IMG/VR virus record: IMGVR_UViG_3300030061_003671
Location: 1 to 43,071 of that record
Direction: 5' to 3' (one strand)
DNA from: a virus
Length of the DNA stretch: 43,071 bases
The position numbers were made by a program, and so were the translations under genes. Under the pieces are notes generated by a model. The model searched no databases and had not been told where the DNA came from. It saw only the letters and a list, made by a program, of their open reading frames with translations. Of this stretch, positions 1 to 43,071 are shown piece by piece (positions within the stretch are counted from its first letter, which is position 1; each line of letters starts with the position of its first letter).

Positions 1-377
1 AAGGGGCTGAGGACATACTTATTTCACTCCCCTATCGGTTCGTTCAATCAAGGCACCCCCCCTATCCGGCACCACACTGACGTGTGTTCCATTCGAAACG
101 TAAACGTTTCGGGTACTTTGTTGTAAATTGATATTGAATATCGTTCCTCATTCTGATATCAATCAACAACTTCAGTCAATCTGAGCAGTAGCTGATGAGT
201 GTCCTTACGGACTTGAGTAGCTATAAGAAAGCTGTTAGGGTTGTGTACCTCAATTGCTTGTGCGAATGCGTTAGCGAAGTTATAAGAAATATCTAAGATA
301 GTCAAGTTATTATGTTAAGTAGAGCAAGTAAGTTGTTAACATTGCTATGGTGTTATCTGAATTTAAAATTTATAACT
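1..377. other. Non-coding leader region before the first gene, with several inverted repeats
   Basis: I see no convincing gene in these 377 bases, which are visibly richer in G and C than the rest of the window. Inverted repeats seen: CGAAACG/CGTTTCG around a TAAA loop (94-111); a long imperfect stem, GTTGT plus ATTGATAT (120-134) against ATATCAAT plus ACAAC (156-170); TAGCT/AGCTA (189-193/219-223) enclosing GTCC-TTAC-GGAC (201-212). A weak hairpin (TAACA 337-341 / TGTTA 351-355) and an AT-rich leader directly precede the start at 378. It may be an untranslated leader, a structured RNA or a terminus; the sequence does not decide. Confidence 0.4.
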
Positions 378-650
378 ATGAAAAATATGTTAACAGACGC
401 TGTAATACAGCAATTGAATCAACTTCAAATGGATTTAGAAGATATTGAAGCTGCTAAAGCAGATTTAGAATGGGAAGGTTGTGAATGTACTGAACCTGAG
501 TTTTTACCTGATGAAAATCAATGGGAACCAGGACATATGTGCAAGTTTTGTTTTGACCTTGCAGAAGAATCTGAACCAATAGACATAATTTGGAATGGTA
601 ATGCTTCAGAGCTTTGTGTAAATAACAAAGAAGATGATTTACCATTTTAG
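378..650 (+). CDS. Small acidic protein with an SSB-like C-terminal tip (DDLPF)
   Basis: A 90-residue acidic protein of unknown function. I start it at ATG 378 because the leader there (GAATTTAAAATTTATAACT) matches leaders of other early genes; an in-frame ATG at 312 would add 22 residues with no such leader. It contains CEC and CKFC cysteine pairs (possible metal site) and ends NKEDDLPF. The last five residues equal those of the SSB-like protein at 15702-16337 and resemble the DDIPF tip of bacterial SSB, the docking site for many DNA-repair proteins. A role as SSB mimic or partner decoy is inference. Confidence 0.7.
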   Translation: MKNMLTDAVIQQLNQLQMDLEDIEAAKADLEWEGCECTEPEFLPDENQWEPGHMCKFCFDLAEESEPIDIIWNGNASELCVNNKEDDLPF

Positions 651-656
651 TAAGAT

Positions 657-682
657 TCAGATAGTACTTAGGTGCTATCTGA
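657..682 (+). promoter_or_regulatory. Intercistronic stem-loop, TTAG loop
   Basis: Arms TCAGATAGTAC and GTGCTATCTGA form 11 pairs (one T.G) around TTAG, starting 6 bases after the stop at 650. Member of the recurrent early-gene hairpin family. Unlike the others, no start codon follows at about 20 bases; a second hairpin (ATATGCT/AGCATAT, 747-767) and then the hairpin at 789 come before the next gene. Confidence 0.65.
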
Positions 683-788
683 TTTTAGATAAGTAATCCT
701 TATTGTGGAAGTCTGTAATTATAGCTACAACAAGTTATAACATCTTATATGCTATTGGTAAGCATATAATGAGAAAACCATTTTTATT

Positions 789-810
789 CAGGGCACTTAA
801 TTGTGCCTTG
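789..810 (+). promoter_or_regulatory. Intercistronic stem-loop, TTAATT loop
   Basis: Arms CAGGGCAC and GTGCCTTG form 8 pairs (one G.T) around TTAATT. It is followed by an AT-only leader and the ATG at 831, 20 bases later. Member of the early hairpin family. Confidence 0.65.
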
Positions 811-830
811 AATTTAAAAATTATACTATC

Positions 831-1142
831 ATGGAAAATTATGTAACAACTTTTTTTAATCAGTACAAAAAAGCTTCTGAATGTAAATCTAATATCGTAA
901 ACATATTATGGAAAGAGCATTCAGAAATGCATCCATTTATGACTAATGAAGATATCGTTCAATTTATGAAAGATAAAGATTTAGCTAACGTATTAGTATT
1001 TCAATTTCTAAACGCAATTGATAATATGGATATAGTTAATAAATGGGCTGAAAAGAATAGTCCAGACTTAGTACTACTTATAACAAAATATAATGTAGGA
1101 ATAGAAGTCTTTGGCGCAATGCATAAAGAATTTAATATGTAA
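831..1142 (+). CDS. Hypothetical early protein, 103 aa
   Basis: Not recognised. A soluble-looking, Lys/Asn/Asp-rich protein beginning MENYVTTFFNQYKK with no visible motif, signal or membrane segment. The ATG at 831 is chosen because the hairpin at 789-810 and the standard AT leader sit directly upstream; the frame stays open to a TTG at 801, but that codon lies inside the hairpin. It sits alone between two hairpin elements. Confidence 0.65.
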   Translation: MENYVTTFFNQYKKASECKSNIVNILWKEHSEMHPFMTNEDIVQFMKDKDLANVLVFQFLNAIDNMDIVNKWAEKNSPDLVLLITKYNVGIEVFGAMHKEFNM

Positions 1143-1150
1143 TTGTAAAT

Positions 1151-1174
1151 CGGGTAACACTTAGGTGTTACTCG
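1151..1174 (+). promoter_or_regulatory. Intercistronic stem-loop, TTAG loop
   Basis: Arms CGGGTAACAC and GTGTTACTCG give 10 pairs with one G.T around TTAG, i.e. an RNA C(UUAG)G loop. It starts 8 bases after the stop at 1142 and ends 19 bases before the ATG at 1194. The leader GAATTTTAAAATTATATATT follows. Confidence 0.75.
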
Positions 1175-1193
1175 AATTTTAAAATTATATATT

Positions 1194-1649
1194 ATGAATT
1201 ACAAAACTTTCAAAAATATCGTAAACGATATTAATTCAATGGAAAAAGATATAGTACAAATTGAAAATGCTAATAAAGTTATTAGAGATTTAATATGTAT
1301 GGGTTATCTAAATGCATCAGAAATGACAGAACATTTAGACATTGAATTAAAATCAATAATAAATGATGTTAAATCTTCTATAAAAGAAGATAAAGAAAAG
1401 ATTGAAGATTATTTATTTCTTAATCAACATTTATCTTTTGAAGAAGATAAAAAATGGTTAGGTATGAATGGAGATACTGAAATTTCAACTTCTTATTCGT
1501 GTCCTCATTGTGAACTTGAATTTATTCAAAATGAACATATTTGTGGTACAAATTTAGTTGCACCAGAAGAAATGGAAGGTATATTATTTCTTGAGAAATT
1601 AAAATGTTCTTGTTGCAATAAAGAATACATTACTCAAAATGGTGTATAA
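1194..1649 (+). CDS. Hypothetical early protein with C-terminal zinc-ribbon-like cysteines
   Basis: A 151-residue protein. The first two thirds look helical and charged, possibly coiled coil. The C-terminal third has CPHC near residue 103 and CSCC near residue 140, spaced like the two knuckles of a zinc ribbon, with another Cys (HICG) between. Such ribbons usually bind nucleic acid or protein; no specific family is recognised. The start follows the standard hairpin and AT leader. The protein ends next to a structured non-coding element (1669-1740). Confidence 0.7.
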   Translation: MNYKTFKNIVNDINSMEKDIVQIENANKVIRDLICMGYLNASEMTEHLDIELKSIINDVKSSIKEDKEKIEDYLFLNQHLSFEEDKKWLGMNGDTEISTSYSCPHCELEFIQNEHICGTNLVAPEEMEGILFLEKLKCSCCNKEYITQNGV

Positions 1650-1668
1650 TTCCGTTCAGTAATTCTTA

Positions 1669-1740
1669 TTTAATGTTACAGAGCAAGCTCTGGCGTTCAA
1701 GCTACGCTTGTCGGCTGATCGCCGAACACTTAACATTAAA
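1669..1740 (+). ncRNA. Possible multibranched structured RNA element
   Basis: Closing arms TTTAATGTTA (1669-1678) and TAACATTAAA (1731-1740) pair perfectly over 10 bases. Inside are three separate hairpins: CAGAG/CTCTG (1679-1692), CAAGC/GCTTG (1698-1710, loop TAC) and CGGC/GCCG (1712-1724, loop TGATC). GTT (1695-1697) can also pair with AAC (1725-1727). The stretch is much more GC-rich than its surroundings and lies between a stop codon and the next intercistronic hairpin. It superficially recalls a cloverleaf, but arm and loop sizes do not fit a tRNA. Function unknown. Confidence 0.45.
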
Positions 1741-1761
1741 ACGAATAACTTCTCTACATTT

Positions 1762-1785
1762 CAACAGGTACTTTGGTGCCTGTTG
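1762..1785 (+). promoter_or_regulatory. Intercistronic stem-loop, TTTG loop
   Basis: Arms CAACAGGTAC and GTGCCTGTTG form 10 pairs (one T.G) around TTTG. It ends 19 bases before the ATG at 1805, with the leader AATTTATAAATTATATACT between. Confidence 0.75.
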
Positions 1786-1804
1786 AATTTATAAATTATA
1801 TACT

Positions 1805-2077
1805 ATGAAAACGTATGACTTGAAAATTTACCCACATTTGTTAATGGTAAGAGGTAATGAAGACAAATTTACTGCAATGAATTATGCAGAAGAAGTTTAC
1901 ATTATTGTTATAGATATGTTTAAAAAACATAAAATTAAATATTTAGATGAAAGCAATAATGTAGATTGTATTCTACTAATCTTAGAGCCTGATGATATAA
2001 AAACAGAGGTTATAGTAAAAAAAATATTATGCATATTTGACTGCATTGCTAAAAGAGAAAGATTTATTCTCATATAA
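1805..2077 (+). CDS. Hypothetical early protein, 90 aa
   Basis: Not recognised. A compact protein beginning MKTYDLKIYPHLLMV, with alternating hydrophobic segments (VYIIVIDMF, CILLILEP) that suggest a small alpha/beta fold rather than a membrane protein. It lies between two hairpin elements, so it has its own leader at 5' and a new element 4 bases after its stop. Confidence 0.65.
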   Translation: MKTYDLKIYPHLLMVRGNEDKFTAMNYAEEVYIIVIDMFKKHKIKYLDESNNVDCILLILEPDDIKTEVIVKKILCIFDCIAKRERFILI

Positions 2078-2081
2078 ATTA

Positions 2082-2109
2082 TTCAACCAGCACTTTGTTG
2101 TTGGTTGAA
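2082..2109 (+). promoter_or_regulatory. Intercistronic stem-loop, CTTTGT loop
   Basis: Arms TTCAACCAGCA and TGTTGGTTGAA form 11 pairs (one G.T) around CTTTGT. It starts 4 bases after the stop at 2077 and ends 18 bases before ATG 2128. The leader TTTATAAAATTATATACA is nearly the same as at 1785-1804. Confidence 0.75.
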
Positions 2110-2127
2110 TTTATAAAATTATATACA

Positions 2128-2229
2128 ATGAAAAAAAAAACTTCAGAGAATACAGCAGGGGTAGAAGCAATGCTAATATTTTTAATAACTATAATTTCTG
2201 TTGTGTTAACAGCATATTTAACACAATAA
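2128..2229 (+). CDS. Small single-pass membrane protein, 33 aa
   Basis: A short gene beginning MKKKTSENTAGVEAM followed by one hydrophobic stretch (LIFLITIISVVLTAYL) and ending LTQ. The positive N-terminus and single membrane segment suggest an inner-membrane peptide. The hairpin and AT leader directly upstream match those of longer early genes, which is the main reason to call so short a reading frame. The next gene starts 3 bases after its stop. Confidence 0.6.
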   Translation: MKKKTSENTAGVEAMLIFLITIISVVLTAYLTQ

Positions 2230-2232
2230 ATT

Positions 2233-2448
2233 ATGGATATTAATAAACTCCAAAATATGTATGAACATATAAATACAATAGATATATTGTATAATGTTCC
2301 ACCATTAAGTATTTCAGATAGAAAAGTATTTATGCCATTAGAAGAATGGATTAAATACAAATTATATTTTGATTTACTTAACGATATGAAGAATTGGATA
2401 ACATTCAATCAAAAATATCCTAAACTTCTTAATATCAGTTTAAATTAA
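2233..2448 (+). CDS. Hypothetical early protein, 71 aa
   Basis: Not recognised. A small soluble protein starting MDINKLQNMYEHINT, with no clear motif. It begins 3 bases after the stop of the 33-residue membrane peptide, without a hairpin between, so the two are probably translated from one message. The next hairpin element begins 5 bases after its stop. Confidence 0.6.
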   Translation: MDINKLQNMYEHINTIDILYNVPPLSISDRKVFMPLEEWIKYKLYFDLLNDMKNWITFNQKYPKLLNISLN

Positions 2449-2453
2449 GTTTT

Positions 2454-2492
2454 ACAAAGAATAACAGAGCCAAAAGCTTTGTTGTTCTTTGT
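2454..2492 (+). promoter_or_regulatory. Long intercistronic stem-loop, 17 pairs
   Basis: Outer arms ACAAAGAATAAC and GTTGTTCTTTGT form 12 pairs (one T.G). Inner arms AGAGC and GCTTT extend this to 17 pairs around CAAAA. It starts 5 bases after the stop at 2448; ATG 2515 follows after a 22-base AT leader. Longest stem of the family, before the largest gene of this part. Confidence 0.7.
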
Positions 2493-2514
2493 TTAATAAA
2501 TAAAACTTAAAATT

Positions 2515-3294
2515 ATGATTATAATTAATGAAGAACAGTATTTGAATGATTTAACTCTTGAGCATACAGCTAAGAGTGTAACTGAAAGAAGAACTACTAA
2601 AGATGGTTTGCATAGATTAAATGCGTGTAACGTACATATATCTCCTAAAACCAACTCTACATCAATTAAATTTGATTTAGTAAATAATCTTAACTCCGAA
2701 ATGGGAGTAGATGATTATTTAAGATTTAGTAGTTATGGAAATTTTGATAGCTCAATGAATAAATTGAGATATTTATTTCAAAATTTAATTAGTAAAGAAT
2801 TTCTTATTGAGAATGAAAAGAATGGTAAATTACCAAACTTAGCAATTCCAAAAAGAATTGATTTTACTAATACAGCTACAGGAGAAATTCATCAGAATGT
2901 AATACAAACTTTTACTTTAGATTTAAAAGGTATGTGGGTACAAGCTACTGCAATCAATCCAGAAAATGTTGGAGATGCATATAAAGATTTACTTTCTAAA
3001 AAAATGAAAGAAATTAGAGCGTCTTTAGGAGATGAAAGATTTGATTTAGTAGAGGCAACTGCATATACTAAAACTGAAGAAGTTTTAAAAGCAGATGGAA
3101 CTAAAAAGACTGTAGCAATTGAAAGAACTTATACTGCTATTAGAATTGATGAAACTAAAGTTCAACAATTTGCTAATAATTTAGTAGGTTTAATGCAAGA
3201 GCATTTAAATAAGTTTATAATTCTAAAAACGTTTGTAGCTAAAAATGGAGTAACCAAAGTAAGCTCTTACGAGAAAAATCATTTACTTTCATAG
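2515..3294 (+). CDS. Hypothetical early protein, 259 aa
   Basis: Not recognised. A 259-residue soluble protein with mixed alpha/beta character, beginning MIIINEEQYLNDLTLEH and ending SSYEKNHLLS. A run near the middle (VIQTFTLDLKGMWVQA) looks like a beta-rich core. No catalytic motif, signal peptide or membrane segment is visible. It is a single-gene unit: strong hairpin leader upstream and a T-tailed terminator downstream (3318-3347). This pattern is compatible with high independent expression, but that is inference. Confidence 0.7.
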   Translation: MIIINEEQYLNDLTLEHTAKSVTERRTTKDGLHRLNACNVHISPKTNSTSIKFDLVNNLNSEMGVDDYLRFSSYGNFDSSMNKLRYLFQNLISKEFLIENEKNGKLPNLAIPKRIDFTNTATGEIHQNVIQTFTLDLKGMWVQATAINPENVGDAYKDLLSKKMKEIRASLGDERFDLVEATAYTKTEEVLKADGTKKTVAIERTYTAIRIDETKVQQFANNLVGLMQEHLNKFIILKTFVAKNGVTKVSSYEKNHLLS

Positions 3295-3317
3295 TAGATA
3301 ATTTAAATTCAAATATA

Positions 3318-3347
3318 GGGAACAACATAAAAGTTGTTCCCTTTTTT
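3318..3347 (+). terminator. Rho-independent-type terminator
   Basis: Arms GGGAACAAC and GTTGTTCCC give a perfect 9-pair stem around ATAAAA, followed by six T. It lies 23 bases after the stop at 3294 and is the clearest terminator of the left part. Confidence 0.8.
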
Positions 3348-3381
3348 ATTGCTTGATACTTTACTGATTATATTTTTTTGA

Positions 3382-3433
3382 TTGAACTCCCAATAGGGCC
3401 GGAAACCTTTTAGAGTAACATCGGGCTGTTCAA
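3382..3433 (+). other. Structured spacer with closing inverted repeat
   Basis: TTGAAC (3382-3387) pairs with GTTCAA (3428-3433). Inside are a CCC-AATA-GGG hairpin and the string GGAAACCTT. The same GGAAACCTT occurs in another gene-free spacer at about 4279-4288 (after GCCCTGG). Richer in G and C than surrounding genes. Function unknown. Confidence 0.35.
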
Positions 3434-3498
3434 GTAAAATGTTATTTGTAAATTGTAGAATAGAAATTAATTTTTTAAAACCCCTAATTAAAACTAAC

Positions 3499-3813
3499 AT
3501 GGAAACAATTGAGATCCCAGGAATATTAGTAATTTGTCTTATACCAACATTTCTACTTTTGTTATTTAGGTTTTACTACCTACTAACAATTATAGAAGAT
3601 TATAATATGTATTTGCGTCATATGAAACTTGAGTTATTAAAGATGAAACGCTTAGATATTAAAACAGAACATTATTTTGACAGAAGTGAATTAGATATAA
3701 CGCTTAAGCTATATATAGATATAAGAAAATGGAGCTTAAAACAAATAGTAGAAGATAAACTATTGCTATTTGAAGTTAAAAGATTTATCAAAAATCACCG
3801 AATTTTAGAGTAA
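3499..3813 (+). CDS. Membrane-anchored hypothetical protein, 104 aa
   Basis: The N-terminus has one strong hydrophobic segment (ILVICLIPTFLLLLFRFYYL, about residues 9-28), followed by a charged helical region rich in Leu, Lys and Glu. This predicts an inner-membrane protein with a cytoplasmic coiled-coil-like tail. ATG 3499 is preferred; the frame is open further upstream, but that stretch overlaps a structured spacer. No family is recognised. Confidence 0.6.
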   Translation: METIEIPGILVICLIPTFLLLLFRFYYLLTIIEDYNMYLRHMKLELLKMKRLDIKTEHYFDRSELDITLKLYIDIRKWSLKQIVEDKLLLFEVKRFIKNHRILE

Positions 3814-3837
3814 ATAAAATTGTGCGTTTTAGTGCTT

Positions 3838-3858
3838 GCCACAGCTCTTTGTTGTGGC
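3838..3858 (+). promoter_or_regulatory. Intercistronic stem-loop, TCTTT loop
   Basis: Arms GCCACAGC and GTTGTGGC form 8 pairs (one G.T) around TCTTT. AAATAAAAT before and ATTTTATTT after can extend pairing. It shares the apex CTTTGTTG with the family members at 2082 and 7993, but the next start (3927) is 68 bases away. Confidence 0.5.
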
Positions 3859-3926
3859 TTGCATTTTATTTATATAATAATCTGCATTTTTTAACTATAT
3901 ATAAATCAATCTAAATTTAACTGATT

Positions 3927-4250
3927 ATGACAAAAATTGCGCACATTTTAAAAGAAACTGAACTTAAAAGTCTGGAAAAACTAAGTATTAATCTTAAAAA
4001 AAATGACTTTAAGATAGCTGGAAAGCTATATTCAGCTCTAAAAACATATTGTATTACTCGAAAAATACAAATGAAATTAGATCCTAAAGGAAGAATAAAA
4101 AAAGTTCTGATTAATGTAGAAGGTAATCTTGTATTAGCTAAACCTATTATCCAGAATAATAAATTAGTATTCTTTTACAAAAAAAAGTATTACAGCTCAT
4201 TAGAAGCTATTAACCAAAAAATTGAATACACTTGTGAAATGAAGAAATAA
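3927..4250 (+). CDS. Basic hypothetical protein, 107 aa
   Basis: Not recognised. A Lys-rich, strongly basic protein (MTKIAHILKETELKS at the N-terminus, several KKK runs), with a probable helical first half and a beta-rich second half (KVLINVEGNLVLAKP). The charge would suit nucleic-acid binding, but no motif supports it. A 92-base gene-free spacer with the GGAAACCTT string follows before the next hairpin. Confidence 0.6.
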   Translation: MTKIAHILKETELKSLEKLSINLKKNDFKIAGKLYSALKTYCITRKIQMKLDPKGRIKKVLINVEGNLVLAKPIIQNNKLVFFYKKKYYSSLEAINQKIEYTCEMKK

Positions 4251-4342
4251 CAATAAAGACATAGCTTATTTAAAGCCCTGGGGAAACCTTAAACACAAAA
4301 TTGTAAAAACTATGATACCATTGAGATAGTCATAGGATAATT

Positions 4343-4377
4343 AGAACAATAACGTACTTAATGTACGTTGTTGTTCT
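4343..4377 (+). promoter_or_regulatory. Intercistronic stem-loop, 15 pairs, TTAAT loop
   Basis: Arms AGAACAATAACGTAC and GTACGTTGTTGTTCT form 15 pairs (one T.G) around TTAAT. The start codon at 4405 follows after a 27-base AT-rich leader. Confidence 0.75.
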
Positions 4378-4404
4378 TTAGTTTTACAATATAATTTTAA
4401 ATTT

Positions 4405-4722
4405 ATGCAAGAAAATACTTATCAATTAATTAAAGAATTTAAATACAGAGATTTAGATGGTGTAGACCATTTTAGATACTTTGTAGAAGAAAATGGAGAT
4501 TTACTATCTCATACATTATGTGACAGTTTAGAAGAAGCTGATAAATGGTATGATAGCTTAGTTAATCCATCAGAACAAGTACCTGATAAAATTACAATAT
4601 TAAAAACTGATATTGTAAAAAAATATTCAGGTAATCATGTAGATTTTGATACTGGATTATCTAAATTAATAGGATTTGACGTTAAAAAGTTAGATGATCT
4701 TGATATAAGACCAAAAGATTAA
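4405..4722 (+). CDS. Hypothetical acidic protein, 105 aa
   Basis: Not recognised. An acidic soluble protein starting MQENTYQLIKEFKYRDLDGVDHFRY, then a VEENGDLLSHTL segment, suggesting a small beta-hairpin-rich domain. No cysteines pattern, signal or membrane segment. It stands alone between a hairpin leader and a terminator-like element at 4832-4867; the 110 bases between hold weak inverted repeats (for example GTTGA/TCAAC at 4808-4823). Confidence 0.6.
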   Translation: MQENTYQLIKEFKYRDLDGVDHFRYFVEENGDLLSHTLCDSLEEADKWYDSLVNPSEQVPDKITILKTDIVKKYSGNHVDFDTGLSKLIGFDVKKLDDLDIRPKD

Positions 4723-4831
4723 AAAATTGGTAGACAGTGGCGTATATTGTCTTTAATTAAATGCAGAATGAGTATGTCAGCCAAGCATTCAGCCAATATT
4801 ATGTGCGTTGATTAATGTCAACATAAAAATT

Positions 4832-4867
4832 GGGGAACAGTGTTTTACATTGTTTCCCTTTTTTTTT
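4832..4867 (+). terminator. Terminator-like hairpin placed just before a start codon
   Basis: Arms GGGGAACAGTG and CATTGTTTCCC form 11 pairs with two G.T, loop TTTTA, then nine T. It fits a terminator for the gene at 4405-4722, yet the ATG at 4879 is only 11 bases after the T run, so a promoter for that gene must lie within it or transcription reads through. Confidence 0.7.
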
Positions 4868-4878
4868 ATCTTTAGATA

Positions 4879-5112
4879 ATGTACAAAATATTTATAGCAT
4901 TTCTATTTAACATAATATTATTAAGCTGTTCTAAATACCAGGTAGTTAGTGAAGTAAGACTTAATTTATATCATCTGCATAATCCTAAAACAAAAAACGC
5001 TGAAGTTATATTAACTAAAGACACATTAGAAATTGGTAAATTCTATAGATTAAATCAAATTAATATTATTCCAAGTCCTTATTACAAAAAACCATCATTA
5101 AAAAGCAGATAA
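4879..5112 (+). CDS. Small lipoprotein, 77 aa
   Basis: The N-terminus (MYKIFIAFLFNIILLSC) is a short lipoprotein signal with lipobox LLSC, Cys17 being the predicted lipidated residue after signal peptidase II cleavage. The remaining 60 residues are polar and basic near the end. An early-side lipoprotein in a phage may alter the host envelope, for example superinfection exclusion; this is inference only. Another lipoprotein follows 37 bases later. Confidence 0.65.
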   Translation: MYKIFIAFLFNIILLSCSKYQVVSEVRLNLYHLHNPKTKNAEVILTKDTLEIGKFYRLNQINIIPSPYYKKPSLKSR

Positions 5113-5149
5113 TTTGCTTTGGTGTAGTTTACATTTAAAAACTACACAG

Positions 5150-5365
5150 ATGAAAAAAACAAAAACATATTTCGCACACGAAACATTAGCTACAATTGTA
5201 GCTGGACTAACTACATTAGCAATTATTTTATGTATGGCTATTACACTTTCCAGTTGTCAAACAACTTATTCTGGAATGGGTAGACAAGTAGCACCTATAG
5301 TACATGATTATGATGTAAAAGAAATTAAATTTCAAGCAAATTCTAATGGGTTTTCGAACAGATAA
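5150..5365 (+). CDS. Second small lipoprotein, 71 aa
   Basis: A long charged N-terminal region leads to a hydrophobic core (TIVAGLTTLAIILCMAITL) and lipobox LSSC, with Cys36 as the predicted lipidated residue. The mature part is only about 36 residues and has no known domain. ATG 5150 is chosen because it follows an inverted repeat (GTGTAGTTT 5122-5130 / AAACTACAC 5139-5147). Two adjacent lipoproteins in an early block suggest a joint envelope role. Confidence 0.6.
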   Translation: MKKTKTYFAHETLATIVAGLTTLAIILCMAITLSSCQTTYSGMGRQVAPIVHDYDVKEIKFQANSNGFSNR

Positions 5366-5372
5366 TCATTCT

Positions 5373-5477
5373 ATGAAATATAGAAGTAGCATAACAGCTA
5401 AAAAAGCATTAAGAATAAGTATAGTAAACACTATGCTTATTCTTTTTCTTTATATTCTTATTATATGGAAATTATGA
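5373..5477 (+). CDS. Short membrane peptide overlapping a 15-pair hairpin
   Basis: A 34-residue frame (MKYRSSITAKKALRIS, then hydrophobic TMLILFLYILIIW) starting at ATG 5373; an upstream ATG at 5346 would give 43 residues. Its stop overlaps the next ATG (5474) by 4 bases, a pattern common in this block. The frame contains a perfect inverted repeat, AAGAATAAGTATAGT (5411-5425) and ACTATGCTTATTCTT (5430-5444), loop AAAC. Either the repeat is the real feature (a leader hairpin for the next gene) or the peptide is coded through it. Confidence 0.4.
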   Translation: MKYRSSITAKKALRISIVNTMLILFLYILIIWKL

Positions 5478-5662
5478 GTAAAGAAGAAATAATAGCACAA
5501 CTAACTTTATTAGATACTTCTGCTTATAGGTGTATAGGTTTATCAGAAACTGGTAAATATGTAAAAGAACCTATAGGTTATAGAAGAAATTTATTTTATA
5601 TCTATAATAAGTTAAGAAAAACAGATTTAATTAAACTTTTAAATATAAAAAATGGCAAATAA
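5474..5662 (+). CDS. Hypothetical protein, 62 aa
   Basis: Not recognised. Begins MSKEEIIAQLTLLDTSAY and looks like a small helical protein. ATG 5474 overlaps the stop of the preceding membrane peptide by 4 bases; an alternative ATG at 5465 adds three residues. Its 3' end overlaps the next gene by 11 bases, so 5474-6567 appear to form one coupled group of four genes. Confidence 0.6.
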   Translation: MSKEEIIAQLTLLDTSAYRCIGLSETGKYVKEPIGYRRNLFYIYNKLRKTDLIKLLNIKNGK

Positions 5663-5897
5663 TAAATATTGGGAAGAATACGGAAATAAACATCTAAAAG
5701 GAAGAACTATTGTAGATGTAAGATATTTAACTACTATTGAAATGAAAGGAATGGGTTGGCACAGAAAATCTATTGTATTAGAATTAAGTGATGGCTCATT
5801 ATTATTTCCATCAAAAGATGATGAAGGTAACGATGCTGGTGCATTATTTGGTCAATCTCCAGATAATAAATCTTTAACATTTCCTGTAATATCATAG
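5652..5897 (+). CDS. Conserved phage protein of unknown function (DDEGNDAG motif)
   Basis: An 81-residue protein. The part HLKGRTIVDVRYLTTIEMKG, then GW and SDGSLLFPSKDDEGNDAGALF, resembles a small beta-rich family that I recall from many phages and mobile elements, where the segment DDEGNDAG is the conserved core. No biochemical role is known to me. It overlaps its upstream neighbour by 11 bases and is 2 bases from its downstream one, suggesting co-translation. Confidence 0.65.
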   Translation: MANNKYWEEYGNKHLKGRTIVDVRYLTTIEMKGMGWHRKSIVLELSDGSLLFPSKDDEGNDAGALFGQSPDNKSLTFPVIS

Positions 5898-5899
5898 CT

Positions 5900-6172
5900 A
5901 TGTTAGTAATTTCAGGAGCTCTATACAGAGTAGATGAAGATACAATTGTAAAACCAAATTTTACAGGAGAATATGCTGCTGTAGATTGTACAAGATACTT
6001 TACTAAAGAAGAATTAGAAGGTAGGTATGGAGAATCGTTTATTAGACAAAATAAAAATGATTTCATTGAAGAAGATGGAATTAAATATTATTATGCAGAA
6101 AATTCACCATTTCATGTAAGTGAAGACTGGGAACTATTAAGTGATTTATCTGAATTAAATCATTTAGAATGA
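5900..6172 (+). CDS. Hypothetical acidic protein, 90 aa
   Basis: Not recognised. An acidic protein (MLVISGALYRVDEDTIVKP) with a beta-strand-rich start and a KYYYAENSPFHVSEDWE segment. The next gene starts within its last codons (ATGA overlap at 6169-6172), so both are probably made together. Confidence 0.6.
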   Translation: MLVISGALYRVDEDTIVKPNFTGEYAAVDCTRYFTKEELEGRYGESFIRQNKNDFIEEDGIKYYYAENSPFHVSEDWELLSDLSELNHLE

Positions 6173-6567
6173 TACCAGGATTCGAAAATCAAACAGCACC
6201 ATTAAATGATTATGAAAAAAATACACTAATGCCGGTAATTATTAAAGGATTACAAAAAAGAATAGGCAAAAGTAATGCTATTACAAATGCTGAAATGTGT
6301 AGAAAATTAAATAATCATTTTTACCTTAACTCTCCATCTTATAAAAAAATAACTGGAGCTCGAATAAGGAAGATTATAAATCATATTAGATTATATGATA
6401 AAGTTAGTTGTTTAGTAAGTAGTTCTAAAGGATATTATGTATCTAAAGATTTAGATGAGCTAAATATTTATATTGAATCTTTAAGTAAAAGAGCAAAAGC
6501 TATATTTTCTGTAGCACATGCTTTAACTACTCAAAGAAATAACTTAAATCCTAATCTATTTGATTAA
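6169..6567 (+). CDS. Probable winged-helix protein, conserved in phages
   Basis: A 132-residue protein. Its start (FENQTAPLNDYEKNTLMPV) and centre (ITGARIRKIINHIRLYD, then VSSSKGYYVSKDLDEL) match a phage-associated family I recall, in which a helix-turn-helix with wing is followed by a helical tail. The part around residues 55-95 would be the recognition helix and the wing. DNA-binding or regulatory role is inferred. It ends the 5474-6567 group and is followed by a hairpin 6 bases after its stop. Confidence 0.6.
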   Translation: MIPGFENQTAPLNDYEKNTLMPVIIKGLQKRIGKSNAITNAEMCRKLNNHFYLNSPSYKKITGARIRKIINHIRLYDKVSCLVSSSKGYYVSKDLDELNIYIESLSKRAKAIFSVAHALTTQRNNLNPNLFD

Positions 6568-6573
6568 GAAATT

Positions 6574-6608
6574 TTATCAAGTCGCATCACTTTGGTGTGG
6601 CTTGATAA
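6574..6608 (+). promoter_or_regulatory. Intercistronic stem-loop before the PRTRC cassette
   Basis: Outer arms TTATCAAG and CTTGATAA (8 pairs) and an inner CAC/GTG around TTTG, with an internal loop between. It begins 6 bases after the stop at 6567; the AT leader and ATG 6624 follow. The apex CACTTTGGTG is the family signature. Confidence 0.7.
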
Positions 6609-6623
6609 TTTAAAACTATATAT

Positions 6624-7394
6624 ATGAATGATAAATTTTTCCAACAAATTAACAACTTATTATTAATAAGCGAAACAGTTAATATTACTATTCGAAAGAA
6701 TAATGAACATGAATTAACTGTAAGTGTAAACCCATTAATAAAAGTTCAAGACAAAGCAAAAGATTTACTACAACCAATATTATTTACTGGTACTGTAGAA
6801 GAATTTGATGCTCAATTTTTTCAATTATTAGCTAAACCTCTACAACAAACAAGTGGATTATTAAGAAATATACATCAACACGAACAATCAGTAGAAAAAG
6901 CTAAAGAAGAATCAGCAATAGCAAAAGCAGAAAAAGACAAACAAAAGAAAGTTAGAGAAAATTCAGTTAAACAACTTGAAAAAGCTCAAAAATATTGGGA
7001 TGAAAAAGAATATGATAAATGTAAATTTATCTGTAATGAAATTCTTAAAGATGATCCTAAATTTAGTAAAGCTACACAGCTTGTTAAAGAATGTGATGCA
7101 AATAACTCTCAACCAGATATGTTTAGTCAACCATTACCTGATGTACCAAGAGCTGAACCAGTTCAAGTTGAACCAGCTCAACCTACATATCCTGATGGAA
7201 CACCAAAGATTGTAAATGAAGATAAAGAATTTGAAGCAAGAATAGATGAAGCTAATATTGAAGAATATAAAACTCCACCTACACAAGAAAATAATTCTTT
7301 AGGAACTACAATAACTGATGAGCAAACTCAAATGATTATTGATCAAAGAAACGAAAAACTAAATAATAACCCTTCTAATTATACTTATTACTAA
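6624..7394 (+). CDS. PRTRC system protein E
   Basis: A 256-residue protein. The N-terminal domain (about 1-85; SETVNITIRKNNEHELTVSV and LLQPILFTGTVEEFDAQFF) matches my memory of PRTRC protein E. A Lys/Glu-rich coiled-coil follows (90-145), then a TPR-like segment (YDKCKFICNEILKDDPKFSKA) and a Pro/Gln-rich disordered tail. PRTRC genes are a conserved cassette of plasmids and integrating elements; the molecular role of E is unknown. It is the first gene of the cassette here and overlaps the ubiquitin-like gene by one base (TAATG), indicating coupling. Confidence 0.8.
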   Translation: MNDKFFQQINNLLLISETVNITIRKNNEHELTVSVNPLIKVQDKAKDLLQPILFTGTVEEFDAQFFQLLAKPLQQTSGLLRNIHQHEQSVEKAKEESAIAKAEKDKQKKVRENSVKQLEKAQKYWDEKEYDKCKFICNEILKDDPKFSKATQLVKECDANNSQPDMFSQPLPDVPRAEPVQVEPAQPTYPDGTPKIVNEDKEFEARIDEANIEEYKTPPTQENNSLGTTITDEQTQMIIDQRNEKLNNNPSNYTYY

Positions 7395-7597
7395 TGGAAA
7401 TAAAACAAATAGAAAGAATCTTTATGCATGGAGATACAGAATTAACAGACCCATCTAACAATATGACTGTTAATGATGTATTAGATTTTTATTCTGGACA
7501 ATATCCTGAATTAACTACAGCTTCTGTAGTAGGACCAGAAATTAAAAATGACAAAGTTGTTTATAAATTCCAAAATAACGTTGGAACTAAAGGATAA
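7394..7597 (+). CDS. PRTRC system protein C, ubiquitin-like
   Basis: A 67-residue protein with the expected size and order of a beta-grasp (ubiquitin-like) fold. The segment YPELTTASVVGPEIKNDKVVYKF and the exact C-terminus GTKG match PRTRC-C as I remember it. A terminal glycine with no extension is what an E1-like enzyme needs to adenylate a ubiquitin-like modifier, and E1-like and E2-like partners lie 2.1-3.7 kb downstream. Conjugation to target proteins is not shown for PRTRC proteins to my knowledge, so the role is inferred from fold and neighbourhood. Confidence 0.85.
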   Translation: MEIKQIERIFMHGDTELTDPSNNMTVNDVLDFYSGQYPELTTASVVGPEIKNDKVVYKFQNNVGTKG

Positions 7598-7599
7598 CT

Positions 7600-7773
7600 A
7601 TGACAAGAAAAGATTTTATTATTGTAGCAGACGCTCTATTAGAGGTCAAGAAACATACATCTGTTCAAGATTTTAATGATATATCTTTTACAATTACTAA
7701 ACACATAGAAAAAACTTGTTCAAATTTTAATAAGGGATATTTTTTAAAGTATTTAAATACTAAAAAAAAGTGA
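7600..7773 (+). CDS. Small cassette-associated protein, 57 aa
   Basis: Not recognised. A basic, probably helical protein (MTRKDFIIVADALLEVKKHT, ending KYLNTKKK). It starts 2 bases after the PRTRC-C stop and its TGA overlaps the GTG start of the next gene by 4 bases, so it belongs to the same coupled message as the ubiquitin-like gene. Position makes it a candidate accessory factor of the cassette; nothing in its sequence shows how. Confidence 0.6.
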   Translation: MTRKDFIIVADALLEVKKHTSVQDFNDISFTITKHIEKTCSNFNKGYFLKYLNTKKK

Positions 7774-7988
7774 ACTATTATGTTATAATTTTTGAATATA
7801 GTTCTGCAAGTGTTATAGTTGAAACTATCAATTTTAAATCTGAAAATCAAAAGAATAGATTTGATTTTGACAGTTTTGTAAATGAAAAATACGGAAGTAG
7901 CACAAGTTATATGTGTAGTGAAAACGTAACATTAAAAGCAAATAATTTGCACCATAATATGCTTAAAAAGGAATGGTTTTATGAATAA
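7770..7988 (+). CDS. Small cassette-associated protein with GTG start, 72 aa
   Basis: Not recognised. Starts with GTG inside the overlap GTGA with the previous gene; the N-terminus (NYYVIIFEYSSASVIVETI) is beta-rich and not a clear membrane segment. It ends 4 bases before the next hairpin element, so it closes the first transcript unit of the cassette (E, C and two small genes). Confidence 0.55.
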   Translation: MNYYVIIFEYSSASVIVETINFKSENQKNRFDFDSFVNEKYGSSTSYMCSENVTLKANNLHHNMLKKEWFYE

Positions 7989-7992
7989 GAAT

Positions 7993-8025
7993 AATCAGGG
8001 AGCAACACTTTGTTGTTCCTTGATT
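7993..8025 (+). promoter_or_regulatory. Intercistronic stem-loop inside the cassette, abutting an ATG
   Basis: Arms AATCAGGGAGCAAC and GTTGTTCCTTGATT form 14 pairs (two G.T) around ACTTT. It begins 4 bases after the stop at 7988. Unlike other members it has no AT leader: the last paired base touches the ATG at 8026, which would place that start against the stem. Confidence 0.75.
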
Positions 8026-8196
8026 ATGAAAAAAGAAAACTTATACATAAAACTATTAGAATGCAAACCCAAGAAATACATCAATCCAAACGTGGCGATT
8101 GCAAGAATAATATTGCACGAAAGCGAAGACAAACGAAATGTAGTACAAGAAGAAAGACTAAAAACTCCTTCTTGTCTATTAAGACCCCTATTTTAA
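8026..8196 (+). CDS. Short frame (56 aa) overlapping the 5' end of the next gene
   Basis: The frame from ATG 8026 encodes a natural-looking peptide (MKKENLYIKLLECKPKKYIN at the start, SCLLRPLF at the end) with codons typical of this genome. Over the same stretch the frame of the following long gene reads as a Lys/Arg/Gln-rich string with codons rare here (CGA, CGT, ACG). So the true coding frame from 8026 to about 8190 may be this one, either as a separate small gene or as the N-terminal part of the next gene disconnected by a frameshift. Confidence 0.4.
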   Translation: MKKENLYIKLLECKPKKYINPNVAIARIILHESEDKRNVVQEERLKTPSCLLRPLF

Positions 8197-9092
8197 AATC
8201 TAAATCTGATTTAATTTTTTACAAAAATCCTAAACAGCTATTAAAATTGTTATATCCAATTGGAAAACATTATATAAATGATGATATACCTAACATGGAT
8301 ATATATGAGTTTAATAATTATTTAATTAAAAAAATAACTAAAGATTTAAATAATTGGAATATATATCAAAATGATAAAATGGAATTAGAACTATGGACTG
8401 GACAAGGAAATGGTTTTGATAATGGATTTTGTGCTGAATTAGAATGGATTTTTAATTTAAAAGAAGAATTTCAAACTTTTATGTGGGATTATTTTTCTTA
8501 TTTAGTTCAAAAATTTAATATACCATTCTTACATAATATAGATTATATGGTAGATATTTCAGATGATTATTTTACTGAAAATTTAGAAGATATAGATGAT
8601 ATTGACCAAATGGACGAAATGAAACAAACTTTAAAAGTTTATAGAAATAAAGTTTTACCATTATATCAAAAAGTTAATTTTGAAAAATCTATAGATACTG
8701 AATTTACTTTAAAAGATAAATTGAGTAAAATAAAAATAAATAATTATAAAGATCAAAAGTTAGTTGCATGGATTGAAGAAGGTTTTGAAATTGTAAATGT
8801 TAATTTTAACGATTTTATTCCATTTAAAAGTCTGATGAAAAATAATGATGTAGATGATTATTTATTTGGTCCAGAATATTATGCTAATTTTTTATGGTCT
8901 ATTGAAGAAACAGATTTTGTTTTTCAACGATATGAAGAACAAGGTCAGTATTATTATAATAACTGTGAAATCTTACCATTTTATAAAGAACAACAATTAA
9001 CAGAAAATAATCCTTTTTTAAAAGATTATAATAATGATTTTCCAGAAAAATATAAAAAATGGTTAGAAAATAGTTACTTAATTTATGAATAA
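8061..9092 (+). CDS. Cassette protein in the position of PRTRC system protein F
   Basis: A long acidic protein (343 residues if ATG 8061 is used; the first comfortable internal ATG is 8295, giving 265). Segments such as MELELWTGQGNGFDNGFCAE and VNFEKSIDTEFTL look well folded, but I do not recognise a catalytic motif. It lies between PRTRC-C and PRTRC-B, where PRTRC-F would be plausible; the resemblance is positional, not firm in sequence. The 5' end is unresolved because the region 8061-8200 reads better in the frame starting at 8026. It overlaps the Mom-like gene by one base (TAATG). Confidence 0.45.
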   Translation: MQTQEIHQSKRGDCKNNIARKRRQTKCSTRRKTKNSFLSIKTPILKSKSDLIFYKNPKQLLKLLYPIGKHYINDDIPNMDIYEFNNYLIKKITKDLNNWNIYQNDKMELELWTGQGNGFDNGFCAELEWIFNLKEEFQTFMWDYFSYLVQKFNIPFLHNIDYMVDISDDYFTENLEDIDDIDQMDEMKQTLKVYRNKVLPLYQKVNFEKSIDTEFTLKDKLSKIKINNYKDQKLVAWIEEGFEIVNVNFNDFIPFKSLMKNNDVDDYLFGPEYYANFLWSIEETDFVFQRYEEQGQYYYNNCEILPFYKEQQLTENNPFLKDYNNDFPEKYKKWLENSYLIYE

Positions 9093-9718
9093 TGAAGTTA
9101 ATTAAAAATGAATGGGAAGTTCAAAGAATAGGAAAATCTGAAGCAGATAATTTTGTTGAACAATGGCATTATGCACATAAAGCTGGATATTTAGCTCATA
9201 GATGTTATGGTCTTTTTTATAAAGGAGATCCTTCAACATTACATGGAGTTGCAATTTGGAATACACCAGCTTTAGGAGCAGCTAAATATGTTAGTAATAA
9301 TCATCAATCAGTTTTAGGATTAAGTAGATTTTGTTTAGTTGAAAATAGACCTGAAAATGCAGGTTCATTTTTAATTAGCAAAAGTATTAAAATGCTAAAT
9401 ACTAAAAGATGGCAAACGTTATTAACATATGCTGATACTGCTCATAATCACAATGGTGGCTTATATAGAGCTTCTAATTGGGATTATAATGGAATAACTA
9501 AAAAGAACCCTTATTATGTAAATGATAAAGGAGAAATGGTTAGCAGAAAATCAGGTGCTAAGACTTACAATAAACAAGAAATGTTAGATAAAGGTTACAT
9601 TTTTAAAGGTAATTTTTCTAAACATATGTTTATTTATCCAACAAATAGAAATATAAGAAAATCTATAGGACAACAAATAGAACTAAGCTTTACTGAAGAA
9701 GGTAAAATTAAAATATGA
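9092..9718 (+). CDS. Mom-like DNA-modification acyltransferase
   Basis: A 208-residue GNAT-fold protein resembling phage Mu Mom, which alters adenine bases in phage DNA to a carbamoylmethyl form and so blocks many restriction enzymes. Seen here: the HYAHKAGYLAHRCYGLFYKG strand region (27-45), an LGLSRFCLVENRPENAGSFL core (75-94), and the signature YADTAHNHNGGLYRASNWDY (113-132), which corresponds to the Mom-family pattern aDxxxgHxGxxYxaxnWxyxG. It sits inside the PRTRC cassette, overlapping its neighbours by 1 and 4 bases, so it is co-translated with the conjugation genes. An N-acetyltransferase acting on another substrate is the main alternative. Confidence 0.75.
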   Translation: MKLIKNEWEVQRIGKSEADNFVEQWHYAHKAGYLAHRCYGLFYKGDPSTLHGVAIWNTPALGAAKYVSNNHQSVLGLSRFCLVENRPENAGSFLISKSIKMLNTKRWQTLLTYADTAHNHNGGLYRASNWDYNGITKKNPYYVNDKGEMVSRKSGAKTYNKQEMLDKGYIFKGNFSKHMFIYPTNRNIRKSIGQQIELSFTEEGKIKI

Positions 9719-10386
9719 ACAATGTTCCAGAAACACTAAAACCCGTAATGAGCTTAATTGTATATCATAGTGAATCTTCATCTTATGTTGAAGAACATAC
9801 AATTAAAGAATTACAAGACAATAAATTTACATTTGGACCTGGTAAACCAGCAAGAGTTAAACTTTTAGGTAAATTACTTGAAGAAATTAAAGGTATAGAC
9901 AAAAGTAAATATGAGTTTAAAAACTTTATTCCATCTAATGTTGTACGTTTTAATTTAAAAGATCAAAGTTTAAATTTGATGTGGTTATTTAAGAAAAGTG
10001 TAAGAGAATTAACTTTTAGCGAAACTAATCAAATACAAAATAAACGTAAAATAATACCTAATTTAATATTTCAAGTTAAAAACGGAGAATTATATGTTTA
10101 TGCATATAAATTAGATAGAGGTTTAAAAACTAAAATCTATTATGCTCCTTTTCATAACATTTATAATGATGGTAAAGTTTGTATGGGTAATGCTAAAATA
10201 GATTGGAATATATCTGATTTAGAAGAATTAATAATACATATAGAAAGAATGTTTTTTAATTCAAAATTTACTCATTTAAATCATTCTAATTTTAAAAACA
10301 ATATTAATGTTATTTGGGATAGAAATGGTTTTAATGACAATGCAAATCTTACAAGTTATAATAAATTTTTAAAAGATTTAATATGA
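9715..10386 (+). CDS. PRTRC system protein B, E2-like
   Basis: A 223-residue protein. The C-terminal half contains YYAPFHNIYNDGKVCMGNA (142-160), which fits the active-site region of the PRTRC-B/prokaryotic E2-like family. Cys156 in the VCMG motif is the candidate thioester cysteine. The GPGKPARVKLLGKLL segment (41-55) is also typical of the family as I remember it. In a ubiquitin-like pathway it would accept the modifier (PRTRC-C) from the E1-like protein encoded immediately downstream, with which it overlaps by 4 bases. Confidence 0.8.
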   Translation: MNNVPETLKPVMSLIVYHSESSSYVEEHTIKELQDNKFTFGPGKPARVKLLGKLLEEIKGIDKSKYEFKNFIPSNVVRFNLKDQSLNLMWLFKKSVRELTFSETNQIQNKRKIIPNLIFQVKNGELYVYAYKLDRGLKTKIYYAPFHNIYNDGKVCMGNAKIDWNISDLEELIIHIERMFFNSKFTHLNHSNFKNNINVIWDRNGFNDNANLTSYNKFLKDLI

Positions 10387-11147
10387 AGTATCATTATATG
10401 GAGCAATCTCTGATAGCACCAGTACATAAAGTAACTATTGCAGTAATAGGAGCTGGAGGTACAGGAAGTTCAGTTTTAGCTATATTAGGAAGAATGAATG
10501 CTGGATTAATAGGTTTAGGACATCCAGGTTTTTTTGTAAGATGTTATGATCCTGAAGAAGTTTCACAAGCAAATATTGGCAGACAATTATTTTCAGAAGT
10601 GGATTTAGGGAGAAATAAATCAGACGTAACAATAGAAAGAATTAACAGATTCTATAGTACAAATTGGGATAGTTATAGTGAGAAATTTGAAATTGATTTT
10701 GAAAACCCACGAATACAATATAATATAATTATTACTTGTGTTGATAATGTTCAAATTAGAAGAGACATTCAAAAAGTTAAAACTAAATTAAGAACAGAAC
10801 AACCATATAATACTTGTTATTATTGGTTAGATTTTGGAAATGGAAATAATTACGGTCAAGCAATATTAGGTACAATGGGTCATATTAATCAACCTAAAGG
10901 TGCTAAATGTATTACAATGCCAACTATTATTGAAATGGAAAAAACGTTAGGTAAATTAATTGAAAATGATGATACACCCAGCTGTAGTACATTAGAAGCT
11001 TTAAATCGACAAGATTTATTAGTTAATTCAACATTAGCAGAATTTGGTATGAATTTACTATGGAAATTATTTAGACAATATAGAACTTCACAAAATGGAA
11101 TTTTTATGAATTTAGATAAAATGATAGTAAATCCAATTAAATTATAA
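10383..11147 (+). CDS. PRTRC ThiF/E1-like protein
   Basis: A 254-residue Rossmann-type protein of the ThiF/MoeB/E1 superfamily. Seen: ATP-binding loop VIGAGGTGSS (21-30), DPEEVSQANIGRQ with the catalytic Arg (56-68), ITCVDN (118-122) and DDTPSCSTLEAL (196-207), where Cys201 is the expected thioester cysteine. These are all the key residues of an active adenylating enzyme. Its predicted role is to adenylate the C-terminal Gly of the PRTRC-C protein and pass it to PRTRC-B. It ends the second coupled message of the cassette and is followed by a hairpin 3 bases after its stop. Confidence 0.88.
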   Translation: MKYHYMEQSLIAPVHKVTIAVIGAGGTGSSVLAILGRMNAGLIGLGHPGFFVRCYDPEEVSQANIGRQLFSEVDLGRNKSDVTIERINRFYSTNWDSYSEKFEIDFENPRIQYNIIITCVDNVQIRRDIQKVKTKLRTEQPYNTCYYWLDFGNGNNYGQAILGTMGHINQPKGAKCITMPTIIEMEKTLGKLIENDDTPSCSTLEALNRQDLLVNSTLAEFGMNLLWKLFRQYRTSQNGIFMNLDKMIVNPIKL

Positions 11148-11150
11148 ATA

Positions 11151-11178
11151 AAAGGGCACCAAATCTTTGGTGTCCTTT
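11151..11178 (+). promoter_or_regulatory. Intercistronic stem-loop, ATCT loop
   Basis: Arms AAAGGGCACCAA and TTGGTGTCCTTT form 12 pairs (one G.T) around ATCT; one more A-T pair can close it to a 2-base loop. It starts 3 bases after the ThiF-like stop and is followed by an 18-base AT leader and ATG 11197. Confidence 0.75.
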
Positions 11179-11196
11179 GTTTTAAAATATATATAT

Positions 11197-12303
11197 ATGG
11201 AAATACAAACAATTGACCCAACAGAGAAGTCTATACTTCAAGAAAAAATAACAAGAAAATTGAGTAATGCATCTGATAAAATGCCAATTATTCAAAAAAT
11301 TCAAGACGAAAGTAATAACATTATAGATTATGTTGTTCCTATTGGTAAAGATTCACCTATAATTAATTTTAATTCAAATGGTGTAGTAAAAATGCAATTT
11401 GAAAATGCTGAAAAGAATATTCATAGACATGCAATTGGACAATTTGCAGATAAATTTGGAATACCTACAACCTATTTGAAAAATTTAGCTACTGGTAAAG
11501 AGCAATGGGAAAGAGATTTAGCAAGTAAATTATTAAATGAACACTCAACTAATAATGAAAGCAAAAGATATCTTTTAAGAGAACTAAATGGAGAAGTTAA
11601 AGGTGTTTTGTCTGATAAATATAGAAGATTAAATACAGCTGAAATTTATGCTGAATTTTTTAACGCCTGTGTAGATCAAGGAGCAAAATTATTAGATTGT
11701 TGTTATGACCCTACAAGAACTTATATAGAATTTATATTACCTCAAGTAGTGCCTGTACAAACACAATACAATGGTACAACATATATGGTATTTGGACTTA
11801 GAATTTCTAACTCTGATTATGGAGATGGAGCATTAAGAGTTCAATCATATTCTATGCAAGTAGTTTGTTTAAATGGAATGACAAGAGAAAATTTAATTAG
11901 ACAAGTTCATTTAGGTAAAAAGTTACCAGATAATTTAATTTTAAGTAATGAAACATATAAATTAGATACCGAAACTCAAGCTTCTTTAGTTAGAGATATT
12001 GTAAAAAGTGCTTTTGATAGTAGTTATTTATTTAATGAAATTCAAAACATTGAGAAAGCCGGTTCTAAGCTAATTAATTTAGATCACGAAGTTAAATTAC
12101 TTCCAAAATTAGGTATGAGAAAAGAAGAAGTTAAATCATTAACTGATATCTTATCTGATAATAACCCAGAACATGGTGTACAAGGTAGAAATACTATTTG
12201 GAAACTTACTCAAGCAATGACTCAAGTAGGTGTTCAAACTGGAAATACACGAAGAAAAAGAGATATAGAAGATATCGCAGGTAAATTAATAACTAAAATA
12301 TGA
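11197..12303 (+). CDS. DUF932 phage/plasmid-like protein
   Basis: A 368-residue protein of the DUF932 (phage/plasmid-like protein) family. Typical segments are HAIGQFADKFGIPTTYLKNL (about 73-92), LRELNGEVKGVLSDKYRRLN (about 125-144), SDYGDGALRVQSYSMQVVCL (about 205-224) and a C-terminal helical part. The family is widespread in phages and conjugative elements and often found beside PRTRC genes; its biochemical role is unknown to me. ATG 11197 is set by the hairpin and AT leader; the frame extends upstream into the hairpin. Overlaps the next gene by 4 bases. Confidence 0.85.
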   Translation: MEIQTIDPTEKSILQEKITRKLSNASDKMPIIQKIQDESNNIIDYVVPIGKDSPIINFNSNGVVKMQFENAEKNIHRHAIGQFADKFGIPTTYLKNLATGKEQWERDLASKLLNEHSTNNESKRYLLRELNGEVKGVLSDKYRRLNTAEIYAEFFNACVDQGAKLLDCCYDPTRTYIEFILPQVVPVQTQYNGTTYMVFGLRISNSDYGDGALRVQSYSMQVVCLNGMTRENLIRQVHLGKKLPDNLILSNETYKLDTETQASLVRDIVKSAFDSSYLFNEIQNIEKAGSKLINLDHEVKLLPKLGMRKEEVKSLTDILSDNNPEHGVQGRNTIWKLTQAMTQVGVQTGNTRRKRDIEDIAGKLITKI

Positions 12304-12629
12304 AAATTGAAAAAGTTTTAGAAAAAAAAGTAAATAACCTTTATGATGTAGAAGTTGAAGAACTTGCTCTATTAATCAAAGATAAAATAGAAAAGAAAAA
12401 AACAAAATTTCAAGGATATGATGCTTCTTGTGTTAATTTTAATAAATCAGACGTTATTGAAATATTTGAAAAATATGCAACTGAAAAACAATATGGTAGT
12501 CCAAATACAGTAAGTTTAAAATTGTTTATTAAAGCAATGATTTCTCATAGAGTTGAGCAAAAAGGTAAAGAAAGAATAGCAAAATCTTTACTATCTAAAG
12601 TTGAAAGTTTTTTTAAAGAAGATGAATAA
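12300..12629 (+). CDS. Hypothetical basic helical protein, 109 aa
   Basis: Not recognised. A Lys/Glu-rich, largely helical protein (MKIEKVLEKKVNNLYDVEVE) with no cysteine or catalytic pattern. It overlaps the DUF932 gene by 4 bases and the next gene by 1, placing it in a three-gene coupled unit. Confidence 0.6.
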   Translation: MKIEKVLEKKVNNLYDVEVEELALLIKDKIEKKKTKFQGYDASCVNFNKSDVIEIFEKYATEKQYGSPNTVSLKLFIKAMISHRVEQKGKERIAKSLLSKVESFFKEDE

Positions 12630-13063
12630 TGGGATTCTTTAGTTGGGATTGCTCTTGTTGTAATGAGAGCATTAAAAATGCGTATACTCAATATGATAAT
12701 GGAATTGTATTAGTTACAGAAAATGATATAATAATAGACCCTTCTTATGATGGTTATGGAAATATCAAAGGAAAAGATATTTTTATTTTAGCAAAATATA
12801 AAGGAGATCCTAAGATTATATCTAAGATATACAAAGATTCACCAAGTAATATAGATATAGAAAGACAACAAGCAGTAACTGAATACTATGATAGGAAATT
12901 TCCTATTAAAGCTTTGCATTTATCTTGTTATCAAGCTATAACTCAAAAACTTGACACTTTTGTTCTTAAAGACTTTTATGATAATTTAAAAGTATCTGAA
13001 TTAGCAGAAGATCAAGGATTTTTTACTGATGAAAAATTAAATGAAATTTTTAAAGATTTCTAA
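12629..13063 (+). CDS. Conserved phage-type protein starting MGFFSWDCSCC
   Basis: A 144-residue protein. The N-terminus MGFFSWDCSCCNESI with a Cys cluster and the motif DPSYDGYGNI (about 36-45) match a small family that I recall from phages and bacteria, always with this aromatic start and a YDGYG turn. A second Cys (LHLSCYQA) lies near residue 95, so a metal site is possible. Function unknown. It closes the unit 11197-13063, and a hairpin starts 5 bases after its stop. Confidence 0.65.
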   Translation: MGFFSWDCSCCNESIKNAYTQYDNGIVLVTENDIIIDPSYDGYGNIKGKDIFILAKYKGDPKIISKIYKDSPSNIDIERQQAVTEYYDRKFPIKALHLSCYQAITQKLDTFVLKDFYDNLKVSELAEDQGFFTDEKLNEIFKDF

Positions 13064-13068
13064 ATTAA

Positions 13069-13098
13069 TCAAGGTACACCTTCTTTGGTGTGCCTTGA
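13069..13098 (+). promoter_or_regulatory. Intercistronic stem-loop, TTCTTT loop
   Basis: Arms TCAAGGTACACC and GGTGTGCCTTGA form 12 pairs (one T.G) around TTCTTT. It is 5 bases after the previous stop, with ATG 13112 following after 13 AT-only bases. Confidence 0.75.
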
Positions 13099-13111
13099 AA
13101 TTATAAATTAT

Positions 13112-14509
13112 ATGACAGACCAACTAACATTTTTACAAGAAGGTACATTTTTTGGACAAAATAATAGCGATTTAGAAGAAGTTGTATTAGGAACTTTTAT
13201 TAACTATCCTGACAGATATTATGAATTTGCAGACCAGGTTAATATTAAAGGTTTTTCTACAGAATCATCAAGATACGTATTTACAGCAATCAAAGAATGT
13301 GCAGAAGATTCCAAAATAGATATTATAACTGTAACAGATAAAGTAACTTCAAAAGGTTATAATGCAAGAATTATTGAAAAAACAGGTTATACATTAATAG
13401 ATTACATTAACGATATAGCAGATAGAGTTTCATCTGATGCTCATATAAAACAGCATATTAAATTATTAATGGCTTATTCAACCAGAAGAGAATTATTAAC
13501 TCTATCAAATGAGATTAATAAAGATTCTAATGATATGGTTAGTCCAGATGATATAATAGCTAAAATAACAGATAAAATTGTTGAATTACAAGAATATGCA
13601 GATGTTGAAGAATATAATCCTATCAAAACTTTACAAGGAGTTATTGATAATATGTCAGATAAAGAGGGCAAAAATTATATTAAAACATTTATTCAAGAAA
13701 TTGACAATTTTATATTTGGATGGGAATTATCAGATTTAATTATAATAGCTGGAGCTGCCTCTATGGGTAAAACAGCATTTGTATTAGAAATTGTTAAAAA
13801 TCACATTATTAGAAACTTACCTGTAGCTGTTTTTTCTTTAGAAATGTCTAAAGAGCAAATGTTAACAAGAATGATTGCATCTCATGGTTGTATAGATTTA
13901 GGAAAGATTAGAAAAAAACAATTAACCTCAACAGATTGGAATGCATTTTATGATTCTGCCAAATATTTTGAAAATGAAAATTATTTTATTGACGATAAAT
14001 CTGGCGATTTAAATCACATATGTAATAAAATCAGAAAATTAAATATTAAAAATAATTGTAAATTTTTTGTTGTAGATTATTTACAATTAGTAACTATTAA
14101 TTTAAAAAGTAAATCTGGAACAAGAGAACAGGAAATATCTAAAATATCAAGAGCATTTAAACAGCTATGTAGAGAACTAAAATTAGTTATTATAGCTTTG
14201 TCTCAAATTAGCAGAGCTGTATCACAGAGAGCAAGTAAAAAACCAATATTATCTGATTTAAGAGAATCAGGTGCTATTGAGCAAGATGCTGATATGGTAA
14301 TGTTTGTTTATAGACCAGCTTATTATGATATTGAAGAAAGAATACCTGAAATTGAAAACGTAGAAATAATAATAGCAAAAGGTAGATCAACCGGTATTGG
14401 AAGTGAAAACTTAAAATATATAGGAAAATTTGCCAAATTTGCTTCTGAAGTAGAATTTTTAGAAAATGAAAAATTACAAGCATTCGAAAATTATAACCGA
14501 GATTTCTAA
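13112..14509 (+). CDS. dnaB: Replicative DNA helicase, DnaB family
   Basis: A 465-residue DnaB-type helicase of about normal length. The N-terminal domain (LEEVVLGTFINYPDRYYEFA onward) resembles the DnaB primase-interaction domain. The RecA-like domain carries Walker A GAASMGKT (about 214-221), the SLEMSKEQMLTRMIA helix, Walker B VVDYLQL, and the region LSQISRAVSQRASKKPILSD with the arginine-bearing DLRESGAIEQDAD motif. It unwinds DNA at the phage fork as a hexamer. ATG 13112 follows a hairpin with a short AT leader. Its 3' end overlaps the HU-like gene by 44 bases. No helicase loader or primase is obvious in the window. Confidence 0.95.
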   Translation: MTDQLTFLQEGTFFGQNNSDLEEVVLGTFINYPDRYYEFADQVNIKGFSTESSRYVFTAIKECAEDSKIDIITVTDKVTSKGYNARIIEKTGYTLIDYINDIADRVSSDAHIKQHIKLLMAYSTRRELLTLSNEINKDSNDMVSPDDIIAKITDKIVELQEYADVEEYNPIKTLQGVIDNMSDKEGKNYIKTFIQEIDNFIFGWELSDLIIIAGAASMGKTAFVLEIVKNHIIRNLPVAVFSLEMSKEQMLTRMIASHGCIDLGKIRKKQLTSTDWNAFYDSAKYFENENYFIDDKSGDLNHICNKIRKLNIKNNCKFFVVDYLQLVTINLKSKSGTREQEISKISRAFKQLCRELKLVIIALSQISRAVSQRASKKPILSDLRESGAIEQDADMVMFVYRPAYYDIEERIPEIENVEIIIAKGRSTGIGSENLKYIGKFAKFASEVEFLENEKLQAFENYNRDF

Positions 14510-14714
14510 AAAATTAGGGATTGACGGTGCTGTGGTAAATATTGTAGTTATTCATTTTTTTAATAGCGTAAGACAAGCTTTGCAAAAAAATGAAGAAATT
14601 AATCTTAAGGGATATTTCAAAATTAAAATGCTTAAACGCTATAAAAACAAAATTCAGAAAGAAGGAAATGATATAAATTTAAGAAAAAGAAAACATCAAA
14701 AAAGATACAAATAA
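14466..14714 (+). CDS. HU/IHF-like DNA-bending protein
   Basis: An 82-residue basic protein. ITEISKKLGIDGAVVNIVVI and then FFNSVRQALQKNEEINLKGY match the helical half of HU/IHF proteins, including the conserved step into the beta-sheet (INLKGYFKIKM). The arm region is short and Lys/Arg-rich. HU-like proteins bend DNA in replication, recombination or packaging. The start lies 44 bases inside the helicase gene, so the exact start could be later. Confidence 0.65.
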   Translation: MKNYKHSKIITEISKKLGIDGAVVNIVVIHFFNSVRQALQKNEEINLKGYFKIKMLKRYKNKIQKEGNDINLRKRKHQKRYK

Positions 14715-14763
14715 TTTGCTTTTCTTAAAGTATATCTTTAAATTTAATCAGTAAATATCAACT

Positions 14764-15024
14764 TTGAAAAAAGTATTAAAATATAAAATTAATCAAGATG
14801 AATACTTGAAAGAAGTTAATGTTCGCTTAAATGAAAATGCTAAAATGCAAGATTTTTTATTAATACAAAGATTAGTTGAAGTAACAACTATGCATAGATG
14901 CAAATCTAAATTTGGCGAATTGATTAACATAGGGAAAAAAGAAATTCAACCAGTCCCTAAGATAGAAAAAGAATACGAAAATGTATTAGAAAATGAATTA
15001 GTAATTCTAATTTTTAAAAACTAA
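14764..15024 (+). CDS. Hypothetical protein, 86 aa, TTG start
   Basis: Not recognised. The best start is TTG 14764 (reading KKVLKYKINQDEYLKEVNVR), since no ATG occurs near the 5' end; the next in-frame ATG is 28 residues in. The C-terminus is mixed (ENELVILIFKN). It abuts the ATPase gene with no gap, so it belongs to the replication module. Confidence 0.5.
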   Translation: MKKVLKYKINQDEYLKEVNVRLNENAKMQDFLLIQRLVEVTTMHRCKSKFGELINIGKKEIQPVPKIEKEYENVLENELVILIFKN

Positions 15025-15702
15025 ATGAAACCGAATATTTTTATATGTGGCCCATCAGGGACAGGTAAAAGTACGTCAATGCGTAACTTACCACCTGAAA
15101 GAACAGTAATATTAAATACTGAACAAAAAGCTCTTCCTTTTAGAAAAGGAATAGAATTTAAACTTAATGTACCAATTAATTCTCTTCAATTATTTAAAAC
15201 AGCTTTATCTAAAGCAATTGAAAATCCTAATGTAGATATAATAGTAATTGAAAGTTTTACTTCTTTAATAGAAACAATATACATGAAAGCAAAATCATTA
15301 TACGATGGTTTTGATGTATGGGATTATTATAAGAATGAAATCAAGAAAATTATGGAAATGTCTAAGAATACAGATAAATACATAATTTTTATAGGTATAG
15401 ATCAATTCGTTGAAGGAGATTCTGGAGTCGAAGAAAGATTTATAGCTGTAGATGGTAGTTGGAAGAAAAAAGTTGAAAAAGAATTTGTAATAGTAATTTA
15501 TTCTGAAGCTAAAGAAATAAACGATAAGCAAGAATATAGATTTATAACAAATAAACAACCTGGATATAATAGAATATCAGCTAAATCACCAATGGAAATG
15601 TTACCTCCAATTATGGATAATGACATTAAAGTAATATTAGATGAAGTTGATAAATATTATGGTTGGGATAAAAAAACAGAAATCAAAAAAACCGATAAAT
15701 AA
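15025..15702 (+). CDS. Phage P-loop ATPase (AAA_24/Sak4-like)
   Basis: A 225-residue nucleotide-binding protein. Walker A GPSGTGKST sits at 9-17. A Walker B-type strand (VDIIVIESFTSL) follows near 75-85, and a later strand reads KYIIFIGIDQF. This is the layout of phage RecA-like ATPases of the AAA_24/Sak4 kind, often beside SSB and exonuclease genes and thought to act in single-strand annealing or strand exchange. Here the SSB-like gene overlaps it by one base, supporting a recombination or replication role. Confidence 0.75.
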   Translation: MKPNIFICGPSGTGKSTSMRNLPPERTVILNTEQKALPFRKGIEFKLNVPINSLQLFKTALSKAIENPNVDIIVIESFTSLIETIYMKAKSLYDGFDVWDYYKNEIKKIMEMSKNTDKYIIFIGIDQFVEGDSGVEERFIAVDGSWKKKVEKEFVIVIYSEAKEINDKQEYRFITNKQPGYNRISAKSPMEMLPPIMDNDIKVILDEVDKYYGWDKKTEIKKTDK

Positions 15703-16337
15703 TGGATATAAACGCAGAGTTAGAGCTCGTAAAAGACTTTGATAATTCAAGCAAATTTATAAATGAGCCTGGAGTATTTATAGTTAAGATTAAATCATAT
15801 CTTCTTTCTGAAAGTAGAAAAGATTATAAGGGTAATCCTTATATTGAATTTGCAGTAGAAACTGAAGATCAAAAAACAAGTAATGTTACTTTTTATTTAT
15901 TAACAGGAAAAGAATCTGAAAAAGCCAGAGAATTTAAATTAAAAAGACTTAAAGAGTTTTTGTCAAATGCTAATGCTGATGATAATTTAAAAGGTGGTGA
16001 GTATTTAAATTCTATTATTGGAAGTAAAATAAAAGCTTTATTTAAAAAATCTGAATATATAGGTAAAGACAAAAACAATTTTAACAAACCTGTTATAAAA
16101 GAAATAATTGAATATAGTTTTTCTTCTAAGCCAGAAGAAACAATAAAAGGTGTACAATCATATTTTCACACTCCTTTAAGACCTACTGATATGGAGAAAT
16201 TTAATCTTCGATTAGCAGAATGGGAATCAGAACATAAACAATCAACAACGGCTGCCCCCAAGGCAGAGCCAGTTGTTGATAAGGGTATGTCTGATGATTC
16301 TTTAGGTGATGAAAAAGGCGATGATTTACCATTTTAA
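15702..16337 (+). CDS. Single-stranded DNA-binding-like protein with DDLPF tip
   Basis: A 211-residue protein: an OB-fold-sized N-terminal part (FINEPGVFIVKIKSYLLSES, then YIEFAVETEDQKTSNVTFYL) followed by a Thr/Ala/Pro-rich linker and an acidic tail ending GDDLPF, the classic tip by which SSB recruits partner enzymes. It follows a recombination-type ATPase and precedes a NinB-like gene. The family could be a phage SSB or a DUF669-like protein. The same five-residue tip ends the first gene of the window. Confidence 0.75.
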   Translation: MDINAELELVKDFDNSSKFINEPGVFIVKIKSYLLSESRKDYKGNPYIEFAVETEDQKTSNVTFYLLTGKESEKAREFKLKRLKEFLSNANADDNLKGGEYLNSIIGSKIKALFKKSEYIGKDKNNFNKPVIKEIIEYSFSSKPEETIKGVQSYFHTPLRPTDMEKFNLRLAEWESEHKQSTTAAPKAEPVVDKGMSDDSLGDEKGDDLPF

Positions 16338-16344
16338 GATTAAT

Positions 16345-16366
16345 AAAGGGCACTTCGGTGTCCTTT
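16345..16366 (+). promoter_or_regulatory. Intercistronic stem-loop with TTCG tetraloop
   Basis: Arms AAAGGGCAC and GTGTCCTTT form 9 pairs (one G.T) around TTCG: in RNA a C(UUCG)G loop, one of the most stable tetraloops known. It is 7 bases after the SSB-like stop and 13 bases before ATG 16380. Confidence 0.8.
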
Positions 16367-16379
16367 GTTATTTAATATT

Positions 16380-16823
16380 ATGGAATTTATATCTAAAATA
16401 GAAAAAGGAAAATTGACTTTCTTAAATGAAGAAAAAGTAAAATCTTTTATTTCATCAATAGAAGGTAAAGATGTTGTTATAAACATTAAGAAACATAAAA
16501 AAAATCGTTCTAATGCTCAAAACAGATGGTATTGGGGAGTTGCTTTAAAAAAAATTACTGAAGATTTATACAATATACAAGGTGAATTATTTACTAAAGA
16601 AGAAATTCACTCATATCATAAATCTGTCGTTATTGCTTCTAAGTTTAACACTTTAAATGTGTTAGGTAAAGAAATTTTAATTTTTAATGATGTATCTACA
16701 AAATCTATGAACACTATACAATTTAATGATTTTAAACAAACAATTCAAAATCATTGGGCTGTTAGAGGAATTGACATTCCAGATCCCAATGAAGAAAATT
16801 TTATTAATCAAATTGGAATTTAA
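16380..16823 (+). CDS. NinB-like recombination protein
   Basis: A 147-residue protein. The segment KHKKNRSNAQNRWYWGVALK (about 38-57) is the hallmark of the NinB/Orf family, where RSxAQNrxyW is conserved; lambda NinB binds single-stranded DNA and assists RecA-type loading and recombination. The C-terminal part (QTIQNHWAVRGIDIPDPNE) also fits. It sits among other recombination genes. The start is set by the hairpin and AT leader upstream. Confidence 0.7.
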   Translation: MEFISKIEKGKLTFLNEEKVKSFISSIEGKDVVINIKKHKKNRSNAQNRWYWGVALKKITEDLYNIQGELFTKEEIHSYHKSVVIASKFNTLNVLGKEILIFNDVSTKSMNTIQFNDFKQTIQNHWAVRGIDIPDPNEENFINQIGI

Positions 16824-16824
16824 A

Positions 16825-17661
16825 ATGAATTTAAAAAAACAAAAAACTAAAACATTAGAAACTAAACCTAATAATAATAGTGCAAATTGTATAGCTCCAA
16901 ATTTAATATATGGATGTTTTGGAAATTGCATAGATACATATTGTTATATGTCAAGATATAATGGTCATAGAGTATTTGTAAATGAAAATGTAGAAGATAT
17001 ATTTCAATCTGTTGTTGAATGGGAAAAAACATATAATAAAAAACCTGATCAACAAGACCCTATATATACTATGGTAGATATAGCTTGCAATACAGATTTA
17101 GTATTAATGCAAAAACATACTCCAGAACCATTAATAGATTATCTTAAAAGATATGATAACCACACTAATCTTAATACAACTATGGCTACAAAATACCCAG
17201 GTTTATTAAATTTAGATGTTACGCATTTTTATAAAGCTCCAAGAGTAAGAGTAAGTTTAATGCCTCAAAAGTTTTCTAATATACTTGAACCTAAAATGCA
17301 AAGTATTGAAAGCAGAATACATGACATAAATAGATTAAAAGATTTAGGTTGGGAAGTACATATAAATTATAGTCCTTTAATTTTTGTAGAAGGATGGAGA
17401 GAAGAATATGTTAATTTATTTAAATCAATTAAAGAAATAGTAGGCACTATAAAATGTGAAATTATAGCTTTAACTAATCATAAATTCCAAATGGATAAAG
17501 CATTACCAGAAGCAAAAGAATTAATGAAATATTCTTCTGAAATAAAAAATAAATCTGGTGTTATGAGATATCCTATAAAATGGAAAAACGTTTGGATTAA
17601 ACAATTTAAATATGAATATGAAAAGTTTTTTTCATTAGATACAATTAGATACATTTTTTAA
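16825..17661 (+). CDS. Radical-SAM protein resembling spore photoproduct lyase
   Basis: A 278-residue protein. Residues 31-40, CFGNCIDTYC, supply three Cys for a 4Fe-4S cluster, followed by Tyr-Met. The parts VRVSLMPQKFSNILEPKMQS and LKDLGWEVHINYSPLIFVEG resemble the spore-photoproduct-lyase-like group I recall from bacteria and phages. Real SPL repairs the spore photoproduct thymine dimer; the phage role is not known. The Cys spacing is CX3CX4C rather than the usual CX3CX2C, confirmed from the bases. ATG 16825 follows the NinB-like stop directly (1 base). Confidence 0.7.
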   Translation: MNLKKQKTKTLETKPNNNSANCIAPNLIYGCFGNCIDTYCYMSRYNGHRVFVNENVEDIFQSVVEWEKTYNKKPDQQDPIYTMVDIACNTDLVLMQKHTPEPLIDYLKRYDNHTNLNTTMATKYPGLLNLDVTHFYKAPRVRVSLMPQKFSNILEPKMQSIESRIHDINRLKDLGWEVHINYSPLIFVEGWREEYVNLFKSIKEIVGTIKCEIIALTNHKFQMDKALPEAKELMKYSSEIKNKSGVMRYPIKWKNVWIKQFKYEYEKFFSLDTIRYIF

Positions 17662-17673
17662 AACTAAAAAAAG

Positions 17674-17814
17674 ATGGCGGCAAGTAAAATAATAAACTTA
17701 CAAAACAAAATAAACAGATGGTTCCATGAAACATCAAGATTTTATAATATAAAACCAAATCAAGTAACAGAACTAATGGTTTTAAAATATTTAGCACTTA
17801 ATCATGATATATAA
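17674..17814 (+). CDS. Small basic protein, 46 aa
   Basis: Reads MAASKIINLQNKINRWFHE and ends LALNHDI; helical, basic in the first half. It starts 12 bases after the radical-SAM gene and its end overlaps the next ATG (17804), so it is the first of three tiny coupled genes. Function unknown. Confidence 0.5.
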   Translation: MAASKIINLQNKINRWFHETSRFYNIKPNQVTELMVLKYLALNHDI

Positions 17815-17938
17815 ATTTTTAGGATTTATAACAGCATTATTTATTTCCATTTATTTAGTAATAGGATGGGGATTAAGAATTTTATTGTTTTTTATTAAAA
17901 ACACATTAATAAATATGTTTTCTACAGAAGAAAAATGA
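17804..17938 (+). CDS. Small membrane protein, 44 aa
   Basis: Reads MIYKFLGFITALFISIYLVI followed by GWGLRILLFFIKN; one long or two short membrane segments and a polar tail (FSTEEK). Overlaps the previous gene by 11 bases and the next by 4. Possible holin-like or envelope-acting peptide; this is inference. Confidence 0.5.
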   Translation: MIYKFLGFITALFISIYLVIGWGLRILLFFIKNTLINMFSTEEK

Positions 17939-18045
17939 TTGAATTAGTTGAAGCAATAATATATATGGGTTTTACTATTATTATGGTATCATTAATAATT
18001 ATTGCTATTAAAAAATCTATTGAAGACGATGAAGAAACACACTAA
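17935..18045 (+). CDS. Small membrane protein, 36 aa
   Basis: Reads MIELVEAIIYMGFTIIMVSL with hydrophobic continuation (IIIAI) and a charged end (KKSIEDDEETH): one membrane segment with an acidic cytoplasmic tail. Overlaps the previous gene by 4 bases (ATGA) and the HNH gene by 17. Confidence 0.5.
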   Translation: MIELVEAIIYMGFTIIMVSLIIIAIKKSIEDDEETH

Positions 18046-18298
18046 AATATATACTAAATTTTTCAGCATAGGAGAACAAGATTTTCACCCTTGTGAAATG
18101 TGTGGTTCTAAAGCTGTAGATGTACATCATATTGAAGCTCGAGGAATGGGTGGAAGTAAGACTAAAGATTATATTGAAAATTTAGCTGGATTATGTCGCA
18201 ATTGTCATAATAAAGCTGAAAAATCAAAAGAATTTAATAATCAAGTTAAAAAGAAACATTTAGCATTAGTTGAATTTTATAAAAGTTATAATAAATGA
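18029..18298 (+). CDS. HNH endonuclease
   Basis: An 89-residue protein with CEMCG (22-26), VDVHHIEARGMGGS (30-43) and a CRNCHNKAE zinc-knuckle (56-64): the His-His pair and the final Asn/His give a complete HNH beta-beta-alpha metal nuclease site with two CxxC zinc ligands. Such small phage HNH proteins cut DNA in packaging, recombination or as homing-like elements; the position in a recombination block favours replication or packaging. ATG 18029 (MKKHTKIY) is chosen as the start closest to a normal leader. Confidence 0.85.
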   Translation: MKKHTKIYTKFFSIGEQDFHPCEMCGSKAVDVHHIEARGMGGSKTKDYIENLAGLCRNCHNKAEKSKEFNNQVKKKHLALVEFYKSYNK

Positions 18299-18402
18299 AT
18301 GAAATGTTAGAAGGATTATATGAAGAGCTGGAGCTTAAATTAGACTGGCTCTTCATAGATTTTGAAGAAAAAATAAACAAGTTATATGAACAATTTCGAT
18401 AG
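18295..18402 (+). CDS. Short acidic helical protein, 35 aa
   Basis: Reads MNEMLEGLYEELELKLDWLF and ends NKLYEQFR; a single charged amphipathic helix. It overlaps the HNH gene by 4 bases (ATGA) and the nuclease gene after it by 17. An inverted repeat (GAAGAGC/GCTCTTC) lies within it. May be a coupled accessory peptide. Confidence 0.45.
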   Translation: MNEMLEGLYEELELKLDWLFIDFEEKINKLYEQFR

Positions 18403-18934
18403 TAACGAAGAAAAATATATGGATTGGTATTTACAAACATTAGTTAATAATGGATATGTAGATAAATATGAATTTCATTACAAATCTTATAGTTTATCTA
18501 ATAAAGTAACATATACTTGGATTAAACCAATGAAACGTGTAGAAGATAAAAAAATGGAAAGCACAGTTTTACATCCTCATTCATATACTCCTGATGTTCA
18601 TGTTTGGTGGAATGAAAGTGCTAAAAATCTATTTTATCAAAATATTGATGAAGGAAATAAAATTACTTCGCTGTTTCTTGCTTTTAATAATTGTTCAATA
18701 TGGGAAATTAAAGGAGATTTTGATTTTAAAAATATGACCAGGTTAGCAACATTAAATATAAAATGGGTATATAATGTGTATAAAGAATACATACAAATTG
18801 TAACACCTAATAAAGTATTTAACGCAACATTTACTCCTGAAAGATATTTATTAACTGATAAATCATTTACTCCCAGAAAATTGAAATATAAAAATGTCAA
18901 AACTATTAAACAATTTAAATACGAAGTATCTTAA
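18386..18934 (+). CDS. PD-(D/E)XK nuclease-fold protein
   Basis: A 182-residue protein. Motifs are NEEKYMDWYL (7-16, helix with Glu10), HPHSYTPDVHVWW (63-75, Asp70) and SIWEIKGDFD (104-113, Glu107 and Lys109), together the Glu...PD...ExK pattern of restriction-endonuclease-fold nucleases such as the phage DUF1064 group. The end TPERYLLTDKSFTP is typical of small phage nucleases. Probable role: cutting branched or single-ended DNA in recombination. It overlaps the next gene by 41 bases. Confidence 0.7.
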   Translation: MNNFDSNEEKYMDWYLQTLVNNGYVDKYEFHYKSYSLSNKVTYTWIKPMKRVEDKKMESTVLHPHSYTPDVHVWWNESAKNLFYQNIDEGNKITSLFLAFNNCSIWEIKGDFDFKNMTRLATLNIKWVYNVYKEYIQIVTPNKVFNATFTPERYLLTDKSFTPRKLKYKNVKTIKQFKYEVS

Positions 18935-19337
18935 TAAAGTTTTTCTATTAGATGATTACGATAAAGAAGGAGTAATTTGGACAAATTACAAAGTCTCTGT
19001 AATCAAAAAATGGTTAGCATTATTTAGATCTTCTAAATATTGTACAATAACTCACAATCCACCTAAAAAAGTTTTAATAGACTATAAAGGTAAAGATGTA
19101 GCAGTTAAGAACCTTTTAAAAGATGTAGACATATCTGAAGAAGATAAAAAAAGATTAACGTTTTTTCCAGAATATGTTACAGTTAAAAATGAAAGAAAAT
19201 TTAATATAGATTTATTTGTAAAGTATTTAAATAAAAGAAATAAAGATTTTTTCTTTTTGACAAGAGATGAATATGAAAAGGAATTACCTCCACAAAGAGA
19301 AAAACCTTTTAAAATTAAAAAAAGAAAATGGGATTAA
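18894..19337 (+). CDS. Hypothetical protein, 147 aa
   Basis: Not recognised. A basic protein beginning MSKLLNNLNTKYLNKVFLLD with a strongly Lys-rich C-terminus (KPFKIKKRKWD), suggesting nucleic-acid contact. It overlaps both neighbours (41 bases upstream, 10 downstream), so it is part of the nuclease/exonuclease unit. Confidence 0.6.
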   Translation: MSKLLNNLNTKYLNKVFLLDDYDKEGVIWTNYKVSVIKKWLALFRSSKYCTITHNPPKKVLIDYKGKDVAVKNLLKDVDISEEDKKRLTFFPEYVTVKNERKFNIDLFVKYLNKRNKDFFFLTRDEYEKELPPQREKPFKIKKRKWD

Positions 19338-20188
19338 TACCAAGTACTCAAGCAAAAGACTTTATTAATGAAGTCAAGAAATATGATCCAAATCAAGAAA
19401 GATTATTAGAATGGAATGATACTAAATATTTTAGTGATGTAGATTATATTACAAACTCTATGCTAAAGCATTTAAATGATTCACCTGAACATTTAGACGC
19501 ATATTTAAAATACCCAGCCTGGAGAAGCGTTAAACAAGCATATATAGACGGAAGAGCTTTACATTGTTATATTTTAGAACCAGAAGAATTTGATAATAGA
19601 TTTTGGTACATTAATGATACAGAAATTATAGAAGAAATTGGTGGAGCAAAACCAAGAGCTACTAAAAAATATAAAGAATGGAAAATTGAAATTCAAAACG
19701 AAAATCTTAACAAACAAGAAATTAGTCATGAATTATATTTACATCTAACATTAATTAAAGAAAAACTTGAAGCTATTACTCAAGTAAAACAATTATTACA
19801 CAACACAAAAAAAGAAAAAGCATATTTTAAAAAACTAAATGGTATAAATTGTAAATGTAAAGTTGACGCAATTAATATTGGAAATTATATAGTTGATTTA
19901 AAAGGATTTAAAGAAACTCCTAATCCTTATAATTTTCTAAGAAATTTAAAAAAATACAATTTAGATAGACAAGCAGCTTTATATTGTGATATTTTAGGAT
20001 TAGACCAGTTTTGGTTTATATGTGTAGAAAAAACATATCCATACACTGTAGGTATTTATGAAGTTTCAGCTGAAACACTACAAGCTGGAAGAGAAAAATA
20101 TGAGTATTTATTAGAAGTACATAAAAATAATTTAAATAATTACGATAAAGAATACGTAAATAATTTTTGTTACTTCGGAACAATTTAA
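19328..20188 (+). CDS. RecE-like PD-(D/E)XK exonuclease
   Basis: A 286-residue protein similar to the DUF3799/RecE-like exonucleases. Seen: an N-terminal ITNSMLKHLNDSPEHLDAYL segment (41-60), GRALHCYILEPEEF (75-88), KCKVDAI with Asp180, IVDLKGF with Asp190 and Lys192, and RQAALYCDIL with Gln215 (motif QxxxY-like). This matches the catalytic layout of phage 5'-3' exonucleases acting with an annealing or RecA-like partner, here possibly the ATPase at 15025-15702. Confidence 0.8.
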   Translation: MGLIPSTQAKDFINEVKKYDPNQERLLEWNDTKYFSDVDYITNSMLKHLNDSPEHLDAYLKYPAWRSVKQAYIDGRALHCYILEPEEFDNRFWYINDTEIIEEIGGAKPRATKKYKEWKIEIQNENLNKQEISHELYLHLTLIKEKLEAITQVKQLLHNTKKEKAYFKKLNGINCKCKVDAINIGNYIVDLKGFKETPNPYNFLRNLKKYNLDRQAALYCDILGLDQFWFICVEKTYPYTVGIYEVSAETLQAGREKYEYLLEVHKNNLNNYDKEYVNNFCYFGTI

Positions 20189-20190
20189 TT

Positions 20191-20412
20191 ATGATTATAA
20201 CATTTGATTTACATAAATTTTGCAAAAAATGTAAAATCAATAAAAGCGAATTAGCTCGCTCTATTGGTATATCTCCACAATTATTGCAACATCATTTCAA
20301 TAAAGGAGATATACCTTTTTCTTATATTATTAACATTGCAAATCACATGCAAATTAAACCTGAAGAATTATGCCAATTATTAATGAAGAAATACATCAAG
20401 AAACAATTGTGA
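20191..20412 (+). CDS. Cro/CI-type helix-turn-helix protein
   Basis: A 73-residue protein. NKSELARSIGISPQLLQHHF (about 17-36) is a helix-turn-helix, followed by IPFSYIINIANHMQIKPEEL as in Cro/CI-type regulators. ATG 20191 comes 3 bases after the exonuclease stop. It overlaps the DnaA-like gene by 43 bases, so it may control replication initiation or the early/late switch (inference). Confidence 0.7.
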   Translation: MIITFDLHKFCKKCKINKSELARSIGISPQLLQHHFNKGDIPFSYIINIANHMQIKPEELCQLLMKKYIKKQL

Positions 20413-20786
20413 AAAATAAATTAGATTTATCTTATATGACCATTCCTGGATTAAAACTTGATGGTTATAAATTTATTAGAAATTTAGTTTGTTCTGAACT
20501 CGAAATGAGTAAAGAAGAAGTTTTCGCAAGATCAAGAAAACGTAAACATGTTTTTGCAAGACATCTTATGATGTTTTTAGCACAAACACATTTAAAAAAT
20601 GAAATATTAATCAAAATAGGAGATTATTATGGTGGGTATGATCACGCAACTGTATTACACGCTAAAAAATCTATACAAGATTATATGGATACAGATAAAG
20701 TCTTATTTAAGCAAATAAGTAAATTATCTGAAGAAGTTAGAATAACAAGAAAGTTATTTATACAAACTAAAAAAGAGAGCAAATAA
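20370..20786 (+). CDS. Free-standing DnaA domain IV-like protein
   Basis: A 138-residue protein. SRKRKHVFARHLMMFLAQTH (55-74) and GDYYGGYDHATVLHAKKSIQ (84-103) match DnaA domain IV, the DNA-binding part that recognises DnaA boxes; the DHxTVLHA signature is present as DHATVLHA. Domains I-III (including the AAA+ ATPase) are absent, which makes it a stand-alone DNA-binding protein that may mark the phage origin or compete with host DnaA. Last early gene, followed by the bidirectional terminator. Confidence 0.8.
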   Translation: MPIINEEIHQETIVKNKLDLSYMTIPGLKLDGYKFIRNLVCSELEMSKEEVFARSRKRKHVFARHLMMFLAQTHLKNEILIKIGDYYGGYDHATVLHAKKSIQDYMDTDKVLFKQISKLSEEVRITRKLFIQTKKESK

Positions 20787-20804
20787 GCGCTCTCTTTTTT
20801 TTTT
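20770..20804. terminator. Bidirectional terminator between the two blocks
   Basis: Arms AAAGAGAGC (20772-20780) and GCTCTCTTT (20789-20797) flank AAATAAGC; long T runs follow on + and long T runs on the complement (A run at 20770-20774). It lies at the end of the last + gene and 23 bases before the end of the first - gene, so it can stop both convergent transcripts. Confidence 0.8.
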
Positions 20805-20826
20805 ACGAATCCAAAATTAACAGGAA

Positions 20827-21057
20827 TCAAGAAACGTGTTCAATCTCTTTAACACTTTGTTGTAGTTTGCTTTTTAAAGTATCATAACCAATATTTAATA
20901 CAATACCCTTTAATGAGCCTCTTAAATATATCATTGTTTTTAATTCTCCAGAATTATCAGTATAAGTTCTATAGTAATTTATGTTTTCTACATTAAAAGT
21001 ATATGGCTCTACTTTATTGCCAACTTTTACTTCTACTTCTACTTCTCTATAACTCAT
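20827..21057 (-). CDS. Hypothetical late protein, 76 aa
   Basis: Not recognised. Starts MSYREVEVEVKVGNKVEPYT; a beta-rich acidic protein with no signal or membrane segment. ATG 21057 is preferred over the in-frame TTG 6 bases upstream. Last gene of the late block, 17 bases after the spanin-like gene. Confidence 0.6.
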   Translation of the reverse strand: MSYREVEVEVKVGNKVEPYTFNVENINYYRTYTDNSGELKTMIYLRGSLKGIVLNIGYDTLKSKLQQSVKEIEHVS

Positions 21058-21074
21058 TATCAAATATAATTATT

Positions 21075-21515
21075 TTAAAGCAATACTTTACTAAACTTTT
21101 TAAAAAGAAATAACAATAAAATTATTATTGAAATTATAATAATAGTATCTCTCCATTTTTCCCACCAGGTAAGTTCTTCTACAATTACTTTATCTACAAG
21201 AACCTGTACTTCTTTAATAAAATAAACAGTATCTCCATAACAAGTTACTTCGTGGTAAATTTCTTTTGTCAAAGTATCATAAAAATATTTTAGATATACT
21301 TTTTCATTGTTTACCACAATAGTAGAATCATGATAAGACAGCTGTGTAATAGTATCATAATTATACTTTTCTACAACTATAGTATCATGAATTACTAAGT
21401 TAAGAGTATCTTGAGTAAGTAGTTCAGGATGTTTATTAATAAGCCTATTCAACTTTTTTTGAGGTGAACATGCTACTAATAATAGTATTAATATGCTACT
21501 CTTTAGGAAGTGCAA
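21075..21515 (-). CDS. Unimolecular spanin-like lipoprotein
   Basis: A 146-residue protein with a lipoprotein signal (MHFLKSSILILLLVAC, Cys16), a beta-rich periplasmic part of about 100 residues, and a C-terminal membrane segment (DTIIIISIIILLLFLFKKF). An outer-membrane lipid anchor at one end and an inner-membrane helix at the other is the design of one-piece spanins (like T1 gp11), which fuse inner and outer membranes at the end of lysis. Sequence similarity to known spanins is not claimed; the call rests on topology. It overlaps the holin-like gene by 20 bases. Confidence 0.7.
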   Translation of the reverse strand: MHFLKSSILILLLVACSPQKKLNRLINKHPELLTQDTLNLVIHDTIVVEKYNYDTITQLSYHDSTIVVNNEKVYLKYFYDTLTKEIYHEVTCYGDTVYFIKEVQVLVDKVIVEELTWWEKWRDTIIIISIIILLLFLFKKFSKVLL

Positions 21516-21675
21516 TTAATGAATCTTTAGATCTTAGAAACATTATTCCAAGAGCTAACCATCCTGAAAGTTCAGTAGAGTTAGCTTTTTCCATAAACAT
21601 CATTACAGCACAGAATATTATAATTAATACTCCTAAAACAGTTGTAACATAATTTGAAAATAAACGATTTTTCAT
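21496..21675 (-). CDS. Holin-like small membrane protein, 59 aa
   Basis: Reads MKNRLFSNYVTTVLGVLIII, then FCAVMMFMEKA and a second hydrophobic part WLALGIMFLRSKDSLIAL: two membrane segments with a short polar loop. The order and the ending MFLRSKDSLIAL resemble holin-like proteins I recall from Bacteroidota phages. Adjacent to a spanin-like gene and close to tail genes, which fits a lysis cassette. Confidence 0.6.
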   Translation of the reverse strand: MKNRLFSNYVTTVLGVLIIIFCAVMMFMEKANSTELSGWLALGIMFLRSKDSLIALPKE

Positions 21676-21691
21676 TTTAATAACCTTTTTA

Positions 21692-21790
21692 TTAATACCT
21701 ATAAGAACTTGAAGACTTTGATTTCTTTGGTCTTTTTGGAGACTTAGATTTTTTAGATTTAGGTTTTGTAACCTTTTTCTTTTTAGCCAT
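21692..21790 (-). CDS. Small highly basic protein, 32 aa
   Basis: Reads MAKKKKVTKPKSKKSKSPKR, ending SSSSYRY, with well over a third Lys/Arg. The start overlaps the stop of the previous gene (TAATG), supporting real translation. Such peptides can bind DNA or RNA; role unknown. Confidence 0.5.
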   Translation of the reverse strand: MAKKKKVTKPKSKKSKSPKRPKKSKSSSSYRY

Positions 21791-21921
21791 TATTTAGATT
21801 GTTGTCTTATATCAGTTGAATTTTTTAACCCACCGTAAGTTTTAGCTTGTGGAGCTGGTTTAACAACTGGTTTCCCATGTCTTAATCCAGACCATCCATC
21901 GTGTGATTTACCTTTTCCCAT
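21790..21921 (-). CDS. Small hypothetical protein, 43 aa
   Basis: Reads MGKGKSHDGWSGLRHGKPVV and ends STDIRQQSK; Gly/Lys-rich and probably disordered. Overlaps the start of the 32-residue basic gene by one base. Function unknown. Confidence 0.5.
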   Translation of the reverse strand: MGKGKSHDGWSGLRHGKPVVKPAPQAKTYGGLKNSTDIRQQSK

Positions 21922-21932
21922 GATTTTATTTT

Positions 21933-22328
21933 TTATTTTTTATTTAACAATGTACTTATCATTCCCTTAATTTCTGCTGTATCTGTTTTAACAGCAGTTA
22001 AGCTTGTATTTAAATTTTGAATTTCAGTGTTTAAAGAATCTTTAGTTTCTTTATTTTCTACTCTTACTTTTTCAATTTTATCATCATAATCTTTTCTAAT
22101 AGCAGTTCTGCTATGTTTAGCATTCATAAACGCTACATCACAATCTTTTTTATAGCCCTCAGCCATTTCTTTTAAATGCTTAATTTGATCAGTTTGTTTA
22201 TCATTATCATGCTTTAATTTAAACCACGCTGTTAATAAAGTTACAACAAATCCTACAAAATATATAACATCTTTAATATTAATATGCATATCATTAACAT
22301 TTGTAGGAGTAACTTCCAAAAAAATCAT
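21933..22328 (-). CDS. Membrane-anchored coiled-coil protein
   Basis: A 131-residue protein: hydrophobic segment VIYFVGFVVTLLTAWF near residues 21-36, then a long charged helical tail (DNDKQTDQIKHLKEMAEGYK onward) with heptad-like spacing. Holin, spanin subunit or tail chaperone are all possible; near a lysis group, an inner-membrane lysis role is likeliest. ATG 22328 is used because its leader is AT-rich; ATG 22289 is the alternative. Confidence 0.55.
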   Translation of the reverse strand: MIFLEVTPTNVNDMHINIKDVIYFVGFVVTLLTAWFKLKHDNDKQTDQIKHLKEMAEGYKKDCDVAFMNAKHSRTAIRKDYDDKIEKVRVENKETKDSLNTEIQNLNTSLTAVKTDTAEIKGMISTLLNKK

Positions 22329-22352
22329 TCTTCACTTTTATTAAATTAATAA

Positions 22353-22472
22353 CTATTCTCCAGGGGGGCTTGGAACATTTGGATTAGGTGGAACATTATC
22401 CGGATAATAACCAAACATTTCAAAATATATTTCTTTTACTTCTTCACTTGAACTTTCTTCAGTATGTGGCAT
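22353..22472 (-). CDS. Small acidic protein with Pro-rich tail, 39 aa
   Basis: Reads MPHTEESSSEEVKEIYFEMF and ends PNPNVPSPPGE. A poorly conserved-looking, acidic then Pro-rich peptide starting 11 bases after the tailspike stop. Function unknown; called because the spacing and reading direction fit neighbours. Confidence 0.45.
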   Translation of the reverse strand: MPHTEESSSEEVKEIYFEMFGYYPDNVPPNPNVPSPPGE

Positions 22473-22483
22473 AATTTTTAAAT

Positions 22484-24091
22484 TTAAATAACATTAGCAT
22501 CTATTATTACATTACTTCCAACAACAACATTAGTTACATTAGCATTTAAAGCTTTATCACAAGCTAAAGAATGTATTACATTAATATCTTGCGCTGCTCC
22601 TGAAGTAATACTATCTCCGTCTGAAATAATTTTTAAATTTTCAATAACTAAATCATTACCTCCTTTACTAATTCCTGTACATAAAACACCACCATTAGTA
22701 TTTTTAACTGAACCATTTAATCTTAATCTATGACCACTTCCTGATGGTACGTTTAATAAATAACTATCATTACCATTTGTACAAGCTTGATCTCCATTTA
22801 TATAAATTTCCCCACCAGTCATTCCACCTATTGTTAAACAAGTAGTTCCAGTTTCAGTTATAATATTTCCATTAACAATAATTTCACCTCCAGACATATT
22901 TTGTCCAACTAAACCATTACCTGAAGCACCTGTAGAATACATATTTCCATTAAAAATAAGTTGTCCACCAGAGATATCACTAAAATTTAAAACATAATTT
23001 TCAGAATCAATAATAGGAACATTTAATATAAACCTTCCAGAATCATTCATATCAGAGCATGCAATATTTTGAAAACCACCTGTTTGAGTAACTTTATTAG
23101 CAGTAATAATACATGTACCAGAAAAATTAGCTGTACTTCCTCTTCTAACATAAAAAGCCCAACTTGCTGAACATTTTACTTCATCAAAATTAAATGTAGT
23201 TTTAGAAGCATCTCTTGCAGTACATACATAACCACCATTATTAGGCCCATAATGTTCTATTAAACTTCCATTAAAGTTCATTATAGCATTATCATATGCT
23301 CCTAACATAACACCTTGTTGCATTCTCCATTCTACAGCTTCACCATAAAATTCAGAATCTCCAAATGCTGTAGCTACTCCTTTTGACCAATCTCCATCAG
23401 CAGATTCTACAATATTAATATCTCCTTCACCATATAAATCAAACTTAGTAGAATAAGAAGTTGCTGGAGCATTTAAAGGGTCTGCTCCTAATATAAATAT
23501 AGCTTCAGTATTTCTTAAATATCCAGAAACTATTGCATCAGGAATTGCTTCTTCAACAACAACACTTGTATTTGGTCCAGTATTTAAAGCAGATACAATT
23601 GTGTATTTACCATCTTTAGCACCACCGCCTAATATTTCAAACTTTTTTCCAACTTCTAAATATGATTGCCAATTCCCTAAAAATCTAAATTCTTTTTCAA
23701 CTTGATTTATAGATACAACATTACTTAATCCAGTAGAACCATTTATTTTAGCAGAAGGTTGTAATAAAACCCCTGCTGATAAATACATTTTACCATCTTG
23801 ATATTGTAATTCTGTTTCATCATATACACCAGGCCAAACGTATATTAAAGAAGAACTTAATCCATCTGCAACAGCTTGATTTCTTGCTGCTGAAATTGTT
23901 TTCCAAGGATTACTTAAACTACCAACAGTACCAGTAGAATCATCACCTTCAGGAGCTACAAAATATGTAGAACCAAAAAGACCAGTACCTCCACTGCCAG
24001 AATTTAATTGTCTTAAAATCTCATAAATTCTAACAACTGCAGCATCCCAATTTCTAAATGCTTTTGGATTTTCGTTTATTATAAGAGCCAT
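22484..24091 (-). CDS. Tailspike-like protein with beta-helix and shared N-terminal anchor
   Basis: A 535-residue protein. The N-terminus (INENPKAFRNWDAAVVRIYE) is shared with the proteins at 24705-25304 and 28051-29151 and probably docks the protein on the virion. From about residue 45 (STYFVAPEGDDSTGTVGSLS then NPWKTISAARNQAV) it reads as a right-handed beta-helix with many short Gly/Asn-rich repeats (e.g. GGEIIVNGNI, GGEIYINGDQ). Such spikes bind and often cut surface polysaccharide. No catalytic residues can be assigned by eye. Confidence 0.7.
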   Translation of the reverse strand: MALIINENPKAFRNWDAAVVRIYEILRQLNSGSGGTGLFGSTYFVAPEGDDSTGTVGSLSNPWKTISAARNQAVADGLSSSLIYVWPGVYDETELQYQDGKMYLSAGVLLQPSAKINGSTGLSNVVSINQVEKEFRFLGNWQSYLEVGKKFEILGGGAKDGKYTIVSALNTGPNTSVVVEEAIPDAIVSGYLRNTEAIFILGADPLNAPATSYSTKFDLYGEGDINIVESADGDWSKGVATAFGDSEFYGEAVEWRMQQGVMLGAYDNAIMNFNGSLIEHYGPNNGGYVCTARDASKTTFNFDEVKCSASWAFYVRRGSTANFSGTCIITANKVTQTGGFQNIACSDMNDSGRFILNVPIIDSENYVLNFSDISGGQLIFNGNMYSTGASGNGLVGQNMSGGEIIVNGNIITETGTTCLTIGGMTGGEIYINGDQACTNGNDSYLLNVPSGSGHRLRLNGSVKNTNGGVLCTGISKGGNDLVIENLKIISDGDSITSGAAQDINVIHSLACDKALNANVTNVVVGSNVIIDANVI

Positions 24092-24093
24092 TT

Positions 24094-24687
24094 TTATAAA
24101 TCAGCATATTTAACTTCAGGTTGAACTGGAGCTGTCATTGCATTTATAGAACTTGCTCTACCTTTTAATAAATTTTGTGAATTAATTACAGCACCGCCAG
24201 CAAAACCTCTACTACTTAAATAAGTTTGAAATTCAATTTTCTTTTGAGAATATTTCAAAATTTTTGCTAATTGATCTGAACCTGGTTCTGGAGCAATTAA
24301 CAATTTAATAGAGCTAAACATTTCACGAGAAGATCTATATCTAATTGATATTTTCTTTTCTCCTTTATCTTTAATTTCTCTTTGATTTTCAGCTACATCT
24401 TCTAAGATTTCAGCAGCACCTTTATCATCAGCACTTGAAGCACCATCTTCTTTAATAGCTTTAGCATTTTCTTTTATAATTTCTAATTCTTCTAATGATG
24501 GTTCTCTAAATTTATATTCTACTGCTACTGGAACATCTTCAGTTGCAGTGCTTACAGCTGTTTTAGGTTGTATAGCTACTGTTTCAGTTATGGTTTTAAC
24601 AGACATTCTTACGTCAGTATAAGCCATTTCTTGAACTCTTTTATCTTTTACTGTTGCATCTGCTGCAAATTTTTCTTCTATTGGCAT
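24094..24687 (-). CDS. Virion-associated hypothetical protein, 197 aa
   Basis: Not recognised. Starts MPIEEKFAADATVKDKRVQE; Ala/Glu/Lys-rich with an acidic helical middle (EEIL, ENQREIKDKGEK) and a Gly/Ala-rich end. It lies 2 bases upstream of the tailspike start and downstream of an anchor-bearing fibre gene, so it is likely part of the same appendage module. Confidence 0.5.
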   Translation of the reverse strand: MPIEEKFAADATVKDKRVQEMAYTDVRMSVKTITETVAIQPKTAVSTATEDVPVAVEYKFREPSLEELEIIKENAKAIKEDGASSADDKGAAEILEDVAENQREIKDKGEKKISIRYRSSREMFSSIKLLIAPEPGSDQLAKILKYSQKKIEFQTYLSSRGFAGGAVINSQNLLKGRASSINAMTAPVQPEVKYADL

Positions 24688-24704
24688 AATTTATATTTTA
24701 AATA

Positions 24705-25304
24705 TTAACTTAATTGTGGAGTTACTTCTGAGTAACATAAAAATTCAAATTGGTAAAAAACTTCAGCTTCGCATGGATTAGCATTTCCACCAGCTGCTTT
24801 TAATGAAATAATGTATTCACCATTACCGTCATCATCTAATGATACACCCATGTAATCAGATTTAACAAGAGCACCTGTAGTAGTATCTTGCATATCTGCT
24901 CCTGAACCAAATGAATTAATAACATCAAAAGTATTTGGAGCTGCTGTTTCAATAGCTTTTACAGAACCTCTTAAATCATAAGCAATATAAAAACCAGCAT
25001 TAGCAGGGTTTGCATCAAAAGAACCTACTGTTAATGTTCCTTGAACTTCAGAATATATATTAGAACCAGTTAATAACATACCACCAGTTAATTTCCATCC
25101 TTGTAACACTGTTCCATCAGGATAAGAAATTTGTGTAGCTGTTTTTTGTAAAAAAGGAGCTGGAACTGAACCAGATGAACTTTCTGTAGAAATTTTATCT
25201 GCTAATAAATCAATACTAAAAAAAGCAGAATTTAAATATCTAAAAATTCGTACTACAGCGTCTATCCAATTATTAAATTGTCTTGGGTCTTCATTAATTC
25301 TCAT
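24705..25304 (-). CDS. Appendage protein with shared anchor, 199 aa
   Basis: The first 20 residues (MRINEDPRQFNNWIDAVVRI) match the anchor consensus of two other proteins here. The rest is a beta-rich fibre-like domain (GMLLTGSNIYSEVQGTLTVG, ISLKAAGGNANPC). Probably a small fibre or adapter bound at the same site as the tailspike. Confidence 0.65.
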   Translation of the reverse strand: MRINEDPRQFNNWIDAVVRIFRYLNSAFFSIDLLADKISTESSSGSVPAPFLQKTATQISYPDGTVLQGWKLTGGMLLTGSNIYSEVQGTLTVGSFDANPANAGFYIAYDLRGSVKAIETAAPNTFDVINSFGSGADMQDTTTGALVKSDYMGVSLDDDGNGEYIISLKAAGGNANPCEAEVFYQFEFLCYSEVTPQLS

Positions 25305-25323
25305 TGTTTTTTGTTTTTATTTA

Positions 25324-25794
25324 TTAATAATTATTAGTTACATATTCATTTATAACAGCTTGAATACTGTCTTTCATTGTTTGGTTATAAATACCATCCA
25401 AAATTAATACATTATTAGTATTTTGTGCAGTTAACCACCAACCATTATTTAATTGATCATACAAATCTTTAATGTGATTTTCTAAAGCAAACACTTCTGC
25501 TTCCGTATAAGTACCATTTAATACATCTAAATATCTATCAGCTGTATAATTTAATACATAATTTTTACCATCTTTAATCCTATATCCATATTGTCTTATA
25601 TATAATCTCTTAATTTCTATAGAGTCAGTTATTTCTGTATATCCTGTTGGCTGAGTTAATTCAAACTTTATAGCTGGTATAGCTTCGTTATCTTCTTTAT
25701 AAAATTTTCTTGCCATTTTTCTAAATTTTCTTTTTTTTCTTCTGTTTTTTCTTAATCTTCTTTTTCTTTTTCTTCTTCTTTTAACATTCATCAT
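25324..25794 (-). CDS. Structural protein with extremely basic N-terminus
   Basis: A 156-residue protein. The first 30 residues are almost only Lys and Arg (MMNVKRRRKRKRRLRKNRRK). From about 27 (MARKFYKEDNEAIPAIKFEL) it becomes an ordinary globular protein, so translation could also start at ATG 25716. A hairpin AGGTTA/TAACCT (25801-25820) precedes the first ATG on this strand. The basic arm would suit contact with DNA or the capsid interior. Confidence 0.55.
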   Translation of the reverse strand: MMNVKRRRKRKRRLRKNRRKKRKFRKMARKFYKEDNEAIPAIKFELTQPTGYTEITDSIEIKRLYIRQYGYRIKDGKNYVLNYTADRYLDVLNGTYTEAEVFALENHIKDLYDQLNNGWWLTAQNTNNVLILDGIYNQTMKDSIQAVINEYVTNNY

Positions 25795-25833
25795 ATCTAA
25801 AGGTTAATTTTTCATAACCTAAAGATATTTATT

Positions 25834-26694
25834 TTAATAATAAGTATATGTATGCCACCTACTTGTTGTATGATTATAAATAAACTGCACAGAACCACCC
25901 TCATATAAATCAAAATCATCAGTATCTGATAATAGCAATCTATTTGCAGCATCACTATCTCCATCATTATCTTTAAATTTTAATTTTTTATTAGTTCCTA
26001 CATTTATTATTACTACAATTCTTTGTACACCAGCACTTGGAGCTACCATTCCTGTAAAATCTCTATCATGAGCACCAGGATCAATGTAATGTACATTATA
26101 AGTTGAAAGGTCGTAATTATCAATTTCAACAGAACCACCACCAGATTCAGTATATGTAGTAATTTGAGCAGCAGGCATTTGTGTAATACCTAATTGATTA
26201 CTATAATCATAAACATCAGCAGCAACACCTGTAGGGTCATAAGTAGCTGCTAACATATCACCAGTTCCTGTTGGAGTTGGTACATTTAAAGTACTACCTA
26301 CTAAAGTTGCAGCACCCGAACCAGAAGTTGTTAGTGTTGTTACAACACCATCTCCTTTATTATTAAAAGTATTCCAATCTGTAGAATCTAAATAACCATC
26401 AGAGCCTGCTCCAGCTTGATTTATTCCTACAGATGGAGAAGTTGGAGAAGCAATAACTGTAATAGGAGCAACAGCACTAACACCTGTTACTGTACCTGGT
26501 TGAGCTCCAGCAGCTATACCATTTAATTTATTTTTATCTGAACCACTCATAGAACCATCCGTAAGTGGAGTTGCTGCTGAAATTCCAATATCTGGAGTAG
26601 CACCACCTGTTGAAGTAATAGGAGCTGTTGCTGTTACATCAGTAACGCCACTACCACCACCTGAGCTTTGTTTTTCAAAATCTGTAATTGCCAT
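25834..26694 (-). CDS. Tail-fibre-like protein, 286 aa
   Basis: Gly/Thr/Ser-rich fibre: VTDVTATAPITSTGGATPDI and VTGVSAVAPITVIASPTSPS are repeat units common in phage fibres, followed by GYLDSTDWNTFNNKGDG, another known fibre motif. The C-terminal 100 residues form a distinct head (FKDNDGDSDAANRLLLSD). Likely receptor-binding or adapter protein. It lies 2 bases from the next gene. Confidence 0.75.
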   Translation of the reverse strand: MAITDFEKQSSGGGSGVTDVTATAPITSTGGATPDIGISAATPLTDGSMSGSDKNKLNGIAAGAQPGTVTGVSAVAPITVIASPTSPSVGINQAGAGSDGYLDSTDWNTFNNKGDGVVTTLTTSGSGAATLVGSTLNVPTPTGTGDMLAATYDPTGVAADVYDYSNQLGITQMPAAQITTYTESGGGSVEIDNYDLSTYNVHYIDPGAHDRDFTGMVAPSAGVQRIVVIINVGTNKKLKFKDNDGDSDAANRLLLSDTDDFDLYEGGSVQFIYNHTTSRWHTYTYY

Positions 26695-26696
26695 AA

Positions 26697-26969
26697 TTAT
26701 ATAATTGTTACGATTACTAAATCAGTTCCTGTACCATCAAATGCTATTTCATCTAAATGATCAGATTGACCACCACCATCAATAGTTACTTTTTCTTGTG
26801 GTAATAAATTTGTTCCTAATACAGTAGCATTTGCTGCTCCAGCATTAAAAAAAGTTACTGAACGAGCTCCTTTTTCTACAGTACCCGCACCAGCAGCTCT
26901 TGTAAATTGTGGAGTTCTTGTAACACCTTTTTGTATTAAATCTAATGATATATCTGAACTACTTGCCAT
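26697..26969 (-). CDS. Small virion protein, 90 aa
   Basis: Reads MASSSDISLDLIQKGVTRTP; Gly/Ala/Thr-rich, beta-type (TVLGTNLLPQEKVTIDGGGQ). It resembles short decoration or fibre-cap proteins. It is placed between fibre and lysin genes. No family recognised. Confidence 0.55.
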   Translation of the reverse strand: MASSSDISLDLIQKGVTRTPQFTRAAGAGTVEKGARSVTFFNAGAANATVLGTNLLPQEKVTIDGGGQSDHLDEIAFDGTGTDLVIVTII

Positions 26970-26974
26970 AATAT

Positions 26975-27580
26975 TTAATTTAAATCGTTTTCGTTAATTA
27001 ATGTATAGGTAAATTTATTTCCCCATATTTCTGCAGATTTTTTTACAACATCCATATGTATTTCATATTCATCAGGATCTTGTATTACTTGACAACCAGC
27101 AGACCATTTATCTACTGTTTCTAATTCATAATCTGCATGTGCTTTATGAATATTTATACCAAACATACCTGTATCTTCAGTACCAGAAATTTCATCATAA
27201 TTTCTATCTCGATTATCATCTCGATATACTGTAACATTTCCTAATCTCTGACACAAAGCATCATATTTTCCAGAATGTTTATCAATTTTATAAACTCCTT
27301 TATATTGACCTTCTTTTAAAATAGCACAACCTAAAGGATTAGAAGGATTAGCTAACCAATAAACTCCAGGTAAACTTGTCATTTGCATTTTATAAATATT
27401 CCAATTTCCTTCATATTTCCAAAAGACACACATTAAATCATTAAATTCATTTACTATAGGATTAGAAGACCTAACACCTACAATATTTAAATTGTATGCT
27501 TTTGTATCAGTTTCAAAAACAGAATAACCAAGCCTATTCATAGCTTTAGCTAATTTTGATATTGTAATATCTTTTCTCAT
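26975..27580 (-). CDS. L,D-transpeptidase-like peptidoglycan enzyme (probable lysin)
   Basis: A 201-residue protein. The C-terminal half has GMFGINIHKAH (138-148, His145) and VDKWSAGCQV (156-165) with Cys163: the H...SxGC arrangement of YkuD-type L,D-transpeptidases. A VGVRSSNPIVNEFNDLMCVF segment and an LPGVYWLANPSNPLGCAILK segment precede it, as in a phage family that I recall. It probably cuts or crosslinks peptidoglycan, for entry or lysis; cleavage direction cannot be read from sequence. It overlaps the gene before it by 4 bases (ATGA). Confidence 0.7.
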   Translation of the reverse strand: MRKDITISKLAKAMNRLGYSVFETDTKAYNLNIVGVRSSNPIVNEFNDLMCVFWKYEGNWNIYKMQMTSLPGVYWLANPSNPLGCAILKEGQYKGVYKIDKHSGKYDALCQRLGNVTVYRDDNRDRNYDEISGTEDTGMFGINIHKAHADYELETVDKWSAGCQVIQDPDEYEIHMDVVKKSAEIWGNKFTYTLINENDLN

Positions 27581-28032
27581 TCTACAATCATCCTATCCAT
27601 AAACAAACCTAAACCTGTTATTTTATTTAGATTAACCCCATTTACACTTTCCCAATCTTTTAAATTAATGAAATGAAAATCAATTGTCATATTTTCAGTT
27701 AATACTTTGTTAAAAGTATCTTTAGCTTTTTCTTCATTTTTACCTTTATAAGATAATTTAGGATTTCCATTTTCATCTTGTTTTAAGACTGGTTTTCCAT
27801 CTTTATCTTTTTCAGATAATTCTTGTACAATTTCAGATCTTTTAGCATTTAATTTATCTAAAAATGGTTCAAGCTTAGTTACATTTTTATGCATAGCATA
27901 AATAAACTTACCATTCATTTCAGTACAAGTATCTAATATTTGCGTAAAACAAATATTTAACTCAATTAATTCTTTGTTAGTGTAAACATTATTTACAACA
28001 ACTCCATTTTCTTTTTCCATTACTATTTCCAT
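27577..28032 (-). CDS. Hypothetical late protein with helical core, 151 aa
   Basis: Reads MEIVMEKENGVVVNNVYTNK; helical, with a Lys/Glu-rich middle (KLNAKRSEIVQELSEKDKDG) and VKDWESVNG-like end. It resembles small conserved phage proteins of the DUF1617 kind found near tail and lysis genes, but this is weak. ATG 28032 is chosen since its leader is AT-only. Its stop overlaps the lysin start. Confidence 0.5.
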   Translation of the reverse strand: MEIVMEKENGVVVNNVYTNKELIELNICFTQILDTCTEMNGKFIYAMHKNVTKLEPFLDKLNAKRSEIVQELSEKDKDGKPVLKQDENGNPKLSYKGKNEEKAKDTFNKVLTENMTIDFHFINLKDWESVNGVNLNKITGLGLFMDRMIVE

Positions 28033-28050
28033 TTTATTTGTTTTTATTAT

Positions 28051-29151
28051 TTAATTATATTCAAATATAAAACGATATTTGAAATCTGTAAAATCATTTT
28101 GACTTTGAATAAAAAATTGCCAACCTCCAGCATACCATATAAATTGTCCTGGAGTAGTATCTGGTCCAATATATTGAGCTGGTCCAAGATTTATATAATT
28201 AGCAATTAACGCCCAAGAAGGTACGTCAATACTTATATACTGTGTACCTGGATCTCCAATATTAGGAGCTAATGTATTTGTTGGTAAAGTAGCACCAGGA
28301 ACAGTTTCCCAAGTACTACTGTTACTATTTGGTCCACTTGTCGCTGTTGAAGCACCGTTAGTAATAAAAGTTCCTCCTGGTTGATCGCTATCATAAACAG
28401 AAAAACCACAACCTAAAGCCATACCACAATACATAGGAGAACCACCAGGAACATATGCGTTTGTGTATACTTTAATTTTAGTAATATTCATTATGTCTGC
28501 TGATAAAGCTGTACCAGAAACACCATGAGTATCTCCTAAAGAATGAGGTAAAAAATCAGGTGCATCTTCGCCAATTAAATCTCTATTTTGACAATCAAAC
28601 ACCCAAAAAGTACTTGCACTACCTGCACCATCTGACTCCTTAGCATAGTTACTACTAATGGCTACGTTGTAACGACCAACACCAGCACCAGCTATAGTAT
28701 CACAAACTATTTCTCCACTATCATATTGAGTAGTAGCTGGAGGGCTCCAAGTCCAAGCTCCAGGTAAAGGATTTTCATAACAATAAAATGTATATGCTTT
28801 TCCATCATTTGGAATAGTAGCAACTCCATTAATTACATTATTAATACTTCCTCCTAATGCAGAAGGAAATATTAATATTGGTAAAGAAGAATTATTTACA
28901 AAAGTAGTAGAGCGACCTGTTTTAGCTTCAGGTAATTTACACGCTCTATCTACAGCAGTACTTGTTTCTATAACATTTATACCATAAATAGCAATTGCAG
29001 TTGTAGAATTACTTGTTCCTTCAACAACTAAATTATCATTTACATTTTGTGTAGCGCCACCACCTAAATTGTGTAAAACACCATAAATATTATTTACAGC
29101 ATCTTTCCAATTTCTGAAATCATTTGGATTGTTATTTAATGTATTATTCAT
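28051..29151 (-). CDS. Appendage protein with shared anchor, 366 aa
   Basis: The anchor (MNNTLNNNPNDFRNWKDAVN) matches those at 24705-25304 and 22484-24091. A beta-rich shaft (TGRSTTFVNNSSLPILIFPS) and a C-terminal jelly-roll-like head (GAGVGRYNVAISSNYAKESD) follow. Probably a fibre or baseplate-associated protein. ATG 29151 is chosen because it lies 2 bases after the previous stop. Confidence 0.65.
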   Translation of the reverse strand: MNNTLNNNPNDFRNWKDAVNNIYGVLHNLGGGATQNVNDNLVVEGTSNSTTAIAIYGINVIETSTAVDRACKLPEAKTGRSTTFVNNSSLPILIFPSALGGSINNVINGVATIPNDGKAYTFYCYENPLPGAWTWSPPATTQYDSGEIVCDTIAGAGVGRYNVAISSNYAKESDGAGSASTFWVFDCQNRDLIGEDAPDFLPHSLGDTHGVSGTALSADIMNITKIKVYTNAYVPGGSPMYCGMALGCGFSVYDSDQPGGTFITNGASTATSGPNSNSSTWETVPGATLPTNTLAPNIGDPGTQYISIDVPSWALIANYINLGPAQYIGPDTTPGQFIWYAGGWQFFIQSQNDFTDFKYRFIFEYN

Positions 29152-29153
29152 AA

Positions 29154-29594
29154 TTAAGGTACTATTGCTGTTCCAGTTTGTTTTCTTTTTCTTGAACACC
29201 CTTCATGATCTACATAAAAAGTTACTACTGTGCCGGGAGCTGGAACACCTGTAAATCTTATATATAAATCTCCTAATGTAAATGTACTATTATCTGCCGG
29301 AACATCTCTAAATGTAAATTCAGAAACTGTAGGTACTCCAAAAAATATTTTATCAACCGAAGTATCATTTGTAGACAATGTAACTCTTATAGTATCATCA
29401 CAAGTCATTCTATCATACCATACTTGAAAATCATTATCAATAAACGTTAAAGGATCAGCTGTAGCTCCTAAATTAATATCAAATACTTCCCAATTAAAAT
29501 CTTTACTTGGTATTACAATATTATAAGTTCCATCAGTAGAACCACATTTACAACTTTTAAGTTTTGTTTTTTTATTACAACAACAATTTCCCAT
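29154..29594 (-). CDS. Cys-rich small virion protein, 146 aa
   Basis: N-terminus MGNCCCNKKTKLKSCKCGST has six Cys in about 17 residues; the rest is a beta-rich domain (DPLTFIDNDFQVWYDRMTCD, VVTFYVDHEGCSRKRKQTG). One of four consecutive Cys-rich genes. Possible roles: disulfide-stabilised appendage or metal-binding knob. No family recognised. Confidence 0.6.
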   Translation of the reverse strand: MGNCCCNKKTKLKSCKCGSTDGTYNIVIPSKDFNWEVFDINLGATADPLTFIDNDFQVWYDRMTCDDTIRVTLSTNDTSVDKIFFGVPTVSEFTFRDVPADNSTFTLGDLYIRFTGVPAPGTVVTFYVDHEGCSRKRKQTGTAIVP

Positions 29595-29605
29595 AATATT
29601 CTTTT

Positions 29606-30307
29606 TTAATCAATTCTTTGTATAAACAAATTACACGACCCAATAGTAGTTCCTTGACCAACTCCGGCTGCAATACCAACTACATTTACAACATCAGCAG
29701 CAACTAAAGGCTTACAAGTTTCAAAATGACAAATTTGATAATCGCCACCAGTAGCTGTATTATCTTTAGTATGTAAGTAAGGAAAACCAACTGGCAACCC
29801 ATTAACATAAACTTGATATGTTACATTATCATTAGGTACTATTCTTGCACCTAAAGTTACAGAAATATTATACGTTCCTGTAGCAACTACATTAAACGTT
29901 AATGAAGGTAAATTATTAGAAGCACTATATGGTCCAGGTACAAGTGTATAATCAATTTGAGCCTCTATACAAGCAGCACTTGTACCAGCTGTAGATGTAA
30001 TTATAATTTCTTCTGGATTAGATACATTATCTAATTGTATTCCATCTCCAGCAATAAGAGTTTTAAACTCTAAATCACTTGCCACTTTTTGATAAAAAAC
30101 ACCTATACCACCACCTACATTTGAAGCAGTTATATCTCCAGCACCTGATAATGTGCATAACTGTGTTAATATGATGTTAAAAACCTCACACATTGTCATA
30201 CAAGGCTTTATAGTTAACGCTGGCAATCCAGCACACTGAAATTCTTCACAGTCATATATAATATCACTTATAAAGATTTTATTTTCATTATCACAACAAT
30301 TACTCAT
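29606..30307 (-). CDS. Cys-rich fibre-like protein, 233 aa
   Basis: Starts MSNCCDNENKIFISDIIYDC with several more Cys (CEEFQCAG, KPCMTMCE). The central part, FYQKVASDLEFKTLIAGDGI plus QLDNVSNPEEIIIT, is the fibre motif common in Bacteroidota phage tails, followed by a beta-sandwich-like end. ATG 30307 is preferred (an in-frame TTG 9 bases upstream is not needed). It starts 2 bases after the preceding stop. Confidence 0.65.
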   Translation of the reverse strand: MSNCCDNENKIFISDIIYDCEEFQCAGLPALTIKPCMTMCEVFNIILTQLCTLSGAGDITASNVGGGIGVFYQKVASDLEFKTLIAGDGIQLDNVSNPEEIIITSTAGTSAACIEAQIDYTLVPGPYSASNNLPSLTFNVVATGTYNISVTLGARIVPNDNVTYQVYVNGLPVGFPYLHTKDNTATGGDYQICHFETCKPLVAADVVNVVGIAAGVGQGTTIGSCNLFIQRID

Positions 30308-30309
30308 AT

Positions 30310-31074
30310 CTAACAATTTTTAATTTTATCAAAACCACATTTTAATGACTGAATACATTTACAATCTAATGGAAAGTTTTCTAATACCCATAATATATTT
30401 AAAAGCCTATGCATATCATTATAAAGACGTGTAGTTTTTTTACCAACTATTTCATTACTATTAATTTGACAAGAAATTAATCCTAATTTGCATTTAACTT
30501 TTTCTATTAAATTCTTCTTTAACGTAGCACAGCAATCAATAGTTATAGTATATGAATAAGTTTTTTGTATTGTTTCTACAAAAACTAATACAGGCTCTCT
30601 TCCAATATCAACATTTTCATAAACATCTACACTTATTGTTACATTTACTCTATAACACCCATCTCCCCTTGAAGCTGTAATTGCAGTTTGTGAATTTTGT
30701 GAAAAAGTATTTAAACCTAATACATTTGTCCATTCTGTATCACAACAACCTTTAAAATCAACACTATATTGATTAATATCATTTGGCAACAACCAAAACT
30801 CTTGAAGCCCAATTGTTAAAACACTATAAGGACAATTTAAACCTTCATTTCCACAATAGTTAGATTTATCTATCATGTAAAATGTATCACAACTATCTGA
30901 TGGTTTTAACCAAAAACAAGGTTCACAATAAAAACCAGAACGAGATTCAGGAGTAAATGATGTTTTTGTGGCGTTATCACACCAAATTTGATCAACCGTA
31001 ATAACAAATGGCATTGACGCTTTAAAAGCATTTAAAAAAGTCAGATTATTATTTATGTCATTTATTAAACTCAT
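30310..31074 (-). CDS. Cys-rich virion protein, 254 aa
   Basis: Beta-rich extracellular-type protein with about 20 Cys (e.g. YCEPCFWLKPSDSCDTFY, GCCDTEW, DCCATLKK), ending in a basic helical part (KCGFDKIKNC). Its ATG overlaps the stop of the gene before (TGATG). No family recognised; structural by position. Confidence 0.6.
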   Translation of the reverse strand: MSLINDINNNLTFLNAFKASMPFVITVDQIWCDNATKTSFTPESRSGFYCEPCFWLKPSDSCDTFYMIDKSNYCGNEGLNCPYSVLTIGLQEFWLLPNDINQYSVDFKGCCDTEWTNVLGLNTFSQNSQTAITASRGDGCYRVNVTISVDVYENVDIGREPVLVFVETIQKTYSYTITIDCCATLKKNLIEKVKCKLGLISCQINSNEIVGKKTTRLYNDMHRLLNILWVLENFPLDCKCIQSLKCGFDKIKNC

Positions 31075-31994
31075 CAGTCACAATCAAGGCAAAAGTTTCT
31101 ACATTGCTTACTAACGGACTCAATTGTTTCTTGAGCACATTCATATAAACATTCATCAAATTGATTTCTGGCTGCATCTAACTTTGACCTTAACATAACT
31201 ATACGAGGATCTGCTTCATCACAATCTTTGCAATCGTCTAACAAAGCTTTAATCAACGTCTTTAAACATTTTTTAGCATTACAGTCTATAAAGAATTTTT
31301 TAGTTTTTCTTGTTATTTCTATTCCATTAACATCATATACAATATATGTTAACGTATATACTCCATCTAACCAAGATGGAAAACTTTCTACAGTACATGG
31401 ATCTGGAACTACATCATCTAAATTAACAGTAAAACACGCATCTCCATTTCTACCACCACTTGTTTCATCACCAACTAACCAAGATGTTGTCATAGTACCA
31501 TCAGCACTAACTAATACAGGTAATGCATTAAAACCAATTCCATTTTGTAAATTACAAATAACAACAGTAGTACCTGTTGTATCGTTTTGATCTTTGTAAG
31601 CCCACCATCCAGTTCCAGCTGAAAGTGAATTAATACTTTGTACTAATTGTGTAGCAGTATTTGATAAATCAGTATTAAAAAATGTTGTTCCTATATATGT
31701 GCTATTTATAGCAACACCTATATTTCCACCTACACCACCAGTAATTTGTAACGAATAGCACGCTTGTAATCCTTGTAACCAACCAGGGTTAACATTATTA
31801 TAAACTGCTCCACTTGGTAAAACCCAATTAAATGAAGTAGAATATATATCTGAAATGTTTGGATTATTTAAAGCTCCGTAACCATCACAACAAAGTGCTG
31901 GTTCATCAGGATTAACAACACAAGTAGTATCACAAAACTGTAATTCATCACAACAATCTGTAATACTTAAATCAAAATCCAGTTCTAAAGCCAT
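31074..31994 (-). CDS. Cys-rich virion protein, 306 aa
   Basis: First of the Cys-rich group: MALELDFDLSITDCCDELQF, then CDTTC and CCDGYGALNNP, a central Gly/Thr-rich beta domain (ITGGVGGNIGVAINSTYIGT), and a C-terminal helical Cys-rich tail (DDCKDCDEADP, ECLYECAQE, CRNFCLDCD). About 21 Cys in all. Structural or appendage role inferred from position next to giant virion-type proteins. Confidence 0.6.
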   Translation of the reverse strand: MALELDFDLSITDCCDELQFCDTTCVVNPDEPALCCDGYGALNNPNISDIYSTSFNWVLPSGAVYNNVNPGWLQGLQACYSLQITGGVGGNIGVAINSTYIGTTFFNTDLSNTATQLVQSINSLSAGTGWWAYKDQNDTTGTTVVICNLQNGIGFNALPVLVSADGTMTTSWLVGDETSGGRNGDACFTVNLDDVVPDPCTVESFPSWLDGVYTLTYIVYDVNGIEITRKTKKFFIDCNAKKCLKTLIKALLDDCKDCDEADPRIVMLRSKLDAARNQFDECLYECAQETIESVSKQCRNFCLDCD

Positions 31995-32015
31995 GACTTA
32001 ACAAATTTAATTTTT

Positions 32016-35000
32016 TTATTCTTCATCTCCAATAAAATATTCATAAGATTTTTCGGGCCACTTAACTAATTTATTAGGCATTCCCATCATTTTAGTTCCA
32101 ACATCAACCATTTGCCACAATCCATTATCTATTGTGTAATTCCACTCACCTGTTCTTTTATCTGTTTTTCCTATTCTAATAATTTTAGTAGTAGCTTCTA
32201 ATCCATCATTTAAAACTTGTTCTAAAGGATTGTCAATTTCACTTCTCCATGGTGCATCATCTATTCTTGAAGTAATAAATCTTGAAACTTCACCACCAAA
32301 ATAAAAGTTACCAAATGCATTATTTACAAGTTGATATTTTGTCCAATTACCTATATCATCAACAACTCTTCCATCTTTATCTTCATCATCAAAATCAAAC
32401 CCCATTGCTAATGCATTTGCCATAGATATAGCTAAACCATTTAAAACAGCTAAATTAAATGTTCTTTTCCACAATTTAATTTTATTTTCTTTAGTAGGAT
32501 TCATCATAGCGTCATAAAAACCATCTATCATTAATGCTCCTAATTTACTTCTTGCTGAACCAAACATAGAAAATGTTCTTGCAAAAGGATTTTTCATAGA
32601 ACTTAAATTAGTTCTATTCATTAAATCAAAAGTAGGCTGTGTAGCATTAACTATATTTTCTGTTCGTTGTGCTACATGTTCCATAAATTCATTGCTACCT
32701 TCTTTTAAACTTGGGTGCATTTCTTTTGCTTCTTCTTGAACAGCACTCCATATTGACATTACAGTAGCAGCATCAAATATTTTAATACCTTCCATTAACC
32801 TTGCTCGTGAAACTTTATAATTATCACCATTTTTATTTTTTAAACCTGGTAATGTAATTTCATCTTTACCAAACTTTTTTTCAAACATAGCTTCACCCAT
32901 TTCTTTAGAAACAGCACCATCAAATCTTGCAGTTAATTTTGGAGACCATTTTATAATTTCTTGATAAGCTGGGTTTTTTTCATCCATTTGCCATTCAACA
33001 GGCAATATAGTTTTACCACCTTTAACTCCAGGAACACTTAATGAATCCCAAATTTGTTTAGGAGAAATACCCGCTATACCACCAGCTCCCCAACCAGCTT
33101 TAGCTAAATATTTTGCATTTATCATTTCTCTTGCAGCCATATATGAAATAGGCTGTTTCATCATAACTGGTATATTCCAAGACAATACTGCAACAGCAAA
33201 ATTACTCATACCTTTATTTAAAGTATTAGCAAGTCTTGTTTCTCCTTCAGAAGTAGATAAAAATGTAGGGTCATTTAATTGTACTAATTTACTTTCTGCT
33301 TGATCTAAAAGTTTATTTATAGTTTCATATTCTTTACCACCACCATCATATTCATCTTTTAACATTTTAATAATTTTCCTATTATTTTCTATAGGAATAG
33401 CATATGCAGAATATGAAGATGCATTTTGTGAATGATAAGCTAAAACTTTATTTACATCAGAAATATAAAAAGGTTTACCTGAACCTACTCTATCTCTAAT
33501 TGATTTAAAGCTTTCAATATTATTTCTTTGTACTTTCATGTCATATGCTCCTAAATATGTTGTTACAGGAAAGTAATTTTCATATTTAGGTAGATAAAAA
33601 CCATTTTGTTGTTTAAAAGTTTCTGACAATGGAACAAATAAATTATCTAAAGATTTATTTACATTTTTTACTACTTGCATTAAATCTGGATTAGATTCAA
33701 CGTGCTTTTCAATTGCTTGTAAAGTTCCTTCACTAAAATTATATCTTGTCTTGGCCATTCCGGGTCTACCTTCAATTTTATCTAATTGAAAACCATGCTT
33801 TATTAATGTTAATCGTGGGCTATCAGAATCTGGAAAAATAGATTGATCTCCTTTTTGTTGTGCTGTTAGATATAAAGAAAGTATTTCACCATCTGTAAGC
33901 TTTACTTTTGTTTGATTATCATTAACAATAAGGTCTAATTCTAAACCTTTATAACTACTTATATCTAAATTAGAATCAGAAAATGCAGAATATTTACCCA
34001 ATCGGTTTTTAACTTCTTGTTTTAAAGCTAAATCTTTATCAAACTGTTGTAGTATTCTTAATTTATTAGTATCAGCATTATCTAACCCCCTATAAAACAT
34101 ATCCATAAACACTGAATCTTCACCAGCTAAATATTTAGCAGTTAAATACGGAGTTATAAAATAATCAGTTATTTGTTTATTAGACCATTTTACAAATTTT
34201 CTTATGTATGGATTTTTAAATTTCTTATCTAATAAATCTGCTCTTTTTTGATTTAAAGATTCTATGTTTTTTGTAATTTCTTCAGCTAAAGTTACTTTGC
34301 TTATTATTTTATTATTATCAGCAATTACACCATTTTTAACTTTTTCTAAATAATTTAATTTTTGCATTGCTCTTACTAAAAGCCAATAATCTTTAGAAAT
34401 TTTAGTTAAGTTATTTATTGCTGGTTGAGGTTTGTTGCCTTGTAAAATATCTAATAATTCTTTTACATGCTCTTGATCAAATAATCGTTTTTGTAATTCT
34501 CTTATTTGTTGAATTGATATACCAGCTCTATTAGCATATTTACCATTAACATCTCTATCTGTTGCTTGAACAGCTTGCATTATATACTTAAAAACAAGAG
34601 CAGCTCTATCAGGATTAACTTCTCCCTCTACTTTATCTACAATTTGTCCTACATCAAAATCAAATTCTGATTTTAAATTTCCAAAAACATTATAACCAGC
34701 CATTGTTTGCATTATATAATCAACAGCTCTATCTGTATCAATAGTTTTTAAAACAACTGAATTTTCATCAAACTTTCCTTTACTATCAAAAGCTCCTTTA
34801 ATTCTTTTTAATGGTTGTTTTTTAGTATTATAACTTATAATATTATTACCCTCAGAAATTTGTCCTGACATCATTTCTCCTTTATAAAAATTATCAGAAA
34901 TAATATCTGCTACATCTTTAGATCCAAAAAAGTTTCTAATTACATCCCATATTCTTTCTATTAAAGGCAATTGATTTTTAGACAATGTTCGATTAACAAA

Positions 35001-35492
35001 ATCTTGACCCATTTTAATAGCTAATCCTTCTGAGCCATAAGCCATAATTGCTTTCCTTACTAAAGGATGATTTTTAAACATCTCGATATATTCATGAGCA
35101 TATTCATGAGGTGGAGTTTCTAACATAGAATCATTAGCCCAAGCTACAGCACCAACAAAAGCATTTCTATTATGCATACCATCTTGACCTGGTGGTATTT
35201 TTATCCATTTCCCATCTTTAATTAAACCATCTAAACTAACCTGTACATCAGGCATTTGAGTATTTAATTTATTAATAATTTCTTGTGCTATTTTAGGAGC
35301 TTCATTTAATTTAGTTTGAGTAGAAACTTGATTAAATTTTGTACCAGTCAATCCTTCATTAATTGGATTAACATATCCATTTAATTTAGGTATATCATAA
35401 TTATTTCTAACATAAGCCTCAATAGCTGCTTTTTCTCCTACAGCATCAACTAATGCTATCCAATCTGGGTTTGATTTATTTGGACACGTCAT
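32016..35492 (-). CDS. Large polyvalent virion-type protein with zincin motif, 1158 aa
   Basis: Starts MTCPNKSNPDWIALVDAVGE, a small Cys/Trp N-terminal module I recall from large polyvalent phage proteins. HEYAH at residues 129-133 (bases 35094-35108, in a TPPHEYAHEYIEMFKNH context) is an HExxH zinc-protease motif. The middle is mostly helical; the C-terminal third (MKQPISYMAAREMINAKYLA; FARTFSMFGSARSKLGALM; two hydrophobic helices near LAVLNGLAISMANALAMG) resembles ejected phage proteins with membrane-active parts. Likely co-injected with the giant protein encoded just upstream (stop and ATG adjacent). Confidence 0.7.
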   Translation of the reverse strand: MTCPNKSNPDWIALVDAVGEKAAIEAYVRNNYDIPKLNGYVNPINEGLTGTKFNQVSTQTKLNEAPKIAQEIINKLNTQMPDVQVSLDGLIKDGKWIKIPPGQDGMHNRNAFVGAVAWANDSMLETPPHEYAHEYIEMFKNHPLVRKAIMAYGSEGLAIKMGQDFVNRTLSKNQLPLIERIWDVIRNFFGSKDVADIISDNFYKGEMMSGQISEGNNIISYNTKKQPLKRIKGAFDSKGKFDENSVVLKTIDTDRAVDYIMQTMAGYNVFGNLKSEFDFDVGQIVDKVEGEVNPDRAALVFKYIMQAVQATDRDVNGKYANRAGISIQQIRELQKRLFDQEHVKELLDILQGNKPQPAINNLTKISKDYWLLVRAMQKLNYLEKVKNGVIADNNKIISKVTLAEEITKNIESLNQKRADLLDKKFKNPYIRKFVKWSNKQITDYFITPYLTAKYLAGEDSVFMDMFYRGLDNADTNKLRILQQFDKDLALKQEVKNRLGKYSAFSDSNLDISSYKGLELDLIVNDNQTKVKLTDGEILSLYLTAQQKGDQSIFPDSDSPRLTLIKHGFQLDKIEGRPGMAKTRYNFSEGTLQAIEKHVESNPDLMQVVKNVNKSLDNLFVPLSETFKQQNGFYLPKYENYFPVTTYLGAYDMKVQRNNIESFKSIRDRVGSGKPFYISDVNKVLAYHSQNASSYSAYAIPIENNRKIIKMLKDEYDGGGKEYETINKLLDQAESKLVQLNDPTFLSTSEGETRLANTLNKGMSNFAVAVLSWNIPVMMKQPISYMAAREMINAKYLAKAGWGAGGIAGISPKQIWDSLSVPGVKGGKTILPVEWQMDEKNPAYQEIIKWSPKLTARFDGAVSKEMGEAMFEKKFGKDEITLPGLKNKNGDNYKVSRARLMEGIKIFDAATVMSIWSAVQEEAKEMHPSLKEGSNEFMEHVAQRTENIVNATQPTFDLMNRTNLSSMKNPFARTFSMFGSARSKLGALMIDGFYDAMMNPTKENKIKLWKRTFNLAVLNGLAISMANALAMGFDFDDEDKDGRVVDDIGNWTKYQLVNNAFGNFYFGGEVSRFITSRIDDAPWRSEIDNPLEQVLNDGLEATTKIIRIGKTDKRTGEWNYTIDNGLWQMVDVGTKMMGMPNKLVKWPEKSYEYFIGDEE

Positions 35493-38400
35493 TTAACATT
35501 CTTTTTTAATTTGATTAGCATTATCTTGTACTTCTCTATTGCTTAAATCAAAGCTGTTTTTATCTTTAATTAATACAGTATAACCTTTTTCTTTCATTCC
35601 ACCAAGACCTTTTAAATTTTGAAAAATATTACTTTCAGGTACTCTTCTATATACATCATTATTAATATTAACAAAATCTGATTTTGTATTTACAGTAACT
35701 CCTTCAGAATGTGCATAATATGTGCCATAAGCTAAATCTGAATCACTTGAAATTTGTCTATCTGTAGGTACAGCTAATGGTAATTTTTCTTTCATCATAA
35801 TAGCTGTATTTGCTTTTAACATTTCAATATTTTTTGGGTTAACAAAGAAATTAGTTGCACTTTGAGTGTCAATAGCATTATTTTTAAAATCTCGAGAATT
35901 TTTTAATACTGCAATAGACATTCCTGTTGGAAACATTTTAGATATACTTCCCATTTTAGAAGCCATACCAAATCTTAACATTGCATAAGCTCTAATCTCT
36001 TTTTGTAAAGTTAAACCTACTCCACCTTCAATATTAGCTAAATTATTATATGCATCTTGAATTACTTTTAATCCAGAAACAGAAATATCATTAATTAATT
36101 TAACTGGCACAATATGTTTAGTTCCATCTTTAGTTTCTTGAATTGTTAAATGTTTAATAAATGCATTATTACTTAATTGATTTCCTATTGCAGCATATTC
36201 TTGATTTTTAACAACTGCTTCTCCAATTATACGTTCAATTTGATTTTCAGAAGTTATTAGTCTATTCAATTCATTAGTAAAAACTTCTGGAGTTTGAACA
36301 CTCATTTCTTTTGCTGATTTCAATTGATTCATAACTTGATTAAAAGCTTGATCACTAACACCATAAGGTTTTGAAATAAACAAATTACTTTCATTAGTAT
36401 TGTTTAATGAATTTATAATTGTTTCAAATTTGTTAACAGTATCTTGTATAAATACAGGAGCTGAATCAATTTGATTGTTAAACTCTTTTTGTGCTCTCCA
36501 TAAATACATAGTATCTTTTATAGATTCAAAAGTTTCTTTATGTTTATAAATAGCTGAATTTTTTCCAAAAATTTGAGTAGCTAATTGCATACCAAGATCA
36601 TAGAATTGATTATCATTTATATAAAATCTTGCATTATAAAAACCATTTAATTTTACAAGCATTTTAGAGTAATGTTTAATCAATGGTCTTTTTGCTAAAT
36701 TATCAGTAGTAAAAGAAAAACCATCATTTCTTAAATCTGCCATTACTTCTAATGATTTTTTTGTATCAAAACCATTATTAGGAAGTTTATTATCTAATTG
36801 TAATACTGGTATTAGTCTTTGTAATTCTGAAGCTAATTCTTGAATTTCTGCAAACTTTTTAATAATTGCTAAATTATCTGAAGATTCTAAATCAGATTCT
36901 GTAGCAAAAGAATATTTAGCAACATTTGCTTCTATTTCTTCTACTTTATAATATGTATCTCCAGTTTTAAATATACCAGGAACAACTTGATCTTTTTGTA
37001 TTACTTGACCACCGTTCTCTATAATTGCTTTTATTTCAGCTTTAGACTTACTTCCTTTTTTAGCGTCAAATTCGTTTAATTTTGCTTTCAAGAATTTATT
37101 AATACTAAAAGAAGATTTATCTATATAATTTGTTTTAGCATTATCAATTTCATTTACTAAATCAGCAATAGGTTTTGAATTTAAAAAAGGAATAATTTCT
37201 TCAAAAGAAACATCCATTAAAGATAATGCTGTTGCGACACCTATAGTATATTCATTAACTCCTGTTGAAATGTGAACTGGATCATTACCCATATCAAGAG
37301 CTGCTTGTAAAAATACTGCTACATCACTTAATGCATTGTTAGTAAATTTTTGTCTTTTTATATCAACTAAATTTCCATTTTCAAAACCAAAAGAAATAGG
37401 TTTTTTTAATTGTTCTTGTGACTGTGAAAGCATAGATAACATTTTAGAAGCTACAGCCCATATACCAATTGCATCTGCTCCAAAAGACATGTTATTTGCT
37501 AACTTAGCAAAATCCTCATTACTGTTTAATTGAAAAACATCTTCATTGTATAAATCAAATTCTTTTAATAGTTCTTTTATTCTATCTAAAGATAAATCTC
37601 CTTTTACTGCAGCTTCTTTTTGAGCTTTAGAATTTGCTTTTTCATAAACCTGGTTAAAAGCTTTTGTTTTATTACTTTCTAAAAGTTCACTTTCTTTATT
37701 TAAATCAGCTCTATAAACAAACACTTTATCTCCATCATTATCTGCATCTGCTGCCTCCATATATGATTTAGGAACAATAGCTGTATTTGAATGTCCATCA
37801 ACAAAAAACTTAACTTGTCCAGCAAAACTTGATACAGCTCCTGAAGCGGGAACACGAACAACAACATTTCTAAATAATTCTGGTTTTTCTTTTAATAATT
37901 CTTCAGCTCTTCCTTTGGCACTTTCATCAGATTCCCCTGGTCTTTTTTGTATAAATAACGACCATGGAACACCAATTTCCATTGGCTCTAAACCATTTTC
38001 TTTATAACCTTTAAGTTTATCTGTAAAATCTGGAAGCATATGTGCATACATACCAGACATATTAGTTCTTATACCCTGTTTTGTTAACCTACTTGATATA
38101 AATTGCTCAACCATAGGTTTTAAATTTGGATGATCAAAAGAATCTAATAATACACTAACTTTTTTACTTTTTTTAATTGTTGTTGCAAATTCGCCTAAAT
38201 CTTTTCCTTTATATCTATTTATAACATTATTAGTCATGGCTTCATTAAACATCTCTTCAGACATTTCATGTTTATTTAATATATCTTGCCACTCTTGTTT
38301 AGTTATTAAATTATCAGCATATTTTTTAGCAGATTCATTTATAGAACCTAAATTAGCTACTTGAGATTGAGAGTAATTATAATTTCCAATTCTATAAGTA

Positions 38401-41400
38401 GTTTCAAAAGTTCCACTATTTAATCGTTTCATTTCAGAAAGAATTTCAATAATTTCTGACTTTGTATTTTCTTCTGAATCTTTAGTTAATTCATTTAATA
38501 ATCTATTAATGTTATTTAACTTACTAAATGTTTGATTTTCTTTTAATGAATCATCTAATACAGATACTAATGCATTTTCAAAATTTTCAATTTCTTCAAT
38601 TGATACATCATGATTTAATAAAATTTTAGCTAATTGTGTAGACATTATTACATTTTGATTAGCTAATGGAACTTTTGATAAATCTTTGTTAAGATTAAAT
38701 GCTACTCTGTAATTTTTAAATTCTTTAAGAGTATTTCTATTTTTTACTTTTGCTGGATCTGCAAGAAATTCATTAATTGGAATTTTATCATATTGAGACA
38801 AATCTCCTTTAACAACATCTTTATCAATTATTTTAACATATGCATTATCACCTAAAGCTTTTTCTAATTCTAAAATTGCATTTCCAATTGCATTATAACC
38901 TTCAGTTAGATTATTAGAATCAGTAAATTGAGTTAATGAATTATCATCTATTTCACCAGTAACATTTAAAGTTGACATTTTATAAAAATCAAGACCACCA
39001 TCGTTACTAATTTGATAAAGCATATCTTTCATATTTACACCAACTACATCAGTACTTCCACTTTGTTCTGAAATATGGTTTGCTAAATGTGAACCATTAA
39101 ATGAAAATGAATCAGACATAATTTTTCCATCTGCTCCTGAAGTATCTAAAACAAACACATGAACTGGTTTATCTATTTGAATAAGCTTACCGCCTGAATT
39201 TAAACCAGCCATACGCTTCATTACATCAGCAACTGATTTTCTATCTATAGCTGGACCAGCATAAATATCAGTTAAATAAGACCTATTTAATGATTCAGTG
39301 TAAATATAATTTGTTATTAATTCATTTACTTTATCCTTATTTATTTTACCATCAACTATTACAGAAGGATTTTGTTGAGCAAGAGCTTCTAATGTTCCTG
39401 AGTTTTCTAATAATTTATATAGATTTTCTACTCTTTTTCGAACTCGAGGAAGTGACATCTCATAATCTCCAACTGCATCTATAAATACTTCAACTTTACC
39501 ATCAAATATAACAGCTTGATTTAAAGAAAGTTTATTAAATTGATTTACTAAAGATTTTGGCGAAACACCTTTATCTCTTATTTTTCTATTTAACAAAGCC
39601 TCATCTAATTTTGCTCTTATTTTATATTCGTTAATTAATTGTTCTTCACTATACTTAGGTACTTTAAAATATGTTAAATGTCCTCTATCTCCAGTAACAC
39701 CTATTGATTGTGCGTATGATTTTTGATTAGATTTATTTTGAGAATAATAAAAAAAGTTATTTAAAACAATATCATTAATTGTAGCATTATTGTGTTCTAT
39801 AGCTCCACTAAAACCAGTGTTTTCAAATGCGTCATGTATAAACCATTCTGGAATTTCTTTTGACTTAGCCCACTCTTTTAAAACTGGATTAGCTTTATAT
39901 AATGTAGAGTTTAATAATTCATTTCTAAATTTATTATCATAAGCAAACATTTTACCAAATTGATTAACCCAATAACCTAATTTAGTTGCAGTTACATTAT
40001 TTCCAGCTTGATTAACAAAATTTGATGAAATTGAATCACCCTTTTTAGCAATCGCTAAATTTCTTAAAACACCTGAAAATTCTTTTTTATCAAATTTGTT
40101 TTGTGTTTTTATATCATTTAATAATTTACTAAAAGAACCAGGTGTAAATGTTCCATCTCTTTTTGAACTTGCTGCAAATAAATATGATAACCTTTGAACT
40201 TTTTTCTCTACGGAAGGAGCTGTTTTAATTTGTTTATTTAAAAACTGTTTAAATTCTTCATTAGTAAAACTATCTCCAACTAATTCTTCAACAAACATTT
40301 TAGCATTTTGAAAAAATGCATTATTTACATCTTGATCAACAACAAATCTTTTAATTGCAAATCCTTTTTTAATATCTTTTAACTGACTATTTAATAATCT
40401 TAGCTGATTTAGGTTAGCATTTTTATAATTTACAGCATACCTATTAAATAAATCATCTACAGTTCTATCTTTATTTACTCTTTTCCATAAAACTTGTGTA
40501 ACTTTCTGACCATCAACTACATTATGTGTTTTAATTAAAGACCTATATTCTATTGTAGTTAATGAAGCTAATTCAGAAAGAATACCATTTTTTGCATTAG
40601 TAGGGAAAGCATTTAAAATTAAATTAATCTTTTTAGCTATATCATTTCCTTTAGTTTCATCTTCTTGAAGATTTTTTTCAAATGACTTTATATCGATAGA
40701 TTTATCAGCTATTCTTGCAATATTTTGATAAACTTCATTTGAATCATATAAATAACCATCATTATCAACAATTGCTGTTACAATAGACCTAACCGATTCT
40801 GAAATATCTTTATTACCTTTTAATTCAGTCTTTACTAATTCTTCAAGATCCGTTATTGTTGGTAATGATTTTTTAGATAATTGATTAGTAGTTGTTTCAA
40901 TCAATTTCCATAATTGATTATTTTCAACTTTTAATGCATAATACAATTTTTGAGCCCTAAGTTCTTTATCTGTTTCTTCTTTAATTTGATTTACTGTTTG
41001 AGAAGATAATGTTTCATTTATAGAATTAGGGTTTGCTATAATAGAATCTTGAATAACTTTAAGTCCAAGTTTATTATAAACTAAATATTTTAAATTTTGT
41101 TTAGTAGTAGGGTTTAAATAATCTTCTGGATTTAATCTATAATTTAATCTTGCTAAAGAAATAGTAGATTGAACCTCTTGTACTGTTTGCATATGTAATG
41201 CTGAACGCTGTTCTTTAAATTCATTAAACAAACCTAAATCAGCATTATAAGGAGCTTTTTCATAAGCTAACATATCAGCAAGCATTTCAACTGATTGCTT
41301 ACCTTTTTTAAGACCTATAGCTCTTTTAGCTGCATTCCAAAATCTTTTTAACCAAGAAACAAATTTTTGTAAGTTTGTTCCTTCTAATTTAGTTTTTAAT

Positions 41401-43071
41401 TTTTCTAATGAATTATCAGCTATAGCTTCCATTAAAGCTTCTTCAGCTTGTTCTGCTACACTTTTATCAGAATATAATACTTGAGCATTTTTAAAGTAAT
41501 CTGTGCCTTTAATAAACTGCATACCAGCTTTAATTAAAGGATGATTGTCTCCTAAAATTTCTTTTATAATATGAGCTCCTTCATGTAATAATGTATTTTG
41601 AAAAGCTTCATCAGTATTGATTGTAACACCTAATTCATTTATATAAGCTACAGTAAATGGACCATTTTTCCACAACGCATTATTAAGTTGTTGAACTGGT
41701 ATATTTGGAAATAATTTTTGAAAATGATTTAATATTTTAGCATATAACTCAGGATTGTTTTTTATTTTATTTGCTTCAAGTTTTTCTTTTTGTAAATCTC
41801 TTTTTAAATCAGTCCTTTGTTCTTTTTTGTCTTTTGTTTGATTGTCTAATTTAGCTTTATCTTCTTCAGACATAGGAGTATAACCAAATGGCATATCATC
41901 TTCATCTATATCTTCATCTGTAATTTCATCTACATCTTCTTTAGTACCAAATTTAGATTTAAAGAAATCTGAAATTTCTTTTTCTGATAAACTAAAATCT
42001 TTTTTTCCATCAAATAACAATCCAGATTCTTTTGCATCCATTGTAAGATTAATTAAAGGAATACCATGAACTTTTCCATTTAAATCAACTAATCTTTGAA
42101 TTTTAGAACCATCATTTGCAATTATTCTTTGAATAATACCATACTCATATATATCTTCTATAGCTTTTCCACCTTCAACATTTTCAGTTTTTCTTTCGAT
42201 AAATCTACCTAAAGACTCTTCATTTTGAGAATATTCATCATCTTCTCTTCTTATTATTTTAGCAATTTCAGAATTTGAATATTCATTTAAAATTGCAGCT
42301 GATTCTTGTTTAATTTCTTCAGAACTTGAAATTTCAGTTGAAACTTCTTTAGTTTCTGTAGGTACTTTATCTTTAGTTTTTGTAGAATCAACTTTTTCAG
42401 TAGTGCTTTCTAATACAGGTAGTTTTATTTTTATTTTAACTTTACCTGGACCTCCTTTAATGGTAGATGTTTCAATTCCTGGGTATATCTCTTGAAGTTC
42501 ATTAACAATATTATCAGCCTCAGCTTTACTAACTACAACATCTTTGTAGTCTGTAGACTCTCCAGTTATACCTTCTTTTGTGGCTTGATTTAACGTTACC
42601 TCATTAGTTACTATATTACCATTTTCATCAACAACTTCTTTATATCCTTTTTGTTTAGCTTTATTCCAAACTCTTAAACCATCTTTAGAAACACTTTTAG
42701 TTTCTAACCATTGATGTCCTTCAGGTAATTGTTTTTGAGCATTTGCTATCATTTTACCAAACCCTTTACCATCAACAACTTGCATTTTAGAGGTAAATTT
42801 ATTTGTTGGTTTACCATCTTCATAAACTCTATAAAATCCTACATAATTTTGGTTTGTACCTGTACTACTAATAACTATATCTATATCACCATTTTCATTT
42901 ACATAAACACCTGTAGTTACATTTCCATCATTAATTATATTATCTAATTTAGGTTTTCCTGGTATTCCAGGAGCTTCTTGAGTTTCTTCAAAAAGTTTTT
43001 TATCTCTTTTAGCAATTCTTTCAGCTTTAGAATCTTCTTTTACTTTTTTAGGAGCTACTTTCTTATCTTCT
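35493..43071 (-). CDS. Giant virion RNA-polymerase-like protein, incomplete at the right edge
   Basis: At least 2525 residues remain; the 5' end is outside the window. The frame is open through an internal Met (base 42785) to the last base with no stop, so 42785 is not a reliable start. Seen: DADNDGD (bases 37728-37748), exactly the NADFDGD-type Mg-binding loop of double-psi beta-barrel RNA polymerases, preceded by RLTKQGIRTNMSGMYAHMLP and VVVRVPASGAVSSFAGQVKF, the expected order of conserved segments. HEGAH (41571-41585) in LLHEGAHIIKE is a zincin motif. It resembles crAss-like phage virion RNA polymerase, which enters the cell with the DNA to transcribe early genes. Confidence 0.75.
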   Translation of the reverse strand, partial: EDKKVAPKKVKEDSKAERIAKRDKKLFEETQEAPGIPGKPKLDNIINDGNVTTGVYVNENGDIDIVISSTGTNQNYVGFYRVYEDGKPTNKFTSKMQVVDGKGFGKMIANAQKQLPEGHQWLETKSVSKDGLRVWNKAKQKGYKEVVDENGNIVTNEVTLNQATKEGITGESTDYKDVVVSKAEADNIVNELQEIYPGIETSTIKGGPGKVKIKIKLPVLESTTEKVDSTKTKDKVPTETKEVSTEISSSEEIKQESAAILNEYSNSEIAKIIRREDDEYSQNEESLGRFIERKTENVEGGKAIEDIYEYGIIQRIIANDGSKIQRLVDLNGKVHGIPLINLTMDAKESGLLFDGKKDFSLSEKEISDFFKSKFGTKEDVDEITDEDIDEDDMPFGYTPMSEEDKAKLDNQTKDKKEQRTDLKRDLQKEKLEANKIKNNPELYAKILNHFQKLFPNIPVQQLNNALWKNGPFTVAYINELGVTINTDEAFQNTLLHEGAHIIKEILGDNHPLIKAGMQFIKGTDYFKNAQVLYSDKSVAEQAEEALMEAIADNSLEKLKTKLEGTNLQKFVSWLKRFWNAAKRAIGLKKGKQSVEMLADMLAYEKAPYNADLGLFNEFKEQRSALHMQTVQEVQSTISLARLNYRLNPEDYLNPTTKQNLKYLVYNKLGLKVIQDSIIANPNSINETLSSQTVNQIKEETDKELRAQKLYYALKVENNQLWKLIETTTNQLSKKSLPTITDLEELVKTELKGNKDISESVRSIVTAIVDNDGYLYDSNEVYQNIARIADKSIDIKSFEKNLQEDETKGNDIAKKINLILNAFPTNAKNGILSELASLTTIEYRSLIKTHNVVDGQKVTQVLWKRVNKDRTVDDLFNRYAVNYKNANLNQLRLLNSQLKDIKKGFAIKRFVVDQDVNNAFFQNAKMFVEELVGDSFTNEEFKQFLNKQIKTAPSVEKKVQRLSYLFAASSKRDGTFTPGSFSKLLNDIKTQNKFDKKEFSGVLRNLAIAKKGDSISSNFVNQAGNNVTATKLGYWVNQFGKMFAYDNKFRNELLNSTLYKANPVLKEWAKSKEIPEWFIHDAFENTGFSGAIEHNNATINDIVLNNFFYYSQNKSNQKSYAQSIGVTGDRGHLTYFKVPKYSEEQLINEYKIRAKLDEALLNRKIRDKGVSPKSLVNQFNKLSLNQAVIFDGKVEVFIDAVGDYEMSLPRVRKRVENLYKLLENSGTLEALAQQNPSVIVDGKINKDKVNELITNYIYTESLNRSYLTDIYAGPAIDRKSVADVMKRMAGLNSGGKLIQIDKPVHVFVLDTSGADGKIMSDSFSFNGSHLANHISEQSGSTDVVGVNMKDMLYQISNDGGLDFYKMSTLNVTGEIDDNSLTQFTDSNNLTEGYNAIGNAILELEKALGDNAYVKIIDKDVVKGDLSQYDKIPINEFLADPAKVKNRNTLKEFKNYRVAFNLNKDLSKVPLANQNVIMSTQLAKILLNHDVSIEEIENFENALVSVLDDSLKENQTFSKLNNINRLLNELTKDSEENTKSEIIEILSEMKRLNSGTFETTYRIGNYNYSQSQVANLGSINESAKKYADNLITKQEWQDILNKHEMSEEMFNEAMTNNVINRYKGKDLGEFATTIKKSKKVSVLLDSFDHPNLKPMVEQFISSRLTKQGIRTNMSGMYAHMLPDFTDKLKGYKENGLEPMEIGVPWSLFIQKRPGESDESAKGRAEELLKEKPELFRNVVVRVPASGAVSSFAGQVKFFVDGHSNTAIVPKSYMEAADADNDGDKVFVYRADLNKESELLESNKTKAFNQVYEKANSKAQKEAAVKGDLSLDRIKELLKEFDLYNEDVFQLNSNEDFAKLANNMSFGADAIGIWAVASKMLSMLSQSQEQLKKPISFGFENGNLVDIKRQKFTNNALSDVAVFLQAALDMGNDPVHISTGVNEYTIGVATALSLMDVSFEEIIPFLNSKPIADLVNEIDNAKTNYIDKSSFSINKFLKAKLNEFDAKKGSKSKAEIKAIIENGGQVIQKDQVVPGIFKTGDTYYKVEEIEANVAKYSFATESDLESSDNLAIIKKFAEIQELASELQRLIPVLQLDNKLPNNGFDTKKSLEVMADLRNDGFSFTTDNLAKRPLIKHYSKMLVKLNGFYNARFYINDNQFYDLGMQLATQIFGKNSAIYKHKETFESIKDTMYLWRAQKEFNNQIDSAPVFIQDTVNKFETIINSLNNTNESNLFISKPYGVSDQAFNQVMNQLKSAKEMSVQTPEVFTNELNRLITSENQIERIIGEAVVKNQEYAAIGNQLSNNAFIKHLTIQETKDGTKHIVPVKLINDISVSGLKVIQDAYNNLANIEGGVGLTLQKEIRAYAMLRFGMASKMGSISKMFPTGMSIAVLKNSRDFKNNAIDTQSATNFFVNPKNIEMLKANTAIMMKEKLPLAVPTDRQISSDSDLAYGTYYAHSEGVTVNTKSDFVNINNDVYRRVPESNIFQNLKGLGGMKEKGYTVLIKDKNSFDLSNREVQDNANQIKKEC

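Follow-up and report, generated by a model that had tools for sequence, protein, structure and literature searches.

Conserved + strand RNA hairpins between early genes as candidate intercistronic punctuation in a phage clade

Results

Hairpins between genes of the window

The stretch of viral DNA analyzed here (the window; 43,071 nucleotides) comes from a phage whose clade probably infects Bacteroidota bacteria. Hairpins recur in the gaps between its genes, including the gaps ahead of a DnaB-type helicase gene and a gene for a phrog_1362 protein, and the junction of the SSB and NinB/Orf-like genes (Table 1). A sequence-only reading had placed twelve such hairpins on the + strand. All twelve were present in a whole-sequence stem scan, with stems of 11–17 bp and predicted energies of -14.5 to -21.3 kcal/mol; the stem at 16341 proved a few pairs longer than claimed. 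At least one G.U pair occurs in every one of the twelve, where such pairs had been expected in nearly all. Nine begin 2–7 nt past a stop codon (those at 786, 1760 and 4343 do not), in keeping with the claim that most would start shortly after one, and ten end 9–27 nt upstream of an ATG. The two spacing exceptions had also been named correctly: the hairpin at 657 has no nearby ATG, and the stem at 7991 reaches into the ATG at 8026. Several C(UUNG)G loops had been claimed, and the exact form occurs in four of the twelve (657, 1150, 1760 and 16341). Re-examination of the window added a hairpin at 3838–3858 that was absent from the earlier list. The whole-sequence scan of the window found no strong hairpins in gaps of 12 nt or less.

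Table 1. Hairpins, terminators and an example leader in the window. All lie on the + strand. Model, covariance model built from the 16341 junction; L numbers are our handles for other loci.
Feature	Position	Structure and context	Relatives and model
Hairpin	657..682	11 bp, loop C(UUAG)G; stop of 378-650 gene 6 nt upstream; no nearby downstream ATG	Model match 648-697; same hairpin at L005:128-153
Hairpin	786..813	11 bp; ATG at 831, 17 nt downstream	Model match, E 0.12; counterparts in L002 and L005
Hairpin	1150..1175	11 bp, C(UUAG)G; ATG at 1194, 18 nt downstream	Model match
Hairpin	1760..1787	12 bp, C(UUUG)G; ATG at 1805, 17 nt downstream	Model match; L005 orthologous start with different stem
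Hairpin	2081..2110	12 bp; ATG at 2128, 17 nt downstream	Model match; L005 orthologous start without hairpin directly upstream
Hairpin	2454..2492	17 bp; ATG at 2515, 22 nt downstream	Model match, E 0.34; stem changed at L005:1487
Hairpin (13th)	3838..3858	8 bp; stop 24 nt upstream, ATG at 3927, 68 nt downstream	Counterparts in L002 and L005; no model match
Hairpin	4343..4377	15 bp; ATG at 4405, 27 nt downstream	L005 stem with compensatory changes, aligned via common leader; no model match
Hairpin	6574..6608	16 bp; ATG at 6624, 15 nt downstream	Model match, E 0.26; L005:5950 and L007:8
Hairpin	7991..8027	17 bp; ATG at 8026 overlapped by stem	Model match, E 0.19; same arrangement in L005 and L007
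Hairpin	11151..11178	12 bp; ATG at 11197 (phrog_1362 protein), 18 nt downstream	Model match; window, L001, L005 and L007 have four different stems
Hairpin	13069..13098	12 bp; DnaB-type helicase ATG at 13112, 13 nt downstream	Model match, E 0.064; stems changed in L001, L005 and L007
Hairpin	16341..16370	13 bp, C(UUCG)G; SSB / NinB/Orf-like gene junction	Traced in 23 phages
Leader	16371..16379	A/U-rich, stem-to-ATG example after the 16341 hairpin	
Terminator	3317..3342	T run; outside the hairpin family; stem scan and loose terminator scan	
Terminator	4832..4858	T run, then TATCTTTA box; outside the hairpin family; stem scan and loose terminator scan	

Pairing is conserved across the clade

Close relatives retain hairpins at orthologous junctions with altered stems. 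A search with Sak4, a neighboring recombination protein, yielded 34 contigs at 46–61% identity, most of which show the same hairpin design. After removal of near-duplicates (153 reduced to 126), 67% of the non-redundant + strand clade junctions of 31–90 nt contained a stem scoring 18 or more, vs. 3.7% of mononucleotide shuffles, which preserve base composition only. At a score of 24 or more, the corresponding values were 41% and 0.16%. Because the elements of different phages are related, P values from such comparisons overstate independence.

The 16341 junction was aligned among 23 phages. In this alignment, 86.8% of the cells pair (74.8% when shuffled), and 48 cells had changed on both sides yet still pair (16.3 when shuffled); for both measures, none of 500 shuffles scored as high. 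Sliding the alignment by 1–3 columns left only 34–56% paired. One of the five covariation measures was weaker, with nine pairs changed on both sides vs. 6.0 and 16 of 500 shuffles reaching that value. A covariance test had been named beforehand as a possible refutation, and its outcome favors conserved pairing: the orthologous junctions of close relatives and the 23-phage alignment agree that pairing is kept despite changes in stem sequence. Since the fold is kept while the letters change, we regard the hairpin as a real working part of the mRNA.

The strand is also evident. In a strand-neutral scan in which both kinds of mispair were scored alike, the clade stems contained 142 G.T but 5 A.C mispairs, and from this excess we conclude that the hairpins act as + strand RNA.

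A covariance model built from the 16341 junction alone recovered 11 of the 12 window hairpins, 10 of which were not in its training set. It was applied to 28 of the 34 distant loci and, separately, to two more (L054, L067, L070 and L079 were omitted as near-duplicates) and had a + strand match in 27 of these 30 related loci, including 8 of the 10 without a training row. The outgroups L010, L029, L030 (one record), L022, L023 and Croceibacter phage P2559S (L024) gave one match, at E 0.02. The exact 3' arm pattern of the close group occurred in seven viral contigs, all of that group, plus two unrelated Bacillota contigs; a shorter version hit a single unrelated contig, within what looks like coding sequence. 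A hairpin within a coding gene in L012/L014 looks like chance. When one element was compared with named phages by blastn, 11 records appeared at E 2 to 5, which we regard as chance. A known RNA family was rejected as the identity of the element, as neither the window nor eight relatives had an Rfam 15 match at gathering score, and window positions 1–20900 had none at E <= 1. No relatives of the protein starting at 11197 were found in a scan of bacterial genomes.

Hairpins mark uncoupled early cistrons

Near-duplicates were removed before early and late junctions were counted (early, 522 to 467; late, 112 to 105), and gaps of 12 nt or less, which leave too little room, were excluded from stem scanning. 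Among early junctions of 31–90 nt, 80 of 122 carry a hairpin; this denominator is 122 rather than 102 because the later near-duplicate removal covered only gaps >12 nt. Late junctions have hairpins in 0/20 cases (13–30 nt), 4/13 (31–90 nt) and 1/6 (longer). The location between early genes that had been claimed for the family is thus borne out. Among 84 clade hairpins, the median distance is 4 nt from stop to stem and 16 nt from stem to ATG. In long gaps, the hairpin lay 5–35 nt from the called start in 7/18 and near the stop in 8/18, a picture blurred by missed small genes.

Promoter-like boxes were sought with a loose regular expression and compared with shuffles that again preserved only base composition. 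In early gaps of 31–90 nt, they accompany 10 of 80 hairpins (11.3 expected) vs. 19 of the 42 hairpin-less junctions (7.6 expected); with strict boxes, the counts were 3/80 and 17/42. Gaps longer than 90 nt showed no such contrast (10/21 with a hairpin, 7.2 expected; 3/9 without, 2.3 expected). An earlier, cruder count had given 9/64 with and 18/38 without a hairpin, and 10/20 and 2/8 in longer gaps. Boxes were also lacking at 23 of the 42 hairpin-less junctions. Among the 42 are genes called wrongly by the crude gene caller (ATG only, minimum 35 aa) and hairpins that scored below the cutoff. What the data support directly is an RNA structure, its strand and conservation, the fact that it is used chiefly at uncoupled early junctions, and the enrichment of boxes in 31–90 nt gaps that lack it. 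The hairpins, in short, mark uncoupled early cistrons.

Features of the apex and arms

The apex contains CUU in 67 of 84 hairpins, compared with 29% of shuffled apices. The 5' arm is purine-rich and the 3' arm pyrimidine, with more than 50% purines in the 5' arm of 74/84; in the close group, the 3' arm sequence appears by eye to be retained while the 5' arm varies. The conservation of the CUU apex, and of the 3' arm in the close group, exceeds what a purely structural barrier would need and would fit a binding site as well. The hairpin might then be recognized by an RNA-binding protein or endonuclease of phage or host origin that handles the early genes together as a single regulon at the post-transcriptional level, through shut-off, antitermination or single-cistron cutting, in the manner of T4 RegA/RegB but with a hairpin tag. 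The concentration of hairpins at early genes suits this reading, which we consider less likely than not. Against it, the proteins searched included no candidate, and the features are loose for a single recognized shape: the exact C(UUNG)G loop is found in 18/84 (TTCG in 16/84), stem length ranges over 7–25 bp, and loops differ in size. T4 RegB is described as cutting GGAG/U motifs in early mRNAs and as being inhibited by RNA structure (PMC3014915), whereas the G/A-rich arm here is paired.

The CUCCUU-like 3' arms also suggested that the element might pair with 16S rRNA or imitate the anti-Shine-Dalgarno sequence, an idea that was dropped.

The hairpins are not typical intrinsic terminators

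Like an intrinsic terminator, the hairpin follows a stop codon; unlike one, it has no consistent U tract. Over the five bases after the clade stems, T makes up only 49–56% and A 40–44%. T runs had been claimed at 3318 and 4832 alone. Both sites do have them (3317 and 4832), but a loose terminator scan also flagged T-rich tails at 657, 4343 and 16341, i.e. three of the twelve, and at 3838. Those flags, and the shared purine/pyrimidine polarity of the window's T-run terminators, are what could be said for weak terminators or attenuators between early genes. We consider this unlikely: nine of the twelve hairpins went unflagged, the T-run terminators at 3317, 4832 and 20769 look unlike the family, and essential genes such as the helicase would presumably lie beyond many of the stems. 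The hairpins are therefore not typical intrinsic terminators, T-rich tails in 3/12 notwithstanding.

The leader is an ordinary start region

A conserved leader had been claimed downstream of the stem. The proposed consensus fits the window copies; clade-wide, the leader is just A/U-rich with favored A and U positions. Leaders are almost free of G (1–6% per position), and their A-rich part is also present at late genes and agrees with the start context general to Bacteroidota (PMC6847099). Ribosomes of these bacteria reportedly use no Shine-Dalgarno pairing (PMC9976891; PMC6847099). The leader is an ordinary start region of this kind, common to late genes. The native stem left the start region marginally more unpaired (0.577) than shuffled ones did (0.544), the native value being higher in 56/80, a small effect.

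The sequence-only reading had listed ribosome recruitment in place of a Shine-Dalgarno signal among the possible roles. The nearby ATG and the nearly G-free leader are compatible with such a role, which is disfavored because that same leader is found at late genes. Genes evidently start without the hairpin, since none of the 20 late gaps of 13–30 nt has one (and few of those of 31–90 nt), and 17/42 hairpin-less early junctions of 31–90 nt bear a strict box; at 7991, moreover, the start codon is partly taken up by the stem. Recruitment is, in our estimation, quite improbable.

DNA elements

In phage N4, hairpin promoters on the template strand serve an injected virion RNA polymerase. Promoters of that type, or palindromic promoters or operators resembling the ESAS of mycobacteriophages, were considered very improbable explanations. 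As with the SAS/ESAS elements of cluster K mycobacteriophages, inverted repeats recur here just 5' of the starts of mostly non-structural genes with wide gaps (PMC3203893), the late junctions noted above (4/13 and 1/6) being exceptions. However, the authors who described ESAS state that its inverted repeats offer no support for pairing at the RNA level (PMC3203893), whereas RNA pairing is the very property conserved here. The 13-bp SAS GGGATAGGAGCCC, which lies within a few nt of starts in those phages, had no match in the window with up to two mismatches. When solved structures were searched with the 2430-aa late protein, two archaeal entries for RNA polymerase subunit G/Rpo8 came up with E values no better than chance (0.31 and 0.34). 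The proteins scanned, a subset of the total, included no member of a polymerase family. The G.T mispairs of the + strand suit RNA rather than duplex DNA or the template strand, and for this reason both the injected-polymerase promoter and the ESAS-like operator were rejected. A host-type promoter within the element was set aside as well, as boxes occur at chance with a hairpin, and are enriched without one, in 31–90 nt gaps.

Discussion

The closest parallel is found in T4 and other phages, in which intercistronic C(UUCG)G hairpins have been described (Tuerk et al. 1988, as cited in PMC8948821). Both sets are stable, UUCG-type hairpins of phage mRNA that lie mainly between genes and allow G-U pairs (PMC8948821). 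They differ in that a CUUCGG closing loop is found in a minority of the elements here, which have a broader loop family, demonstrated covariation and a Shine-Dalgarno-less start region behind them, and which are present at the majority of uncoupled early junctions in a diverse clade.

The reading we favor, at about even odds, is that this family serves as intercistronic punctuation of polycistronic early phage mRNA. According to this model, the hairpin, which often combines a strong stem with a UUNG-type apex, would fold during + strand transcription; it usually starts only a few nucleotides past the stop codon and ends some 16 nt before the next AUG. It would thus sit at the 5' edge of the Shine-Dalgarno-less, A-rich initiation region as a structural boundary, and may leave the following start region single-stranded and make it independent of ribosomes that come from the preceding gene. 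It may also act as an exonuclease barrier, such that cleavage of the long message would leave protected cistrons; the T4 gene 32 mRNA is reportedly stabilized by a 5' CUUCGG hairpin in a comparable way (PMC8948821).

A bolder version, which we consider rather doubtful, is that of a clade-wide RNA punctuation mark by which a phage without Shine-Dalgarno signals might cut or insulate its early message into individually controlled cistrons, via a putative RNA-binding protein or nuclease, of the phage or its host, that can treat all early genes as one regulon. We know of no description of how Bacteroidota phages separate the expression of neighboring genes within a long message. The element described here is very regular and covaries strongly, and it is found at the majority of uncoupled early junctions in this diverse clade. 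If it is indeed an insulator or a processing mark, it would also be useful in operon design for Bacteroides.

An array of hairpins between the early genes

The window is a virus record of 43,071 bases. Non-structural genes occupy its + strand from the left end to ~20.8 kb (early genes), and late genes lie on the - strand beyond. The + strand products include a DnaB-type helicase, a Sak4-like annealing protein, an SSB, a NinB/Orf-like protein, an exonuclease and a DnaA-type HTH protein, and the same strand holds a PRTRC-like cassette. Within it is a Mom-like DNA modification gene, which has an orthologue in the related contig L007 (71%) and none among the matches listed for the relatives L005 and L006 at the same threshold. 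Among the late products, the sole match of the 1158-aa protein in a Pfam/PHROG search was an unnamed PHROG, and at E 0.001 neither database gave a family for the 2430-aa protein.

The sequence-only reading had described twelve stem-loops between early genes. A mechanical scan that required a stem of 9 bp or more, including 3 or more G-C pairs, returned 24 hairpins on the + strand vs. 6 on the - strand, and all twelve were among the former. Some of the other + strand hairpins are T-run terminators or lie inside coding sequence; a thirteenth hairpin was found once the stem cut-off was lowered. Neither the late regions of the window nor those of two close relatives showed a comparable array; a few weak stems were listed there. 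T-run hairpins do stand directly 5' of a late gene in three lineages, where the genes behind them begin alike and are possibly capsid genes.

The first two hairpins flank ~100 nt without a clear gene, an arrangement similar in L005; a TTG frame across this stretch is open in the window and closed in L005, and the stretch may correspond to a small RNA or a tiny gene. At the extreme left of the window, a hairpin with ACTTTGTTG behind it has the core motif in common with the family and differs in gene context. The small protein encoded just before the first hairpin ends in DDLPF, as does the phage SSB. SSB tails recruit partner proteins, and this terminus may mimic one.

Coordinates of hairpins, boxes and neighboring features in the window and related virus contigs
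Contig	Position	Strand	Feature
Window	657, 786, 1150, 1760, 2081, 2454, 4343, 6574, 7991, 11151, 13069, 16341	+	Twelve hairpins
Window	3838-3858	+	Thirteenth hairpin
Window	3317, 4832, 20769	+	T-run terminators
Window	657-813	+	Hairpins flanking ~100 nt
Window	91-123		Hairpin at far left end
Window	14714-14770		TAnnTTTA-type box before Sak4-preceding gene; no hairpin
L055	9684-9723		Same box; no hairpin
L057	4676-4711		Same box; no hairpin
L066	9692-9727		Same box; no hairpin
L027	2668-2699	-	T-run hairpin 5' of late gene
L087	16381-16413	-	T-run hairpin 5' of late gene
L092	10351-10382	-	T-run hairpin 5' of late gene
Window	378-650		Small-protein gene (DDLPF at 636-650)
Window	16323-16337	+	DDLPF end of SSB
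Window	9092-9718	+	Mom-like gene
Window	32016-35492	-	1158-aa late protein
Window	35493-42785	-	2430-aa late protein
L047	614-689		tRNA-Ile gene, TAT anticodon

Conservation of the hairpins among relatives

An IMG/VR scan with the product of the gene starting at 11197, which follows the 11151 hairpin, yielded 7 contigs with protein identities of 98-99% or 78%. In close relatives, many orthologous gene starts retain a hairpin despite altered stem letters: at the 11197 gene, the window, L001, L005 and L007 each have a different stem, even though the L001 and window proteins are 99% identical. Retention is incomplete: L005 has no hairpin directly 5' of the start orthologous to 2128. A Sak4 protein alignment search gave 43 loci, 34 of them at 46-61% identity (some mutual near-duplicates); most of these 34 distant loci repeat the order stop codon, hairpin, A/U-rich leader and ATG along the + strand. 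No named phage had a Sak4 this close, all 86 matching records falling below 60% identity, with 29.3% the top value among the matches listed.

RNA structure of the stems

Do these stems form in RNA or in DNA? A strand-neutral search, scoring G.T and A.C alike so that G.U pairs were not favored, was run on 126 non-redundant + strand junctions whose gaps measured 31-90 nt; in 84 of them (67%, vs. 3.7% of shuffled junctions) a stem passed the threshold. The mispairs in these 84 stems were 142 G.T, 5 A.C and 12 other mismatches, where ~2 to 1 was expected from base composition. Because this asymmetry is unexplained on the complementary strand or in palindromic duplex DNA, we read the hairpins as RNA; a DNA element is strongly disfavored, and the earlier claim of + strand RNA stems with G.T pairs holds under neutral scoring.

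The junction 3' of the SSB gene was traced in 23 phages. The upstream gene ends with Pro-Phe codons and a stop in most rows; the downstream gene was NinB-like by tblastn in 7 and was assigned by position after Sak4 in the rest. In L047, a NinB-like match lies elsewhere, with no hairpin 5' of it. Pairing, counted on a plain sequence alignment that retained one row (L066) misaligned by one column, reached 86.8% of cells vs. 74.8% in shuffles (none of 500 as high). Cells changed on both sides numbered 48 vs. 16.3 (0/500 as high), and 9 of 13 pairs had such changes vs. 6.0 (16/500 as high). When the partner was shifted by 1-3 columns, pairing fell to 34-56%, and RNAalifold proposed a nearly identical stem with double changes in 8 of 11 pairs. 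This covariance analysis thus bears out the suggestion that pairing is kept while stem sequence changes.

A covariance model built from this junction (R1; its E-values are rough) made 14 matches up to E 1 on the window and late pieces of two relatives. Eleven were + strand hairpins of the original twelve, seven of them below E 0.1, and only the 16341 copy among the eleven had been used in building R1. The 4343 hairpin and the thirteenth were not recovered in the window up to E 1; the remaining matches were a bidirectional terminator (20755), a - strand match to the reverse of the 16341 hairpin and a late hairpin in L027. Over 30 related loci at E <= 0.01, R1 matched 72 times on + and 8 times on -, making 80 in all; each - match overlapped a + match, and 27 loci had a + match. 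Twenty loci had supplied a training row; eight of the other ten matched, two of these being near-duplicates of trained loci. Of the 30 matches up to E 1 in two larger relatives, 24 were on the early strand and 1 was located 5' of a late gene; the other 5 lay on the opposite strand, where 4 overlapped an early-strand match. Six outgroup pieces from four records gave a single match (E 0.02).

Anatomy of the elements

Among the 84 elements, the stem had a median length of 12.5 bp (7-25). Its median distance was 4 nt from the stop codon upstream (0-9 nt in 62) and 16 nt from the ATG downstream (8-23 nt in 73). Loops were of 4-6 nt in 68. The apex contained CUU in 67/84 (vs. 29% after shuffling) and CUUNG in 49, the exact C(UUNG)G tetraloop occurring in 18; the 5' arm was more than half purine in 74. 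No U tract followed the stem, T making up 49-56% of the first five bases.

The main rival explanation is that the hairpin is a specific binding site that turns the early genes into a regulon, for which T4 RegA is a parallel alongside RegB. Modeled on T4 RegB (PMC3014915), this reading is favored by the conserved apex and arm polarity and disfavored by the variation in stem length and loop size.

The leaders behind the hairpins are rich in A from -12 to -10 and at -3, have U at -1 and are poor in G, and late-gene leaders have this A pattern in common. Initiation in Flavobacterium johnsoniae is reportedly aided by A at -3, also at -6, -12 and -13, and by low pairing from -20 to +20 (PMC6847099), positions with which the A residues here agree. 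Thus, the 3' end of the hairpin lies close to the boundary of an ordinary SD-less start region.

Where the hairpin is used

A stem above threshold was present at 80/122 early junctions of 31-90 nt (64/102 under stricter duplicate removal), 2/38 of 13-30 nt and 21/30 of >90 nt; the late counts were 4/13, 0/20 and 1/6, respectively. Promoter-like boxes (TAnnTTTA/G) occurred at 10/80 of the 31-90 nt junctions with a hairpin (11.3 expected in shuffles) vs. 19/42 without (7.6 expected); for stricter boxes, the counts were 3/80 and 17/42. Gaps of >90 nt showed no box contrast (10/21 with a hairpin, 7.2 expected; 3/9 without, 2.3 expected). In many lineages, a conserved box of the TACATTTA or TATCTTTA type, presumably a Bacteroidota -7 box, stands near the start of the gene 5' of Sak4, which has no hairpin. 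Several distant lineages carry GTGTATTTTTTGTACATTTAC..ATG or a near form there, from which the mRNA would be almost leaderless. The genes that start near 3499 and 4879, behind the 3317 and 4832 terminators, likewise have no hairpin. From the junction counts and box-bearing genes, therefore, late and several promoter-proximal genes dispense with the hairpin, and internal, uncoupled early cistrons usually carry one.

The host is probably a member of the Bacteroidota, judging by the promoter-like boxes, by the leaders without SD and by a Croceibacter phage protein that is a distant relative (42%).

Relation to known systems and proposed role

No Rfam family matched the hairpins of the window and relatives. 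Their position resembles that of the SAS/ESAS repeats of cluster K mycobacteriophages; however, those repeats generally do not support RNA pairing, according to their authors (PMC3203893), the opposite of what the hairpins show, and the window lacks the SAS 13-mer. Among the open-licence papers listed for phage or Bacteroides hairpins, tetraloops, promoters and start sequences, none dealt with these phages or the array. Intercistronic UUCG-type hairpins in phages are already known as a kind, and the present array is a variant of these.

The hairpin may insulate the next start region, which computation supports weakly: in folding, the unpaired probability of the start region was 0.577 with native vs. 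0.544 with dinucleotide-shuffled hairpin segments (native higher in 56/80), a small gain. It may also protect or define mRNA ends, as proposed from the T4 precedent: CUUCGG hairpins are reported as a frequent feature of intergenic regions in phages, and a 5' copy is reported to stabilize T4 gene 32 mRNA (PMC8948821, citing Tuerk 1988 and Gorski 1985). The elements are RNA structures used at uncoupled early junctions, and we think that they serve as structural punctuation of the polycistronic early mRNA.
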